This document shows, in pieces, positions 1 through 64,000 of a stretch of 64,000 bases of DNA. The DNA is from Liolophura sinensis (Eukaryota > Mollusca > Polyplacophora > Chitonida > Chitonidae). The stretch is from positions 5,047,246 to 5,111,245 of the forward strand of contig NC_088296.1 of the NCBI RefSeq assembly GCF_032854445.1. Reading direction: 5' to 3'. Both the position numbers and the translations under genes were made by a program. The notes beneath the pieces are model-generated. The model was given only the letters and a program-made list of their open reading frames with translations, was not told the DNA's origin and ran no database searches. Within the stretch, counting starts at the first letter, position 1. Every line of letters begins with the position of its first letter.

Positions 1-253
1 TAAGAACCTCTAAGAACCACATTTATGAACCTCTAAGAACCACCGTTATGAACCTCTAAGAACCACATTTATGAACCTGTAAGATCCACCTTTAAGAACC
101 TCTAAGAACCACCTTTATGAACCTGTAAGAACCACCTTTATGAACCTCTAAGAACCACATTTATGAGCCTGTAAGATCCACCTTTAAGAACCTCTAAGAA
201 CCACCTTTATGAACCTGTAAGAACCACCTTTATGAACCTCTAAGAACCGCTTT
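1..253. repeat. 23-bp minisatellite, cut by the window edge
   Basis: About 11 imperfect copies of a 23-bp unit resembling AACCTCTAAGAACCACCTTT plus ATG. Variants alternate CTCTAAG/CTGTAAG and ATTTATG/CTTTATG/CTTTAAG. The array runs to the left edge, so its true length is unknown. No coding potential. Confidence 0.9.
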
Positions 254-1707
254 TACGATGTAGTACAGCCTGTCAAAATTTATTTATTTTCTTTGAACAT
301 TGTTTAGGAATCAAGATACTCAATACCCAAGAATTTTTTAACTTTGACTTTTTACGATGGCGATCTGTCTTATGGATTGGAGAAACCGGAGTTGCAGATA
401 TCAACCACAGACCATTGGCAAGTTACTGACGAACTTTCCCACATACTTGTGACGTGCAAGTAAGCACACCATCGCGGTGGAAAACAAATTGGCTTAATCG
501 ATAGACAGATTGTGCAAATGGGTTTCTATTAAAATAATGCCAATTCAAAGTGTTCAAGCATTCCTTCGTAAAGTTGTGCTTTGTTGACCACAGCTCTCGC
601 AGGATTGGCCCTGCGCAAGCCGAAAAACTAAGATTTTAATCTGTTTTCTTAAGATGTTTTATAATTTTTTGTTCATGGCTAACCATTTATTCCACCTCTT
701 AAATCAAAATTTATTCCTTTGCATCTTTAGTTTGTTTGCATGTGAACATAAATATATACATAAATGTTTACAGCTTAGTGTGAACTGCCGTTGAAAGTAG
801 CATTTGAATGCGATCTCCTTGACATCAAAATAAACACATCATTCTTGGTTTATTACATTCTGCACTCTCACCACAGTACTTCAAACTTTCCACTTATAGA
901 ACAGATGCGCTTTGTGAAAAAGAACACCCCGAAATAAGCTACACTGCACAGAAAGAAGGGGAAAGAGTGCATAGCGGTTACAGATAAACCGTTTTGTCGA
1001 TTAAGAGTCTAGAGAATAGTCACTGATAGGCGGCCTGTGGTGATATAGGATTTCCTAGGTTAAGTCCTTTAACTTTCGTAACGCTTGATCGAATGTTGTA
1101 TCCCTAATCTTCAGTTTAGTCTAAGCATAACTTTAACTTGCTTATATCTCGGCGATTCTGTGCAAGTATTTAAGTGGCATTGTGTTTGACATCACTTACC
1201 CCACTTCTACACCCTCTCCCCCAGAGCATTCAGCATTCCTGACCCGCGCACTTCAAACGAGAGGTGATGTTTACTGAATATCCCAAACAAGAACCCCCGG
1301 GGCAATCCTAGATAAGCACTCCTCGTACATCGTGTTTAACTAAATGCCACATACAATGACCCCGGTTATGCCCTATTATCTAAGTCTCTACAAGAGACAC
1401 TGTTAGGTACTTAATTTCATGCTCAAACCTTTATTACGCTGAAAACGTTTATCCAGTGAATGCTCAATATACTGACATCGTGTTCACTCACTGATCGTCG
1501 CTGCCCTAGTTTTACTTTCCATGCTGTAGTCTGTTGTATCATACGCTTTTAGCCGTATACACATACACACATGCCACAAGCTAATATGTGACGTTCATTC
1601 AACAGGGTGTTGACCTGTCAAATACAAGAGCAATTACTCTAATCGTATCAACATTTTTCTCGATTAAATGGTAACTCTGCTGAGCATTTCCTGTCGGTAA
1701 TACAAAA
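254..1707. other. Gene-free stretch, nothing recognised
   Basis: AT-rich DNA with stop codons in all frames and no repeat family recognised by eye. I see no exon, RNA gene or element here. Confidence 0.5.
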
Positions 1708-2032
1708 GCAGTGACGAGTGACTAAGTGCTTGGGGTTTAACGTCGCACTTAACAATTTTTTATTCATATGATGACAAGGGAGACCTTAGAGTGCAGGACG
1801 GTCCTTGTTGCAGGACGGATTTCCACCGCTCGTTTATCTAGTGCTGCTTCACTCAGACGACTTACGGAAGGCAAGTAAGCCACTCCACCTGATACGGGAC
1901 AGCTAGTCGTTGCACTATCCCCGTAACTCTTAACGCCAAGCTAACAACTTCCTCTTTTAAGGTCTTAGGTGTGACCCGACACAGGATTGACCCTGGATCT
2001 ACCGTCCCCGAAGTGGACGCTCTACCAGCTAA
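1708..2032 (-). repeat. SINE family B (tRNA-derived), near full length
   Basis: On the minus strand it opens with a tRNA-like head (AGCTGGTAGAGCGTCC, A-box type) and ends with the CCCCAAGCACT tail shared by the copies at 15366, 17858 and 58192. Diagnostic inner words are TGCTGCTTCACTCAGACGAC and AAGGTCTTAGGTGTGACCCG. It is diverged, so an old insertion. Confidence 0.75.
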
Positions 2033-2034
2033 AA

Positions 2035-2690
2035 GCAGTGACGACAGTGCGATATAGTTGGGAAATGTTCACATGTAACCGGTCAAATTCAGCCTAATCA
2101 TTAACAATCTGAACGCTTTTAGTACCGTTCGGTCAAACGAATGCTTTAAAAAGACGTTGCTACATGCCAAAATATTTTGTATGAAGCGTAATACACTTGT
2201 AAGAGACGGAGATGGTACTTTGAATGATATTTAAGAGTAAAACCAGAACAGTCACAAAATGTGACAGTTGGCAAATAGTCACGCATAACCGGTGAAATCC
2301 GGTCTAAAAGTACGGATATGACCGTGTAAACGTTTGGTACTGTTTGTTACTGACGAATGTTTAGAAAACGTTTCTAGATACCAAAATAAATGTGTGTGTA
2401 GAACATGGAATGCTTGCATGTTCAAGTGGGGATATTTGATTGAGGTTAAAGAGTGAAAGAAGAACAGCGACTACATGTGGCAGTTGGCAAATGGTCACAT
2501 GTAACCGGTATAAAGTGAATATATTTGATTGACATTTAGGCTAAGAGTAAAACCACAACAGCGACAGCATGACATAGTTAACAAAAGGTCCCACGTAACC
2601 GATGAAATCCTTTGTTACTGACGACTGCTTTTAAAACAACGTTTCTCGATGCCAAAATACGTATTTTGTTATATTTGGTTGACGTTTAAG
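2035..2690 (+). repeat. Degenerate tandem block of dispersed repeat R1
   Basis: Four decayed copies of the R1 core (GGCAAATGGTCACATGTAAC followed by CGGT) lie at about 2070, 2280, 2490 and 2590. A second shared word between them reads GTTACTGACGAATG...CCAAAATA. Divergence is higher than in the arrays at 9184 and 29485, so this is probably an older block. Confidence 0.6.
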
Positions 2691-3547
2691 GCGCCTGGGA
2701 TCGCTCAGTCCGCCCCTCCTGTCTCCCACTAGAACCTTTCAACCACATACTCCAACACGCTTGTGCTTCCGACGCTCAACGAGCGCGAACCAAAACCCAC
2801 TGGTATGTACCCATACACACATGTTTTATGCTTCTGTTTCTATCCAAGCACTTCAAAGAGATGTTAACGCATGATGATTCAGTAACGTATGTGTAACTCT
2901 AAGAGATGTACAAGGCATGTGGCGTAGAAGTAAAACTTTCCTACAGTTAACATTGGCCCGGTTCCCTCTGCAGAATGGCTTACCATAGCACAGTCATATA
3001 CGAAACTAAACTATAGTAAAGGAAAACTAACTGAGGAATTTATTTCCCAATCCTATTTTAAACGGCCACGATGTTTTTCAAAAATCTACTGCATCCAAAC
3101 AGGAGTTCGAGGTTTTTTGTCTTTGCTCCACTAAATATTCAACATGAGCGTCTGTAGTCCCACGGACTTAATCATATGTTTTAAAATCAAACCTTTTCTG
3201 GACATTAGTTTTAGTCCGTTGTAAAGAATTATCTTTTTCTGATTTTTCTAAAACAGTATTTTTATTTCAGCAGGTTGCTGACAGACAATATATAGCTGAT
3301 CAACATTATTGACAAGATGCAGACATAATGATACCCTGCAAAACTTATAGCTAGGAGTGCTTGAAAAAATGTCTGAGTGCTAAGTTGACAGTGTTCAAAC
3401 GCTGGAGGTAAAATTAATAAACGTTTCATCAGACAAAACAGTTCTTTGTGAACAGTGGCCACACAACATTTGGACATTTGAAAGAAGCACGAAGTGACAG
3501 CATGACGTCATCATTTTGGATCTATAATGGTGGCCTACTCTAAAAAC
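2691..3547. other. Gene-free stretch, nothing recognised
   Basis: AT-rich, with only short open frames that lack splice or homology support. Confidence 0.45.
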
Positions 3548-3797
3548 AATAACCTGTTAAATTTAACAGAAATTCCATTGGATGATCCCAGAATGTATTC
3601 TGTTATTGCAAAAAATTATTCTGTTAAATATAGCCCACAAATTCTATTCAGTCTGGGATTAAGAGCCTATCTCAATGCCATATTCAACACAAAGGCTGTA
3701 TTTAGCTGATAGGATATCATATTGAATGTGGCAGAGTATTATGTTACGGTTAATAGCAGAATACATTCCAGCATCACAATCTTTCTGTTAAAAGTAA
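3548..3797. mobile_element. MITE-like element with ~40-bp terminal inverted repeats (copy 1)
   Basis: The left end (TTTAACAGAAATTCCATTGG ... GAATGTATTCTG) is the imperfect inverse of the right end (CAGAATACATTCCAGCATCA ... CTTTCTGTTAAA). The element is about 250 bp with no coding capacity. Related copies sit at 5107 and 20394. The ends are not diagnostic of a superfamily to me. Confidence 0.6.
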
Positions 3798-5106
3798 CAT
3801 TGTTTTCTAAGTGTACTTAAGTGATCTGATTTCAATATTCTTTTCTTAGGATACACACGGGCTTTATGCATATAATTATGATCTCAGACATCATTTCTAC
3901 AGTAGCTTTCAACAGGTTATCGCAGAATTCTGTTGTGTTCTTTAACTTTGACTGTAATGGCGGCCTACAAGATTGAGTAAGTAGATTTGCTGATCTGATT
4001 TTAATACTTTTTGTTATTTTTTGTATACACAGGTCTTGTGATCTCTAAGAAATCATTTTTATATTAACTTTCAGTACGGTTTTTCACAATTGTGATGTGA
4101 AGATCTGCTTTAAAATTAAGTTTATGAATGTACATAACCACGTGAACACTCTTCTAAAGTAGCAGCTGAGACGCTGGTGGTTTTACCTCAGCTTCGTTGT
4201 ACATCGGCGAACTCGAGTTTCCTGAACTTCAAAGAAAAATGTTACATTAGTAGGTCATCTTGTATATGCATATCAACTATCTTCCCATGTCTGAGGAGAT
4301 TTACCCGCATGACTGTTAAAATATGCACGCAAACTCCTGATTTCTATCTTGTTATGTTTCTATTTTTTTCATCCGCTCACGTACATAGCCAGGTGAAAAA
4401 CATCTCTAACCGCAGTCTCTACGCGAAGATGTCAAATGATAAGTTGTTTTGCCAGAAACTAGGTGCATTTCTTTGCAGTCACACTCTCCATCAGAAAGCT
4501 AGTTATAACTCCCATCGCGCGTGCTATGTCGAAAACGCGCGGAATTTCGAGGCTATATATCCTCGTTTTGAGGTCGGCCTCGTTTTCGTGTCGAATGTGC
4601 GCTGACCGTTGTTTATGCGATATGGCGAGTGTCTGACCTTGTAAAAAGCATTGAATGACTATATTAGCCAGGCTCGCTGAGCACTGTGCTAAAAAATGGT
4701 CAAGATGGCGGCCAGATGTCGAGTTTATCACCCATGGACGCTTCCTCTGTTATGACACGGTGATATTTCCGTCTTCGGAACTTTTGACATTCCAGAAAAT
4801 ACACCCAACCGTTTCTTCTGGTTCCTGTATCGGTTCTCTCTGGAATGAGGAGAGATAGCGCTGACTGTTGACCTAGTTCTTCTAATATTTTCAGGGATAC
4901 AGAATCGTGGCTGATTTGATAGTGTAATAGATAGACAAATGCAGACTATGCCTGCTAGAATAAGCTGAATTTTAGATATGTGGCAGATTTATTCAATTGT
5001 GACAAGGACGGGAGGCTTTAACTTAGGAGATCCTATCCCCAATATCTGCCAGTGAGTGCCCATGATGTAATTCTTTGAATATGACAAACATTACGCTCAA
5101 AATTAA
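3798..5106. other. Gene-free stretch between two MITE copies
   Basis: A 142-codon plus-strand frame at 4177-4605 is the longest here. It has no recognisable domain or codon bias and overlaps a minus-strand frame of similar quality. I treat both as chance. Confidence 0.4.
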
Positions 5107-5337
5107 TTTGTTAATTATAACAGAAAGTCCGTTGTCTGAGTGATACAAGATTGTATTCTTCTGTTGGAACAGATTATTCTGTTTAACATAACACACATAT
5201 TCTATTAATCAACATAAAGATTCTATTAGATTAACAGAATATTATGTTTGATATGGCACAGTATTATGTTATAATAACTGAATACATTCTAGCATCACTC
5301 ATACAACAGACTCTCTCTTAATATTAACAGATTAATT
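5107..5337. mobile_element. MITE-like element with ~45-bp terminal inverted repeats (copy 2)
   Basis: This is the clearest copy. The left end reads AACAGAAAGTCCGTTGTCTG then AGTGATAC...TGTATTCT. The right end is its imperfect inverse, AGAATACATT..., GCATCACTCATACAACAGAC, TCTCTCTTAATATTAACAG as successive words. About 230 bp, AT-rich, non-coding, so non-autonomous. Confidence 0.7.
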
Positions 5338-7073
5338 TTTTTGAGTGCAGCCAAAGGATTCAAATTTTCGAAATTCTAATTATGAAACAACTGTCTAACC
5401 CATGATCTATACCTTAGTATTGAAGGTGTATAGAACTTTACTTAATAGCATTACTAAAATCCATAACCCTGAAACAAAATGTCAGACTCACCAAACAATT
5501 TCCACGCTATTTTTTTTCAAAACATTCGTTAGACGAGACGTGTATAAACATGTAATCTCATTAGAAGTTTGAACTTATAAAAACGTATTCGGGTATCTTT
5601 ATGACACGTATATATTTGTGGATCAAGCAGTCAGCCGCCCAGAAAGACATTTTATCTCTATCTCTGTATGTGTTTATTTGATTGGTGTTTTATGCCGTAC
5701 TCAAGAATAACGATTTGGTTAGTGCTTATATTCTGTATGAGAAGAACACTTTCTAATGTGAACTATGCTGATTACAGTGGGAAAGGGACATGTCATATTA
5801 GTGTAGGCCTACTGTGACACTGAAGCTGTTAATCTGATGGTTAAAGTATGCATTGAATCACTGTAATGGGTTCATTTCAGTTCAAACTCTTTTGGCGCAC
5901 TGTCGAATTTTTATAGTTCGAATGACAATGATTGTTATTCTCCGTCCAACATTTAAAGAGTCAGCCACCATTTCCAGTCATAGTTTATATGAATGAATGA
6001 ATGAATGAGTGGATGAGTATGGGCTATATATCTCTGTGTTATCACAAACATATACTTTAGTAAGGATCGACGTGTGAGACTGAAACATCCAAATATGAAA
6101 CCTTAAAGAAACTGAAAATCTACATTATGCAAAATTATTATACTGACTTCCAGTATCTCCATTCTGGTCACGGACTTACAGACAAATATTCATGACACAT
6201 TTTGCTTGTTAGGTTTATTTATGTAGGCAGTTCTCGATATACATGGTTACATTATTTTACCGTGATTTTTAAAAAGATAATGTTTTGGTGGTAGCATGTG
6301 TAACATAAAATTGGTATCCATATTTAATTTATCGGCGAGCCTTTCACCTAGAACTGAAAATAGAAGATTGGCCTTTGTTTGCATCCGCTGTGATTCCAGC
6401 GCTTAGTTTTCATGGGATTATAAGTAAAGTAGGTATAATTTGGTGCATTAAATAAAAATACATTTCCAAATTTCTCAGTAGAACGGTTTAGTATATAACA
6501 GCAATGAACGCTCTCTGAAAAACAGTTGATAGAATCTTTAGATATAGCTAATATTTCTTACTTCCGTTTCTGCCATATTTGTACGGCCCGATGAATGATG
6601 AAATCCCTACGCTGTAAAACTGTTTGGACAGTTTCCCTGATTTACTTATCAACAACTACCTATCTTAGATGAATATCAACAGTGAGTTATTCTGGGGAAT
6701 GCTTCATGTTGCAAAATGTGTTAAATCAGGAAAACGCTATATTTGCTGAGCCACGAAGAAATGTCACAATTGATAAATTGGAACGAAAATATGTATCACT
6801 TTACTACAAGGTACGATGCATTAATGCTTATTTATGGTCCTTAATTTTCTCTATGCATAGTAGAAAAAATATATACACATCTAAATGTGTTTACAGATAT
6901 GTAAATTTGGCTCATGTTTGGTATTCCCTAATTTTATGTGCTCTGTTGTATTTTCTATTGTTATAGGATTTCTACTCATGGTCACATATTTCGTTTTGCT
7001 GTGACTTTCTTTCATATATACTAAACGGAAAAACGACAGTTATCTATATATTTGTACGTATGTGGTCTGTAGC
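5338..7073. other. Gene-free stretch with a SINE-A tail fragment and a short microsatellite
   Basis: At about 5668-5712 is a minus-strand 3' fragment of SINE family A (TTATTTGATTGGTGTTTTAT then GCCGTACTCAAGAAT). At 5993-6012 is a short (GAAT)n run. Otherwise AT-rich with nothing recognised. Confidence 0.5.
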
Positions 7074-7157
7074 AACCTGCGCATGATCGGAGGTTTCCCG
7101 AGGGGTCTCCCTATTTTCCTCCCACCATAGTAAAATACTGATTAAATAAATATATGT
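7074..7157 (+). repeat. SINE family A, 3' fragment
   Basis: Contains the family words GGTTTCCCGAGGGGTCTCCC and TTCCTCCCACCATAGTAAAA, ending in TAAATAAATA. The tRNA-like head is missing. Confidence 0.6.
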
Positions 7158-8083
7158 TTGTACAGTTTGGCTGGTAATGAAACGGAGGCCGACACCTTAA
7201 ATTAATAACTTTCTATCTTAAAAGTCATTGTCACAATAGGCATACGTAAATATCAGTGCCTGAACACCAAGCAAACGGAGTCATGAATTTGGTTTTACTT
7301 CTTGTAGGCAATGTCGTATACATGTACAGATCTTTCTCATATGTGGATTTATAAATCTTTTTATCGTCTAGTTCTGACAAGCATTTATCACAATTCCGAA
7401 ACTAGAAACACATTCCATCTTTGGCTTCCTCTCGAGCACCACGTGATATTCCCCACCGATAAAGACATCAAAGTCTAGGTTATCACGCGCCAAGTGCTGA
7501 TTCTAAGTATGCGTCGGTTCAAGACGTCACCGAGTGGTATATATGGTGTAATTGTAACCGGGAAATCAGAAAACAATCAAAGAAAATGTTGAGTTATCTG
7601 GCAGCTCTTGTAGAATGGTATATCTCCTTTACACGGCGGGAAGTCGAGAAAGTTGACTGTGAAGTGGGCGTGTCTGGGTTGTGTGCCCACCAACGTATAT
7701 GCCATTGTATTTCGTCGCTGAGAAGCCTCGCAGCTGCGTAGTGTACATTCATACGCCCACGCAAACACGTGCTCGGTGAAAAGTGACACATTTTTTGATT
7801 TTGATTAATAGTTCTTAAGCTTGGGGTAATCAGACATTGATAAATGAGCATTTGCACAATTGTCGTAGTACACATAAAAACACGTATGTTTTAAAACACA
7901 AAATGACGACTTTTACTTCGTTGTCAGTATATGCGTTACACAAACCATCTTAAAGCGTATTCCACTACTTAGATAATTTACCAACGTACAGCCAGTTTGG
8001 CGGCAAGAAATTAGCGGGCTTCTTCGTTTATAAGAACACAGATGTCGCTGCTCTGTATACGCACTTGTTTATTTGGGTACCTT
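7158..8083. other. Gene-free stretch, nothing recognised
   Basis: Two overlapping minus-strand frames (7577-7875) have no domain signature, no splice context and no homology I can recognise. I see no real gene. Confidence 0.45.
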
Positions 8084-8273
8084 CGTGGCATATTGGATAG
8101 CGTGCTAGTGCAACTCCACCCCATCCTAGTTTCCTCTTCGGTCATACGTGGAAAGGTCTTTCAGCAACCAGTGGATGGTTTCGTCACACCATAATTTTGG
8201 CCGCCGTCGTATAAGTGACATAGTGATAAAGTATGCCGTAAAACGCCAACGAGAAATAAATAAAATATTTATA
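8084..8273 (+). repeat. SINE family A, diverged near-full copy
   Basis: It has the tRNA-like head (CCTTCGTGGCATATTGGATA), the middle word ACGTGGAAAGGTCTTTCAGC and the end CCGTAAAACGCCAACGAGAA plus ATAAATAAA. The B-box region is shortened. Confidence 0.7.
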
Positions 8274-8294
8274 TATTAAATATATAGCGCACCG

Positions 8295-8525
8295 TAATGA
8301 TCCAGGAGCCTCTCACCAATGCGGTTGTTGTGAGTTCGTCCAGCTCATGCTGGCTTCCTCTCCAGCCGTAAGTGGGAAGGTCTGTCAGCAACCTAGAGAT
8401 GGTCGTGGTTTTTTCCCGAGCTCTGCCCCGTTTCCTCCCACTATAATGCTAGCCGCCTTCGTATAAGTGAAATATTCTTGAGTACGGCGTAAAACACTAT
8501 TCAAATAAATAAATAAATAATTTAT
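8295..8525 (+). repeat. SINE family A, 5'-truncated copy
   Basis: Starts inside the head at AATGATCCAGGAGCCTCTCA, keeps the B-box neighbourhood (GTGAGTTCGTCCAGCTCATG), the middle word GGGAAGGTCTGTCAGCAACC and the end GAGTACGGCGTAAAACACTA, followed by an AAATAAATAAATAAA tail. It lies 20 bp after another copy in the same orientation. Confidence 0.8.
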
Positions 8526-9183
8526 AAATTAATCAATTTATTTACTTATTGAAAGCAATAATCAGAAATATTCTTATTTTATTACCTATCATAATTATGG
8601 GGAAAACCATTCCCTTTCACCTGATACTACCCCATCGGATGGAGCGCAAACTGGAAGAGACATTTTACGCGACCTCAATGGTCAAGTGCCAATCAGTTAA
8701 TACGAAGGCCTGGGTTTGAATTAGTTCAGTACACCAGTTACTGATATTTTTCATTATCAGCACACACAGTTTCGAGGGAAGTAGAAAGGGCGGACTAAAA
8801 TGATCACGCATCCTGCGCAATGTTGGAAACATTTTCTCAGCTGAGCTTAACGCGATAATTTGACTGTAAGATGACGCAAGTCGGGATCGTTAACTAGGCA
8901 CGTCTGATGTTCGACTACCCGCCTTTGAAGACACACCCCTTATTACTAACAGCTTGTTGTCAGCTAATACTAAGCAGGTGCTAAACCATAAGCTGACTGA
9001 TGATGATAATAGCCACCTTGTGTTCTTGGTTACTTATTCATGTATTTCATTAGTGTTTATACTGAAGATATTTTCAGTGTCCATGGGCGGTCCGGTTTGT
9101 GGGTGGACAGAATACCGTAGTGCTTGGAGGAAATTGTGTAAACTGTAGTTAGAAGAGAAACATGTGAAAGACTTGCAGCATAT
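8526..9183. other. Gene-free stretch, nothing recognised
   Basis: No exon, RNA gene or repeat recognised. A plus-strand frame at 8954-9148 runs toward the 48-bp array and has no support. Confidence 0.45.
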
Positions 9184-9778
9184 AGAGTAAAACCAGAACA
9201 GTGACAACAGTGTGATGGACATACAGCATTGAAAGTAAGACCAGAACAGTAGCGACAGTGTGATAGACGTACATCATTGAAAGTAAGACCAGAACAGTAG
9301 CGACAGTGTGATGGACGTGGGGCATAGAGGGTAAAACCAGAACGACAACAGTGTGGTAGACGTACAGCATAGAAAGTAGTGGCAACTGTGTGATAGACGT
9401 ACAGCATAGAGAGTAAAACTAGAGCAGCGACGACAGTGTGATAGACATACAGCATAGAGAGTAAAACCAGAACAGTGACGACAGTGTGATAGATGCACAG
9501 TATACAGAGTAAAATCAGAAAGACAACAGTGTAATAGACATACAGCATAGCGAGTAAAACCAGAGCAGCGACGAGAGCGTAATAGACGTACGGCATAGAG
9601 AGTCAAACCAGAACAGTGATGACAGTATGTTAGAAGTACTGCATGGAGAGTAAAGCCAGAACAGCAACAACAGTGTGATAGACATACAGCAGAGAGAGTA
9701 AAAACCAGAACAGTGACAACTGTATTATGGGCGTACAGCATACAGAGTAAAACCAAAACAGTGAGGGCGGTGTAATAC
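9184..9778 (+). repeat. 48-bp tandem array derived from repeat R1
   Basis: About 12 copies of a 48-bp unit: AGTAAAACCAGAACAGTGAC, then GACAGTGTGATAGACATACA and GCATAGAG. The unit equals the 5' part of R1 (compare 34570 and 42590), and the array is followed at 9779-9840 by the R1 core (GGTCACACGTAACCGGTGAA). Because 48 is a multiple of three, long minus-strand frames of up to 179 codons run through it. They are not genes. Confidence 0.9.
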
Positions 9779-9840
9779 TTGGAAAAATGGTCACACGTAA
9801 CCGGTGAATTACGGCCTTTTGTCAGTTTACCGCAGGATTT
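9779..9840 (+). repeat. R1 core at the end of the 48-bp array
   Basis: Carries GGTCACACGTAACCGGTGAA and CTTTTGTCAGTTTACC, which in complete R1 copies follow the segment that forms the array. This ties the array to its parent repeat. Confidence 0.7.
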
Positions 9841-9849
9841 CTCCGAGGC

Positions 9850-10068
9850 CGGGGTGGTTAACGGTTAACGGTTAACGGTAATCCAGGAGCCTCTCACCAA
9901 TGCGGTCACTGTGAGTTCAAGTCCAGCTCATACTGACTTCCTCCCTGTCCGTGCGTGGGAAGGTCATGTGATTTCCCGGGCTCTGCCCGGTTTTCTCCCA
10001 CAATAATGCTGGCCGCCGTTGTATAAGTGTATTCTTGAGTACGGCGTAAAACATCAGTCAGATAAATT
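9850..10068 (+). repeat. SINE family A, head replaced by a short GGTTAAC repeat
   Basis: The body starts at AATCCAGGAGCCTCTCACCA and keeps GTGAGTTCAAGTCCAGCTCA (B-box) and GAGTACGGCGTAAAACATCA. Upstream, GGTTAAC is repeated three times where the tRNA-like head should be. Confidence 0.75.
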
Positions 10069-10587
10069 TTATTCTGTGTATGTGTATTCATAGAAAAGAC
10101 TTCTGTGTATTGAAAAGTTATCAACGTTATATCAGGAATTGGTCCATTAACGCCCGAACAAGCACCATTAAAAACGCACTTGATAAATAACCAATTAACA
10201 TTACGTGGTCAAAAAAGAAAAATACCAGATCTGGATGTGTGGTGTACACAATTGCACGCCGTATTGGAAGACTGTGCGCGACTGCGCAAGCGGTCACACT
10301 GGCGTACCAACAAGTAGAAAAAACAGAGAAAGAACCACACATTTTTGGTGCTGAGAACTATCAAGCCCTTGAGTCAATACAGGTAAATCAGAATTCGCGG
10401 CAACGTGTTCACATACATGTTTTTGTCTTTAACTAGAGAAAACTAGAGAAATTGTTCATTATTAGAGAAACCCACAATGATAGAAAAGAAATGGGACAAT
10501 CATTTGACTGGTTAAGCTGTCTTTATATAAGTCTGCAATACGCCAATCATATGTAGGATCGTTTTGTTCTATAATTCGGAAAAAACG
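10069..10587. other. Gene-free stretch, nothing recognised
   Basis: Overlapping short frames on both strands (10127-10436) lack any signature or splice support. Confidence 0.4.
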
Positions 10588-10770
10588 AGATGACCATAAA
10601 AACGTTTAAATTCGTTTTAGTGAATTCTAAACTTAGGCAGTTGGGGAGGTGACCATAAAAACGTCAGACTTCGTTTTTGGAGATTTCTAAATTTAGGCAG
10701 TGGGGGAGGTGACCATAAAAACGTTAGACTTCGTTTTTGTCGACTTCTGAACTTAGGCAGCTGGGGAACT
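10588..10770 (+). repeat. 60-bp tandem repeat, three copies
   Basis: Three imperfect units of about 60 bp, each with GGTGACCATAAAAACGT, a TTCGTTTT word and AACTTAGGCAG...GGGGA. The first unit is the most diverged. Confidence 0.85.
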
Positions 10771-12142
10771 CGGGTCGGATGGGTCTCGTTAGGAATCCTG
10801 GAGCATCTAATCCATCAACACTAAGTATGGTGCACATTACATATGTAACAGCCGAGGCTTCTTCGCCACATAGATATATTCCAGATGGCAAATATCTTGT
10901 TTTTTCAGCTGCCTGTTTCTTTTCATTCTAAGCTGACCATTTGAACCGTGGTTCACATTTTTGACACACATCGCAAATATGCAATCCTACTAACTGCCAT
11001 GGTTTTTTTTTTTATTCTTCCGTATAAAACTATACAACTTGAAAACCGATGGAAAGATATAGATGTCAAACCGTTCAGCTTGGGCAGGCATTAAGTTGAG
11101 CAAGATAATGTTAACACTATAATGATATGAAAAAATTAAACACAAAACAATTCTCACGTGTCATTATTGGGTAGCTATGAACCAAGTGTGCATATATGTG
11201 ACAAATACTTGCTTACTTATTTTTTTAGTTGACTGACGCTACGAAAAAATGGAAGCCGGCGAAACCAAGCCCCAGTAGACGAAACCAGCGTGAGCCCCTC
11301 TAAAATTAAGATTACATATTTTTTTTACGGTGTAGAAGCTAACGGGCGGAAAATGTTGGCTAATAAAGCACCACCTGTGCAAACATTTCGGTTACGCACA
11401 CGTACAGCTGTATACATAGCAGATGCAGATTATTACCCGTTATGTATACGCCACATGTCGGTGCTGTTTTGGCAGGTTGAGGATTTATGCTTCTTAGCTT
11501 CGATATGTTCTACAGACCCACGTACTCTATCTATAGACATCCTCATTCACTGACCCCACGCAACAATGGAGCCATGGAAAGGTGTATCGTGCGTATAAAA
11601 CAACTGAACACGCATATATTTTTGCGACCGCTCACTCTAAAAAGGTATTATTTGACGTCGGATAAAAGTTCCCATTCATACGTTTCTAAGCACCCAACAA
11701 TTTGAAGATAAAAAAAAATTGTACATATAAAAGAAAACTCCATATACAGGAGGAAATGTGTAAACATATACATGTATATGCTCTTTGATAATCTACTCGT
11801 AAGTGTCTTGCGAGAACATTTCCAAAACTTACATAGGTTTACCTGAAATGATTCAAACCTTCAGTCTTGGGCGAAGAAATCCGCCATGTTTACTTCACAC
11901 AAGAACCTGGATCCATCTTCTGATTAGAAGCTTGTATGGGATTTGTCACGACAGCGATAAAAAGGAAATGATCAGTGAACAAACGACGCGATGACTACGT
12001 TAACGAAGTTGCTATGTACTCCAAAATGCGCTTGAATGTATGCGAATTTCCATATGAAAGATCGCGTTACAACAAACTAAACTATCACCGCTACTGCTTG
12101 CTGCTCATATAATTATCTCCATGACTCCTTCAGGAGAGCTTT
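10771..12142. other. Gene-free stretch, nothing recognised
   Basis: Short frames at 11290-11705 and 11803-11994 have no recognisable domain. No repeat family seen. Confidence 0.4.
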
Positions 12143-13438
12143 ATGGAAATGAACTCCTGTTAAGTTGAAATTGAAAATGAACTCCTGTTATGTTGAGAAT
12201 GGAAATGAGCTCCTGTTAAGTTGAAATTGGAAATGAGCTCCTGTTAAGTTGAGAATGGAAATGAACTCCTGATAAGTTGAGAATGGAAATGAACTCCTGT
12301 TAAGTTGAAATTGGAAATGAACTCCTGTTAAGTTGAGAATGGAAATGAACTCCTGATAAGTTGAAATTGGAAATGAACTCCTGTTAAGTTGAGAATGGAA
12401 ATGAACTCCTGTTAAGTTGAGAATGGAAATGAACTCCTGATAAGTTGAGAATGGAAATGAGCTCCTGTTAAGTTGAGAATGGAAATGAACTCCTGATAAG
12501 TTGAGAATGGAAATGAACTCCTGATAAGTTGAAATTGGAAATGAGCTCCTGATAAGATGAGAATGGAAATGAGCTCCTGATAAGTTGAGAATGGAAATGA
12601 ACTCCTGATAAGTTGAGAATGGAAATGAGCTCCTGATAAGATGAGAATGGAAATGAGCTCCTGTTAAGTTGAGAATGGAAATGAACTCCTGATAAGTTGA
12701 GAATGGAAATGAGCTCCTGTTAAGTTGAAATTGGAAATGAACTCCTGATAAGTTGAGAATGGAAATGAACTCCTGATAAGTTGAGAATGGAAATGAACTC
12801 CTGTTAAGTTGAGAATGGACATGAGCTCCTGATAAGATGAGAATGGAAATGAGCTCCTGTTAAGTTGAGAATGGAAATGAACTCCTGTTAAGTTGAGAAT
12901 GGAAATGAGCTCCTGATAAGATGAGAATGGAAATGAGCTCCTGTTAAGTTGAGAATGGAAATGAACTCCTGATAAGTTGAGAATGGAAATGAACTCCTGA
13001 TAAGTTGAGAATGGAAATGAGCTCCTGATAAGATGAGAATGGAAATGAGCTCCTGTTAAGTTGAGAATGGAAATGAGCTCCTGATAAGATGAGAATGGAA
13101 ATGAGCTCCTGTTAAGTTGAGAATGGAAATGAACTCCTGTTAAGTTGAAATTGGAAATGGAAATAACTCCTGTTAAGTTGAGAATGGAAATGAACTCCTG
13201 ATAAGTGAAAATTGGAAATGAACTCCTGATAAGTTGAAAATGGAAATGAGCTCCTGTTAAGTTGAAAATGGAAATGAGCTCCTGTTAAGTTGAAAATGAA
13301 AATGAACTCCTGATAAGTTGAAATTGGAAATGAACTCCTGATAAGTTGAGAATGGAAATAACTCCTGTTAAGTTGAAATTGGAAATGGAAATAACTCCTG
13401 TTAAGTTGAAAATGAAAATAAACTAATGATAAGTTGTA
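12143..13438. repeat. Large 28-bp minisatellite (~46 units)
   Basis: Head-to-tail copies of a 28-bp unit (GAACTCCTGTTAAGTTGAGA + ATGGAAAT). Three sites vary in mosaic fashion: GAACTC/GAGCTC, CTGTTAAG/CTGATAAG, and TTGAGAATGG/TTGAAATTGG/ATGAGAATGG. Units with GATAAGATGAGAATGG fall mostly in the middle. The right end decays into AATGATAAGTTG. The unit length is not a multiple of three and no long frame results. Confidence 0.95.
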
Positions 13439-15365
13439 AATAACAAAGTAGGCAAAGATCAGGTTAATTTGTTTGTAACTGTATACATTCTGTCATACAC
13501 AGGTATCAGCATTAGTATCATTAATATAGCAACTAACTACTGACTATTTAAGAATAATACACTTCCATGGGAAGCGAAAGTGGGGAGAGGAAGAACTCTT
13601 AAAATGTCCTAGAGAAAAAAATTAATGTCAGGAAAAAATAAAAGTTTGAATTTCTATTGTTATCTGGCAGTTTTTGTAACTTCTACCAAACGCCTCCATT
13701 TTCAGCCTAAATACTGCTCTTGTTTCAGACTCGTAACTGTTAACACAATAGAAGTATAATACATGTAGATGATCTGAATCGCACTAGATTGCATCATCAC
13801 GTGATTCCTGTATTTCCGCTAACTCCCGTATTAAACATAACGAAAAGCAACTTCGAAAGTTTACTCCACGTCGTCAAAATTATTAGCTGCCTGCCAAATT
13901 CAAAATCGCAGTTTCCAGCAAAAACATTGTAAATTTCAATAGCTGAGCTTGACATTTCCACTAAGTAAACAGTGAAGTCGTGTGCATTCAACAAAAGGTT
14001 GACTTCAATAAAAGTCACGCACCTATACCTCACAAAATAGATTCACTCGCTGTTGTCTCATAAACAACATATGGAGGGGGGAAAATGGCCGAATTTCTGA
14101 ACGCTTGGGTGTTTCCGTTTTCGTACGGAAGTTTCCGGAATAATACGGAAGTTGCGCTGTGTAAAGTGAAAAAGGTCGCTCCGGGAAGCCGTTTGTTTTC
14201 ACAGGAAATGTTCTGGGGCATTGTTTTCTTCAATTGTCCTACTTTTGGCTGTAGAGACTGGGTGTGTCGGTTGGTGACTGGGCTAATGTCACTGTGAGAA
14301 TGTATGTACGGTTTTAAATCGGTATATGGTAACGCAGAAAGTCTGACTGGTTAGGAACACCAGCGAGAGACACCAGAGACAAAAGGCACGAAACTTTGAG
14401 ACATAAAATAACACGGGTATAACACCTAACGTTTAGAGATATTACAGTCCATATGTTTTTCCTGGAAAATGAAACAACAATATTATTATTAAACAAGCAC
14501 GATTTTGAATTTACTATTTAAGTAAGTAGTGTAATATATGTTGGTATTTATGTCTCTGGTATTTGCCATACAAATCATATCTGCAATGGGTGCTTTGTCC
14601 TAGGTCGTTGCTCCCCATGGGTGTTTTGTTTTAGTGTCCTATCTTCTTTGGTGCTTTGTCTTTGGGCCTCGTCTTTCTTATGTCTTGTCATGTTATTGTT
14701 AGCTCGCCTTACAAAGTAAGGAGAGGTATTGTTAGAGGGTGGATCACGTGCGGTCGGTGGTGGTGTCGGTGTCGAGTTTGGTTAAAGATTTTGTCCAGTC
14801 ATAAGGTTGCATAAGGCCATCGATATTACATATGTGTAATATCGATATTACATATTACACATTTAGCTAACAATCGGTGGGAATTTGCATATCAAAGACC
14901 AAGGAGATCTTACCTCATAGCTCACCATTTGGCTCAGCTATTCACAGTTGCAATTGCCTCTCATGGCACATAGATTTCAAAATGCTGTTCACGAGTTGCA
15001 AATCAAACACCTCTGTGGTAAAGTTGTGCACTCTCCACAGTGTCTTCTGGCATCGCAATGATTTACAGCTCCAGTACATATAAAGTCACAGCTTCGCAAT
15101 GCTTACGCATACAAGAAACAGTCATTGTTGTGACAGAACAATAATTTTGGTCTTTTTTGCTGGTTTAATGGCAAGATCTCAGCACTATGTAATTACAGGA
15201 TAATATCCTGTATGACGGTCGCAATCATTCTACTTGATTTTGGTTTAGAATTCAATATCTGAAGGCCTCACATGACTTGAACATTTTTTACAAACTGCTC
15301 AATCGGGCGAGCTACCCGTATTCTCTTGTTTAATAAATGCGATCACAGTACATCATTCTAGACCA
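13439..15365. other. Gene-free stretch with one short palindrome
   Basis: At about 14820-14843 a 10-bp stem (CGATATTACA / TGTAATATCG) flanks TATG. Short frames at 13797-14297 on both strands overlap each other and have no supporting signal. Confidence 0.4.
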
Positions 15366-15757
15366 GTGAGTGAGTGCTTTGGGTTTAACGTCGTACTTAA
15401 CAATATTTCAGTCATACGACGAAGGAGTCCTTAGAGTGTATGTAATGTGCCTCCTTGTTGCAGGACGATTTCCACCGCTCTTTCATCTAGTGCTGCTTCA
15501 CCGAGACGGCTTACTGAAGTCAAGTAAGGCGCCGCGCCCGAGTCATTATACTAATACGGTTCCCTTAATGCTGAATGCCAAGCGAGGTTACAACTTCCTC
15601 TGTTTTTAAGGTCTTAGGTGTTGACCCTGGATCTACGCTCTACCACGTGCTACCGGGACCGGCTCTAGACCGATAACCTCTGTAATATTACCGTCGTCAT
15701 ATGACTATAAAATTGTTAAGTACGACGTTAAACCCCACGCATTCACTCACTCACTGT
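15366..15757. repeat. SINE family B sequence with inverted ends
   Basis: The left side starts GTGAGTGAGTGCTTTGGGTT and runs through the family B body on the minus strand. The right side ends CCCACGCATTCACTCACTCA, the inverse of the left end, and includes GTTAAGTACGACGTTAAACC. It is either two opposed insertions or a foldback derivative. Confidence 0.7.
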
Positions 15758-15960
15758 AATATTACAATTGACACTGTACTGTTATATCAAATTCTGCTTA
15801 AGTCACGCTGCTAGAGAGCGTGTAATTTGTCAATACTTAAGCATTTGCACGAACAGTTAGAATAAAACCCATGCTGACGTAAACTGACAAGAGGCGGGAT
15901 TTCACCGGTTACGTGCGACCATTTTCCAACTGTCACACTCTCGCTAGACATGTCGTTTGC
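15758..15960 (-). repeat. Dispersed repeat R1
   Basis: Read on the minus strand it contains the core GTAACCGGTGAAATCC and the end CGTCAGCATGGGTTTTATTC. On the plus strand the usual flank word (CACGAACAGTTAGAATAAAA) precedes it. Confidence 0.75.
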
Positions 15961-17857
15961 GAATATGGCATAGTCTGTAAACCCTCTGTACCTTAAAATA
16001 TTACAAGAAAAAGTACATTTCTTCTAATGAAAAAAGCAACAAATAAAAAAACGAGAAACAGTTGTACCCAGCCCCAAGGAACTATGGTCATACTCGCTAC
16101 AAAAATTGCATTTAACCAGCGGCACATAACCACACAAGCTCTACACATTCGCATGTTGAACATCCTTATTATTACAAAGAAAATGCGGCTAAAATACTTT
16201 TCTAATTCATAATGTTAAACTCCATAAGCTTAGTTTCGACAACAAGAACTCACTGAATCGGGCGACGTCATAATTATTCAAACGCAAGTTGCGTGCTGGA
16301 GAATGGGTGTGGAGCGTAAGTTGTTTTACAATGCCTGCACCAACAAGCGGTTGGAAGAAACTCCGCGCAGTAACACGGCCTACACTACTGTCTCTGCGAA
16401 TAGGCTACATCACTTTAATTTCTTAACACCTATCACTGAATCTATGCTGCAGTGAGGTCATTCACTACAACAGATAAAATACAATTCATTTATTAAGGTT
16501 ATATTATAGTAAAAAATTTCAAATATGGCAGTGTCAGTAGCAAGGTTTACAGTTAAGTCGATAGAAGTTTAGGTAACTGGTGTCGTCCTCCGCAAAAGCA
16601 TGTCGAAGTCCGCCCAATATCCAGCATGCTACTGGCTTCTGAATACTTTGAGTAATGGATATTTGCCACCGAAACTCAGCTTATGGACTTTAACATTATG
16701 ATTTTTAAAAAGTGCTCTAACTTTACTTTCCTTGCAAGAATATGAACTTTTAACATATCCACATACAGACCTTGTATTGTTACGTGTCACTTACCAAAGG
16801 TAATTTTGTTAGCATGTATGACTGATTTCGAAGACAGCTGAATATAGGCGACTCGCTTAAAGAAAAAAAAACTATATTCGATTTATGCACTTATAGAACA
16901 GTCAGCCTGTCCGCCAATCATTTATGTGGCTTCTTTGCAATAATACAAAAGCGAAGAAACAATAGAAAAAAATTCACCTATTTTACAGAAATGGCTTAAT
17001 CCATCAGTCCATCATCGCGATCTCACGTCCTGCTGTGTGCTTATCGAGGTACTTTCCTTCAAGCGGATGTTCCAACCTGGTGGTAATATGGTTCACCAAC
17101 CTTCCGGCGCTGCGCGTTGTTTTTGTACCTCATCCCTGAGTTTACACAAGGGTTGATCATTCAGTTGCGCAAAACTTCCGGCCGCCATAGGCAGATATGA
17201 TGCACATCTCTATAATCCACAGGGGCTCCATTGTACGGAAACAATACCGGCTCGCCCAGAAATGACCTAACTTCAGCGAACAATATATATGTGTGAAAAC
17301 TTTTCAACCGCATACACAATGCATTATGAGTGAAACACCCCTTTAGCAATCCGTATTTTTTATTTTATTTTTAAGAAGACGTTAATGGTTAAAACCACCA
17401 AAGCTGTATCTATACTCATTGACTTAAATGTGGAAGGGAATTGTTCGAATTCCACGGTTGGGTTTATGGACCATTTTGATAGTGTAGATGACATCATGAG
17501 AGCTTCAATCTCTCCACTGCTGTTTATACGTGTTAGACCGTCTCATTCAATGTGCAAGATTATACACTAGTAAAGTTTACTGGGATTTCGGTAAGTTTGT
17601 TTTTTTATTATATTATAAATATAAAAATAAAAGTTAAAGAACTGGAAGGAACCATAACCATATAATCGTCTTTATAATGTGCCTTTTCACGTATACTTTA
17701 ACAGTAAACGTAATCGTACACGCATAGATGCTAAATATCCTTAAGGTATATATATATGTCGCAACAAACAACATAAAACCACAAACAGCATAACACATCT
17801 AGTGTAGATATGCTGCAAATTCCTCTTTTACTCGCAGCGCTTCTACTACGCTTCAAA
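15961..17857. other. Gene-free stretch containing an imperfect inverted repeat
   Basis: The segment 16190-16250 (TCATAATGTTAAACTCCATA + AGC) recurs inverted at 16680-16740. A further part, 16740-16870 read inverted, matches 58520-58700. This is probably a diverged mobile element. No exon seen. Confidence 0.45.
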
Positions 17858-18099
17858 CCCGCCCGGATAGCACAGTTGGTAGAGCGTCCGATTCGGGAGC
17901 CTGGGTCTACCCGCTCCTAAGTCACACCTAAGACTTTAAAACGCTTGGCGCTCTGCATGAAGGGGATAGTGCAACGACTGGTTAACCCGTAATATGGCTT
18001 AGGCGGGGCGGCTTACTTGCCTTCGGTGAGTCGTCTCAGTGAAGCAGCACTAGATAAAACCCCATTTACGACGGTGAACCCCAAGCACTCACTCACTCT
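17858..18099 (+). repeat. SINE family B, copy with a clear tRNA-like head
   Basis: Opens GCCCGGATAGCACAGTTGGT + AGAGCG, which matches a pol III A-box, and ends CCCCAAGCACTCACTCACTC. This copy shows best that family B is tRNA-derived. It is internally shortened relative to the copy at 58192. Confidence 0.8.
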
Positions 18100-19690
18100 A
18101 CTTTGCAACAGCAGTGGGAGCTGGAGATTTGAGCCTGTGCCCTCCTTGATTGTCGTGTTAGCAAACATTTGTTCACACTTAGCGTAAGAGAAGGTCATGT
18201 TCTGCTGAACCTTTGTCCGTCTTATTATAGGTATCAAAAATTGAGATAAGTATCTCATTTCTACTCATCATTCGCCTTCAGAGTAATCCGCGTTTGGATT
18301 TTCCCAGGTAACACAGTCTTTACTCAACACCATTTTGATTTGCTAGCACGGCTTTTATCTCGCAGATCCGTAAATCCACGGAAACAGATATAGCCTTAAA
18401 ACGAGAGGCCATGGACGCCGAAATGGGTGCCTCTCCAAATAATCTCATCTACAGTGTAAATAAACACTGAGCTGAAGAAATAAAAGTGAAGCCTTCTCAC
18501 TTGTGGTTCCCATTACCGTGTGGATTACCCTTGTTGCCTGTAGCTCTACATGCTCAATTACAAAGACATCTGCCTGTCGTGTTCGCTTGCAGGCTGTGTT
18601 TAGATAACCGAGATTATGGGGAACCAGGCTAGTCGCCCTGCATAAAAATACGGACAACGCTCTTAGCTGCATCATGAGCGATATGCGAGAGTCAGACTGG
18701 GTTATTGCTCTTGCGATCAGAAGTCTGCTACTATGAAGGGAAAATCCGACGGTTTAAACACACGTCAAGATTAAGGCGACACGAACGCATTTATTTTCCT
18801 TACTGTTTAGGTAGTAAATTTGTCAACCTCAACCTATAAAATATACATACTGTAAATTTTGTGTAGTACAATGCCATACCTCCACATATATTTTGCACGT
18901 CTCTTTACAACACATCAGAAAATTAACGTGGCATGACCACCATTTTTGAGCTGTTGTTGCTGGATGCGAAGTCATGACATTTTGTTACCTTGCTAACTCC
19001 CAGCGAGTGAAGTAATAACAGTGGTCAAAAAGTTTTCAGTTCTATCCAAAACAAACAAAATTGTGATAAATTTTAACTAGATATAAAAGAACAGTGCAGG
19101 AATTTATACCGGAATTTATCAACAACCTAAAATGCCTCTTTGGCAGTATTATCCAGTCAGTGCTCCTTCACTCTTCACTCAGGAAGTAAATTTCTTACCA
19201 CCAAAAGCAGTTTACACTTTACTCGCCAACATTTCCAAATTGAATTTATCTAATCCACGTTTTATACCAAATGCCTGCAACACAAAGGTTTTCTACTCTG
19301 TGTTTGTATAATTGGATAAGACAGAGTATAGAAAATGTTCCACAACACGTTTCCGAATAATAAAACTCTTTCATTTGGTTCGTTTTTGTGTTTGCCTAAA
19401 TCCATCAGTAGGCAAGGTTTAGAGCTGCCATCACGGTGTTTAACTGATATTCCCAGTGCACTAAGATTGTTTACCGTAAGTATGTTTATTGGGTGATCAA
19501 TGAAGTATTGTTTTTAAATTTATAGTAAAGTGTTACTTTTGTCAAAAGCACATCACCAACGTAGAGCTATTAATATAAAACTTTAACCCTTTATCTCACA
19601 TACAATCGCGGCATAAATAGACAGATTTGAACGCGTTTCCACTATGTATACTTTACACATTACATCAAATCTCTATGTTTTACCTACACA
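18100..19690. other. Upstream flank of the cholinesterase-like locus; no 5' exon identified
   Basis: No coding exon seen. The promoter and any 5' untranslated exon could lie here or further left. I could not pick a TATA box or initiator with confidence. Confidence 0.35.
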
Positions 19691-19691
19691 G

Positions 19692-19800
19692 GTCACCATG
19701 TACTGGCCGACGACCTTGACCTTTCTTCTCTTGTCTGGATTTATAAGTATGACCTTGACCCAGGAAGACACCCTTCGTCCAGTGATCAGAACATCTAAAG
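19692..19800 (+). CDS. ache-like: Cholinesterase-like exon 1: signal peptide
   Basis: The coding part starts at ATG 19698 in a good initiation context (GTCACCATG) and ends at 19800 before a GT donor, phase 1, after 34 codons. Residues 1-22 form a hydrophobic signal peptide (WPTTLTFLLLSGFIS core), fitting a secreted or surface enzyme. Just upstream, TTTTACCTACACAG looks like a splice acceptor, so the ATG exon is probably preceded by a non-coding exon. The donor (AAAG/GTCGGT) is weak. I accept it because joining to exon 2 restores a G-E-V-Q start of the hydrolase domain. This is the only signal-peptide exon I can find for the three catalytic modules downstream. Confidence 0.82.
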
Positions 19801-19924
19801 GTCGGTTTATTACATAAGTTTTAGTTAGTTTGTTCAATTATCTTATTTTCTCATTCTGTTTTATTTCACATTGTAACCCAGTCTCACATAGATTACTGAG
19901 GTATAATTTTTTCCATACCCATAG

Positions 19925-20123
19925 GTGAAGTGCAGGGTTCCAGAACCTTCATTACAAATCAGCAGATCCCTGTGGACAGGTTCCTGGGGATCCCGTACGC
20001 CCAACCTCCAGTGGGACAGGGCCGATTCAGGCGACCCCTGGAGGCCCAGCCTTGGACCAATATCAGAGACGCCACCCAATATTCATCAGCTTGTTTCCAA
20101 ACCTTTAAGTACACCGGCTTCAG
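19925..20123 (+). CDS. ache-like: Cholinesterase-like exon 2: N-terminal hydrolase fold
   Basis: This 199-nt exon lies between an AG acceptor (CCATAG) and a strong donor (CAG/GTGAGT). It encodes residues 35-101 and ends in phase 2. It carries the family hallmark FLGIPYAQPPVG (about residues 54-65) followed by RFRRP. Cys91 is the expected first half of the conserved N-terminal disulphide loop, with its partner Cys116 in exon 3a. Similarity to acetylcholinesterases continues without a break into the large exon. I found no second copy of this exon between 30.8 and 35.5 kb or between 39.4 and 43.8 kb, so modules b and c either share it or lack an N-terminus. Confidence 0.93.
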
Positions 20124-20393
20124 GTGAGTCCTTAGAGTTCTTGGAATGCTGCATAACACATTACAACACATCATAACACAATGACTTGCAGCTCACACTT
20201 TACAGCGTAAAAATCAAAAGACACCCGTGTATTTTCCTGCTAAAAAAAACCCTTGAAAAAATATTTGAATAAAACACAGATACAGATAGTTTTTCCTTTG
20301 GTAAATGAACACAATTTTGCCAAGCCGTAAAAAATAGCCTCAAAACTGACGCCCATTTCGACAGCTTATTTACCACACTCCAAAAGTAATTTA

Positions 20394-20628
20394 TTAATGT
20401 TAAGAGAGAGTCTGTTGTCCGAGTGATGCTAGAATGTATTCTACCATTATAATGTAATACTGTGTCATATTCAACTCGAAATATACCATTTAAAATATCT
20501 GTGCTACATTTAATAGAGTGAATTGCAGCAATAACAGAATACCATGAGTCAAACAGTAAACTTTCTTTTACATTTAACTGATTATTTTTTGCTATGGAAT
20601 CTGATAACAAAACAGCATTTATCTGTTA
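20394..20628. mobile_element. MITE-like element, diverged copy 3
   Basis: The left end (TTAAGAGAGAGTCTGTTGTC then CGAGTGATGCTAGAATGTAT) matches the inverted right end of the copy at 5107. The right end (AACAGAATACCATGAGTC...ACATTTAAC) is decayed. It lies in intron 2. Confidence 0.5.
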
Positions 20629-23600
20629 CCTTAATAATAATAATAATAATAATAATTCATCTGATCGTAGTTAGCCAATCCAGCTTTATTCCCAAAGTGA
20701 TAAACGTGGAGAAAATTTCTCCATGATATTTTTTTCCTTTTAGATAATGCAGAGCCGGATTCTGGATTGATGTATGCATACCTTCATATGTCTCACATCT
20801 TCAGTAGTTTAAATCAAAGATGAACAAAAAGATATTTTCTGTTTTGTTTTAAGGGAAATTACTTCACGTGAAATGTTTAGTAAAGTGTTTTTCCTTTTCC
20901 CTGGAAGTGAGATATGATTACAATCTTTTTTTTATATATTTGTGTATTTACAATCTGTGTTTTATATCTTCTGTTCTCTGTGTTACACCCGTTAGTATCT
21001 GTTTGTCTGTCTTGTAAAGCAGTCTTTGGATATGTAAGAACCCATGTTTTGTAAAGAAAATGAGAGACAGATAAGTTTCACTTACTGTATTCAATACATC
21101 CATAGTAACTAACTTCCATACGCAATTGTATATCCACACATCTAGATCGATTAACACAGCAGGCATTTTCTTCATATTCATGCTCTTTCTTTGATAAAAT
21201 ATATTCTTTATAGAATATAATAAACCAAAGTATTCTTTCCCCAAAACCAGTGAGCAAGCTAAGCCGTTTGTAAATCTAAGCTGGGTTAAAAGAGTAGGTG
21301 AAAAACCTAATGGCAACAGCAATGATAGCAACTGTCAAGCAACGCTCAAGCTTACTTGGCCAGGAAGAAAGCCGTGCTGATAAGGCACCTATTCCAGCGT
21401 TATATCCACTCTGGTCCAAGCTGTATCGACCAGAGATAACGTTTTGTTGCATTGTATGAATAATACATTAAAAGTTTTGCCTACAAAATATCAGTATGTA
21501 TTGTTTTACTACTTTAGTTAAAAGTAAGGTTCAGTTTGTTGTTCTTGTTTCCTTTCGCTTTCCGACATTTTGAGTGCGAACAAGATGTTAACGTGTTACG
21601 TAATTACGACAACAATGTGACGTTCCAGAGCAAAAACTCGTCGCTTTACGGCATGGTAGGGCCGCTTGACTGTCTGTTGCCATAGATATTCACGAATACA
21701 CAAAGGTAGCGGCATGTTATCGTTATTTTTGCAAATATTTGACACCCAAACCAATCAAAGAACATACATGTAATTGAGGACTTTAATTTAATCGATTTTC
21801 ATTTGAATTCGAAAATATGACAAATATAAACGTATTCACTTGCATGCATTCTGCAATATATAATCTTTTCCCAACCTGTTGTTCTTAGGCTGATGCATGC
21901 CGTCACGTGTTTGTCGTAGTTAAACAATAGCTGCACAACCATGTTTAATTCCCCTGAAGATCACTACACCAAACATGGACTGTAAGAGTGTCACATTGCC
22001 GTACTGTTTCCCTGTGACGTATTTAACTAGCCATCTAATGTAAACATATATTTTATGTATATAACACTCTGATGGTCAGTAACAAACGATCTTATTGTTA
22101 GCTGCCATGGATCGTTCTCATTTGACCACATTGCACAATACTGAAAATTAAATCTGGACGGTTCACATTTTAACATTTTGCTAGAGCAAAATCATATCAT
22201 AATCCTGCAGTATACGCAGACTGTCAATAGCTCCGCACATGCACTCTAACCAATACCATCATCTGTGTTTTTCACCTTTATTATATTTATTTACACCTCT
22301 TATATCAAATTTGCCAAACCCAATGAAAAGACAACTGCATGCGTTTGTGCGATGTCCGTCCATTGATATAGAAGCCATTTGGAGTGTGGATGTCAAAGCC
22401 CCGCACTGTTACAGTAGTTGAAACGTAGTGGTTAATGGATGGTTGAGAGGTGTGGAGTGTTAATTCTCTCGTTAAGAGAAAAGTATGTAGTTTTCAATTG
22501 TCTGTCCCATATTTTACCCTGAGGAATTTTAGCAAAGGGTTGAACGTTTTGAATAACTTATAGCCGTAATTTAACTGTGACCTATTGAAAACCATTTTCG
22601 TCTCCCATTTATCCGCGGACGTGATCATGCGTGGGATAGTTTCTTTTCTTGATCCTTCTTAGACAACAAACACGACTGCAATGCACCAGGAGTTGATGAA
22701 AAAGTATTGCCAAACAGCGGCACATTATTGGATCGTTTATATAAGGTAGGAAGAAATACACATATATAGCTTAGTCAGGAAAGTCTATGAATATAACGTG
22801 AACTTGCTGTACAAGAAAAACTCCGTTTGTAATTTGACAAACGCATAATCTAATTGATCTATACCGTCTACCGGATACTGTTCTGAATCATGAATCTTAT
22901 AAATGCAGTTACTTAGTCACCACAATCTGCCTTACCAGATCTATATTTGAATCTCTTCCAAGATACTTTTAAAACAATTCTAGTGATAATAACATTCACT
23001 AATGAAATGTTTGCAGATTTTTATGCTTTTCGTCCAACGTGTTCACTTTAAAGTCGAATCTACTATTAAAAAGAAAAACCAGTCTGAATTCCAAACGTAA
23101 TCAGCATTACTCTCGTATCACTCCCAACATTCTTTAGAGAAAGAGGACAGCACAAAATCAAGACAATCAGACAAAATCAGTAGACATTACCTCTGAAAAA
23201 CACCTCTATCCCATTTTGTTAAATGGACCACATAAATGTAATCAGATTTGCCAGTCTTTTGTTGAATCTGATGCTCCATGTTAGTAGTGTAAAGCACAAT
23301 GGCACCTCTTCCTTTTTTCACTTAGATAAATATAACCCCATGGCTACATGATTATGGATGTAATTCAAGTTACATATATTCAGGCATGTGAAATTAAATT
23401 TTGATTATAGTAATGAAAAACGATGGGATGCCAATGCGAGTATATTTATTTGTGGTGAGAGAAAATAAGCATATGTGTTTGTATGACTAGGGTTTTCTGG
23501 TCTTCCTTTCTGTGGTTCTTTGATTGTTAAATGATGTTAATTCTTAAGAAGCTTACTTCAAGAAGATGAAATAGTTATACAAAGAACCCCGCTTTAACAG

Positions 23601-24059
23601 TTCAGCAAACAGGAATGAATGAATGGATGGATGATTATGGCTGTACGCCCATATTGGTATTATTTTCCCCAAACCGTGGGTAGCATGTGTAAAACAAGAC
23701 GTAAGAACCCGGATGTTTTGTTTTCCCCGCGTCCTCGGTTGTTGGATTTGTAGGGCGTTTTCCAGGTGACCTGTAAATGATCACGGGGGTTGTCTACTTA
23801 CTGAAGATGGGCTTATTGCACATGATTTTGTAAACACTTGTAAGTATTTGCAACGGTTTTCACATTTTGCATCCGTCTCTTAGTGCTAAATGCAATGCAC
23901 GATGCCTACAGTTCTGTTCCTGACTTGGCGCAGATTTGCTCTTTAACTCTTATTTCACGCTTGCCTTGTTGTAGCACGTTTGGATGACGCATGTCTTCAC
24001 ACTGACGATAGGAGCGTTACTCAGTACTGATTATCTGTACTGATTATCATATTTTAATA

Positions 24060-24290
24060 GAATTTAATAAATAAGTTATATACAATTACATGACAACAAT
24101 ACAAAGGGACCAGACCTCGAGGATTCTTAGTCCAACAGCAGAATCTTGGTTTATACAGGAATACAATATAAAAAGACGTATGGTGTAGAGAACAAAACAA
24201 GAGCAACGAAGGCAGTGTGATAGCTGGCAAATGGTCACACGTATTACCGGTGAAATTTTTGGCCTCTGGTCAATGTATCTTATTTTATTT
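24060..24290 (+). repeat. Dispersed repeat R1
   Basis: Contains the R1 flank (CAATACAAAGGGACCAGACC) and the core (GGCAAATGGTCACACGTATT + ACCGGTGAAA). It lies in intron 2 of the cholinesterase-like locus. Confidence 0.75.
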
Positions 24291-24776
24291 TAGCTGTTAA
24301 TGACAATGCTGTAATAGTAGTAAATTACTCGTCCTCAAGCGCCATGGCTTAAGGGGTGGAAATCATTCCCGGCCTTTGTCTATTTCTAGGTATATTTTAC
24401 TGGTTATCTTTGACAAATAGAGAATGAGAAAAGTTTGCTATCTTGTGCGAGGACATATATGTTGCAAGCATACATTTGTGTCTGTATGGCCAGATTGATT
24501 TAGTGCATACGGCGCGAAGTGCTCCGGGTCGATTCGTTTGATCAAATTATCACAGTTTTAACTAGTACACCTCATCAGACAATGCGTGATACCACATATG
24601 CGGGTTGGCGTTGATCAGCCAACGGAAACTATCCTTTCAGGAAAAAGGGGGATTACTCGTTATACCTATATATAATGTTATTCAAAACTTACACTCTGTA
24701 TGCTTCTTATCACATACGGAGTGTTCAAAATTTTACAGAAGAGATCACTAGATTTCCTTAAAAAAATGAAAGTGAT

Positions 24777-24779
<3 letters not shown>

Positions 24780-24839
<60 letters not shown>
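24780..24839. repeat. (AT)n microsatellite
   Basis: An uninterrupted TA run of about 59 bp in intron 2. Confidence 0.97.
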
Positions 24840-24843
<4 letters not shown>

Positions 24844-26325
24844 TCGACAAGGGCGTCTAAAGGACCACATGCCAGTTGATTAATTATGTTGCACTAATTA
24901 ATTACTATATGTACGCTTTCAATCTCCTTGTTTTGAGTATGAGGACTTAACTCTTCTATACAACCCGGAGATCTCGAGCCCATGGGCGATAACCTAACCA
25001 TATTATGGCTGCCCCTTTGAATTTGAATGTGGTTTATTTCTATTGATATATTTTGTTTGGGATTGCAAATTTCATGCTAACTTTATGCACGATTTTGTTT
25101 TAAATCAGTTAATTCAGTTCAGAACTAAGCAGAAGGTGTATACCTGGTGCATACATTCATCATTTGATTGCAATGCGCGCAGTTTCGCATACTTTTAGAC
25201 AACGTTATGTTTGTTCTCTTTTTCTTTACAACTTGGTAACATCTATGGTGGTAGAAACTCTTCATGTTCTTTAATGTATGCAGACTGATTTGTTCTGATT
25301 CCTGCGCTAACGATTCAATATATTTTAAGCATGGATTGAGAAAAATTCAATATAAACCGAAAAAGGTTTACAGAATCCAGCTCCCAGCTGTCCAGGCAAA
25401 TGCGGGACTGTGCTATTTGACTTGGAACATACTTTATTTCTGTCAATCAATTTTCTTTGGGATTTGTTGATGGGGGAAGCAAGATGAGCATGTGAAGTAC
25501 GGTGTCAAAGGCAATCAAATTACAATGTCATGAATGGTTTCACGTATGGTGTTACTTCAGTAGTTATAGATCAGTTGTACTGTTAGGAGTAACACATTCT
25601 CACATAACATTCACACTATCAGAATTAATCTCTGATCGTGTCCTGCGCACAGGTTCGGAAGCCACATCCTATTATTGTATTGCCTTTGTCTGTGAGTCTT
25701 TCTTGTTTGTTTTTGTTGTATGTTTCAAAACATTTTGTTTTCAGTCTGTTCCTCAGAATATCATGATACCGATATTCAAGTCATGTCAGATTTATTACAT
25801 TAATCAAATTTTGTTTTGGTTTAAAGGGTACATGAAAAGAAAATATAAAACGCAGATTACCTATGAAGGGAAATGTAGAAAGTTATGCCAAAAATCAAAA
25901 CTGAGGCATATTTGATATCTTTAAATAACACACTCCGTTTTATACATGTTTCATCTTTAAATTTTAAAATATGAAACATGCTGGGACTTAAGGAAAACTG
26001 TGGTTTAAAGGAATCCATAACCACCTCCCACCCGAGCTCCCACCAAGTAAAGCGGAGAAGCTTTATTGAACTTTAATATTGTAGGACAAATCATAAATTA
26101 CATATTAAGAAATAAAATCCAAACGATTCATGTATCCTCTAAAGCAAGGATCACGTTTCAATCGAGTTATCCTTGATCAAGGCACTTAGCTACAGCATTG
26201 TTTTACTGAGGACTCACATTTTTCACCACCCATGAACCAAGCCGCCGTGCTATAACTAAAGGTTTCTTATCTTCAGCGCTACACACCAATAAAGTAATAA
26301 ATAAGATTTTTGACGTCTATTTCAG

Positions 26326-27537
26326 AGGGGATGACATGTGGATCCCCACGGTTCCTGTCAGCGAGGATTGTCTGTATCTGAACATCTGGGTCCCCAGAAA
26401 CATCCAGAGACCCATGAGAAAGCTGACCACCCTGGTATGGGTATACGGAGGGGGATTTATATCTGGGTCGTCAGATCTTCAGGTGTACGACGGATCCTTC
26501 ATGGCGGCCACTCACAACGCGATCATTGTATCCATGAACTATCGTGTAGGTCCCTTTGGTTTCCTCAATTTAGGGGTTCCGGAGGCAAGCGGAAACGTAG
26601 GTCTCATGGATCAGTCTTTGGCTCTAAAATGGACTTATCAAAATATCGAGGCTTTCGGGGGGGACCGTAACAAAATAACGCTATTTGGAGAAAGTGCCGG
26701 ATCCGCTAGCGTGAGCTACCATTTGCTGGCTCAGCCGTCGTGGGACTACTTTTCCAACGCCATCATGATGAGTTCTACTGCGCTATGTGATTGGGCGTTC
26801 CAAAAGCCGAGGGAAAGTGTCAAGTATTCTGATATGTACGCAAAGGAACTCGGTTGCGATAGGGATAACGCACAGGAAGTGGTCGAGTGCCTGCGGAAAA
26901 AATCGGCACATGAACTAGCGTCTTTTCAGATGAATCCTTGGCATTTTAAACCCACCGTTGACGGCAGCTTCATCACCAAGTCTCCGGAGGAGCTGATAAG
27001 GAACAAAGATTTCAAGCGCTGTAATATTCTGTTGGGCTTCACAACGGACGAACAAACGTATTTCATGCAACTTTTCGACAGCAAAAAGTTCGACTACAGA
27101 AATTCGGCAGAACCTTCTGTGACTCTGCCAGAAATTAAAAACATCATTAACAGAGTGACACTCTCTACGTCCCCGATTTTTCCCAACACAAGCCTAGCGT
27201 TTGAACATCTGTTGCAAGTTTACGTCAACGGCGTTCCAAAAAAGATACGCGGCACCAACGTCAAGGTGGTTGACAATATCGTTGGTGACCACGATTTTAA
27301 ATGCCCTGTAATTCGATTCGCCAGAGCGTACGCCACAGAAGACCTAGGTGTGTATTTATACCATTTCCATCACCGATCTCCTAACAATCCCTGGCCACAA
27401 TGGATGGGGGTGATCCATGGTTACGAAATCGAATTCGCCTTCGGAATGCCGTACAATGCAAGCGGCGGTTACTCTGTGGAGGACAAGCGGATCAGCGATG
27501 TGCTCATGTCCTACTTGGTGACCTTTGCGTCCACTGG
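26326..27537 (+). CDS. ache-like: Cholinesterase-like exon 3a: catalytic exon, triad intact
   Basis: A 1212-nt exon (acceptor TATTTCAG, donor CTGG/GTACGT) encoding residues 101-505 of a 597-residue protein when joined to exons 1-2, 4a and 5a. The triad is Ser224 (GESAG, codon 26693-26695), Glu343 (TTDEQTYF) and His465 (WMGVIHGYEIEF). Trp106 in the DDMW motif corresponds to the choline-binding Trp84 of Torpedo acetylcholinesterase. The oxyanion glycines are in GGGFISG. Cys116 and the pair Cys278/Cys289 fit the first two family disulphides, and Cys427 should pair with the Cys of exon 4a. The acyl-pocket loop reads NPWHF instead of the two-Phe vertebrate pattern, so substrate preference may be broader. 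It is a likely choline-ester hydrolase; whether it is the neural enzyme is unknown. Confidence 0.95.
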
Positions 27538-28551
27538 GTACGTAACTGTTTTTGTTTTTCTATGTTGTGCAACTTTTCAGTCATATGAGGATGAGAAGAT
27601 CGTTGGGTATATGTAAATATACTACGTCTTCTTGTGACAGGGCGAATCTATTCCGCCAATGGGCTGCCGCCACTTATGGATCATGTCGAAGACACTAGCC
27701 ACATTATACTGATATCGGACCAATCAATCATGTTTCGTGGCTCAGCAAGACAGCAACAAGTTCAATTTTTAAAGTCGTTGGTATGATCCAACCCGGGTTT
27801 GACAGCTTTAAAATCCTTGGTGACAATAAGCGATCGACGACACTATTGTGTCCGATTTTGCGGTCAAATGTTCGTTGACTACTTGTCTTACATCAATTGT
27901 CTTACATCAAAAGTTCGTCTGTAAGTTGCAAAAGGTCGGTGGTTTACACCGGACATTCCGGATTTCTCTACCCATAAAACAGCCCCTCGATAGTATGAAA
28001 AATTTTGAGTATGGCGTTAATCAACAATGAAGTAAATAAATAAATACGTATATTTTCTCGAAACAGTATTTCCGTTTGTACGCAGCGAAAGTCGTGTGAA
28101 ATTTGTGAAAAGTCACTAAAAACAAAAATTGCTTTCTGCGCTGAAAGCTTTGGGAATGGGCCTTTAGGGGCTGGTGTAAATGTGTTTTATTGCTTACGTC
28201 AAAGTGCGAAAACGACATCGGTTCTTCTTACCCTTTCGGGAATAAATTTTCTTGGTGTATACAGTTTGCTACAGTTATGCCGTACTGACAGGCACTGGGA
28301 ACTCGCTGGGTCAGATGGCTGAATGCGAACAGTGAGGTCGCGACTTCGAATTCTGCTATCGCTGTTTCCACTGCGGCTTTAAGTGAAAAGGTTTGTTAGG
28401 TACCTGACGGAGGCCGAAGGTTTTCTATGTGAACTTTGATTTCCTCCACCCATAAACCTGATTGCCGTCAAATAAGTGAAACGCCAATCAAATAAATAAA
28501 TAAATAAATATATAAACATATCAAACTGTTAATTTTTATTTTTGCTCACAG
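27538..28551 (+). other. Intron 3a with SINE-related insertions
   Basis: GTACGT...CTCACAG, 1014 bp. At about 27575-27725 it has a family-B-related segment (TCTTCTTGTGACAGGGCGAA) that recurs at 51490-51690. At about 27925-28045 is a SINE-like tail, and at 28296-28511 a diverged SINE-A. Confidence 0.65.
28296..28511 (+). repeat. SINE family A, strongly diverged copy
   Basis: The head GAACTCGCTGGGTCAGATGG, B-box-like ACTTCGAATTCTG and the ending AAACGCCAATCAAATAAATA keep the family order, but the middle is poorly conserved. Confidence 0.6.
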
Positions 28552-28718
28552 GAACCCGAACAGTCAGACCTTCGGAGAAAGAATGTGGCCGAATTTTACA
28601 GAATCTGACGAGAGTTACAAAATCATTCAATCTGGTTTGTTAGAAACAAAACAGTACCCCAGATATGCGCAGTGTTCGTTTTGGGAGGACTTCTTACCTG
28701 TCTTAGAGAAGCAGTCTG
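28552..28718 (+). CDS. ache-like: Cholinesterase-like exon 4a
   Basis: A 167-nt exon (acceptor GCTCACAG, donor CTG/GTGAGT). It completes the Gly begun in exon 3a and continues NPNSQTFGERMWPNF, the segment that follows 'TFASTG' in cholinesterases. It carries the conserved QCSFW Cys, expected to pair with Cys427. An N-glycosylation sequon (NFT) follows MWP. The exon ends in phase 1. Size and phases equal exons 4b and 4c. Confidence 0.93.
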
Positions 28719-28839
28719 GTGAGTCAGTGGTTAAGAAGACTGATGTATCGTGGTCTGCTATCCGTGATATGTAGTGGTCTGAATCGACCTTTGGCTTTTA
28801 CGAAGATGTTGTAATTTAAGCCATGGTGTTATGGGCGGG

Positions 28840-29035
28840 GGCGGGGTGAGGGTGGGGGACGTGCAATTTGCTACTTAGTAAGCATTTACACGAACAGTTA
28901 GAATAAAACCCTAACTGAGGTAAATTGACAAGAGACCGTATCTCACCGGTTACGTGTGGCCATTTGCCAACTAGCACACTGTTGTCTGTGCTTTGGAATT
29001 ACTCTCTATACTGTAAGCCTTTTATTACAATGTAC
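28840..29035 (-). repeat. Dispersed repeat R1
   Basis: Plus-strand words GCATTTACACGAACAGTTAG, then CTCACCGGTTACGTGTGGCC and CTCTATACTGTAAG. The core lies on the minus strand. Confidence 0.8.
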
Positions 29036-29484
29036 TTCTAAACGTTCATGAACGAGCCTTAGGCTCAAGTCAAACTTATTCTTAACTTTAAAATAGTCTA
29101 CTGCGCCAAACATAGTCAATGTTGATTGCCGTCATAACTCCGTGTTTGTAGCGCTAAGATGGCTTCCTACATTTGGCGCTGCACCCTGGTATTCCATTGC
29201 GTTTCTATATAACCGTGTTACTAAAAGCATTATCGATAACATGTATTGCGTCGGTAGGGAGGGTTATCTAACCACAAAACTAACTTTATGTAATGTACCA
29301 TTAGCTCGACTTAACTGGCCTTAATGCGCTCCAGGAGGGCCGATGCTGCTGTTATATCCCAATACTTTTAGGCAAGACGTGAGTCTGAATTTATGTTATA
29401 TATACAAGACGAGTTACCGTTCTTGTTGAAAACACTCATCGACAGATATAGGTTTGGACAGTTGATAAACTATAATAAAATCTT

Positions 29485-30045
29485 TACAACACTGAGAGTA
29501 AAACCAGAGCACTGCCGACAGTGTGATAACCAGCAAATGGTCGCACGTAACCGGAGAAATACGGTTACAGCACAGGGAGTAAACCCAGAGCAGTGCCGAC
29601 AGTGTGATAGCTGGCAAATAGTCACACGTAACCGGTGAAATACGGCTACAGCACAGACAGTAAAACCAGAGCACTGCCGACAGTGTGATAACCGGCAAAT
29701 GGTCACACGTAACCGGTGAAATACGGTTACAGCACAGGGAGTAAAACCAGAGCAGTGCCGACAGTGTGATAGCCGGCAAATGGTCACACGTAACCGTTGA
29801 AATACGGCTACAGCACAGACAGTAAAACCAGAGCACTGCCCACAGTGTGATAACCGGCAAATGGTCACACGTAACCGGTGAAATACGGCTACAGCACAGA
29901 GAGTAAACCCAGAGCAGTGCCGACAGTGTGATAGCTGGCAAATGGTCACACGTAACCGGTGAAATACGGCTACAGCACAGAGAGTAAACCCAGAGCACTG
30001 CCGACAGTGTGATAGCCGGCAAATGGTCACAGGAACATGGTGAGA
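29485..30045 (+). repeat. 81-bp tandem array derived from repeat R1
   Basis: About seven units of 81 bp: AGTAAAACCAGAGCAGTGCC, GACAGTGTGATAGCTGGCAA, ATGGTCACACGTAACCGGTG, AAATACGGCTACAGCACAGA + G. The array is followed by the R1 end (CTCTTGACAATTTATCTCAG then CTAGGGTT). Two long minus-strand frames (215 and 186 codons) arise only because 81 is divisible by three. It lies in intron 4a. Confidence 0.92.
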
Positions 30046-30459
30046 TACGGCCTCTTGACAATTTATCTCAGCTAGGGTTCTGTTAAGTGTTCATCTACTT
30101 GCGTAAATATAGTAGTAACTTACGCGCCTTCAGGAAAAAAGTTTGAAGTGAACCAACTCGTAGTTAAAACTTTATCTGTTCTGCACCATTGGTTGTAATA
30201 ATGCTCACGTTGGTTGTCCCATATCATGATATCATTATAATACAATAGAGAATATGTAGCGAATGTCTGAGGGAAAACATTGCACAAACAGTTCATTTTA
30301 AACCATTCAGTTTCGTTTCAATGTTATTGCATGTTAAATGTGATGACAACGAGGCATTTTGAGCCATTCTAGATCAGTGACGTCTAATACGTTACAATTA
30401 ATATTATTTCATTTTTTTACCTAATTTATGGTGCTAGGTGTAAATTGTTTCTGTTTATG

Positions 30460-30620
30460 CACTTACATCAACAGATATAATAAAACCCTGTCTGAGGTAA
30501 ATAGACGAGAGGCCACATTTCAAGGGTTATGTGTGATCATTTGCCGGCTAGCACACTGTCGTCAGTGCACTGGTTTTCCCCCTCTATGCTGTACGTCTTT
30601 AATTATATTGCATGTGCGTT
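30460..30620 (-). repeat. Dispersed repeat R1
   Basis: Plus-strand words TGCACTTACATCAACAG and AATAAAACCCTGTCTGAGGT precede GTGTGATCATTTGCCGGC and CTCTATGCTGTACGTC. It lies about 70 bp upstream of exon 5a. Confidence 0.75.
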
Positions 30621-30687
30621 ACATTGTAATTGATTAAAGAATGAAATGGGCCTTAGTTTTACACGAATGGTTTGTTTACGGTTTCAG

Positions 30688-30800
30688 AATCAACGGCTCT
30701 GGCTATCGCACGGTGTACCGGAAGTCGGGATGGAGCGACTTTTCTCAGTGTTATGATATTAGCAGCATTTTCTGTTTTGATAGCATCAAAACATGAATAG
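30688..30800 (+). CDS. ache-like: Cholinesterase-like exon 5a: membrane or GPI-anchor tail and stop
   Basis: A terminal coding exon of 113 nt (acceptor GGTTTCAG) ending TAG. It encodes ESTALAIARCTGSRDG, then the hydrophobic stretch ATFLSVMILAAFSVLIA and the short polar end SKHE. This layout fits the GPI-addition signal of 'H-type' acetylcholinesterases, with the Cys in ARC suited to dimer formation. A transmembrane anchor with a four-residue tail is the alternative. Exons 5b and 5c have the same length and layout. Confidence 0.88.
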
Positions 30801-30808
30801 AAAAGGCT

Positions 30809-30930
30809 TCCCATCCTTTAACTTCCTTTAACTTCCATCTTTTTCCCATCCTTTAACTTCCTTTAACTTCCATCTTTTTCCCATCCTTTAACTTCCATCT
30901 TTTTCCCATCCTTTAACTTCCATCTTTTTA
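30809..30930 (+). repeat. Pyrimidine-rich minisatellite right after the stop codon of module a
   Basis: Copies of CCCATCCTTTAACTTCC in two unit forms, with and without an extra TTTAACTTCC. It begins 9 nt after the stop, so it would be in the 3' untranslated region of module a transcripts. I found no AATAAA close downstream. Confidence 0.85.
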
Positions 30931-31218
30931 ACCTGTTAAAAATTCGCCTCATTGGACATTGCCCTTGTTGTTGTTGTTTTTAAAATATATGTAAAACTGG
31001 ATACAAACCAAAACAGACAATGTGAAAGATGTACAAGACTTTGCCACAAAGGATTCAAAGTCTGTTTTCATCGACAACATTGTTGTGCGGCGCGTTTGAG
31101 ACCTCTTTATCGTTCGAATCTTTATCACGCGAAAACTTCAAGGCTTTTGTTTTTATTTTTGTTTAAGGTCATACTGAAGTTTTTTTTTCATTTACACTAT
31201 GGAGTAATATGGGTGGAA

Positions 31219-31437
31219 GACACAACGACCGAGGGGCATCTCACCAAAGCTTTCGCTGTGAGTCCAGCTTATGCTGGCTTCCTCTACAAGCCGTACGTGC
31301 AGAGATTTGGCAGCATCCTGTGGATGGTCGTGGGTTTAATTCGTGCTCTGTTAGGTTCTTCCCACGATAATGCCGTCGTCGCATAAGTGAAATATTCTTG
31401 AGTACGGCGTAAACCATGACTCAAATAAATAAATAAA
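31219..31437 (+). repeat. SINE family A, 5'-truncated copy
   Basis: From GGGGCATCTCACCAAAGC through GTGAGTCCAGCTTATGCTGG to GAGTACGGCGTAAACCATGA, with an AAATAAATAAATAAAT tail. Confidence 0.8.
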
Positions 31438-31681
31438 TCTGATCACAATCCGGTTACAGCTTCAGGGATTTAAGTTTTGCTAATGATGACACTTAGCTTA
31501 TAATGATAGATAGCAAGTGATTTGGTTTTGATAAAATACTCCGTTAATCCAGTGGTACATATCCAGATCTTTTATCATTTTAGACTATAATATACATACA
31601 TATATGTGTAATCTCGTGACTTATGCAATCAAATATCCCGATCGCCTGACGTAAGAAATATTTTGTGAATCTATATACTTA

Positions 31682-31748
31682 TATACGCCGTCGTGCAAGT
31701 GAAATATTATTCAATACGACGTAAAACATCAATGAAATAAATAAATAA
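31682..31748 (+). repeat. SINE family A, 3' fragment
   Basis: ACGCCGTCGTGCAAGTGAAA, ATACGACGTAAAACATCAAT and an AAATAAATAAATAAA tail. Confidence 0.75.
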
Positions 31749-31768
31749 ACATATACCTTTATATCCTT

Positions 31769-31847
31769 GACAGAGGCATTACTTATGGATAACAACTCCT
31801 GGATTTATTGTGACATACTTGAATTATCCACAAGTAATGCCTCTGTC
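31769..31847. repeat. Strong 24-bp inverted repeat (hairpin)
   Basis: The arm GACAGAGGCATTACTTATGG + ATAA (31769-31792) pairs with TTATCCACAAGTAATGCCTC + TGTC (31824-31847) with one mismatch and a 31-nt loop. It lies 20 bp after a SINE-A tail. It could be a tiny foldback element or a precursor-like hairpin. Nothing in the sequence decides between them. Confidence 0.8.
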
Positions 31848-33956
31848 AATCTATACCATCCCAATTCTTAAATGCCTCTGAAAGAAGAGTATATTTATAT
31901 CCGTTTAATACTGTAACGCATGCACCTAGGTGATCGTGACATACTTGAAGGGACAGCGAATTTCTGGTGCTATTAAGTAATATTTTTATTTTTGTCTTTG
32001 TTTTCCAAATTTATTTCATTTGCATGTTACGGTAACTCTGGAAATAACGTTAATTATGGCAAAATTGCGGAATAAAAAATTGCGGAATGCAAATGAATAC
32101 CAACGTGTGACAGCGATACGATCTCTGTGAAAACAAACGTTCAAGTCTCAACGAATCGGTTACATTTTTTACGAAACATGCGCAAAATGCGTCTGGCCTA
32201 ACTTCCATCACAACACTTATTGAAGATATATACGCCATCATGTTAAATTCGCTTTTTACAGCGTTGCAACAGCTTTGTCCAACTGGCCCCTGTATATGGA
32301 CACTTTATCACCCTAACTAGCACCATTACAATTGAACGTTATCATTTTCAGCCCATTAGTGACGTTTTACTGCGCATGAGCTCCAACTTAATAAAGGTAA
32401 CTAAACGTGACCATGTACCGCCGGTATACCGACTCGCAGTTCATTGGCCGACACTACAGATAGGATTTAATGGGTAAAACGGCATGACAGTGGTTACACT
32501 TGAGTGAACACCAAATAATTGAACAGCCCCTGCCATCGAGCCCAACCTAGGTTTGCTTAGCACACAATAACCAATTGGCAACGATACGGTGTCAAAGATA
32601 TCGACGTAAGCAACATCACGCACATTGCGGAAACCGCTGCCATCTGATTTTTACCTATCAGGCGCGAGTTATTTCTATAACCCGAGAAGCCTCTTTTTAC
32701 CGCCTTTGTCACACACGAGCACTGTTTCCGCCTTTTAACTACATGAAAAGTTGATTTATCGACGTCCGAGCAAAATGGCCGTGGTTATTTAGGTCTGTTT
32801 TCATTCGTCTTCCGAAATAAGTAAGGTCATCTTAGTTTCTATTAAGATAAAAGTGTAACACGAACATCTTAAGTTGACAGTTCATGTAGTATGGTGGATA
32901 ACTGTTCAGTATGCGGCCAAGTAGATTACACCGACCGAGTTTTATTGCTCTTCACATCTTAATGTAGATATGTCTTCCTGGTAATTCTGTGGACAGTTAT
33001 AGTGCCAGTCATTTGTTGGTGTTATATCGCTATATAATATACGGAGTTTATTCCCTGCGTGTTACAAGTGATTTCATCTTACTTAGTAGATCTTTGGTCG
33101 AAAGATATTTGCAAATCGAAAATGAATGCGGTGTTTTAGATGTAACTTTGTAGTTAAGATAATCTATCACTGTACAGAAGATTATTCCCCAAAATATGTT
33201 TCGCATATTATGTTATATGAATTCTATAGAGATATGTTATTTCCTGTGAATGATACATTGATAAAAGTGCCAAATATTTACATATTAAAATATTCAGACG
33301 TTTTTAATAAAAATCATTGAAATAAACCGTTCTTGTGTTCTATTTGTAACAATCATAATCGCATTTGAGCCCACATACCAAACATCCCATCCACTTTTTC
33401 CACAAGACGCTAAGTGCAGACCACTTACCTTCAATATTAGGAGCATATATGTACGTCACATGCGGAAAAGTTGATCAATAACTATCCAAACGTCGGTGGT
33501 TTATCCGCCAGGGATTAAGCGAAAAATCTTTGAAGATAGCGCTTCACCAACAACTAAGCAATCAATGCTTCATAACTAGGTAGCTTATACTATGTACCAT
33601 TGAGGTGATCAGCTTTATACCTTTGATTTATACGATACACCCTAAAAGTGAACTTAAAGTCATGTCAAGAAATGATCTAAAAATATTTTTAAAAATTCTA
33701 CATCACTTATCAACCAAATAAATAGCAAATGATCGTCAGTACTTAGCCATTCATTTGGTGACGCCATTTTGCCATGTTATAGCTATCTAGGCTAACGTCA
33801 CAAAACTTAGGAACTCTCCCGTACCGTCGGTATCAAAGGTGGAGAAAACATAAAAAAAAGAAATATAAAGACAATGTACAATTTCTATACATATTTTTCT
33901 GTTAAAACTGTGTCCTATATCCTTTTTCTATGTATATAGAGTGGCACTTATGTTCA

Positions 33957-34420
33957 CGTTAAGATGGACAGCTTCATTACTAGGTGACTAACACGATAAA
34001 CCCTTGAGATGAACAGCTTCATGACCAGGTAACTAACACGATAAACCCCTGAGATGAAGAGCTTCATGACAAGGTGACTAACACGATATACCCTTGACAT
34101 GAACAGCCTCATGACAAGGTGACTAACACGATAGACCCTTGAGATGAACAGCTTCATGACCAGGTGACTAACACGATAAACCCTTGAGATGAACAGCTTC
34201 ATTACCAGGTGACTAACACGATACACCCTTGACATGAACAGCCTCATGACCAGGTGACTAACACGACAGACCCTTGACATGAACAGCTTCATGACCAGGT
34301 GACTAACACGACAGACCCTTGAGACGAACAGCTTCATGACCACGTGACTTACATGATACACCCTTAACACAGACAGTTGCATAATTAGGAGGCTTAAACA
34401 GTACAGTCTTGGGATGAATA
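33957..34420 (+). repeat. 45-bp minisatellite (~10 units)
   Basis: Unit: CAGCTTCATGACCAGGTGAC, TAACACGATAAACCCTTGAG, ATGAA. A 142-codon minus-strand frame through it is a by-product of the 45-bp period. Isolated related units lie at about 41590-41690. Confidence 0.93.
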
Positions 34421-34569
34421 TCTTTAAAAATAGAAGAAATGTTATATGCTATTGTAAACAACGGTACTATGACAAAGCTAACTCAATGTTTTCGCCGAAA
34501 GATCTGGAGGCTTTTTCAGACGGACGATATTTTATATTAGGAGATCTGGACAAAAGAGACATACAATAG

Positions 34570-34880
34570 AATTAAAGACGTACAACATAGCGAGTAAAAC
34601 CAGAGCAGCAACGACAGCGTGATAACTGGCAAATGGTCACACGTAACTGGTGAAATACGGCTTCTTGTCAGGTTACCTCAGTCAGGGTTTTATTCTCACT
34701 GTTCATGTGAATCCATAAATAGTAGCAAAATGTGGGTATTGTTAATTGCAGTTTATTTGACGTGACTGGTCTAGAATCACTCAAAATGCTAGGCTGTCAT
34801 CACATTTAACATACAATTACATTAAAACAATACAAAGGGACCAGGTCTCGGGGATGCTTAGTCAATTCAACTTGCCCAGT
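34570..34880 (+). repeat. Dispersed repeat R1, long copy
   Basis: Starts ATTAAAGACGTACAACATAG, has GAGTAAAACCAGAGCAGC, the core GGCAAATGGTCACACGTAAC, the word CAGTCAGGGTTTTATTCTCA and the distal end CAATACAAAGGGACCAGGTC. It shows the full order of R1 segments. Confidence 0.85.
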
Positions 34881-34949
34881 GAGATTATAAGAACCGAAGA
34901 TAGAATTCCATCAAACTTTTTGGATTCTCGTTCAAAACAGATAGAGTAC

Positions 34950-35110
34950 AGTAGAAGACTCATAGCACAGAAAATAAAACCAGAGCAGCGACGACAGTTT
35001 GAAAACTGGCAAATGGTAACACGTAACGAGTGAAATACGGCCTCCAGTCAATTTACTTCAGTTAAGGTTTTATTCTATTTGTTCATGTAAATGGTTATAA
35101 AGTAGTAAAA
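34950..35110 (+). repeat. Dispersed repeat R1
   Basis: Second direct copy, with AAATAAAACCAGAGCAGCGA, GGCAAATGGTAACACGTAAC and GGTTTTATTCTATTTGTTCA. Confidence 0.8.
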
Positions 35111-35501
35111 TGACATGCGCGCAAACAGAAGGTTTAACATAATACATCCAATAATCAATCTATTGGCTTAATCATTACGAAGTAGAACTCTTCTGAAAAT
35201 GAAGGCAAAAAAAATTATTGACTGGTATATTTCCCATTTGTACACATTGCTATTATATACAAGTGAAAATTGGCGTACGATCGTAACTCTAAAAAAAACT
35301 GCAACCAGCTTACAATTTCGGTGTATAAGCGGCGTAAGTTATTTTTTCGATCAGTTCTATCAAGTGAGTTGAACTCATTTGTATGTTCTCACAATCCATG
35401 AACATATGCACAGTAGGCGATATCAGCGTGAACACTTTCCATATTTATGCTAAGATCCCGGATACATGACATTTAGACTTATGTCTGTTGCCGTGTTTCA
35501 G

Positions 35502-36710
35502 AGGGCATGATATGTGGAATCCCACCGTTCCCGTCAGCGAGGATTGTTTGTATTTGAACGTCTGGGTCCCCAGAAATATCCAGACACAAATGACAAAACT
35601 CACAACAATGGTCTGGATTTACGGAGGAGGTTTTTCATCCGGGTCCTCCGATCCTGACGTTTTCGAAGGATCCTTCGTTGCGGCCACTCACAACGCTATC
35701 GTTGTATCAATGAATTACCGTGTTGGCCCCTTCGGTTTCCTCAACTTGGGGATTCCTGAGGCAAGTGGGAATGTAGGTCTCATGGATCAATCATTGGCTT
35801 TGAAATGGACTTATGAAAATATCGAGGCCTTTGGAGGGGACCGCAACAAAATAACAATATTTGGAGAGGGCGGAGGATCCGCTTGCGTGAGTTACCATTT
35901 GCTGGCTCAACCGTCGTGGGACTATTTTTCCAACGCCATTATGATGAGTGGCACGGCTTTGTGCACATGGGCGTTCCAGTCGCCAAAGAAAAGTGTGAAA
36001 AATGCCAAAATGTACGCAAAAGAAGCTGGATGTGATTCGGAAGATGCAAAGGAAATCGTGACATGCCTTCGTCAAAAAACTCCAGATGAGCTAACTTCTT
36101 TCGCACTGGACTTGCTGTTTTTCAAACCCACCGTTGATGGCAGCTTCATCACCAAATCTCCAGAGAAATTACTCAAGTCTAAAGATTTCAAGCGCTGTAA
36201 CATTTTATTGGGCTACACGTCAAACGAACAATCTTTTTTCATGTCATTACTAGACAAGAGGTTCGGCCGAACCAATACCGACGAACCACTTGTGTCCGTT
36301 CCAGAAATTAGAAACCTAGTTAACAAAGTTACTCTGGCCGACTCCCCGATAATAACCAACTCAAGTCTAGCTTACGACCACCTCATGCAAGTTTATGTCC
36401 ACGGCATTCCCAGAAAGCGACGCGATTCCAATTTCAAAGTGCTTGAAGCTATGGTTGGTGACCACGACTTTAAATGTCCTATAATTCAACTCGCAAGAGC
36501 GTATGCCGCCGAGGATCTTGGCGTTTTCTTATATCGTTTCCATCACACATCTTCTACCAGCCCCTGGCCAGAGTGGATGGGAGTGATGCACGGATACGAT
36601 GTCGAGTTCGTGTTCGGAATGCCGTACAATAGTAGTGGGGGTTTCTCTGCCGAGGATAAGCGGGTCAGCAATATGCTCTTGTCGTACTGGGTAACCTTTG
36701 CCAGCACTGG
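35502..36710 (+). CDS. ache-like: Cholinesterase-like exon 3b: catalytic exon lacking the nucleophile Ser
   Basis: A 1209-nt exon (acceptor TGTTTCAG, donor CTGG/GTAAGA), open throughout. It starts and ends in the same phases as 3a. The choline-site Trp (HDMWNP), GGGFSSG, the Glu (SNEQSFF) and the His (WMGVMHGYDVEF) are present. The nucleophile elbow reads GEGGG instead of GESAG: codon 35869-35871 is GGC (Gly), and the next residue, which donates an oxyanion-hole NH in the family, is also Gly. The predicted product should not hydrolyse esters by the usual route. The open frame and preserved splice sites suggest a ligand-binding or adhesion-type cholinesterase-like protein rather than a decayed gene, though recent inactivation is possible. 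There is no private signal-peptide exon. Confidence 0.92.
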
Positions 36711-36948
36711 GTAAGAATCATTGTCATAATCACTTTATTTCGTGGCGAACCATTGGCTATGAAAAATTTAAAAGCATTAAGCATATTGACAAATTTAATA
36801 CTGAAGAAAGTCATCATGATCTCTGAGCTCTGAGATTTGTTGTGCTTTATTGTTCATTAACCTTACCGCAGTCATATTGATTAAAAACTCAATAAAATGG
36901 CATTAAAAACCAATCAAATAACTATAAAATTTTTTTAATTTTCTACAG
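36711..36948 (+). other. Intron 3b
   Basis: GTAAGA...TTCTACAG, 238 bp, AT-rich. Its first ~50 bp are almost identical to intron 3c, and its last ~110 bp are clearly related. It lacks the SINE insertions that lengthen 3c. Confidence 0.85.
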
Positions 36949-37115
36949 AAATCCAAACATGGAGAAGTCCGGTGTCAGAATGTGGCGCAAATTTACGGAA
37001 TCTGACCAGGAGTACACAGTCATCAAGTCTGGCCAGATGGAAACAAAACAGTATCCCAGATTCACACAATGTTCTTTTTGGACGGATTTCGTACCTGTGT
37101 TAGAAAATCATACAG
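36949..37115 (+). CDS. ache-like: Cholinesterase-like exon 4b
   Basis: A 167-nt exon (acceptor TTCTACAG, donor ACAG/GTGAGT). It reads NPNMEKSGVRMWRKF and keeps the QCSFW Cys. It ends ENHTG, which creates an N-glycosylation sequon (NHT) absent from exon 4a. Same phases as 4a and 4c. Confidence 0.92.
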
Positions 37116-37321
37116 GTGAGTAATTCGAGGATAGATAATTAGTATCGCACGAATAAATGATTAGTCTTGCGCCATACTGGAACTATTCCAGCAATACAGT
37201 TGCAACACTATGTGTGTGAACGGCCGGAGTTCAACCCTAAGCCGCGTCACGTTTAATACTTTGCATATACTATATAGACTTCTTCACTGAAACAATAAAC
37301 GTGGTGTTGGGGGCGTTGGGA

Positions 37322-37340
37322 GGGGGGGGGGGGGGGGGGG
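37322..37340 (+). repeat. Uninterrupted run of 19 G
   Basis: A poly-G run on the sense strand of intron 4b, about 200 nt after the donor, preceded by GGGGGCGTTGGGA. It could form a G-quadruplex in the transcript. Confidence 0.9.
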
Positions 37341-37519
37341 TAGTGACTGGATGAGGGGACATTGCTGTCGAGTCACCAAAAGGGTGACTTTGTCATTATT
37401 GTTTGCTGTCAGATGTGCGATGTTCTTGACATTGTTATTCAATTTGTGTCCTGTTTTATTTCTCTACAGTATGCTATATGTCGCGTCTTTATCTATCTTC
37501 CAATGCTGTAAAAGGATGT

Positions 37520-38945
37520 ATTTTTCATTGTTGTAATAGTGTGGTATATATGGTGTATTTCTCATTGTTGTTCAGTGTCGTATGTATGGTGTCTTTACGG
37601 TTGTTGTCAAGTCTCGTATGTATGGTGTCTTTGCGGTTGTTGTCAAGTCTCGTATGTACGGTATCTTTGTCACTGTGGTTCAATGTTGTCTTTGTCACTG
37701 TGGTTCAATGTTGTTTGTATTGTGTCTTTGTCATTGTTGTTCAGTTTCGTATGTATGGTGTCTTTGTTATTGTTGTTCAGTGTGGTATACATGGAATCCT
37801 TGTAATTGTTGTTCATTGTCCTATGTATGTAGTGTTTGTCAGTGTTGTGCAGTGTCCTATATATGTAGTCTTTGCCAGTGTTGCGCAGTGTCCTATGTAT
37901 GTAGTCATGCCCGTGTTGTGCAGTGTCCTATGTATGTAGTCTTTGCCAGTGTTGCGCAGTGTCTTATGTATGTAGTCTTTGCCAGTGTTGCGCAGTGTGC
38001 TATGCATGTAGTCTTGCCAGTGTTGTGCAGTGTCCTATGTATGTAGTCTTGCCAGTGTTGTGCAGTGTCCTATGTATATAGTCTTTGTCAGTGTTGTGCA
38101 GCGTCCTATGCATGTAGTCTTTGTCAGTGTTGTGCAGTGTCCTATGTATGTAGTCTTTGTCAGTGTTGTGCAGGGTCCTATGTATGTAGTCTTGCCAGTG
38201 TTGTGTAGTGCTCTATGTATGTAGTCTTGCCAGTGTTGTGCAGTGTCCTATGCATGTAGTCTTGTCAGTGTTGTGCAGCGTCCTATGTATGTTGCCTTTG
38301 TCAGTGTTGTGCAGTGTCCTATGTATGTAATCTTTGTCAGTGTTGTGCAGTGTCCTATGTATGTAGTCTTTGTCAGTGTTGTGTAGTGTCCTATGTATGT
38401 AGTCTTTGCCAGTGTTGTGCAGGGTCCTATGTATGTAGTCTTTGTCAGTGTTGTGCAGTGTCCTATGTATGTAGTCTTTGTCAGTGTGGTGCAGTGTCCT
38501 ATGTATGTAATCTTTGTCAGTGTTGTGCAGGGTCCTATGTATGTAGTCTTTGTCAGTGTTGTGCAGGGTCCTATGTATGTAATCATTGTCAGTGTTGTGC
38601 AGGGTCCTATGTATGTAATCTTTGTCAGTGTTGTGCAGTGTCCTATGTATGTAATCTTTGCCAGTGTTGTGCAGGGTCCTATGTATGTAGTCTTTGCCAG
38701 TGTTGTGCAGTGTCCTATGTATGTAGTCTTTGCCAGTGTTGTGCAGTGTCCTATGTATGTAGTCTTTGTCAGTGTTGTGCAGTGTCCTATGGATGTAGTC
38801 TTTGCCAGTGTTGTGCAGCGTCCTGTGTATGTAGTCTTGTCAGTGTTGTGCAGTGTCCTATGTATGTAGTGTTTGTCAGTGCTGCGCAGTGTCCTATGTC
38901 CTATGTATGTTGTGTATGTTTCATTGTTGTTTAGTCTCGTGTGTA
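37520..38945. repeat. 36-bp minisatellite (~39 units) in intron 4b
   Basis: Unit: TGTTGTGCAGTGTCCTATGT, ATGTAGTCTTTGTCAG. The first ~10 units are more diverged (TGTCGTATGTATGGTGTC type), while the later ones are nearly uniform, as expected if expansion occurred toward the 3' side. The 36-bp period gives long open frames on both strands (up to 206 codons) that are not genes. The same starting motif is present, barely expanded, in intron 4c. Confidence 0.95.
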
Positions 38946-39236
38946 TGTTTCAAAGTCGTATTTATTTAGACTTATTTATTTGATTGGTGTTATACGCCCT
39001 ATAGGAACTCTATATAGATTTCTCCATGTTGGCTTCACATACAATTCTGTGAGCGAATAGCAGGGGGATAGAATTGTGCATTTTAACGTTTAATAAAATC
39101 TCCGCAAGACATTCTTTTGAGTAGCATAGTTTGTTTTATTGAGTAGTTTTACAGCTCATCAAGAGAAAATAAATTAAAAATGTTTTTCCAGGATTCTTTT
39201 CATTTTAAATTACATGGATCTCATATTTTTTTGTAG

Positions 39237-39349
39237 AATCTACGGCTCTTGCGTTAGCACGTTGTGCAGGGACGCGGACTGGTGCAGCTGTCCTCAGTGT
39301 TCTATTATCAGTCATGTTATCCGCCATAATAGCCTCCAGAAATGGATGA
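39237..39349 (+). CDS. ache-like: Cholinesterase-like exon 5b: membrane or GPI-anchor tail and stop
   Basis: 113 nt, acceptor TTTTTGTAG, stop TGA 39347-39349. It encodes ESTALALARCAGTRTG, the hydrophobic stretch AAVLSVLLSVMLSAIIA and the end SRNG. Layout equals exon 5a. The minus-strand open frame over this region is a shadow. Confidence 0.88.
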
Positions 39350-39407
39350 AAACATCTTCCGGCGTTTTCACTGGTACCTTGTCCCACCGCTTGATGAGAT
39401 GCGTGCG

Positions 39408-39413
39408 AATAAA
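39408..39413 (+). promoter_or_regulatory. Probable polyadenylation signal, module b
   Basis: AATAAA 59 nt after the stop codon, at the same place as in module c. It suggests that each module makes its own 3' end. Confidence 0.6.
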
Positions 39414-40859
39414 CAGTTGGTTGTAGAGGTGGGAATGTTAATCAACGGCTTCAACTGCCAAGTCTGTGGATGTAAAATAGAATGAGTAACATCAAGAATA
39501 AACAGAAAAAGATTTTCGGTATTCAGTAATTTCTAAACGCTGATGGTATTGTCCATAAAGCCCACCTTACAATTTAAACGTTTGGACGCCTTGAACTAAA
39601 AAATAAATTAAAGAAAATAAATGTATTTTTATTGCATTTTTCTGCAAAGTGTCAAGCACTTTACCTTGTGATGCCTACTTGCATTTTCAGTGGTCTTTTT
39701 CTTTCAGGTAACAATATTCTACGTCAACGATGAGATGTCAATTTTTCGTGCATGCTGTGCTGTTTGGTTTGAGCGTTAATGCCATAGAGAATTAACGTAT
39801 TTCCATGCTTTAATACACCTGAGAAGGTGATCATGTTTTAATAAAATTTCTGTAATAATGTAGAGTTCTGTTATTTATTATTTACATTTCCTGAAATCGC
39901 AGGATAATAATAACAATATGAAACAAATGGTTGTTATTTCTTAAAAGGGAGTATGGCTATATAATATGGCCTAATATATAGGAAATCAAAAAAGCTTCTC
40001 GGTTTTCTTCAGGTGTAGAAAATGGCTTTGAAGTACAGATTTCCTGTGGACCCAGCAGTCAGTCCGGAAATGAAAACAACTCTGTTTTGAGTACAGCCCG
40101 AACTGGGAGCGATAAGCTGTATGTTAATCGTTGACTTCACTTACGAATATTTCCAGCCATTGGCATAAAACATGCCCAAAAAGGAGGGGCTATTAAAATA
40201 TATAGATCATGCCTCAGAAATGGATTTTTTTCATGTATTTTATGCACAATTAATCTATCTATAAATATCTATTCATATTTAATATGAACAAAATATATAA
40301 AATAATTCTCATCTTTAATGTAATCATATACGATATATATTCATTTAAAAGATATTTGATACAAAAATACCAGTAGAAAGATCCAACATTTTGGCCATGC
40401 AGCACGCAAAGCATTTATAACCCTACGTTTACGCTTTATCTAGCGTTGACACTAAACGTAACACTTACAGGAATGCTCTGAAACACTTGTAATCCTTGTG
40501 TTCCACTATATGAATGTTGAAAATAATTGGTAATGGACTTAGAAAAGCATTTATACATTTTCTAAAATGTTAACACTGCATTTAACACTTTACAAAATGG
40601 TTTGAAAGTGTTGCAATCTAAAATTATTCTATATCAGGTTAATACTTTTAAGTGCTGTGTTCCGTTTCATAAATGTTAAAAATCTTGCAATGTGACGTCA
40701 TGTTACAAGGAGTAACTAGTCACCACGTTGCGTAACATTTTAAAGTGTTAGTACTCTTAATTTACAGCATGTTAAAAAAAGCATCGTTTTAACACTTACA
40801 AAGTTCCCCTAATCTAAGTTTTGCGTTTTAAGATAATGAGTAGACTGATACTCCGGAAA

Positions 40860-41000
40860 TGTGAACTATGTTGTAATATAGGACAAGAATGCAGACAAGA
40901 GGCCATACTTCATCCTTTACGTGTGACTATTTGCCAGATATCACTCTGTCGTTGCTGCCCTCTCTATCCTGTACGTCTTATATTATATTATTTTTTATTT
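40860..41000 (-). repeat. Dispersed repeat R1 fragment
   Basis: Plus-strand words GACAAGAGGCCATACTTCAT, CGTGTGACTATTTGCCAG and CTCTCTATCCTGTACGTC. Confidence 0.65.
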
Positions 41001-42579
41001 ATTATTGTATTATTATAGTATTATATTATTTTGTATATAACACCTGTGTGTTCCATCGTAGACTTAACTTATACTGAAGCAAGTCTGTACCCGTCATAGC
41101 GCAAGCACCGCTCTCTTCTCTCATTTAACATCACTGTCAGCAACTAGCTAACTTTGTACGGAAATGTTTTGACAAGGTCAAGGTCATTGGGGTAGGAAAA
41201 CACTTTATCTTTGTTACCCCTCACACTTGATAGATGTGTATTGCCTTTCATTTAGCCGATACAGAACATGATAACTAGAGGGACGTGCAGTGTTTGTATT
41301 GATGATTGTTTGAGTGATAACATAAGCGTGAGACTAAGCCTTAACCAGCTCATATGCGTTATGCAGCGTAGAAAAGTCAAACATCGTCAAGCAGCTGCCA
41401 TGTTGTGGTTCAAAAACAGGCGCAATCATCGGGTAATGCACAGTCCCTGTACGTTTTTCTCACAAAACACTACAACAATAGTCATAACCTCTTTTAAGGA
41501 GTTCAAATTCAATGTTTTTCCTTGTGTACTGTGTTCGTCTTTCCTTGTGTTGTTTTCTTTATTTTTGGCACGACCTGTGCTATACTCCCTTGAGATGAAC
41601 ATTTTCATAAACAGGTGACTTACACAATACATACTGGAGATGATTAACTTCATAACTAGCTGACTTACACGATACACCCTGGAGACGGATATTTTCAAAT
41701 CTACCCTTGTACCCGTGAAGGTAACCATGTTTCCTCTACTCACCAGAGAGACGGAATTCCTCTATCAAACCGTATTTAAACTGTACTTCACACATGAGAA
41801 AATTCGGCGGTTTATTCCAGGTGCCCAGGTTTCCTCCAGGTACCCAGGTTTCCTACAGATACCCCGGTTTATTTCCCCACCCATTTTCCTCTACCTGTGA
41901 AACTGATCACTGCTGTATAAGTGAAATATGCATGAGTGTGATGTTAAACGTCAATCTACCAATTAATACTTACAAACTAGCACCGGGTACGTCTTATCCG
42001 GGCACAGTACGGCGGCCAATAAAAACTGTCCATGATACTGTTACTAGAGATACGATTGCTGAATAGGTGATCATGAACGCGAAACCGTACCCGCCTAAAC
42101 GAACGCGAGCATAAACTGTACAAGCTATTGGTCATCCCTGCATTCGTGATGACGATTTGTGGACAGTACACGTGTATTAAAAGAGAACACTAGTGAATCC
42201 GGAATGAGCCTGGGTCGCCATAGGCGGGAAATGGCACCTCATTATTTTGTCTTATTTTTGGGCCATGCTTAAATAGTTTCCACACCTCTCATTATTGACA
42301 TTCCACATTTGCTTTGTTTCCTCTTAAACTGAAAGAAAATTAAATAAGACTCAGTCGGACCACAGAAAAATTAAAAAGTTATAAATATATTGAAAACTTT
42401 TTCATCAATTTTAAAGGGCGCTAAAACATTCAAATGTTTAAACTCTACGGTAGGCTTTATCAAGACGAGTGTTTATGTGGGTGAATATAATGCTAAAAAG
42501 GTGGTGTGACGACAGATTACCTTGCCATTACCTTTGGAATTCATAAAACACTTTTGATTGCACAGTTGAATTGATTTAA

Positions 42580-42870
42580 TATAATTAAAGACGTACAGTA
42601 GAGAGTAAAACCAGAGCAGGAAAAACAGTGTGGCAGGTGAAATACGGTCTCTTTTCAGTTTATCTCCGTCAGGGCTTTATTGTAACTGTTGATGTAAATT
42701 CATAAAGAGTAGCAATTTACATGCCCCCTAACACATGGCTTAAGCAATGAAGTTAATTGCAATATATTAGACTTCACCAGTTTAGAATTACTCAAAATGC
42801 TGTGTTGTCATCACATTTAACATAAATGCATTTCAAGAAATATAAAAATACGAATAAATTCACTATTGCA
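42580..42870 (+). repeat. Dispersed repeat R1
   Basis: ATTAAAGACGTACAGTAGAG, TAAAACCAGAGCAGGAAAAA, a core shortened to CAGGTGAAATACGGTCTC, then CTCCGTCAGGGCTTTATTGT and ACTCAAAATGCTGTGTTGTC. Confidence 0.8.
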
Positions 42871-43039
42871 TATAGTTTCCTGTAATCTACATGGGGACCT
42901 CTAATCCAACTTTGGGTTGTGTCTTTCTATAAGCTGGCCTTCTACTCTATAAAAAAAAATGCATTTCGTCAATTCATTGTCTACTTTACGGAAGTTGTAT
43001 TCCAGTCTAATTACCCCATAATATAAAATTTAACATGTG

Positions 43040-43170
43040 TCACCATGGTAGGTAGGTAAACTGACAACAGGCCGGACTGTCATGATTACGTGTGATCAAT
43101 TGCCAGCAATCCCGCTGTGGTGTCGCAGCTCATGTTTTACTCTGCATGTTGTAATCCTGTACGTTACTCC
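43040..43170 (-). repeat. Dispersed repeat R1 fragment
   Basis: Plus-strand words GTAAACTGACAACAGGCC and TTACGTGTGATCAATTGCCA, then TTTTACTCTGCATGTTGTAA. Confidence 0.65.
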
Positions 43171-43327
43171 GAGTGCTATGTGAACCAGGGGACTCTTGCA
43201 CAAAGGGGTCGTAAGCCTAAGTTGATAGTAAATCACTAAGATTACGATAGTAGACTTTTTTTTCCAATCGACACCATCATGCACGAAGGGGTTGTAAGTT
43301 GTAATAGTAATAACTTACAAACAAAAA

Positions 43328-43475
43328 CGGCCGTACATAGGAAGGTCTGGCAGCCACCTGTGGGTTTTCCCCGGGCTCAGCCCGGTTTCCTCCGACCACA
43401 ATGCTGGCCGTCGTCGTATAAGTGAAATATTCTTGAGTACGACGTAAAACACCAATCGAATAAATAAATAAATAT
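43328..43475 (+). repeat. SINE family A, 5'-truncated copy
   Basis: Begins CGGCCGTACATAGGAAGGTC, has AGCCCGGTTTCCTCCGACCA and GAGTACGACGTAAAACACCA, and ends in AATAAATAAATAAAT. Confidence 0.85.
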
Positions 43476-43873
43476 ACAAGATCGACTCAAATTAACGTTA
43501 GATACAAATCCTTGATTTAAGCAGACTGTTAGCGTGTTATTTTCGACTCAGGCTGCAAACACGTGCAATTCAATTGTGCCAGAAGGTCGCTGCGAATTGT
43601 GTTGTTGGCTGCTGAAACAATATAACGTAGATGAAGACAACAAAAATATGCTGACTGGTAGATTTCCCATTTGGACCAGTCGAAGTTGACGCATGTAATC
43701 TCTTACAGTTCCTTTGTGCAAACGGCGTGACTTATTTTTACGATCAATTGTGAACTCAGTAGTAGTCAGAAGTACATATACACTGTACAAGATGTAAGCA
43801 TGAACACTTTCCATATTTATAGCCTGATCCCTGATACCTAATATTTAGAGTTATGTCTGTTGCTGTATTTCAG

Positions 43874-45082
43874 AGGGGAAGACATGTGGAATCCCACCGT
43901 TCCTGTCAGCGAAGATTGTCTGTACCTGAACGTCTGGGTCCCCAGAAATATCCAGAAAGCCATGAGGAAACTCACAACAATGGTCTGGATTCATGGAGGA
44001 GGTTTTACATCTGGGTCCACCGATCTTGACGTCTACGACGGATCCTTCGTCGCGGCCACTCACAACACTATCGTTGTATCGATGAATTACCGTGTTGGCC
44101 CCTTCGGTTTCCTCAACTTGGGGATTCCTGAGGCAAGTGGGAATGTAGGTCTCATGGATCAATCATTGGCTTTGAAATGGACTTATGAAAATATCGAGAC
44201 CTTTGGAGGGGACCGCAACAAAATAACAATATTTGGAGAAAGCGCAGGAGGCGCTAGCGTGAGTTACCATTTGCTGGCTCAACCGTCGTGGGACTATTTT
44301 TCCAACGCCATTATGATGAGTGGCACGGCTTTGTGCACATGGGCGTTCCAGTCGCCAAGGAAAAGTGTGAAAAATGCCAAAGCGTACGCAAAAGAAGCCG
44401 AATGTGATTCGGAAGATGCAAAGGAAATCGTGACATGCCTTCGTCAAAAAACTCCAGATGAGCTCATTTCTTTCGCACCAAACATGTTGTATTTTAGGCC
44501 CACCGTTGATGGCAGCTTCATCACCAAATCTCCAGAGAAATTACTCAAGTCTCAAGATTTCAAGCGCTGTAACATTTTATTGGGCTTCACGTCAAACGAA
44601 CAATCCTATTTCATGTCAACATCAGACAAGAGGTTCGGCCGAACCAATACCGACGAACCCCCTGTGTCCGTTCCAGAAATTAGAAACCTAGTTAACAAAG
44701 TTACTCTGGCAGACTCCCCGATAATAACCAACTCAAGTCTAGCTTACGACCACCTCATGCAAGTTTATGTCCACGGCATTCCCAGAAAGCGACGCGATTC
44801 CAATTTCAAAGTGCTTGAAGCTATGGTTGGTGACCACGACTTTAAATGTCCTATAATTCAACTCGCAAGAGCGTATGCTGCAGAGGATCTTGGCGTTTTC
44901 TTATATCGTTTCCATCACACATCTTCTACCAGCCCCTGGCCAGAGTGGATGGGAGTGATGCACGGATACGATGTCGAGTTCGTGTTCGGAATGCCGTACA
45001 ATAGTAGTGGGGGTTTCTCTGCCGAGGATAAGCGGGTCAGCAATGTGCTCTTGTCGTACTGGGTAACCTTTGCCAGCACCGG
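43874..45082 (+). CDS. ache-like: Cholinesterase-like exon 3c: catalytic exon, triad intact
   Basis: A 1209-nt exon (acceptor GTATTTCAG, donor CCGG/GTAAGA) in the same phases as 3a and 3b. The elbow is GESAGGAS (Ser codon 44241-44243), the Glu is in SNEQSYF and the His in WMGVMHGYDVEF. The choline-site Trp is in EDMWNP and the oxyanion motif is GGGFTSG. The acyl loop reads NMLYF, versus DLLFF in 3b and NPWHF in 3a. From about 44070 to the donor it is nearly identical to 3b except at gorge loops, while the first ~200 bp differ more. It encodes a likely active ester hydrolase. With exons 1-2, 4c and 5c the product would be 596 residues. Confidence 0.94.
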
Positions 45083-45304
45083 GTAAGAATCATTGTCATA
45101 ATCACTTTATTTCGTGGCGAACCACTGGCTATGAAGAATGCAGCGTAAATTTAAATTTTCTCTTCAAGCATTAATATTGTGTTGGTTTGTTTCTTCGCTT
45201 TCGCTATCTGCAAGTGCATCCATAATGCAAAAATGGTACCTTTACCTCGGAACTCTTTCTGGTCATACAAGTGCCTATAATATACGATTTATCTATATAT
45301 GTAC

Positions 45305-45566
45305 GGGGGCCTTCGTGGCTCAGTTGGTTAGCACGCTAGCGCGGCGTACTAACTCAGAAACCTCTCACAATTGCCTTCGCTGTAAGTTCGAGTCCAGCTC
45401 ATGCTGGATTTTTCTCCGGCCGTACGTGGAAAGGTCTGCAGGAACCTGCGGATGGTCGTGGGTTTCGCCCGGGCTCTGCCGGGTTTCCTCCCACCATAAC
45501 GCTGGCCGCCTTGGTGTAAGTGAAATATCCTTGAGTACGGCGTAAAACACCAGTCAAATAAATAAA
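45305..45566 (+). mobile_element. SINE family A, full-length reference copy
   Basis: A complete tRNA-derived SINE. Head GGGGCCTTCGTGGCTCAGTT + GGTTAGC with an A-box (TGGCTCAGTTGG), B-box-like GTTCGAGTCCA, body words GTACGTGGAAAGGTCTGCAG and CTGCCGGGTTTCCTCCCACC, end GAGTACGGCGTAAAACACCA and tail AAATAAATAAA. Being absent from intron 3b, it was inserted after the b/c duplication or lost from b. Confidence 0.92.
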
Positions 45567-46202
45567 GACATGTATATATTTACGTCTTGTGATATATTAT
45601 TTACCTCCTTGTACTTTGACCTGCCGCGTTCATTTTTTTGGGGGGGGGGGAGCAAGTGACAGACGAAAAAAAAGTGACAGCTGAATTTTAGCTTTGGATA
45701 CATATTGAGAAATTTAGTGCTGAAGAAAATCATCATGATCTGAAAGTAATTCTGAATTCTTGTTACCTCTGATTATACGCAAATATTTTAACAGAACATA
45801 TAGTCGTAGTGTACACAAATATAATTCACTCATCCGGTCGGACACCATCCAAGCTTTGACCGTCTTGATTTTGTTCTTTTCTTTCCGAACGTTGTCGAGA
45901 GCAGACGACTAGAAATGGTGGTTAGCACAGTTTATGGATGCGGTTTGTACATTTGTGTTGTGACGCAGAAATGATCTGCATTATTCACAATTTTTGAGGT
46001 GATATGAAGTCAAAGTTTCTATCGGGTTAAAGTAAATATGTTTTGTGGTGCACAACAATGACATGCTGAGGACAGCACACTTGAAAGAAACGAGTTGTAG
46101 GTGAGCGAATGGAAGAGTACAGATCTGTACCCTGATGATTAATTTCAATTCGGTCGAAGTCCTTTTGTATATCACTTATCCTCCACTGTTTGATTTTTTT
46201 TT

Positions 46203-46455
46203 TTGATTGGTGTTTTACGCCGTACTCAAGAATATTTCACTTATACGACGGCGGCCAGCATTATGGTGGGTGGAAACCGGGCACAGCCCGGGGAAAACCC
46301 ATGACCATCCGCAGGTTGCTGGCAGACCTTCCGACGTACGGCCGGAGAGGAAGGAAGCATGAACTGGTCTTGAACTCACAGCGACCGCATTGGTGAGAGG
46401 CTTCTGGGTCACTACGCTGCGCTAGCGCGCTAACCGACTGAGCCACGGAGGCCCC
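46203..46455 (-). mobile_element. SINE family A, full-length copy in inverse orientation
   Basis: A complete copy on the minus strand, from GGGGCCTCCGTGGCTCAGTC (end at 46455) to the TTGATTGGTGTTTTACGCCG end at 46203, with a T-rich tail at 46190. It pairs as an inverted repeat with the copy at 45305. Confidence 0.92.
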
Positions 46456-46648
46456 TTCCACTGTTTGAGACTTCAGCGATAGACCAGAATCGAATGACAT
46501 AGTTACTGCTTCTGTGAACGTCTGATATATGAGTTTAATTTGGTTTCCACCATTCATTAACCTTACCACGGTCGTACTGGTCAAAAGCTAATTAAAATGG
46601 TATTAAAAACCAATCAAATGACTACAGAAAGTTTTTATTTTTCTACAG

Positions 46649-46815
46649 AAATCCAAACATGGAAAAGTCGGGGGTCAGAGTGTGGCCCAAATTTACGGAA
46701 TCTGACCAGAAATATAAAGTCATCAAGTCTGGCCAACTGGAAACAAAACAGTATCCCAGATTCACACAGTGTTCTTTTTGGACGGATTTCGTACCTGTGT
46801 TAGAAAGTCATACAG
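46649..46815 (+). CDS. ache-like: Cholinesterase-like exon 4c
   Basis: 167 nt, acceptor TTCTACAG, donor ACAG/GTGAGT. It reads NPNMEKSGVRVWPKF and keeps the QCSFW Cys. It ends ESHTG and so lacks the sequon seen in 4b. It differs from 4b at several residues (KYK for EYT, QLE for QME). Confidence 0.92.
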
Positions 46816-47471
46816 GTGAGTAATTCGAGGATATAGTATTCGCTTTGCATGAATAAATGATTAGTCTTACGCCATATTGGCGTCTTGTCATTGTTGTAAT
46901 AGTGCTGTATGTATGGAGTCTTTTTCATGTTGTAATAGTGCCGTCTGTGTTGTGTATATTTCTTCGTTGTCCAGTGTCGTATGTATGGTGTCAATGTAAT
47001 TGTTGTTCATTCTCGCATGTATGTAATCTTTCTCATTGTTGTTCATTGTCGTGTATATGTAACCTTTCTCTTCGTTGTTCATTGTCGTATGTATGTAATC
47101 TTTCTCATTGTTGTTCGGTGTCGTCTGTTGTGTGTGGTATGTTTCACTAATGTTCAGTGTCTTTTGTATGGCTCAGAGTCGTGTTTATTTATTTAGTTAC
47201 TTATTTAATGATTTATTTGATTGGTCTTATACGCCGCGTGGGAACTATATACATATTTCTGTATGTCAACTCCACATTCAGGTGTGTGGGAGAATACTAT
47301 AGGAATAGGATTGTGCCCCTTACTATTTAATAAAATGTCTACAGGATATCTTTTTGAGTAGCATAGGTTTTTTACTGAACAATTTTACAGCTCATCAAGA
47401 GAAAATAAATTAAAAATGTTTTTTCCAGGATTCTTTCCATTTTAAAGTACAAGATCTCAAATTTTTTGCAG
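46816..47471 (+). other. Intron 4c with a short, unexpanded repeat
   Basis: GTGAGT...TTTTGCAG, 656 bp. At 46880-47170 it carries about eight diverged units (GTCGTATGTATGTAATCTTT type) related to the early part of the array in intron 4b. Confidence 0.8.
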
Positions 47472-47584
47472 AATCTACAGCTCTAGCATTAGCACGTTGT
47501 GCAGGGACGCGGACTGGTGTAGCTGTCTTCAGTGTTCTATTATCAGTCATGTTATCCGCCATAATAGCCTCCAGAAATGGATGA
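47472..47584 (+). CDS. ache-like: Cholinesterase-like exon 5c: membrane or GPI-anchor tail and stop
   Basis: 113 nt, acceptor TTTTTTGCAG, stop TGA 47582-47584. It encodes ESTALALARCAGTRTG, VAVFSVLLSVMLSAIIA and SRNG. It differs from 5b at only two residues (A/V, L/F). Confidence 0.88.
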
Positions 47585-47642
47585 AAACATCTTCCGGCGT
47601 TTTCACTGGTACCTTGTCCCACCGTTTGATCAGATGCGTGCG

Positions 47643-47648
47643 AATAAA
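47643..47648 (+). promoter_or_regulatory. Probable polyadenylation signal, module c
   Basis: AATAAA 59 nt after the stop codon, in sequence shared with module b. Confidence 0.6.
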
Positions 47649-49454
47649 CAGTTGGTTGTAGAGGTGGGAATGTTAATCAACGGCTTCAACTGACAAGTCT
47701 GTGGATGTAAAATTTTGGTACTTATTATTTCGACATAAGTTTTATGCGCTTTTGCAAGGAATAAAATGAAGCTAAAATACGTATTACCAAATCAAACATT
47801 GTCTTGTCTTGGACAGTTAAACCAATTCAGTACCTCATGCTTACGTAGTCACTGTACGGTTGTGGTTTGACAGGCCATTTATTCTGTGAAATTCGTTCAA
47901 AATGATAAAGGTTTTTTGTAAACCATAGCTTTTAGCTTTAGCCTTTTGTTAAGATTGGAGGGAATTAATGCAAGCAAAAAATTTTACAAAAAAAGAAAAG
48001 AAAGAAAAACACGCATCGTTTTATTAGAAAATACTTTTAGTAGAATATTTTACAGCTGGTATTCCTCAGTTAAAAGCTCAGTGCATTCTACTATGGGTTT
48101 TTAAAGAACAGTTGTTTATTGAACTGAATCAAAGAAAAGAAATAGAAATACGTACCATTTGAGGACATGGGCTTGTAAAGAACATTTCTCATTGAGATGA
48201 AGCAAAGATTTCACAAACTTTATACCTGGCATAATTTAGAAAATTTGTAGCACAAACTACTTTCAGTCTTTTGGCCGTATGTTGTTGGTTTGTTTATACA
48301 TTTAATCCATTATGTATTATGGGCGTTTCAGTTATCAAAATTGAAGTGGGCCTAGACCTCTTACCTTAAAATATCATTGTCCTATGTCACAGGCATTCGT
48401 TTAATAAGATGTAAATTTTTGGTGCATGCTGTGCTGTTTGGTTTGAGCGTTAATGTCATAAGGATGTACTATTTCCGCCCTCTAACACACCTGGGAAGGT
48501 GATCATTAGTAACATGTTTTAATACAAAAATTCTGTCATAATGTAGAGTTCTGTTGTGTATTCTTTGCAGTTTTGGAAATCACGGGATAATGATAGAACT
48601 GCCTTATTTTGTGAGTAATGTAAGTTCACTGAACCGTTCTCCCATTGAGTAACGTTGAAATTATGGACGTGGGGCGCGGTTCAAAGAACATATTTTCAGT
48701 TCGGCAGTAAACAATTAACATACGTAAAATATATGTGAATAAGTACATATGCACTTGGGCACATGTTTTTATCAAGGCAAGAGATATATAACTGCCATTG
48801 TGAATGTAATGATAAGCAATGTATATTCAGGTACATATAATACAAAAATCCGTGGAAAAGTATCCAACATTTTGGCGATGGAGCATGGAAAGTATTAATA
48901 ATACTAAACTTACGCTTTCTAACTTATCACTAAAATACTTTCAATGTGTTGTGAGCTCAGTGTTAAAAACCTTGCAATATAACACTGTATTACAAGGAAC
49001 AAACAATTATTACCGTCTGTAACATTGTTTAGATGTTGGTATTCACATTTTACAGCCTTTGAAATACAACGTTTGACACGAAAAATGCTCATACATTAAC
49101 ATTTGGTTGTTAAGACTGTAGGTAGACTGATAATTCTGAAATGTGATGGGCTCAAGTGAAATCTGTCGCAATATAGAACTTTTTATGTAACGTCTTGTAA
49201 TCAGTAATCGGTATAACGTACACGTCCATCCTGCTCACAGCGCAAGCACCGCTCTCTTTTCTAGTTTAACATCACTTTCAGTACTAACTAACTTTGTTCG
49301 GAAATCTTTTCGCAACGTCAAGGTCAGTGGAGTAGGAAAAAACTTTATCTTTGTTACCACTTTTACTGGATTTAATTTTATCCAGAAGATACAGAACATG
49401 CTAGCATCGATTGAGATACAAGGTGTTTGTAATGGTAATTGTTGATTGCTTGAG
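47649..49454. other. 3' flank of module c, part of the segmental duplication
   Basis: Related to about 39.4-41.3 kb (for example GTGCATGCTGTGCTGTTTGG at 48421). AT-rich, with no gene seen. Confidence 0.6.
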
Positions 49455-49553
49455 GGGGCATCCGTGACCAAGGTGGTTAGCGTGCCATCATCCTCTCACC
49501 AACGCAGTCGCTGTTAGTTCAAGTGGAGGCCATGTTGACTTCCACTAATTAAA
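49455..49553 (+). repeat. SINE family A, 5' half only
   Basis: GGGGGCATCCGTGACCAAGG, TCTCACCAACGCAGTCGCTG and GTTCAAGTGGAGGCCATG. The 3' half is missing, unusual for a retroposed SINE and probably due to a later deletion. Confidence 0.7.
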
Positions 49554-50104
49554 AAAATAAACAAGCTCACGTGCGTAATATGTCGTCGAAAGTCAAATTT
49601 GTGAAATGGCGGTGTTGTTGCAACAGCTCACTTAAGCCTCGTGTAATGTACAGTTCGTATACGTTTTTATCACAAAATTCTGCAATGTGAACCAGAACCC
49701 GTTCTGACGAGGTCAAGGTCAGGGTTTTTTTTGTGTATGGTGTTTGCCTTTCTTTGTAACGTTTTCTTTATTTTTGGCACGAGCTATGCCCGTCTAGTGC
49801 TGGCAAACAGGTCCTGGCAAACAAACGGGTATTACCACGACAGAAGCAACTAAACAGTCGTTTTTAATCTTTGAATGTTTACTAAGTGGCTTTGAACATA
49901 CGGACAGGTGTGTCTTACGGTTGGCGTCTATCCAGCATGTTTAGCATTGAAGGTGTACTTTCACATCCACAACGACTTCTCCAAGTTAGCATTCTGCAAA
50001 ATAGCCACCTTGTTGTGAGATGAGAAAAGTAGCTCTTAGTTTATATTCGGCGCGAACAGGTTATTGGCGCTCCGAGAACTTACTCTGTGAATTACCGTAA
50101 GTTA
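49554..50104. other. Gene-free stretch; end of the module c duplication
   Basis: Similarity to module b's flank fades after the word TTTTCTTTATTTTTGGCACG (about 49765; counterpart about 41550). Nothing else recognised. Confidence 0.5.
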
Positions 50105-50240
50105 AAAGACTGCAAGATGAAGGTTAAAACTTGAGCACCAGCGTTGACAATGCGATAGTTGGCAAATGGTTACACATAAGGCAAAATACGACCTCTTTAT
50201 ACATTTACCTCAGGTAAGGTTTCATTCTATGTGTTCATGT
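50105..50240 (+). repeat. Dispersed repeat R1, diverged copy
   Basis: GACAATGCGATAGTTGGCAA, ATGGTTACACATAAGGCAAA and CTCAGGTAAGGTTTCATTCT. Confidence 0.65.
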
Positions 50241-50702
50241 AAATCTTTGGTAATGACTGCTTTCTACATTTGACACTTACATGGTAAGCTTGGACCTACA
50301 TAAAATCAGCGTAAACGGAAGGAGTTAAGCTGTTACGTTCAGTAAAGTGCACCTTCATATCCCGTCCACCTGCTGACAGCTATCGCATAGTCCAGCGAAC
50401 CTTGTTAAAATGTCCACACTCAGTGTGTCAAAGTGTCAGAATGCTGACACTGGTAGTTAACACATGAGCTCGGGAATGATGGAATGTTCAGTGGGAGGAA
50501 GCGAATCTGTGGAACAACAAGATTCGAAAATATTCCACCCTGCTTCAAAATGTCACTGCACGAATTGTATGTAGACATTATGCCGTGTAAAACATTAAGG
50601 CAGCTCAATTTCGGGAGTAACTGGGAATTCATTAGTGCTTTCACACATGGACAAAAATAACAACAATTCATACAAGTACATTCTTTGAACAAAACACACC
50701 GG
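50241..50702. other. Gene-free stretch, nothing recognised
   Basis: Short minus-strand frames overlap the adjacent SINE and are unsupported. Confidence 0.4.
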
Positions 50703-50858
50703 GGCCATACGTGGGAAGGTCTGCCAGTAACTTGTGGATGGTAGTGGGTTTCCCCCGGTCTCTGCCCGGTTTTCTCCCATCATAATGCTGGCCGCCGTCG
50801 TATAAGTGAAATATTCTTCAGTACGGCGTAAAACACCAATCAAATAAATCAATCAATT
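50703..50858 (+). repeat. SINE family A, 5'-truncated copy
   Basis: GGCCATACGTGGGAAGGTCT to GTACGGCGTAAAACACCAAT, followed by an AAATAAATCAATCAATT-type tail. Confidence 0.85.
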
Positions 50859-51059
50859 AATCAGTCAATCAATCAAAAAACACCGGATCAATATAGTCAC
50901 TGCCTCTACAAATACGTTACTTCTGTAACACCATTTTTAATCATTACCATATTGATCCTTATCTATCACAACTCTGTTGCTTAGCATTTCTGCTTCACAC
51001 ATAAGTTTTGCAGACTACAGACAAATGTGCACATTTCTAACACAGTTCACTGCATAGAA

Positions 51060-51240
51060 CCGCGAGTTCACGAGTTCACCCTTGATCCTTAAGGTCATAG
51101 GTTCGCGTCCACCTCCCGCTGGTTTCTGGCCAACAAGGCGATGGTTGATGTATTCGGATTTCCCTACATCAATAACCTTTATCTTTATCATATGAGTGAA
51201 AAATTGAGATACAGCGTTAAATACCATCCAAATAAATCAA
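51060..51240 (+). repeat. Putative further tRNA-derived SINE
   Basis: Contains a B-box-like word (TAGGTTCGCGTCCACC) and ends GCGTTAAATACCATCCAAAT + AAATC. The 3' part resembles 27925-28045. No second full copy in the window to confirm it. Confidence 0.4.
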
Positions 51241-51479
51241 CCTGTTTTTGATTTTTCTTCTGTTGAATTGTACATGTAACAACTTTACAAATGTGCATCT
51301 TTATGTATAAAACAAACTTTTAAAAGTTTAAAACAATACACAAGAACCAAGAGCAATATCACATTATCAGTTAACATAATGACCAGCTATATAAAAAAAG
51401 AAGAGTTATCGTGCGGAAAACCAAGAAATCCTTTACCCAAAGAATCATTAGTTTAACAGGTAAAAATGGGCTAAAAAGC

Positions 51480-51690
51480 ACGTATGTATGATTGGGGTTT
51501 TACGTCGCTTCACAATTTTCAGTTGTGTGACGACGAGGAGTCAGTAGGTGTGTGTAGATATATTGTATGTTCTTGTGACAGGGCGAGTCTATGACGCCAA
51601 AGTGCTGGCGCTCTTGAAGTACCATGCCAAAGGCATCAGACTGGAACAAAATGCATCATACCCACCCCCACACGCTGGTTTAACACCAGT
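51480..51690 (-). repeat. SINE-B-related segment
   Basis: GGGGTTTTACGTCGCTTCAC followed by TTGTGTGACGACGAGGAGTC and TCTTGTGACAGGGCGAGTCT. The same order appears at 27575-27725. Confidence 0.55.
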
Positions 51691-51827
51691 GATCATCCGT
51701 GTACTGCCTCTCTTCCAATACTATGTATACTGTCCTTTTCTCATTATTGTGTATAATCACATAATTCTATTACTACACGTATTGGACTAACCGTTATGTC
51801 ATAAATCATGTTTTCTCTATTTCATTT

Positions 51828-51886
51828 CATTGGTGTTTTACACCGTGTTCAAGAATATTTCACTTATACGTCGGCCGTAAGCATTA
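51828..51886 (-). repeat. SINE family A, 3' fragment
   Basis: TTGGTGTTTTACACCGTGTT, CAAGAATATTTCACTTATAC and GTCGGCCGTAAGCATTA. Confidence 0.75.
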
Positions 51887-52149
51887 GACCTTTAGTTAGA
51901 AGTTAGAAGAGGAACGTGTAACTTGTTATTTCAAACTAGAACTAGTTTATCTATTCTAGGTTGAAGTTAGAAGCTAAACGATGACCTTGCAACTTCAACT
52001 GAAGGCCTCTAATTACGGTGGGAGGACGTAAGTCATGTCGTAGTGACGTCTAATAAATTGGAACTAGTTTACCTATTCTACGTTGAAGTTAGAAGCTAAA
52101 AGTTGGACTTGCAACTTCAACTGAAGGTCTCTATTATGGTGGGAGGACG

Positions 52150-52999
<850 letters not shown>

Positions 53000-53100
53000 C
53001 GATTATTATAATTAAAGACGTAGAGCATTCAGCGACGACAGTGTGATAACTCGCAAATGGTCACACGTACGGCGTCTTGTGAATTTACCTCTCTCAGGTC
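53000..53100 (+). repeat. Dispersed repeat R1 fragment
   Basis: TATAATTAAAGACGTAGAGC, GCGACGACAGTGTGATAACT, GCAAATGGTCACACGTACGG, and CTCTCTCAGG at the end. Confidence 0.75.
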
Positions 53101-54370
53101 AGCCAAGATGAGCCGGAAACGTCCACCTCGGTTGACGGCTTGTATTCGAATGTCTGTTTCGATATAATAGAATCCACAGCTTTTAGTTAATATCTTTGCC
53201 AGATTCTACACAAGGTGTGGTGACTCCCTCACTCACATAGCTCTGCTCGAGTTCTTCGTCACAAATATTTTTAGTCAAACATTCTTGATTATGCGGAGAT
53301 CCTGGACTTCACCGGACCTTTACAAACAGAAGCAAATCTTGCAATAATTACCGTCCTCTACATACACGAATAACAAACAATATATACCACAGCTTTCAGT
53401 AACAACACTAATGGTCAGGAATATTTCTTTATTTGATCTGACATTTAAGAGCTGGCGTTGCTATTAACGCAGTTGGAGGGCACAGTTGTTTTTACGAGTG
53501 AATAAAATTCCTCTCTTTGTAGATAAATTGCAGGTGAAATTATTGAGCTTACACTTTAGGCTGTCCCTGAACACGTTTTTTTTATACGTTGTCAATTACC
53601 GCCAATTAACCCTCACAAACAAACTTCAACCCATTTTCAAAATGGGTGGAAGACTGAAGATTGATATATCCGACCTCCATCTCAAGTACTAGTATCAGAT
53701 GTCCAGCTGCTCTTCTTAACTGTTACTACCACACTGCGGCTATATACAAATTTATATATTCAAAGTGTCACTTGCACCCGACAGTCGCGAATTACATAAC
53801 TGATCAACAACTGCACAGAATTTTAGAAAGGTAGAGAGAAAACAGCTCAACATCAGATGCATTTCGTTTCTTTCCTGCTCTGAGCATTGAAAACAAAGGC
53901 TTCCTGAGGGGTTTATATCACTCAATAATTATAAAAATCAACTGTGTAACCAGGAAATTTAGAAACTGATATTTTTTCAAATATGATATATTAATCTGAA
54001 TTGTAATTTTTTTTTATATTTTTGTTGTATTTCCCTTTAAGTAATATCTATAGATGAGTGCATGTTTATCAGCCTTTACACTTAGGTGAAGAAATGTTGA
54101 ACTGAGGTCTCCTGGTACCGCCTGCAAATGGTGTTTCCTATATCCACACGCTGAATGTGTACTGCAGACTCTCTGGAACGCGTGCTTGGTCTGAGATCTT
54201 TCGTTAAAGCAATTAACTAAGCTTAACGAGGTCTCGTGTAAAGTGAACGGGTGTCAATCATTCATACTCCGCAATTTTTGACGCCATGTTTTTTCTGGCA
54301 AGTTGTGAACCTCTAAACCAAAAACGGTGTCAAACCTCGCATCATTGCTACCCCTTTGTAAAGTACATCT
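53101..54370. other. Gene-free stretch; may include the 3' untranslated region of the minus-strand gene
   Basis: AT-rich. The minus-strand gene ends at 54371, so its 3' untranslated region should lie just left of that. No clear AATAAA picked. Confidence 0.4.
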
Positions 54371-54668
54371 CTATAAATCTGTGCTCTCCACATATTCTTC
54401 GGCATATTTCGACATTCTATCTTCGGGTGGTTTCGTACCCGGTCCGCAGTTCGACGTGACCTCAACGTACTGGTTGCCATAGTGTCGATGTCTGCTTTCC
54501 TCTCCATTGTAACTGTGCTCCACCGTCGGCTGTGTGACGTGTAGATTCGAACCTCTGACGTCACTTTGGAAACTGACCGTTCTTTTACGGCCTGTCATCC
54601 TAGGATTGTCCAAACCGATCTCTGCGGAAACACTTGGTAGCGTGTTTGAGCGTTGTCTAGCTGCTAAG
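54371..54668 (-). CDS. Last coding exon of a single-pass membrane protein (cytoplasmic tail)
   Basis: A minus-strand exon of 298 nt with a good acceptor (TATTTTCAG) and stop TAG at 54371-54373. It joins in phase with the exon at 55398-55542 (AT/C gives Ile). It encodes a polar tail of about 99 residues, reading LAARQRSNTLPSVSAEIGLD, then an Arg/Ser-rich RKRTVSF stretch. Tyr sites lie in HSYNGE, GNQYVEV and EEYVEST, possible phosphorylation or SH2/PTB docking points. No enzymatic domain seen, family not recognised. Confidence 0.72.
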
Positions 54669-54839
54669 CTGAAAATACATTAGTAACAATAATTTAATGA
54701 AAAGCCTCGTTACAATGTCAGAACGTATCTCCTTGTAACCATTGACGTTAACCCCCATTTTCAAGAATGACTCAGTTCATCAATGGTGTGCTAGGCTACT
54801 GTTTATGTACGTAAATCGAACGTGCTAGACAGAGTAATT

Positions 54840-55010
54840 TTCTACTATTTACCATTTACATGATCAGTTAGATTAACGCCATAATTGAGGTAAACTGACC
54901 TAAAGGCCGTATTTCACCGGTTACATGTGACCATTTGACAACTATCACACTGTCGTAGCTGCTCTGTTTTTACTCTCGATGCTGTAGGACTTTCATTATA
55001 TTCTATGTGA
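54840..55010 (-). repeat. Dispersed repeat R1, in the intron of the minus-strand gene
   Basis: Plus-strand words TTTACATGATCAGTTAGATT, TTTCACCGGTTACATGTGAC and CTCTCGATGCTGTAGGAC. Confidence 0.8.
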
Positions 55011-55212
55011 TCACTGAGATTAATTCCACTTTTTACAGATTGCCTCAGAAAAGTTTGAAAGTTTTTACCGGCTCATGTTTACGAACTACCAGATTTGGTT
55101 TTGCTGTAAGTGTATGATTGCGTTACATTCAGGCACAAACATAGGCAGATGGAGTTAGTTCTGAAATCCGGACAAACGGCTGATATACCGAAGCGCTGAC
55201 TTTTTAGAATCT

Positions 55213-55342
55213 ACATCGTACATAGGAAGGTCTTCCAGCAACCTGAGGATGGTCGTGGGTTTCCCCCAGGCTCTGCCCGGTTTCCTCCCACCATAATACT
55301 GACCGCCTTCGTATAAGTGAAATATACTTAAAAAAATAATAA
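55213..55342 (+). repeat. SINE family A, 5'-truncated copy
   Basis: CGTACATAGGAAGGTCTTCC, GGGTTTCCCCCAGGCTCTGC and the end CGTATAAGTGAAATATACTT. Confidence 0.8.
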
Positions 55343-55397
55343 GTTTTAGAATATTAGTGTAATTTTCAGTGTATTTCTCCTGTCAAGTGTAACTCAC

Positions 55398-55542
55398 ATT
55401 TTTCGCTGTGATTCCTCATCCGACTTCTCCGGTTTGTTACAGTAGCAAACAAGGGCAATAACCATGAGCAGTCCTAAAGCACTGCCGACACAGGCTAAAA
55501 TGATTATCTCCTCTTCGGCAAGAGCAAACCCATCAGGGGGCG
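55398..55542 (-). CDS. Transmembrane exon of the minus-strand membrane protein
   Basis: A 145-nt minus-strand exon (acceptor ATGTTGTAG, donor AAAT/GTGAGT). It encodes APPDGFALAEEE, then the transmembrane segment IIILACVGSALGLLMVIALV, a CYC membrane-edge motif that may be palmitoylated, and the basic/acidic start of a cytoplasmic tail (NKPEKSDEESQRK). Phase 2 at its 3' end matches the exon at 54371-54668. It needs an upstream exon ending in phase 1. The orientation (acidic outside, basic inside) fits a type I receptor-like protein. Confidence 0.75.
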
Positions 55543-55814
55543 CTACAACATGAAAAATTTCTATCCATGATCGTACAAAATTTAGTACGCTCAATGTCAT
55601 GAAGTACTTTTAGACTGTTTCATTTGTAACTTTCATAGCTATACGTATTAAAGATCTATGTTTCTATACCAGTGACAGTTAACCTAGTCGATATCCGTGT
55701 GGAACATGATCCATATGTCCAAACTTATTGTTTACTCATACCCTGTCAACATATTTTCACATTTTGATTTAAGTGCCCTGATTAGGGACATGGTCTGTTC
55801 CTAGCCCTATGTGG

Positions 55815-56070
55815 CCTCTTCAACTCTTCTCTTTATACTGCGCTGGTGGAGTATCGTAGCCACAGGGTAAACCAATGGTAAACCGTACACCGATTCACGC
55901 CATGTTCGATAAGTCTTTTCTAGACGATGGCTACAGCCCATAAATGGTATCTACTTTGGCTTTTATCTCTTAGTTCGCCCGCACACACAACATCGGTGTA
56001 AGGTATATCATTGGTTGCCCCTGTGGCTGCGAAATTCCGCCAGCCCAGTATAAAGAGAGGAGTTGAGGTA
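55815..56070. mobile_element. Foldback or MITE-like element with ~80-bp inverted arms
   Basis: The left arm (55815-55893), with TCTTTATACTGCGCTGGTGG and GTAGCCACAGGGTAAACCAA, is matched by the inverse of the right arm (55991-56070): inverted words TCTTTATACTGGGCTGGCGG and GCAGCCACAGGGGCAACCAA. Arms differ at several positions and a ~97-bp loop separates them. Confidence 0.75.
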
Positions 56071-56323
56071 GGCACCTGAGGCTAGTCTTCTGGTTTCCAT
56101 GCTCGGCAGACATACAAACCAGAAGACGCTGTAATTTAAAAGCTAAAATATCCATTTTTTATCAGTTCCAGTCAAGTGTTACGCCTTGGTCTTCATAACT
56201 ATTTTACAGTCATACTATAAAAAATTTATCAACTCAGATCTATAGTCCGTTTCGCGTGTCGAAACAGCCATTATTTACGCTGTATTTTCATATACACTTT
56301 TGTATTACTTACAACGGAAAACA

Positions 56324-56475
56324 CAGCCGTACATGAAAAGGTCATCCAGCAATCTAAGGTTGATCATGTGTTTCCCCCCAGGATCTGCCCGGTTTCCTCT
56401 CATTATAATGCTGACCGCCGACGTATAAGTGAAATATTCTTGAGAACAACGTAAATCTTCAGTCATATAAATAAA
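56324..56475 (+). repeat. SINE family A, 5'-truncated copy
   Basis: CAGCCGTACATGAAAAGGTC, GATCTGCCCGGTTTCCTCTC and an ATATAAATAAATATAA-type tail. Confidence 0.8.
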
Positions 56476-56758
56476 TATAATCAATTATCCATCTATAATA
56501 ATTACATAGTTATTACGAATATGCTGGTAAGTAACAGAAACCAAGGAAGAAACATGAAGATACTGAAAGTTCTATTCAAGCTGTGTTCATTAAGACACGT
56601 TAAGATTGTTATAAATCAAAATCTTCAAGAATTTTCCCCTTAGGATAGCCGTTTTATCCCCTGGTGTCCGGGATAAAACACCGATTTTCGGCAAGTTACC
56701 CATAAACTTTCTTAGTACATGATAATGGAAAGCAAGCGGCCATGAACGAGCGATGGAC

Positions 56759-56990
56759 TACGCAAGCGGCCAAACGATGACCCAGGAGCCGTTCACCAAT
56801 GCGGTCGCTGTGAGTTCAAGTCCAGACTTCCTCTCTGGCCGTACGTAGGAAGGTCTGGTAGTAACCTGCGGATAGTCGTGGGCCTACCCGGGCTGTGCTC
56901 GGTTTCCTAACACCATAAAGCTGGCGGCCGTCGCATAAGTGAAATATTCTTGAGTATGGCGTAAAACACCAATCAAATAAATAAATAAAT
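56759..56990 (+). repeat. SINE family A, near-full copy
   Basis: GACCCAGGAGCCGTTCACCA, GTGAGTTCAAGTCCAGACTT, GAGTATGGCGTAAAACACCA and an AAATAAATAAATAAAT tail. The A-box part is degraded. Confidence 0.85.
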
Positions 56991-57144
56991 CATAACGGCC
57001 CCTGGTACAGTGAGAGAATGGTAATGATGAAAATGAAGACGATTCAGCGCAACGTTCACAGTTAACTTAAAGCACAAGACAACCTTTTAAATCGTATCAG
57101 CTTTATACTTGGAGATCTGAGAAGTTATAGAATCAGGAACTCAC

Positions 57145-57376
57145 TTGTGGTTGTCGTAATAGCCAAGGTTGTCTTTTCCGTCGAGTTGCTTGGTGGTAAT
57201 ACAGGGAACACTGGGTACATTGTGTATTCTGAAAATGTCACCAAAAACAATTTTTCTTTGAAGTCTATCTGTCAAAACAGATATTTGTATACCATTCGAT
57301 AACCAATAAGGACGTTCCAGGTCAATAATCGCAAGGTCAATTCCCCAAAACGACGTATAACACAATGAGCAAAGAA
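57145..57376 (-). CDS. Candidate exon with an F5/8 type C (discoidin/fucolectin)-like segment
   Basis: A minus-strand exon of 232 nt with acceptor ACTCTTTTAG and donor ACAA/GTGAGT. It encodes CYTSFWGIDLAIIDLERPYW, then LSNGIQISVLTDRLQRK and later CITTKQLDGKDNLGYYD. The 'WGIDL...PYWLSNIQI..LTDR' pattern resembles the core strands of F5/8 type C / fucolectin-like carbohydrate-binding domains. It ends in phase 2, while the transmembrane exon at 55398 needs phase 1 upstream, so they cannot join directly. Either an intermediate exon is missing from my reading or they belong to different genes. The family call is by eye. Confidence 0.45.
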
Positions 57377-58191
57377 CTAAAAGAGTATATAAACTACGAA
57401 AATAAGACGGAATAAGACAAAGAGAAGCAGTCGACAGTTTTCAATGATGCTGGAAAGACGCAAGGTATGTTCTATGCAATTGAGTGAAATCAGTATTTAA
57501 ATTGCGTGCCATGCTAGAATATCAGTTGTCGATTGAGTTCACATTTTACATAGTGGATCACCTGTTTACATTTTACACAGCGGATCATACATGTCTGCAA
57601 TTTGCCTATTATTTTTTCTCTTGTAACAATTCGTTTTATTTTATGCTGGTTTTTCCATTAATATTTCTCCTGACATCTGGACAATTTCAACTGAGCTGCA
57701 CTGCAAATAAACCCTAGTTTACAGTTATCTCTTTCATGTACTTATAATTATGGTATGGAGTCCACGGACCATGATCATACAAGTATGTAACATTTAATTT
57801 CAGAATTACGTACAGTAGACATAAACATACACGTGTCAATACATAGACCAATGTGTTGGGGAGGAAGGGGGGGGGGAGAGAGAAAGTATAATCTATGCAT
57901 ATAGACAGAGCGTCCAGAATGTGGCATTCTGTTTCACGATTGTTTCTAACTTCGCTTAGACGGACGCTGAATTACATCGCCACGTCGGATATATAAACAG
58001 TTGCAACCAAAACATATACATATTTTGATTATCAGCAAGTTATACACTAGCATGGTACACGATCTGAGTACTGATTGCATACATTCGACTATATAACATT
58101 CGTACCCTCATTTCAACATCATTGAAATCTGTTCACTGCTTCTCTGTGCATGTTTCCGTCATAATTTCGTAATTTAAATACTTTCTTGCTT
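57377..58191. other. Gene-free stretch, nothing recognised
   Basis: Contains a short G-run (about 57867-57877). A 77-codon plus-strand frame at 57484 is AT-rich and unsupported. Upstream exons of the minus-strand gene would lie to the right of 57376 but I did not recognise any. Confidence 0.4.
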
Positions 58192-58492
58192 CTTTAGAAC
58201 CAGAGTCAATCCTGGGTTGGGTCACCCCTAAAACCTTTAAAAAGAGGAAGTTGTAACTTCCTTGCTTGGCGTTCAGCATTAAGACTGGTTGACCCGTATC
58301 AGTATAATAGCTCACGCAGGGCTGCTTACTCGCCTTCGATAAGTCATCTCGGCGAAGCAGCACTAGATAAAAGAGTGGTGGAAATCCGTCCTGCAACAAG
58401 GAAGCACATTACATACACTCTAAGGACTCCTTCGTTATCACAAGACTGAAAAATTTGTTACGACTTTAAACCCCAAGCACTCGCTTACTCTA
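58192..58492 (+). repeat. SINE family B, near-full copy lacking the first part of the head
   Basis: GGGTTGGGTCACCCCTAAAA, CGGCGAAGCAGCACTAGATA, GTCCTGCAACAAGGAAGCAC and the end AAACCCCAAGCACTCGCTTA. Confidence 0.8.
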
Positions 58493-58519
58493 AACATTAT
58501 ACTAGTAGGCTATAGTCCA

Positions 58520-58790
58520 TTTATTTTAGGGAGTCGCCTATATTCAGCTGTCTGTACAATCAGTCATACTCGATACCAGAATTGCCTTTACTCAATGACA
58601 CGTAACAATATAAGCTGTACAAATCGGTATGCTGGAAGTCCATACTCTTCCAAAGAAAATGAAGTTAGAGCATTTTTTCTAATTTATAAGGTTAAACTCC
58701 AAAAACCTTGAGTCGACACCAAGACGTCACTGCCTTCGGTGACGTCATAATTATTCAGAAATAGGTGGCATGACATGTCAATGTGTAGAG
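58520..58790 (+). repeat. Diverged repeat shared with 16190-16870
   Basis: GAGTCGCCTATATTCAGCTG matches the inverse of 16840-16860, and AAGGTTAAACTCCAAAAACC with GACGTCATAATTATTCAGAA matches 16205-16285 directly. Confidence 0.55.
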
Positions 58791-58948
58791 CTTAGGTTGT
58801 TACTCGTCACTGGCTAAAGGCCATTTTAGGCGCTCAAAATAGACTATAGCACATGTAATACGACTGTGTCCTGGGACTGGTCGACATTTATGAACTTCTC
58901 TGTGTCAGACACGGCCCCAGCTAAACATTAAACGCTACTATATGTGAT

Positions 58949-59073
58949 ATTTATTTTATTTATTTATTTGATTGATGTCTTACGCCGTACTAAAGAATAT
59001 TTCACATATACGACAGCGGCCAGCATTATGGTGGGAGGAAACCGGGCAGAGGAAGTTGCTGGCAGACCCTGTG
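58949..59073 (-). repeat. SINE family A, 5'-truncated copy
   Basis: TTTATTTGATTGATGTCTTA, CGACAGCGGCCAGCATTATG and GAGGAAACCGGGCAGAGGAA. Confidence 0.85.
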
Positions 59074-59114
59074 TGCGATAAAACTGTGTCATGGTAGTGT
59101 TTGGCTCACTAAGC

Positions 59115-59335
59115 TAAAGCGTTGTTGAGGGCCGCTGCTGATATGGCGCTGGATTCTGTCACAGGCTCGAATCCAGCTCTCGCAGGCTCGGCTTGGGTTT
59201 TAAGTCGAGAGGCTCACCAGGGCGATGGTACTTGTATACTATCCAAGCACTCCGGGTTCCTCAGCTTTACCCGCCTTACCCGCCGTCTTAGAAATAAAAA
59301 TTATGGCATTAGTTAGGCAATGTGATGAAATAAAC
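59115..59335 (+). repeat. Putative third SINE family (tRNA-like promoter)
   Basis: A B-box-like AGGCTCGAATCCAGC is followed by AGTCGAGAGGCTCACCAGGG and CAAGCACTCCGGGTTCCTCA, ending in AATGTGATGAAATAAACAAA. A 64-codon frame inside is incidental. Only one copy in the window. Confidence 0.5.
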
Positions 59336-59499
59336 AAACGCATGCACTGTAACGCGTGATTGATTTTTAAAATGCTTATCAGCCCATTAGGGCAGTTTGA
59401 GAAACCCTCCGCGTTCTACAGATACATGTACTACAGGTTACATATTAGGTGAGAATATACATATTTGTATATGTATTTGTATATGTTTGGTGTTAAGAC

Positions 59500-59672
59500 A
59501 TACGCATCCTGTTTTCCTCCCCGGTCGTACTGGGATGGTCTTCTGGCAACCTGCGGATGCTAGTGGGTTTCCTCCTCACTCTACCCGGTTTGCTCCCACC
59601 ATAATGCTGACCGCCGTAGTATAGTGAAATATTCTTGAGTATGGCTTAAAACACCAGTGAAATAAATAAATA
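59500..59672 (+). repeat. SINE family A, 5'-truncated copy
   Basis: GGTCGTACTGGGATGGTCTT, CTACCCGGTTTGCTCCCACC and an AAATAAATAAATAAATAA tail. Confidence 0.85.
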
Positions 59673-61189
59673 AATAACTTTACGACGTAAAAATATTATC
59701 TATACGACAACAGCCAAGGCTACGTCGGAAGGAGACCAGACCGTACAGAACATATCAGAACGTAGTCAGCTAATCTTACTCAGTCCGGTTGCAACTCTAA
59801 TTGCGGTAGTTTGCCCAGGGTCTCCGGTTTCCTTCTTCCATCAACGTGAAGAGTAGAATATAAAAGTGAAAATTATCGAGTAATTTATTAGACACCAATC
59901 AACAACCGAATTTCTTAAATAGTTGGGGAAAATTATTTCTAATATTACTCTGTGTTGGTCGCTTACCTTTTCAGTTCAGTTCAGTTCGTGGAATTGTAGT
60001 TCTCGTGAAAGGTTTTGTACCTGTTTGTCGTTCTACGTTGTGTACTATTGTGATAACATCACAGAAACCGAGATACATACCGTGTCCACAGAGTATACTG
60101 TATATACTTAAACCCGTCCTCTTCACATGCAGATACGAGACAAAGGCCAATAAGATAACACGATATAAATCGTAAGCTGCGAATCTCAAAGTTAACCCTG
60201 AATCATAATCAGTAATATAGCCTCTTCTAGTCTAGTCGTTTGCATAGCGTTGTTATCTTGTTTACAACGGGACATGATAACATATTATCTAAACACGCTT
60301 CATATTTAATGCATATAAAGTTAGAGTTGCCTCCGGTTCGTTACTTTTTGTTTCGATAAAATTCGAGGGTACATAAGGTAAAAGACAGGAAAGCCTATCG
60401 TACGGATTATTAGATTTCCAATGTTTCTTGCTTAAAATCTATTGTTCTTGCCACAACTATTGTTTTCTCCTCTGAAAACTGCTTTTTATCATTTTGAGAA
60501 AAAACTGTGTATTACAGCTATTAACTTCTTACACATTTCATAACCAAATCGCTCGGGGCACCTGCTCGAGAATAAAACTTCTCCCACATGTATCCTGCAG
60601 CCGCTATATTGGAGAAGTATAAAAATCTAAGAAAAAAAACTTCTTCTTCAGAATCGCAAATCCTGTTTTACTAAAAATCGATATGCATGTGTAAGACTAC
60701 TGTGGGTATAGGGTTTGCAAATTTTATTCAGATTGGTCCAGAAGTGTGGTTGCTCTCTATTGGTCGTTTAAGTCACGTGACCATCTATTTTTGAATTTTC
60801 AAAAACCAAGGTGCCAGTTTGATGAAGTTTGGTCTGATTATAACAAAACTGATTTTATGTTGCGTCACTTTCAAAGGTCACGTGACGGAAAACATTGGCG
60901 CTGTATGGCACCGTAGGAATGAATGAATGATTACGACTTACCGCCACATCGGCAATATTTCAGCCACAACGGCAATGTTTCAGCCACATCGGCAATATTT
61001 CAGCCATATCATGGCGAGAACATCTTCCACACAGTAGGCCGTGGATGTTGTCCAACATGACAGCGAGAACGTTTGAAATAAAACAAAGGTAAAGTAAACC
61101 AGTTAAATGAGCTGGAACTGTATGGCTACGAGTGATAGTTTGTTGTAAAATGCGCTTAGACCTTATTATATTCCGTGCTTTTTGTGGGT
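59673..61189. other. Gene-free stretch with a small 20-bp repeat
   Basis: At 60942-61004 are three tandem units of about 20 bp (GCCACATCGGCAATATTTCA). Short frames at 59923-60189 are unsupported. The segment 60720-60900 shares words (GTCGTTTAAGTCACGTG) with 62840-62870. Confidence 0.5.
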
Positions 61190-61460
61190 TTGGAGTAATT
61201 CTAGACCAGTGACGTCTTAACAAATTGCAATAAACATCACCGCATTTTTTTTTACCTAGTTCTGCTTAAGCCATGGTGTTAGCCGGCGCGTAATTTGATA
61301 CTGTTTATGCATTTACGTGTTAGAATAAAATAAAACCTAGAAGTGAAGGCACAAAATTGACAAGAGACCGTATTTCACCACTTACGTGTGACCACTTGCC
61401 AGCTATCACACTGTCTTTACTTCTCTAATTTTTCTCTCTATGCTGTACGTCTTAAATATT
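61190..61460 (-). repeat. Dispersed repeat R1, long copy
   Basis: On the plus strand: TTCTAGACCAGTGACGTCTT, CTGCTTAAGCCATGGTGTTA, GCATTTACGTGTTAGAATAA, TTCACCACTTACGTGTGACC and TATGCTGTACGTCTTAAATA. With the copy at 34570 it shows the segment order over about 270-300 bp. Confidence 0.85.
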
Positions 61461-63156
61461 TTACTAATGAAATTGTAATCAATAGCTCACCCTAGACAAC
61501 AAAGCGTTTCTGCCATTGCCCCCAACCTACGTTCTTCTGTATGGCTATGATTGAACTGAACTATATTCTCAACTCAAATAGAACCTGTTTCATAGCAGAA
61601 GTGTTGACTTCTGTATGTAGAATACCATAAGGTCAGTGTCAACTACAGTAGTGTAGATATACATGCAATCGGTACATAGGCCGTATAGTCGGCAGCTTCA
61701 GCAGTTAAACTGTCGTCTGTATTAACAAAGCAGCCATTGTTACATCTTCATGATCTGAAACAGATACCCAGTTCATGCACACACCGTTAGCTTTAGTCTA
61801 CCACATATGGTAAAAGAGCTCAGCAATTGGATGCACATGGATAATACAGAATAATAAACAGAAGCGAGACGCATTATTGTTGTTGTTGCTGTTGTAAACT
61901 TGCTGTGATTGAACGAAACGGAAAAGTCAATACGGGCCACGGTGTATCAGATTCATTCATACAGATCGGTTTTAATGTCACGCCACATTGCTGAAACAGT
62001 TAAGTGAATATTAACGAAGACCCATCTTCTCAAGGTAATTTCCACGTGCAGTATGGTCATTATCAAATTATGGATTTACATTTTTTTTGGACCGTATCAC
62101 AAAAAAAAACGTGAGGTCTTTCGACAGGGCATAGTACTGATGGAAATTCAAATGGTCAGTCGTGGAAAGAGTGTCAAACAAACTTGTCCTGAAACAGACG
62201 CTAAAACCAGCGTGTAAAGACCGCTATTACTGCAATTCTTCTCGCTAATCTCTTTTCCTAACAGTATAAAAACTGTAACTGCTACACAGTTTTTACACAC
62301 TGGGTCTGAGCGAACATGCGCAGGAAAATGTTTCTGTACAAAAATTTGAACTTTAAGCGTGACCTGTTTTGTCCGCCATGTTGATGTCAAAAGCAGAACC
62401 TTGTACAACTACAAAATAGGTGTTTAAGGAACAAAACTTACATGAAATGAAAGTTCCATCCTTGATCTACAAAACGGTTGTTTCTAAATTGATCTGACCC
62501 TAAAAGTGCGGGATTCAGATTTTGCTGGGATACGGTAATTTTCTTAAAGTTTGTATCAGTTTTCCTGTCCGTTAGCTGATTTTGACTGTTTTGATACAGA
62601 ACTGTGAAGTGCAGCTGTAAGCAGTTTACACGGTTTTCCGTCATGTTGTTTGGGCTATACATCGGTTTTTAAAACAGTGACGTATATAGCCGCCATGCTG
62701 GAGATGTCCGAAAATATTACATGAAGCCTATGTCAAGAACTTCTGTTTCGATTGATATAAAATTAAATATGATATGAGCAACTTGTGGGAATACAACGTA
62801 CTTAAATTCTGACATCGGTAAACAAAAATTGTGAGAGCTAGTCATTGGCCGTTTAAGTCACGTGGCGATCTGGGTTTTTTTGGGTTTTTTTTTTTGAAAA
62901 TTGGAATCTAAGTAAAATTGATTTTGCCTTAAGTAACAATGCAAGGGAGCAGCATCCTGCATAATTTCCAAATTTCAGCGTGACCTACATTTGCCTCCAT
63001 ATTGTCGTGTGCAGAAATCGTGTAACCGTCTTCTCCAGAACGGCTGTTTTTTTTTAGCTGAAATTTGATATGCAGAGAGAACGTTTGAAAACAAATCAAG
63101 TTTCAGATGGTGCATTTAGCTGAAAAACTCTACACGTTCGATACTTTGCATATATA
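61461..63156. other. Gene-free stretch, diverged repeat remains
   Basis: Words such as GCGTGACCT and AAACGGTTGTTT recur loosely at 62350-62500 and 62980-63060, suggesting an old duplicated element. No exon seen. Confidence 0.4.
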
Positions 63157-64000
63157 CTATCCAAAAAAAAGAAACGCATAGGTGTTTTGTTTTATTTTAA
63201 AATGAAATAAATACATTTTGTCTTCATTTCATGAGCAAAATGTGTTTTAATATTGTTAATAGTCACAGTTAGCACACATTTTATTCCTCAAAACATTTCT
63301 TGGTTGAAAATGTTGAGTTTGGAGGCCGTTTTTGGAAGAAGTAAAAAATACAGCACCACACCGCATCACGTGCAGTCTTACACGCCGAACTTACGCATGG
63401 AAAGCATGCAGTGTGTGACTATAAAACCGCAACTTCGGGCCGGAAATCGGCGTCTTTCAAGTGGTGTTTTCAAGCTGACTCAACATGCCACGTCTTGACA
63501 CTGTCACAAGAAATATAGCCATTGGAAGACTTCAAGCTGGAGAGTCCCAATCGTCCATTTCTAGGCGTCTACACGTCAGCCAGAGCACGATTTCACGGCT
63601 TGCTGCCCGCTACAACAATACTGGGACAACAAATGACCGTCGGCGTTCAGGTCGACCACGTGTCACTACAGCAGCCCAAGATCGCTACATAAGGGTCCTC
63701 CATTTGCGTGACCGTTGTGCTACAGCTGAAAGCAGAGCAGCCAGCATACTGGGACTGAGGAGGATATCAGGTCAGGCAGTGCGGAACAGGCTGAGGGAAC
63801 ATGGACTGAGAGCCAGGAGGCCCTATGTTGGGATTGTGCTGCGTCCTCACCATCGCGCCAATCGCCTCCGATGGTGTAACAACGTGACTGCATGGAATCT
63901 ACGCAACTGGCGACGCATTTGCTTCATTGATGAGTCCAGATTCCTATTGCAGAGACGTAATGGTAGAAACCGGGTTTACAGACGTGCTCACGAACGTTAT
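63157..64000 (+). mobile_element. Tc1-like DNA transposon, 5' end, cut by the window edge
   Basis: After a TA dinucleotide (63155-63156) the sequence CTATCCAAAAAAAAGAAACG + CATAGG looks like the terminal inverted repeat end of a Tc1/mariner element. A transposase frame follows from 63485. The right end lies beyond the window. Confidence 0.85.
63485..64000 (+). CDS. Tc1-like transposase, N-terminal 172 residues (truncated by window)
   Basis: ATG at 63485, open to the last base of the window. Residues 12-45 (IGRLQAGESQSSISRRLHVS) form a helix-turn-helix DNA-binding unit. GRPR at 56-59 is the AT-hook-like linker typical of Tc1 transposases, and a second HTH-like segment follows (AASILGLRRISGQAVRNRLR). 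FIDESRF at about 147-153 carries Asp149, the first acidic residue of the DD(E/D) catalytic triad. The second Asp and the Glu would be beyond the edge. No stop or frameshift in 172 codons suggests a recent insertion, though activity cannot be judged. Confidence 0.92.
   Translation, partial: MPRLDTVTRNIAIGRLQAGESQSSISRRLHVSQSTISRLAARYNNTGTTNDRRRSGRPRVTTAAQDRYIRVLHLRDRCATAESRAASILGLRRISGQAVRNRLREHGLRARRPYVGIVLRPHHRANRLRWCNNVTAWNLRNWRRICFIDESRFLLQRRNGRNRVYRRAHERY

Follow-up and report, generated by a model that had tools for sequence, protein, structure and literature searches.

We analysed a 64,000-nucleotide stretch of the genome of the chiton Liolophura sinensis (the window), corresponding to C2:5047246-5111245 of a 609,464,459-base assembly in 632 contigs. 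The species was first published as Liolophura japonica, with RNA-seq of five tissues (digestive gland, foot, gill, gonad and heart; PMC11068029); its authors later renamed it L. sinensis (PMC12441733). The window carries one pair of N-terminal exons, followed on the same strand by three sets of catalytic exons, here named cassettes a, b and c.

Anatomy of the locus

The features of the gene, with the evidence that placed each of them, are as follows.

19698..19800, + strand: exon 1 from the ATG, 103 nt; signal-peptide-like hydrophobic N-terminus, sole copy in the assembly (sequence, splice sites, hydrophobicity)
19925..20123, + strand: exon 2, 199 nt; opening part of the carboxylesterase fold (PF00135 positions 12-69), sole copy (Pfam, splice sites)
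26326..27537, + strand: exon 3a, 1212 nt; bulk of the catalytic domain (PF00135 positions 80-471), FGESAGS (splice sites, Pfam)
28552..28718, + strand: exon 4a, 167 nt (tblastn, splice sites)
30688..30800, + strand: exon 5a, 113 nt; hydrophobic C-terminal tail, TAG stop (DNA match, spliced frame, hydrophobicity)
35502..36710, + strand: exon 3b, 1209 nt; PF00135 positions 79-471, FGEGGGS, catalytic serine replaced (splice sites, homology, Pfam)
36949..37115, + strand: exon 4b, 167 nt (tblastn, splice sites)
39237..39349, + strand: exon 5b, 113 nt; hydrophobic tail, TGA stop (DNA match, splice sites, hydrophobicity)
39408..39413, + strand: AATAAA of cassette b (sequence)
43874..45082, + strand: exon 3c, 1209 nt; PF00135 positions 79-471, FGESAGG, serine kept (splice sites, homology, Pfam)
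46649..46815, + strand: exon 4c, 167 nt (tblastn, splice sites)
47472..47584, + strand: exon 5c, 113 nt; hydrophobic tail, TGA stop (DNA match, splice sites, hydrophobicity)
47643..47648, + strand: AATAAA of cassette c (sequence)

Exons 1 and 2 together measure 302 nt, so that exon 2 ends in phase 2, at a single and strong donor (CAG/GTGAGT, the slash marking the splice site). Exons 3a, 3b and 3c all begin after phase 2, every intron of the locus is bounded by GT-AG, and joining exons 1-2 to exons 3, 4 and 5 of a, b or c yields a spliced translation without an internal stop. The single 5' module is in frame with every cassette, as in a gene with shared 5' exons and alternative 3' cassettes. 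A sequence-only reading of this DNA had described three same-strand sets of exons 3-4-5 after phase 2, with a 167-nt exon 4, a 113-nt exon 5 and separate stops, and this description is confirmed to the base; its claim that exon 2 is frame-compatible with 3a, 3b and 3c is upheld by the uninterrupted translations.

As shown by Pfam comparison, exons 2, 3a, 3b and 3c all belong to the COesterase family (PF00135; E-values 3.2e-19, 3.7e-110, 3.2e-112 and 7.8e-115, respectively). Given that exon 2 matches positions 12-69 of the profile and exon 3 positions 79/80-471, the two parts are complementary. In the window, exon 3 of b and c is 72% identical in protein to that of a, and exon 4 is 62-65% identical (tblastn). 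The match of exons 3b and 3c to exon 3a (E <1e-200) indicates that the likeness is not due to chance. Genome-wide, b and c (72%) are the only close relatives of exon 3a, and identity drops to 40% for the match ranked after them (75 of 75 candidates scored).

The N-terminus encoded by exon 1 has a hydropathy of 1.8, and the C-terminal tails of a, b and c average 2.6-2.7 over 15 residues. The matching AATAAA that had been noted for b and c was found 58 nt past the stop in each. Within 400 nt of the stop of cassette a there is no AATAAA, only TTTAAA and AATATA variants; its first AATAAA lies about 624 nt past the stop, inside a repeat tail. Directly 5' of the start codon, the sequence at 19680-19700 (TTTTACCTACACAG/GTCACCATG) resembles a splice acceptor. 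Its AG at 19690-19691 means that exon 1 may start at 19692, and a non-coding first exon could lie farther upstream.

Search for another N-terminus

We evaluated at three levels whether a second N-terminus exists. A search of the whole assembly with the exon 1-2 protein (E up to 10; 38 of 38 candidates scored) revealed no second copy. Two of the 38 matches are this locus and the best other is 35% identical; the highest identity elsewhere, 52%, extends over 27 residues only. A family profile built from 12 paralogues, with this gene excluded, scores exon 2 at 61 bits (4e-17); no other match exceeds 9 bits (E 0.64) among 8851 stop-to-stop pieces from both strands of the window and 50 kb on either side (164 kb). 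At the DNA level there was no convincing remnant of exons 1-2, the best blastn piece (E 0.016) falling in intron sequence of the query. The same DNA approach with nhmmer recovers exons 4b and 4c from 4a (E ~1e-21) and exons 5b and 5c from 5a (E 5.5e-9 and 2.2e-7). The claim that exons 1-2 occur once is borne out by tblastn in the window, by the assembly search and by the family profile, and the search of the flanks for other copies that had been proposed with it returned none in 164 kb or in the assembly.

As a genome control we took all 87 Pfam matches together with the 38 exon 1-2 protein matches, and considered hits covering PF00135 positions 165-180. The Pfam genome search gave at least 87 matches, with 84 of 140 candidates scored; among those listed for C2 between 4.9 and 5.3 Mb there are one N-terminal and three catalytic matches, all in the window. 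At least 45 genome hits cover positions 165-180 among the matches listed. In 21 of these 45 the N-terminus is part of the same hit, and in 19, including cassette a, it forms a hit of its own upstream, with no intervening hit of this kind. Three (C7:34668126, C3:13423804 and C1:60488660) have no N-terminal hit within 150 kb. Of the 45, only b and c stand behind other cassettes of one N-terminus. The esterase-domain hit at C1:60488660 falls within a stretch interrupted by several stops and resembles a relic.

The duplicated unit and selection on b and c

Cassettes b and c are joined by a tandem duplication that extends beyond their exons.

35309..39478, + strand: b copy of the tandemly duplicated unit; c copy at ~43702-47713 (blastn pieces, limits set against shuffles)

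The blastn pieces pair 35309-36767 with 43702-45139 (92%), 36853-37180 with 46553-46880 (88%) and 38680-39478 with 46908-47713 (81%). Measured against shuffles, the likeness may extend upstream to ~35.2 kb and ends downstream at ~39.5 kb. The b unit takes in exons 3-5 together with ~0.2-0.3 kb of the preceding intron, which holds the acceptor, and ~0.13 kb downstream of the stop, which holds the first poly(A) signal. This is close to the minimum that would be workable as an alternative terminal cassette. Between a and b or c, the alignment in unique sequence covers the exons and a few flanking bases only.

Several repeats lie in the same intervals. A regulatory element 5' of each exon 3 (24161-24324, 34561-34729 and 42578-42824) was considered and rejected, as these stretches are copies of a dispersed repeat, with at least 40 genome matches (all 40 scored matched, from 5134 first-look candidates). 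The repeat is found at 24161-24324, 34561-34732, 34934-35112 and 42578-42824, and it accounts for the b/c likeness at 34.5-35.1 kb. The copies near b and c share only 69% identity with each other, and copies elsewhere in the genome match that of b at 86-90%, so the two are independent insertions. Minisatellites occur at 29404-30131 (81 bp, intron 4a), 33869-34453 (45 bp, between a and b) and 37584-38945 (36 bp, intron 4b), the 81-bp array sharing part of the dispersed repeat. Intron 4c carries a SINE-like element twice (45310-45580 and 46210-46460), ending in AATAAATAAA and, by eye, in opposite orientation. A tRNA scan in its bacterial setting returned none.

The substitution pattern in the cassettes was evaluated by a simple counting method that ignores transition bias and tends to understate omega. 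By this method a-b gives dS 1.05, dN 0.18 and omega 0.175, and a-c an omega of 0.172, both at a dS of about 1 that is near saturation; b-c gives dS 0.119, dN 0.041 and omega 0.34. The b-c comparison counts 36 silent changes to 46 replacements, where neutrality predicts ~1:3.5, and neutral evolution is rejected (p=8.5e-6). With a used to polarise the changes, 12 silent and 21 replacement changes fall on branch b (p=0.043) and 14 and 21 on branch c (p=0.013); both tests are weak, and 14 b/c changes remain unpolarised. In sets of 1000 neutral simulations, 3% retain an open frame at 0.06 substitutions per site and none does at 0.5.

Constraint is not uniform along the cassette. In codons 100-200 the b-c omega is 0.95 (3 silent, 11 replacement), and exon 3 of b (35502-36710) and c (43874-45082) forms a mosaic in which blocks of 98-100% identity stand beside blocks of 86-94%. 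This unevenness (86 to 100 of 100 sites per block) suggests gene conversion, which may inflate the apparent constraint. With that reservation, b and c look constrained as cassettes lacking an N-terminus. Purifying selection since the two separated means that they are translated, and translation in turn calls for an N-terminus; given that the carboxylesterase fold needs its first strands, the sole N-terminus found is the likely donor.

Predicted products, mechanism and related systems

The protein predicted from exons 1-2 and cassette c matches acetylcholinesterases of known structure along its entire length (best E 2e-132), and 71 distinct structure-entry sequences match it at E up to 1e-100. 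The nucleophile elbow reads FGESAG in a and c and FGEGGG in b (serine codon position 35869-35871), with two further changes, A to G and S to C, close by. In a and c the serine of GESAG, the Glu of DEQ/NEQ and the His of HGY stand at the human AChE columns, c having been aligned to a structure entry and a placed through the a/b/c alignment, and the oxyanion GGGF is kept. Cassettes a and c have the Ser-Glu-His triad and oxyanion motif of an active serine cholinesterase, and b lacks the nucleophile serine. Having lost it (GESAG to GEGGG), b is predicted to lack serine-esterase activity, and from their residues at most a and c would be classical esterases, with putative activities as cholinesterase-like hydrolases.

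Two further features connect the cassettes to the front end. The cysteine of the SEDC motif in exon 3 is kept in b and c, and its pairing partner by homology (alignment to human AChE) is encoded in exon 2, which supports a shared exon 2. The choline-site Trp is also present in this alignment; we take the pair to be the Cys69-Cys96 disulphide and the tryptophan to be Trp86, names that come from the vertebrate enzymes. The hydrophobic C-terminal tails of b and c, which probably direct GPI anchoring, would be of use only with a signal peptide, and this supports a shared N-terminus.

These data allow us to propose, with reasonable though not full confidence, one shared 5' end with three alternative terminal cassettes as the best reading of the locus. 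Exons 1-2 would form the single promoter-side module, supplying the signal peptide and first carboxylesterase strands. Each cassette would bring an acceptor, the remainder of the catalytic domain, a stop and a hydrophobic tail that probably directs GPI anchoring, and b and c a poly(A) signal as well. Splicing of the single exon 2 donor to one of the three exons 3, combined with alternative poly(A) sites, would give cholinesterase-like hydrolases from a and c and a serine-less cholinesterase-like protein from b. The phases would also permit mixed cassettes, such as 3a with 4b. From the arrangement of exons we infer use of the junctions 20123-35502 and 20123-43874. Order, strand, phase and splice sites make cis-splicing of exon 2 to all three cassettes possible, and cis rather than trans splicing is the likely route. 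Skipping cassette a would require transcription past its 3' end, and the absence of AATAAA within 400 nt of its stop is suggestive, and only that, of read-through. Against a shared 5' end, the nearest cassette would have to be skipped over introns of 15-24 kb, and the serine loss in b is what a decaying copy might show. Starts at an internal ATG in 3b or 3c are unlikely, as they would forfeit the signal peptide and first strands; the reading frames around 3b and 3c contain no Met 5' of the DMW motif.

An incomplete tandem duplication that left a as the only gene, with b and c dead or decaying, would account for the lack of N-terminal exons in b and c, for the serine lost from b and for the relaxed b-c change in codons 100-200. 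We nevertheless regard it as unlikely: in both cassettes the frames are open, the splice sites canonical and a poly(A) signal present, the b-c changes reject neutrality, and the omega of ~0.17 to a, albeit at near-saturated dS, accompanies frames that no neutral simulation kept open at 0.5 substitutions per site. It is quite improbable that b and c have private N-terminal exons that went unseen, whether because the assembly lost them, because they collapsed within repeat arrays, or because they have diverged too far. The intervals do hold minisatellites of 36, 45 and 81 bp, where assemblers err, and the reads of the assembly average 8.3 kb at 14x (PMC11068029), yet there is no N in the window or in ten 10-kb flanks. 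The profile and genome searches recover paralogue N-termini at 30-52% identity and none here, and the DNA search that recovers 4b, 4c, 5b and 5c finds no convincing exon 1-2.

Trans-splicing, in which promoters specific to b and c would drive pre-mRNAs that are then joined to exon 2 of a separate transcript, would give the same end product from the same anatomy. It has a precedent in mod(mdg4) (PMC12692577), and exon 2 is far from b and c; cassettes in order on one strand mean that cis-splicing suffices, and we consider this route very improbable. The N-terminus searches, the selection analysis and the shape of the duplicated unit weaken the two explanations that the sequence-only reading had set against its own, incomplete duplication and unseen private exons. 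The same results leave its "one start" standing, while "three enzymes" fails because b has lost its catalytic serine.

On the favoured reading of a shared 5' end, one cholinesterase promoter with a three-way cassette choice might exchange some four fifths of the protein. The result would be two surface esterases and a serine-less look-alike, which might be a built-in decoy or serve in ligand binding or adhesion. All three would share the N-terminus and probably the type of anchor, although we put this forward tentatively and would not be surprised to see it fail. If transcripts confirm the arrangement, most of the catalytic domain of an animal cholinesterase, and not the tail alone, would be exchanged by choice of terminal cassette. 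Partial tandem duplications would thereby have a route to being useful at once, the copy borrowing promoter, signal peptide and first exons. The chiton locus would make it testable how an active enzyme and a serine-less relative can arise from one transcription unit. Gene predictors would split or truncate loci of this type.

The locus is real, unusual and known from one genome, and in the open-licence literature searched we found no printed account of a cholinesterase with such a structure. It resembles animal acetylcholinesterase and cholinesterase genes (COesterase, PF00135) in fold, triad positions and choline-site Trp. In vertebrate ACHE, splicing varies the C-terminus. The catalytic domain of the animal genes is constant and only a short tail varies, whereas in the chiton the variable part would take in most of that domain. 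UGT1A-type loci, with a variable first exon and shared 3' exons, likewise combine one constant with several variable parts, and are the mirror image of the chiton locus. The class I (Delta) GST gene of Anopheles reportedly has one N-terminal exon and alternative exons for the catalytic part, giving several enzymes per gene (Ranson et al. in 1998 are said to have described it). It shares with the chiton locus one N-terminal part and alternative catalytic parts; the GSTs are cytosolic with one alternative exon each, in contrast to a predicted secreted esterase with three-exon cassettes that include the tail. As stated in PMC2999413, Delta GSTs of A. gambiae exist as splice variants. In Drosophila, mod(mdg4) and lola join common constitutive 5' exons to one of many alternative 3' exons (PMC12692577). 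The chiton locus is like them in its common 5' exons and alternative 3' parts; mod(mdg4) differs in trans-splicing, in encoding transcription-factor C-termini and in using partly opposite strands, whereas the chiton has three cassettes on the same strand that carry most of an esterase domain. The principle is known from mod(mdg4), lola and mosquito GST, and the new element would be the exchange of some four fifths of a cholinesterase, including a serine-less version.
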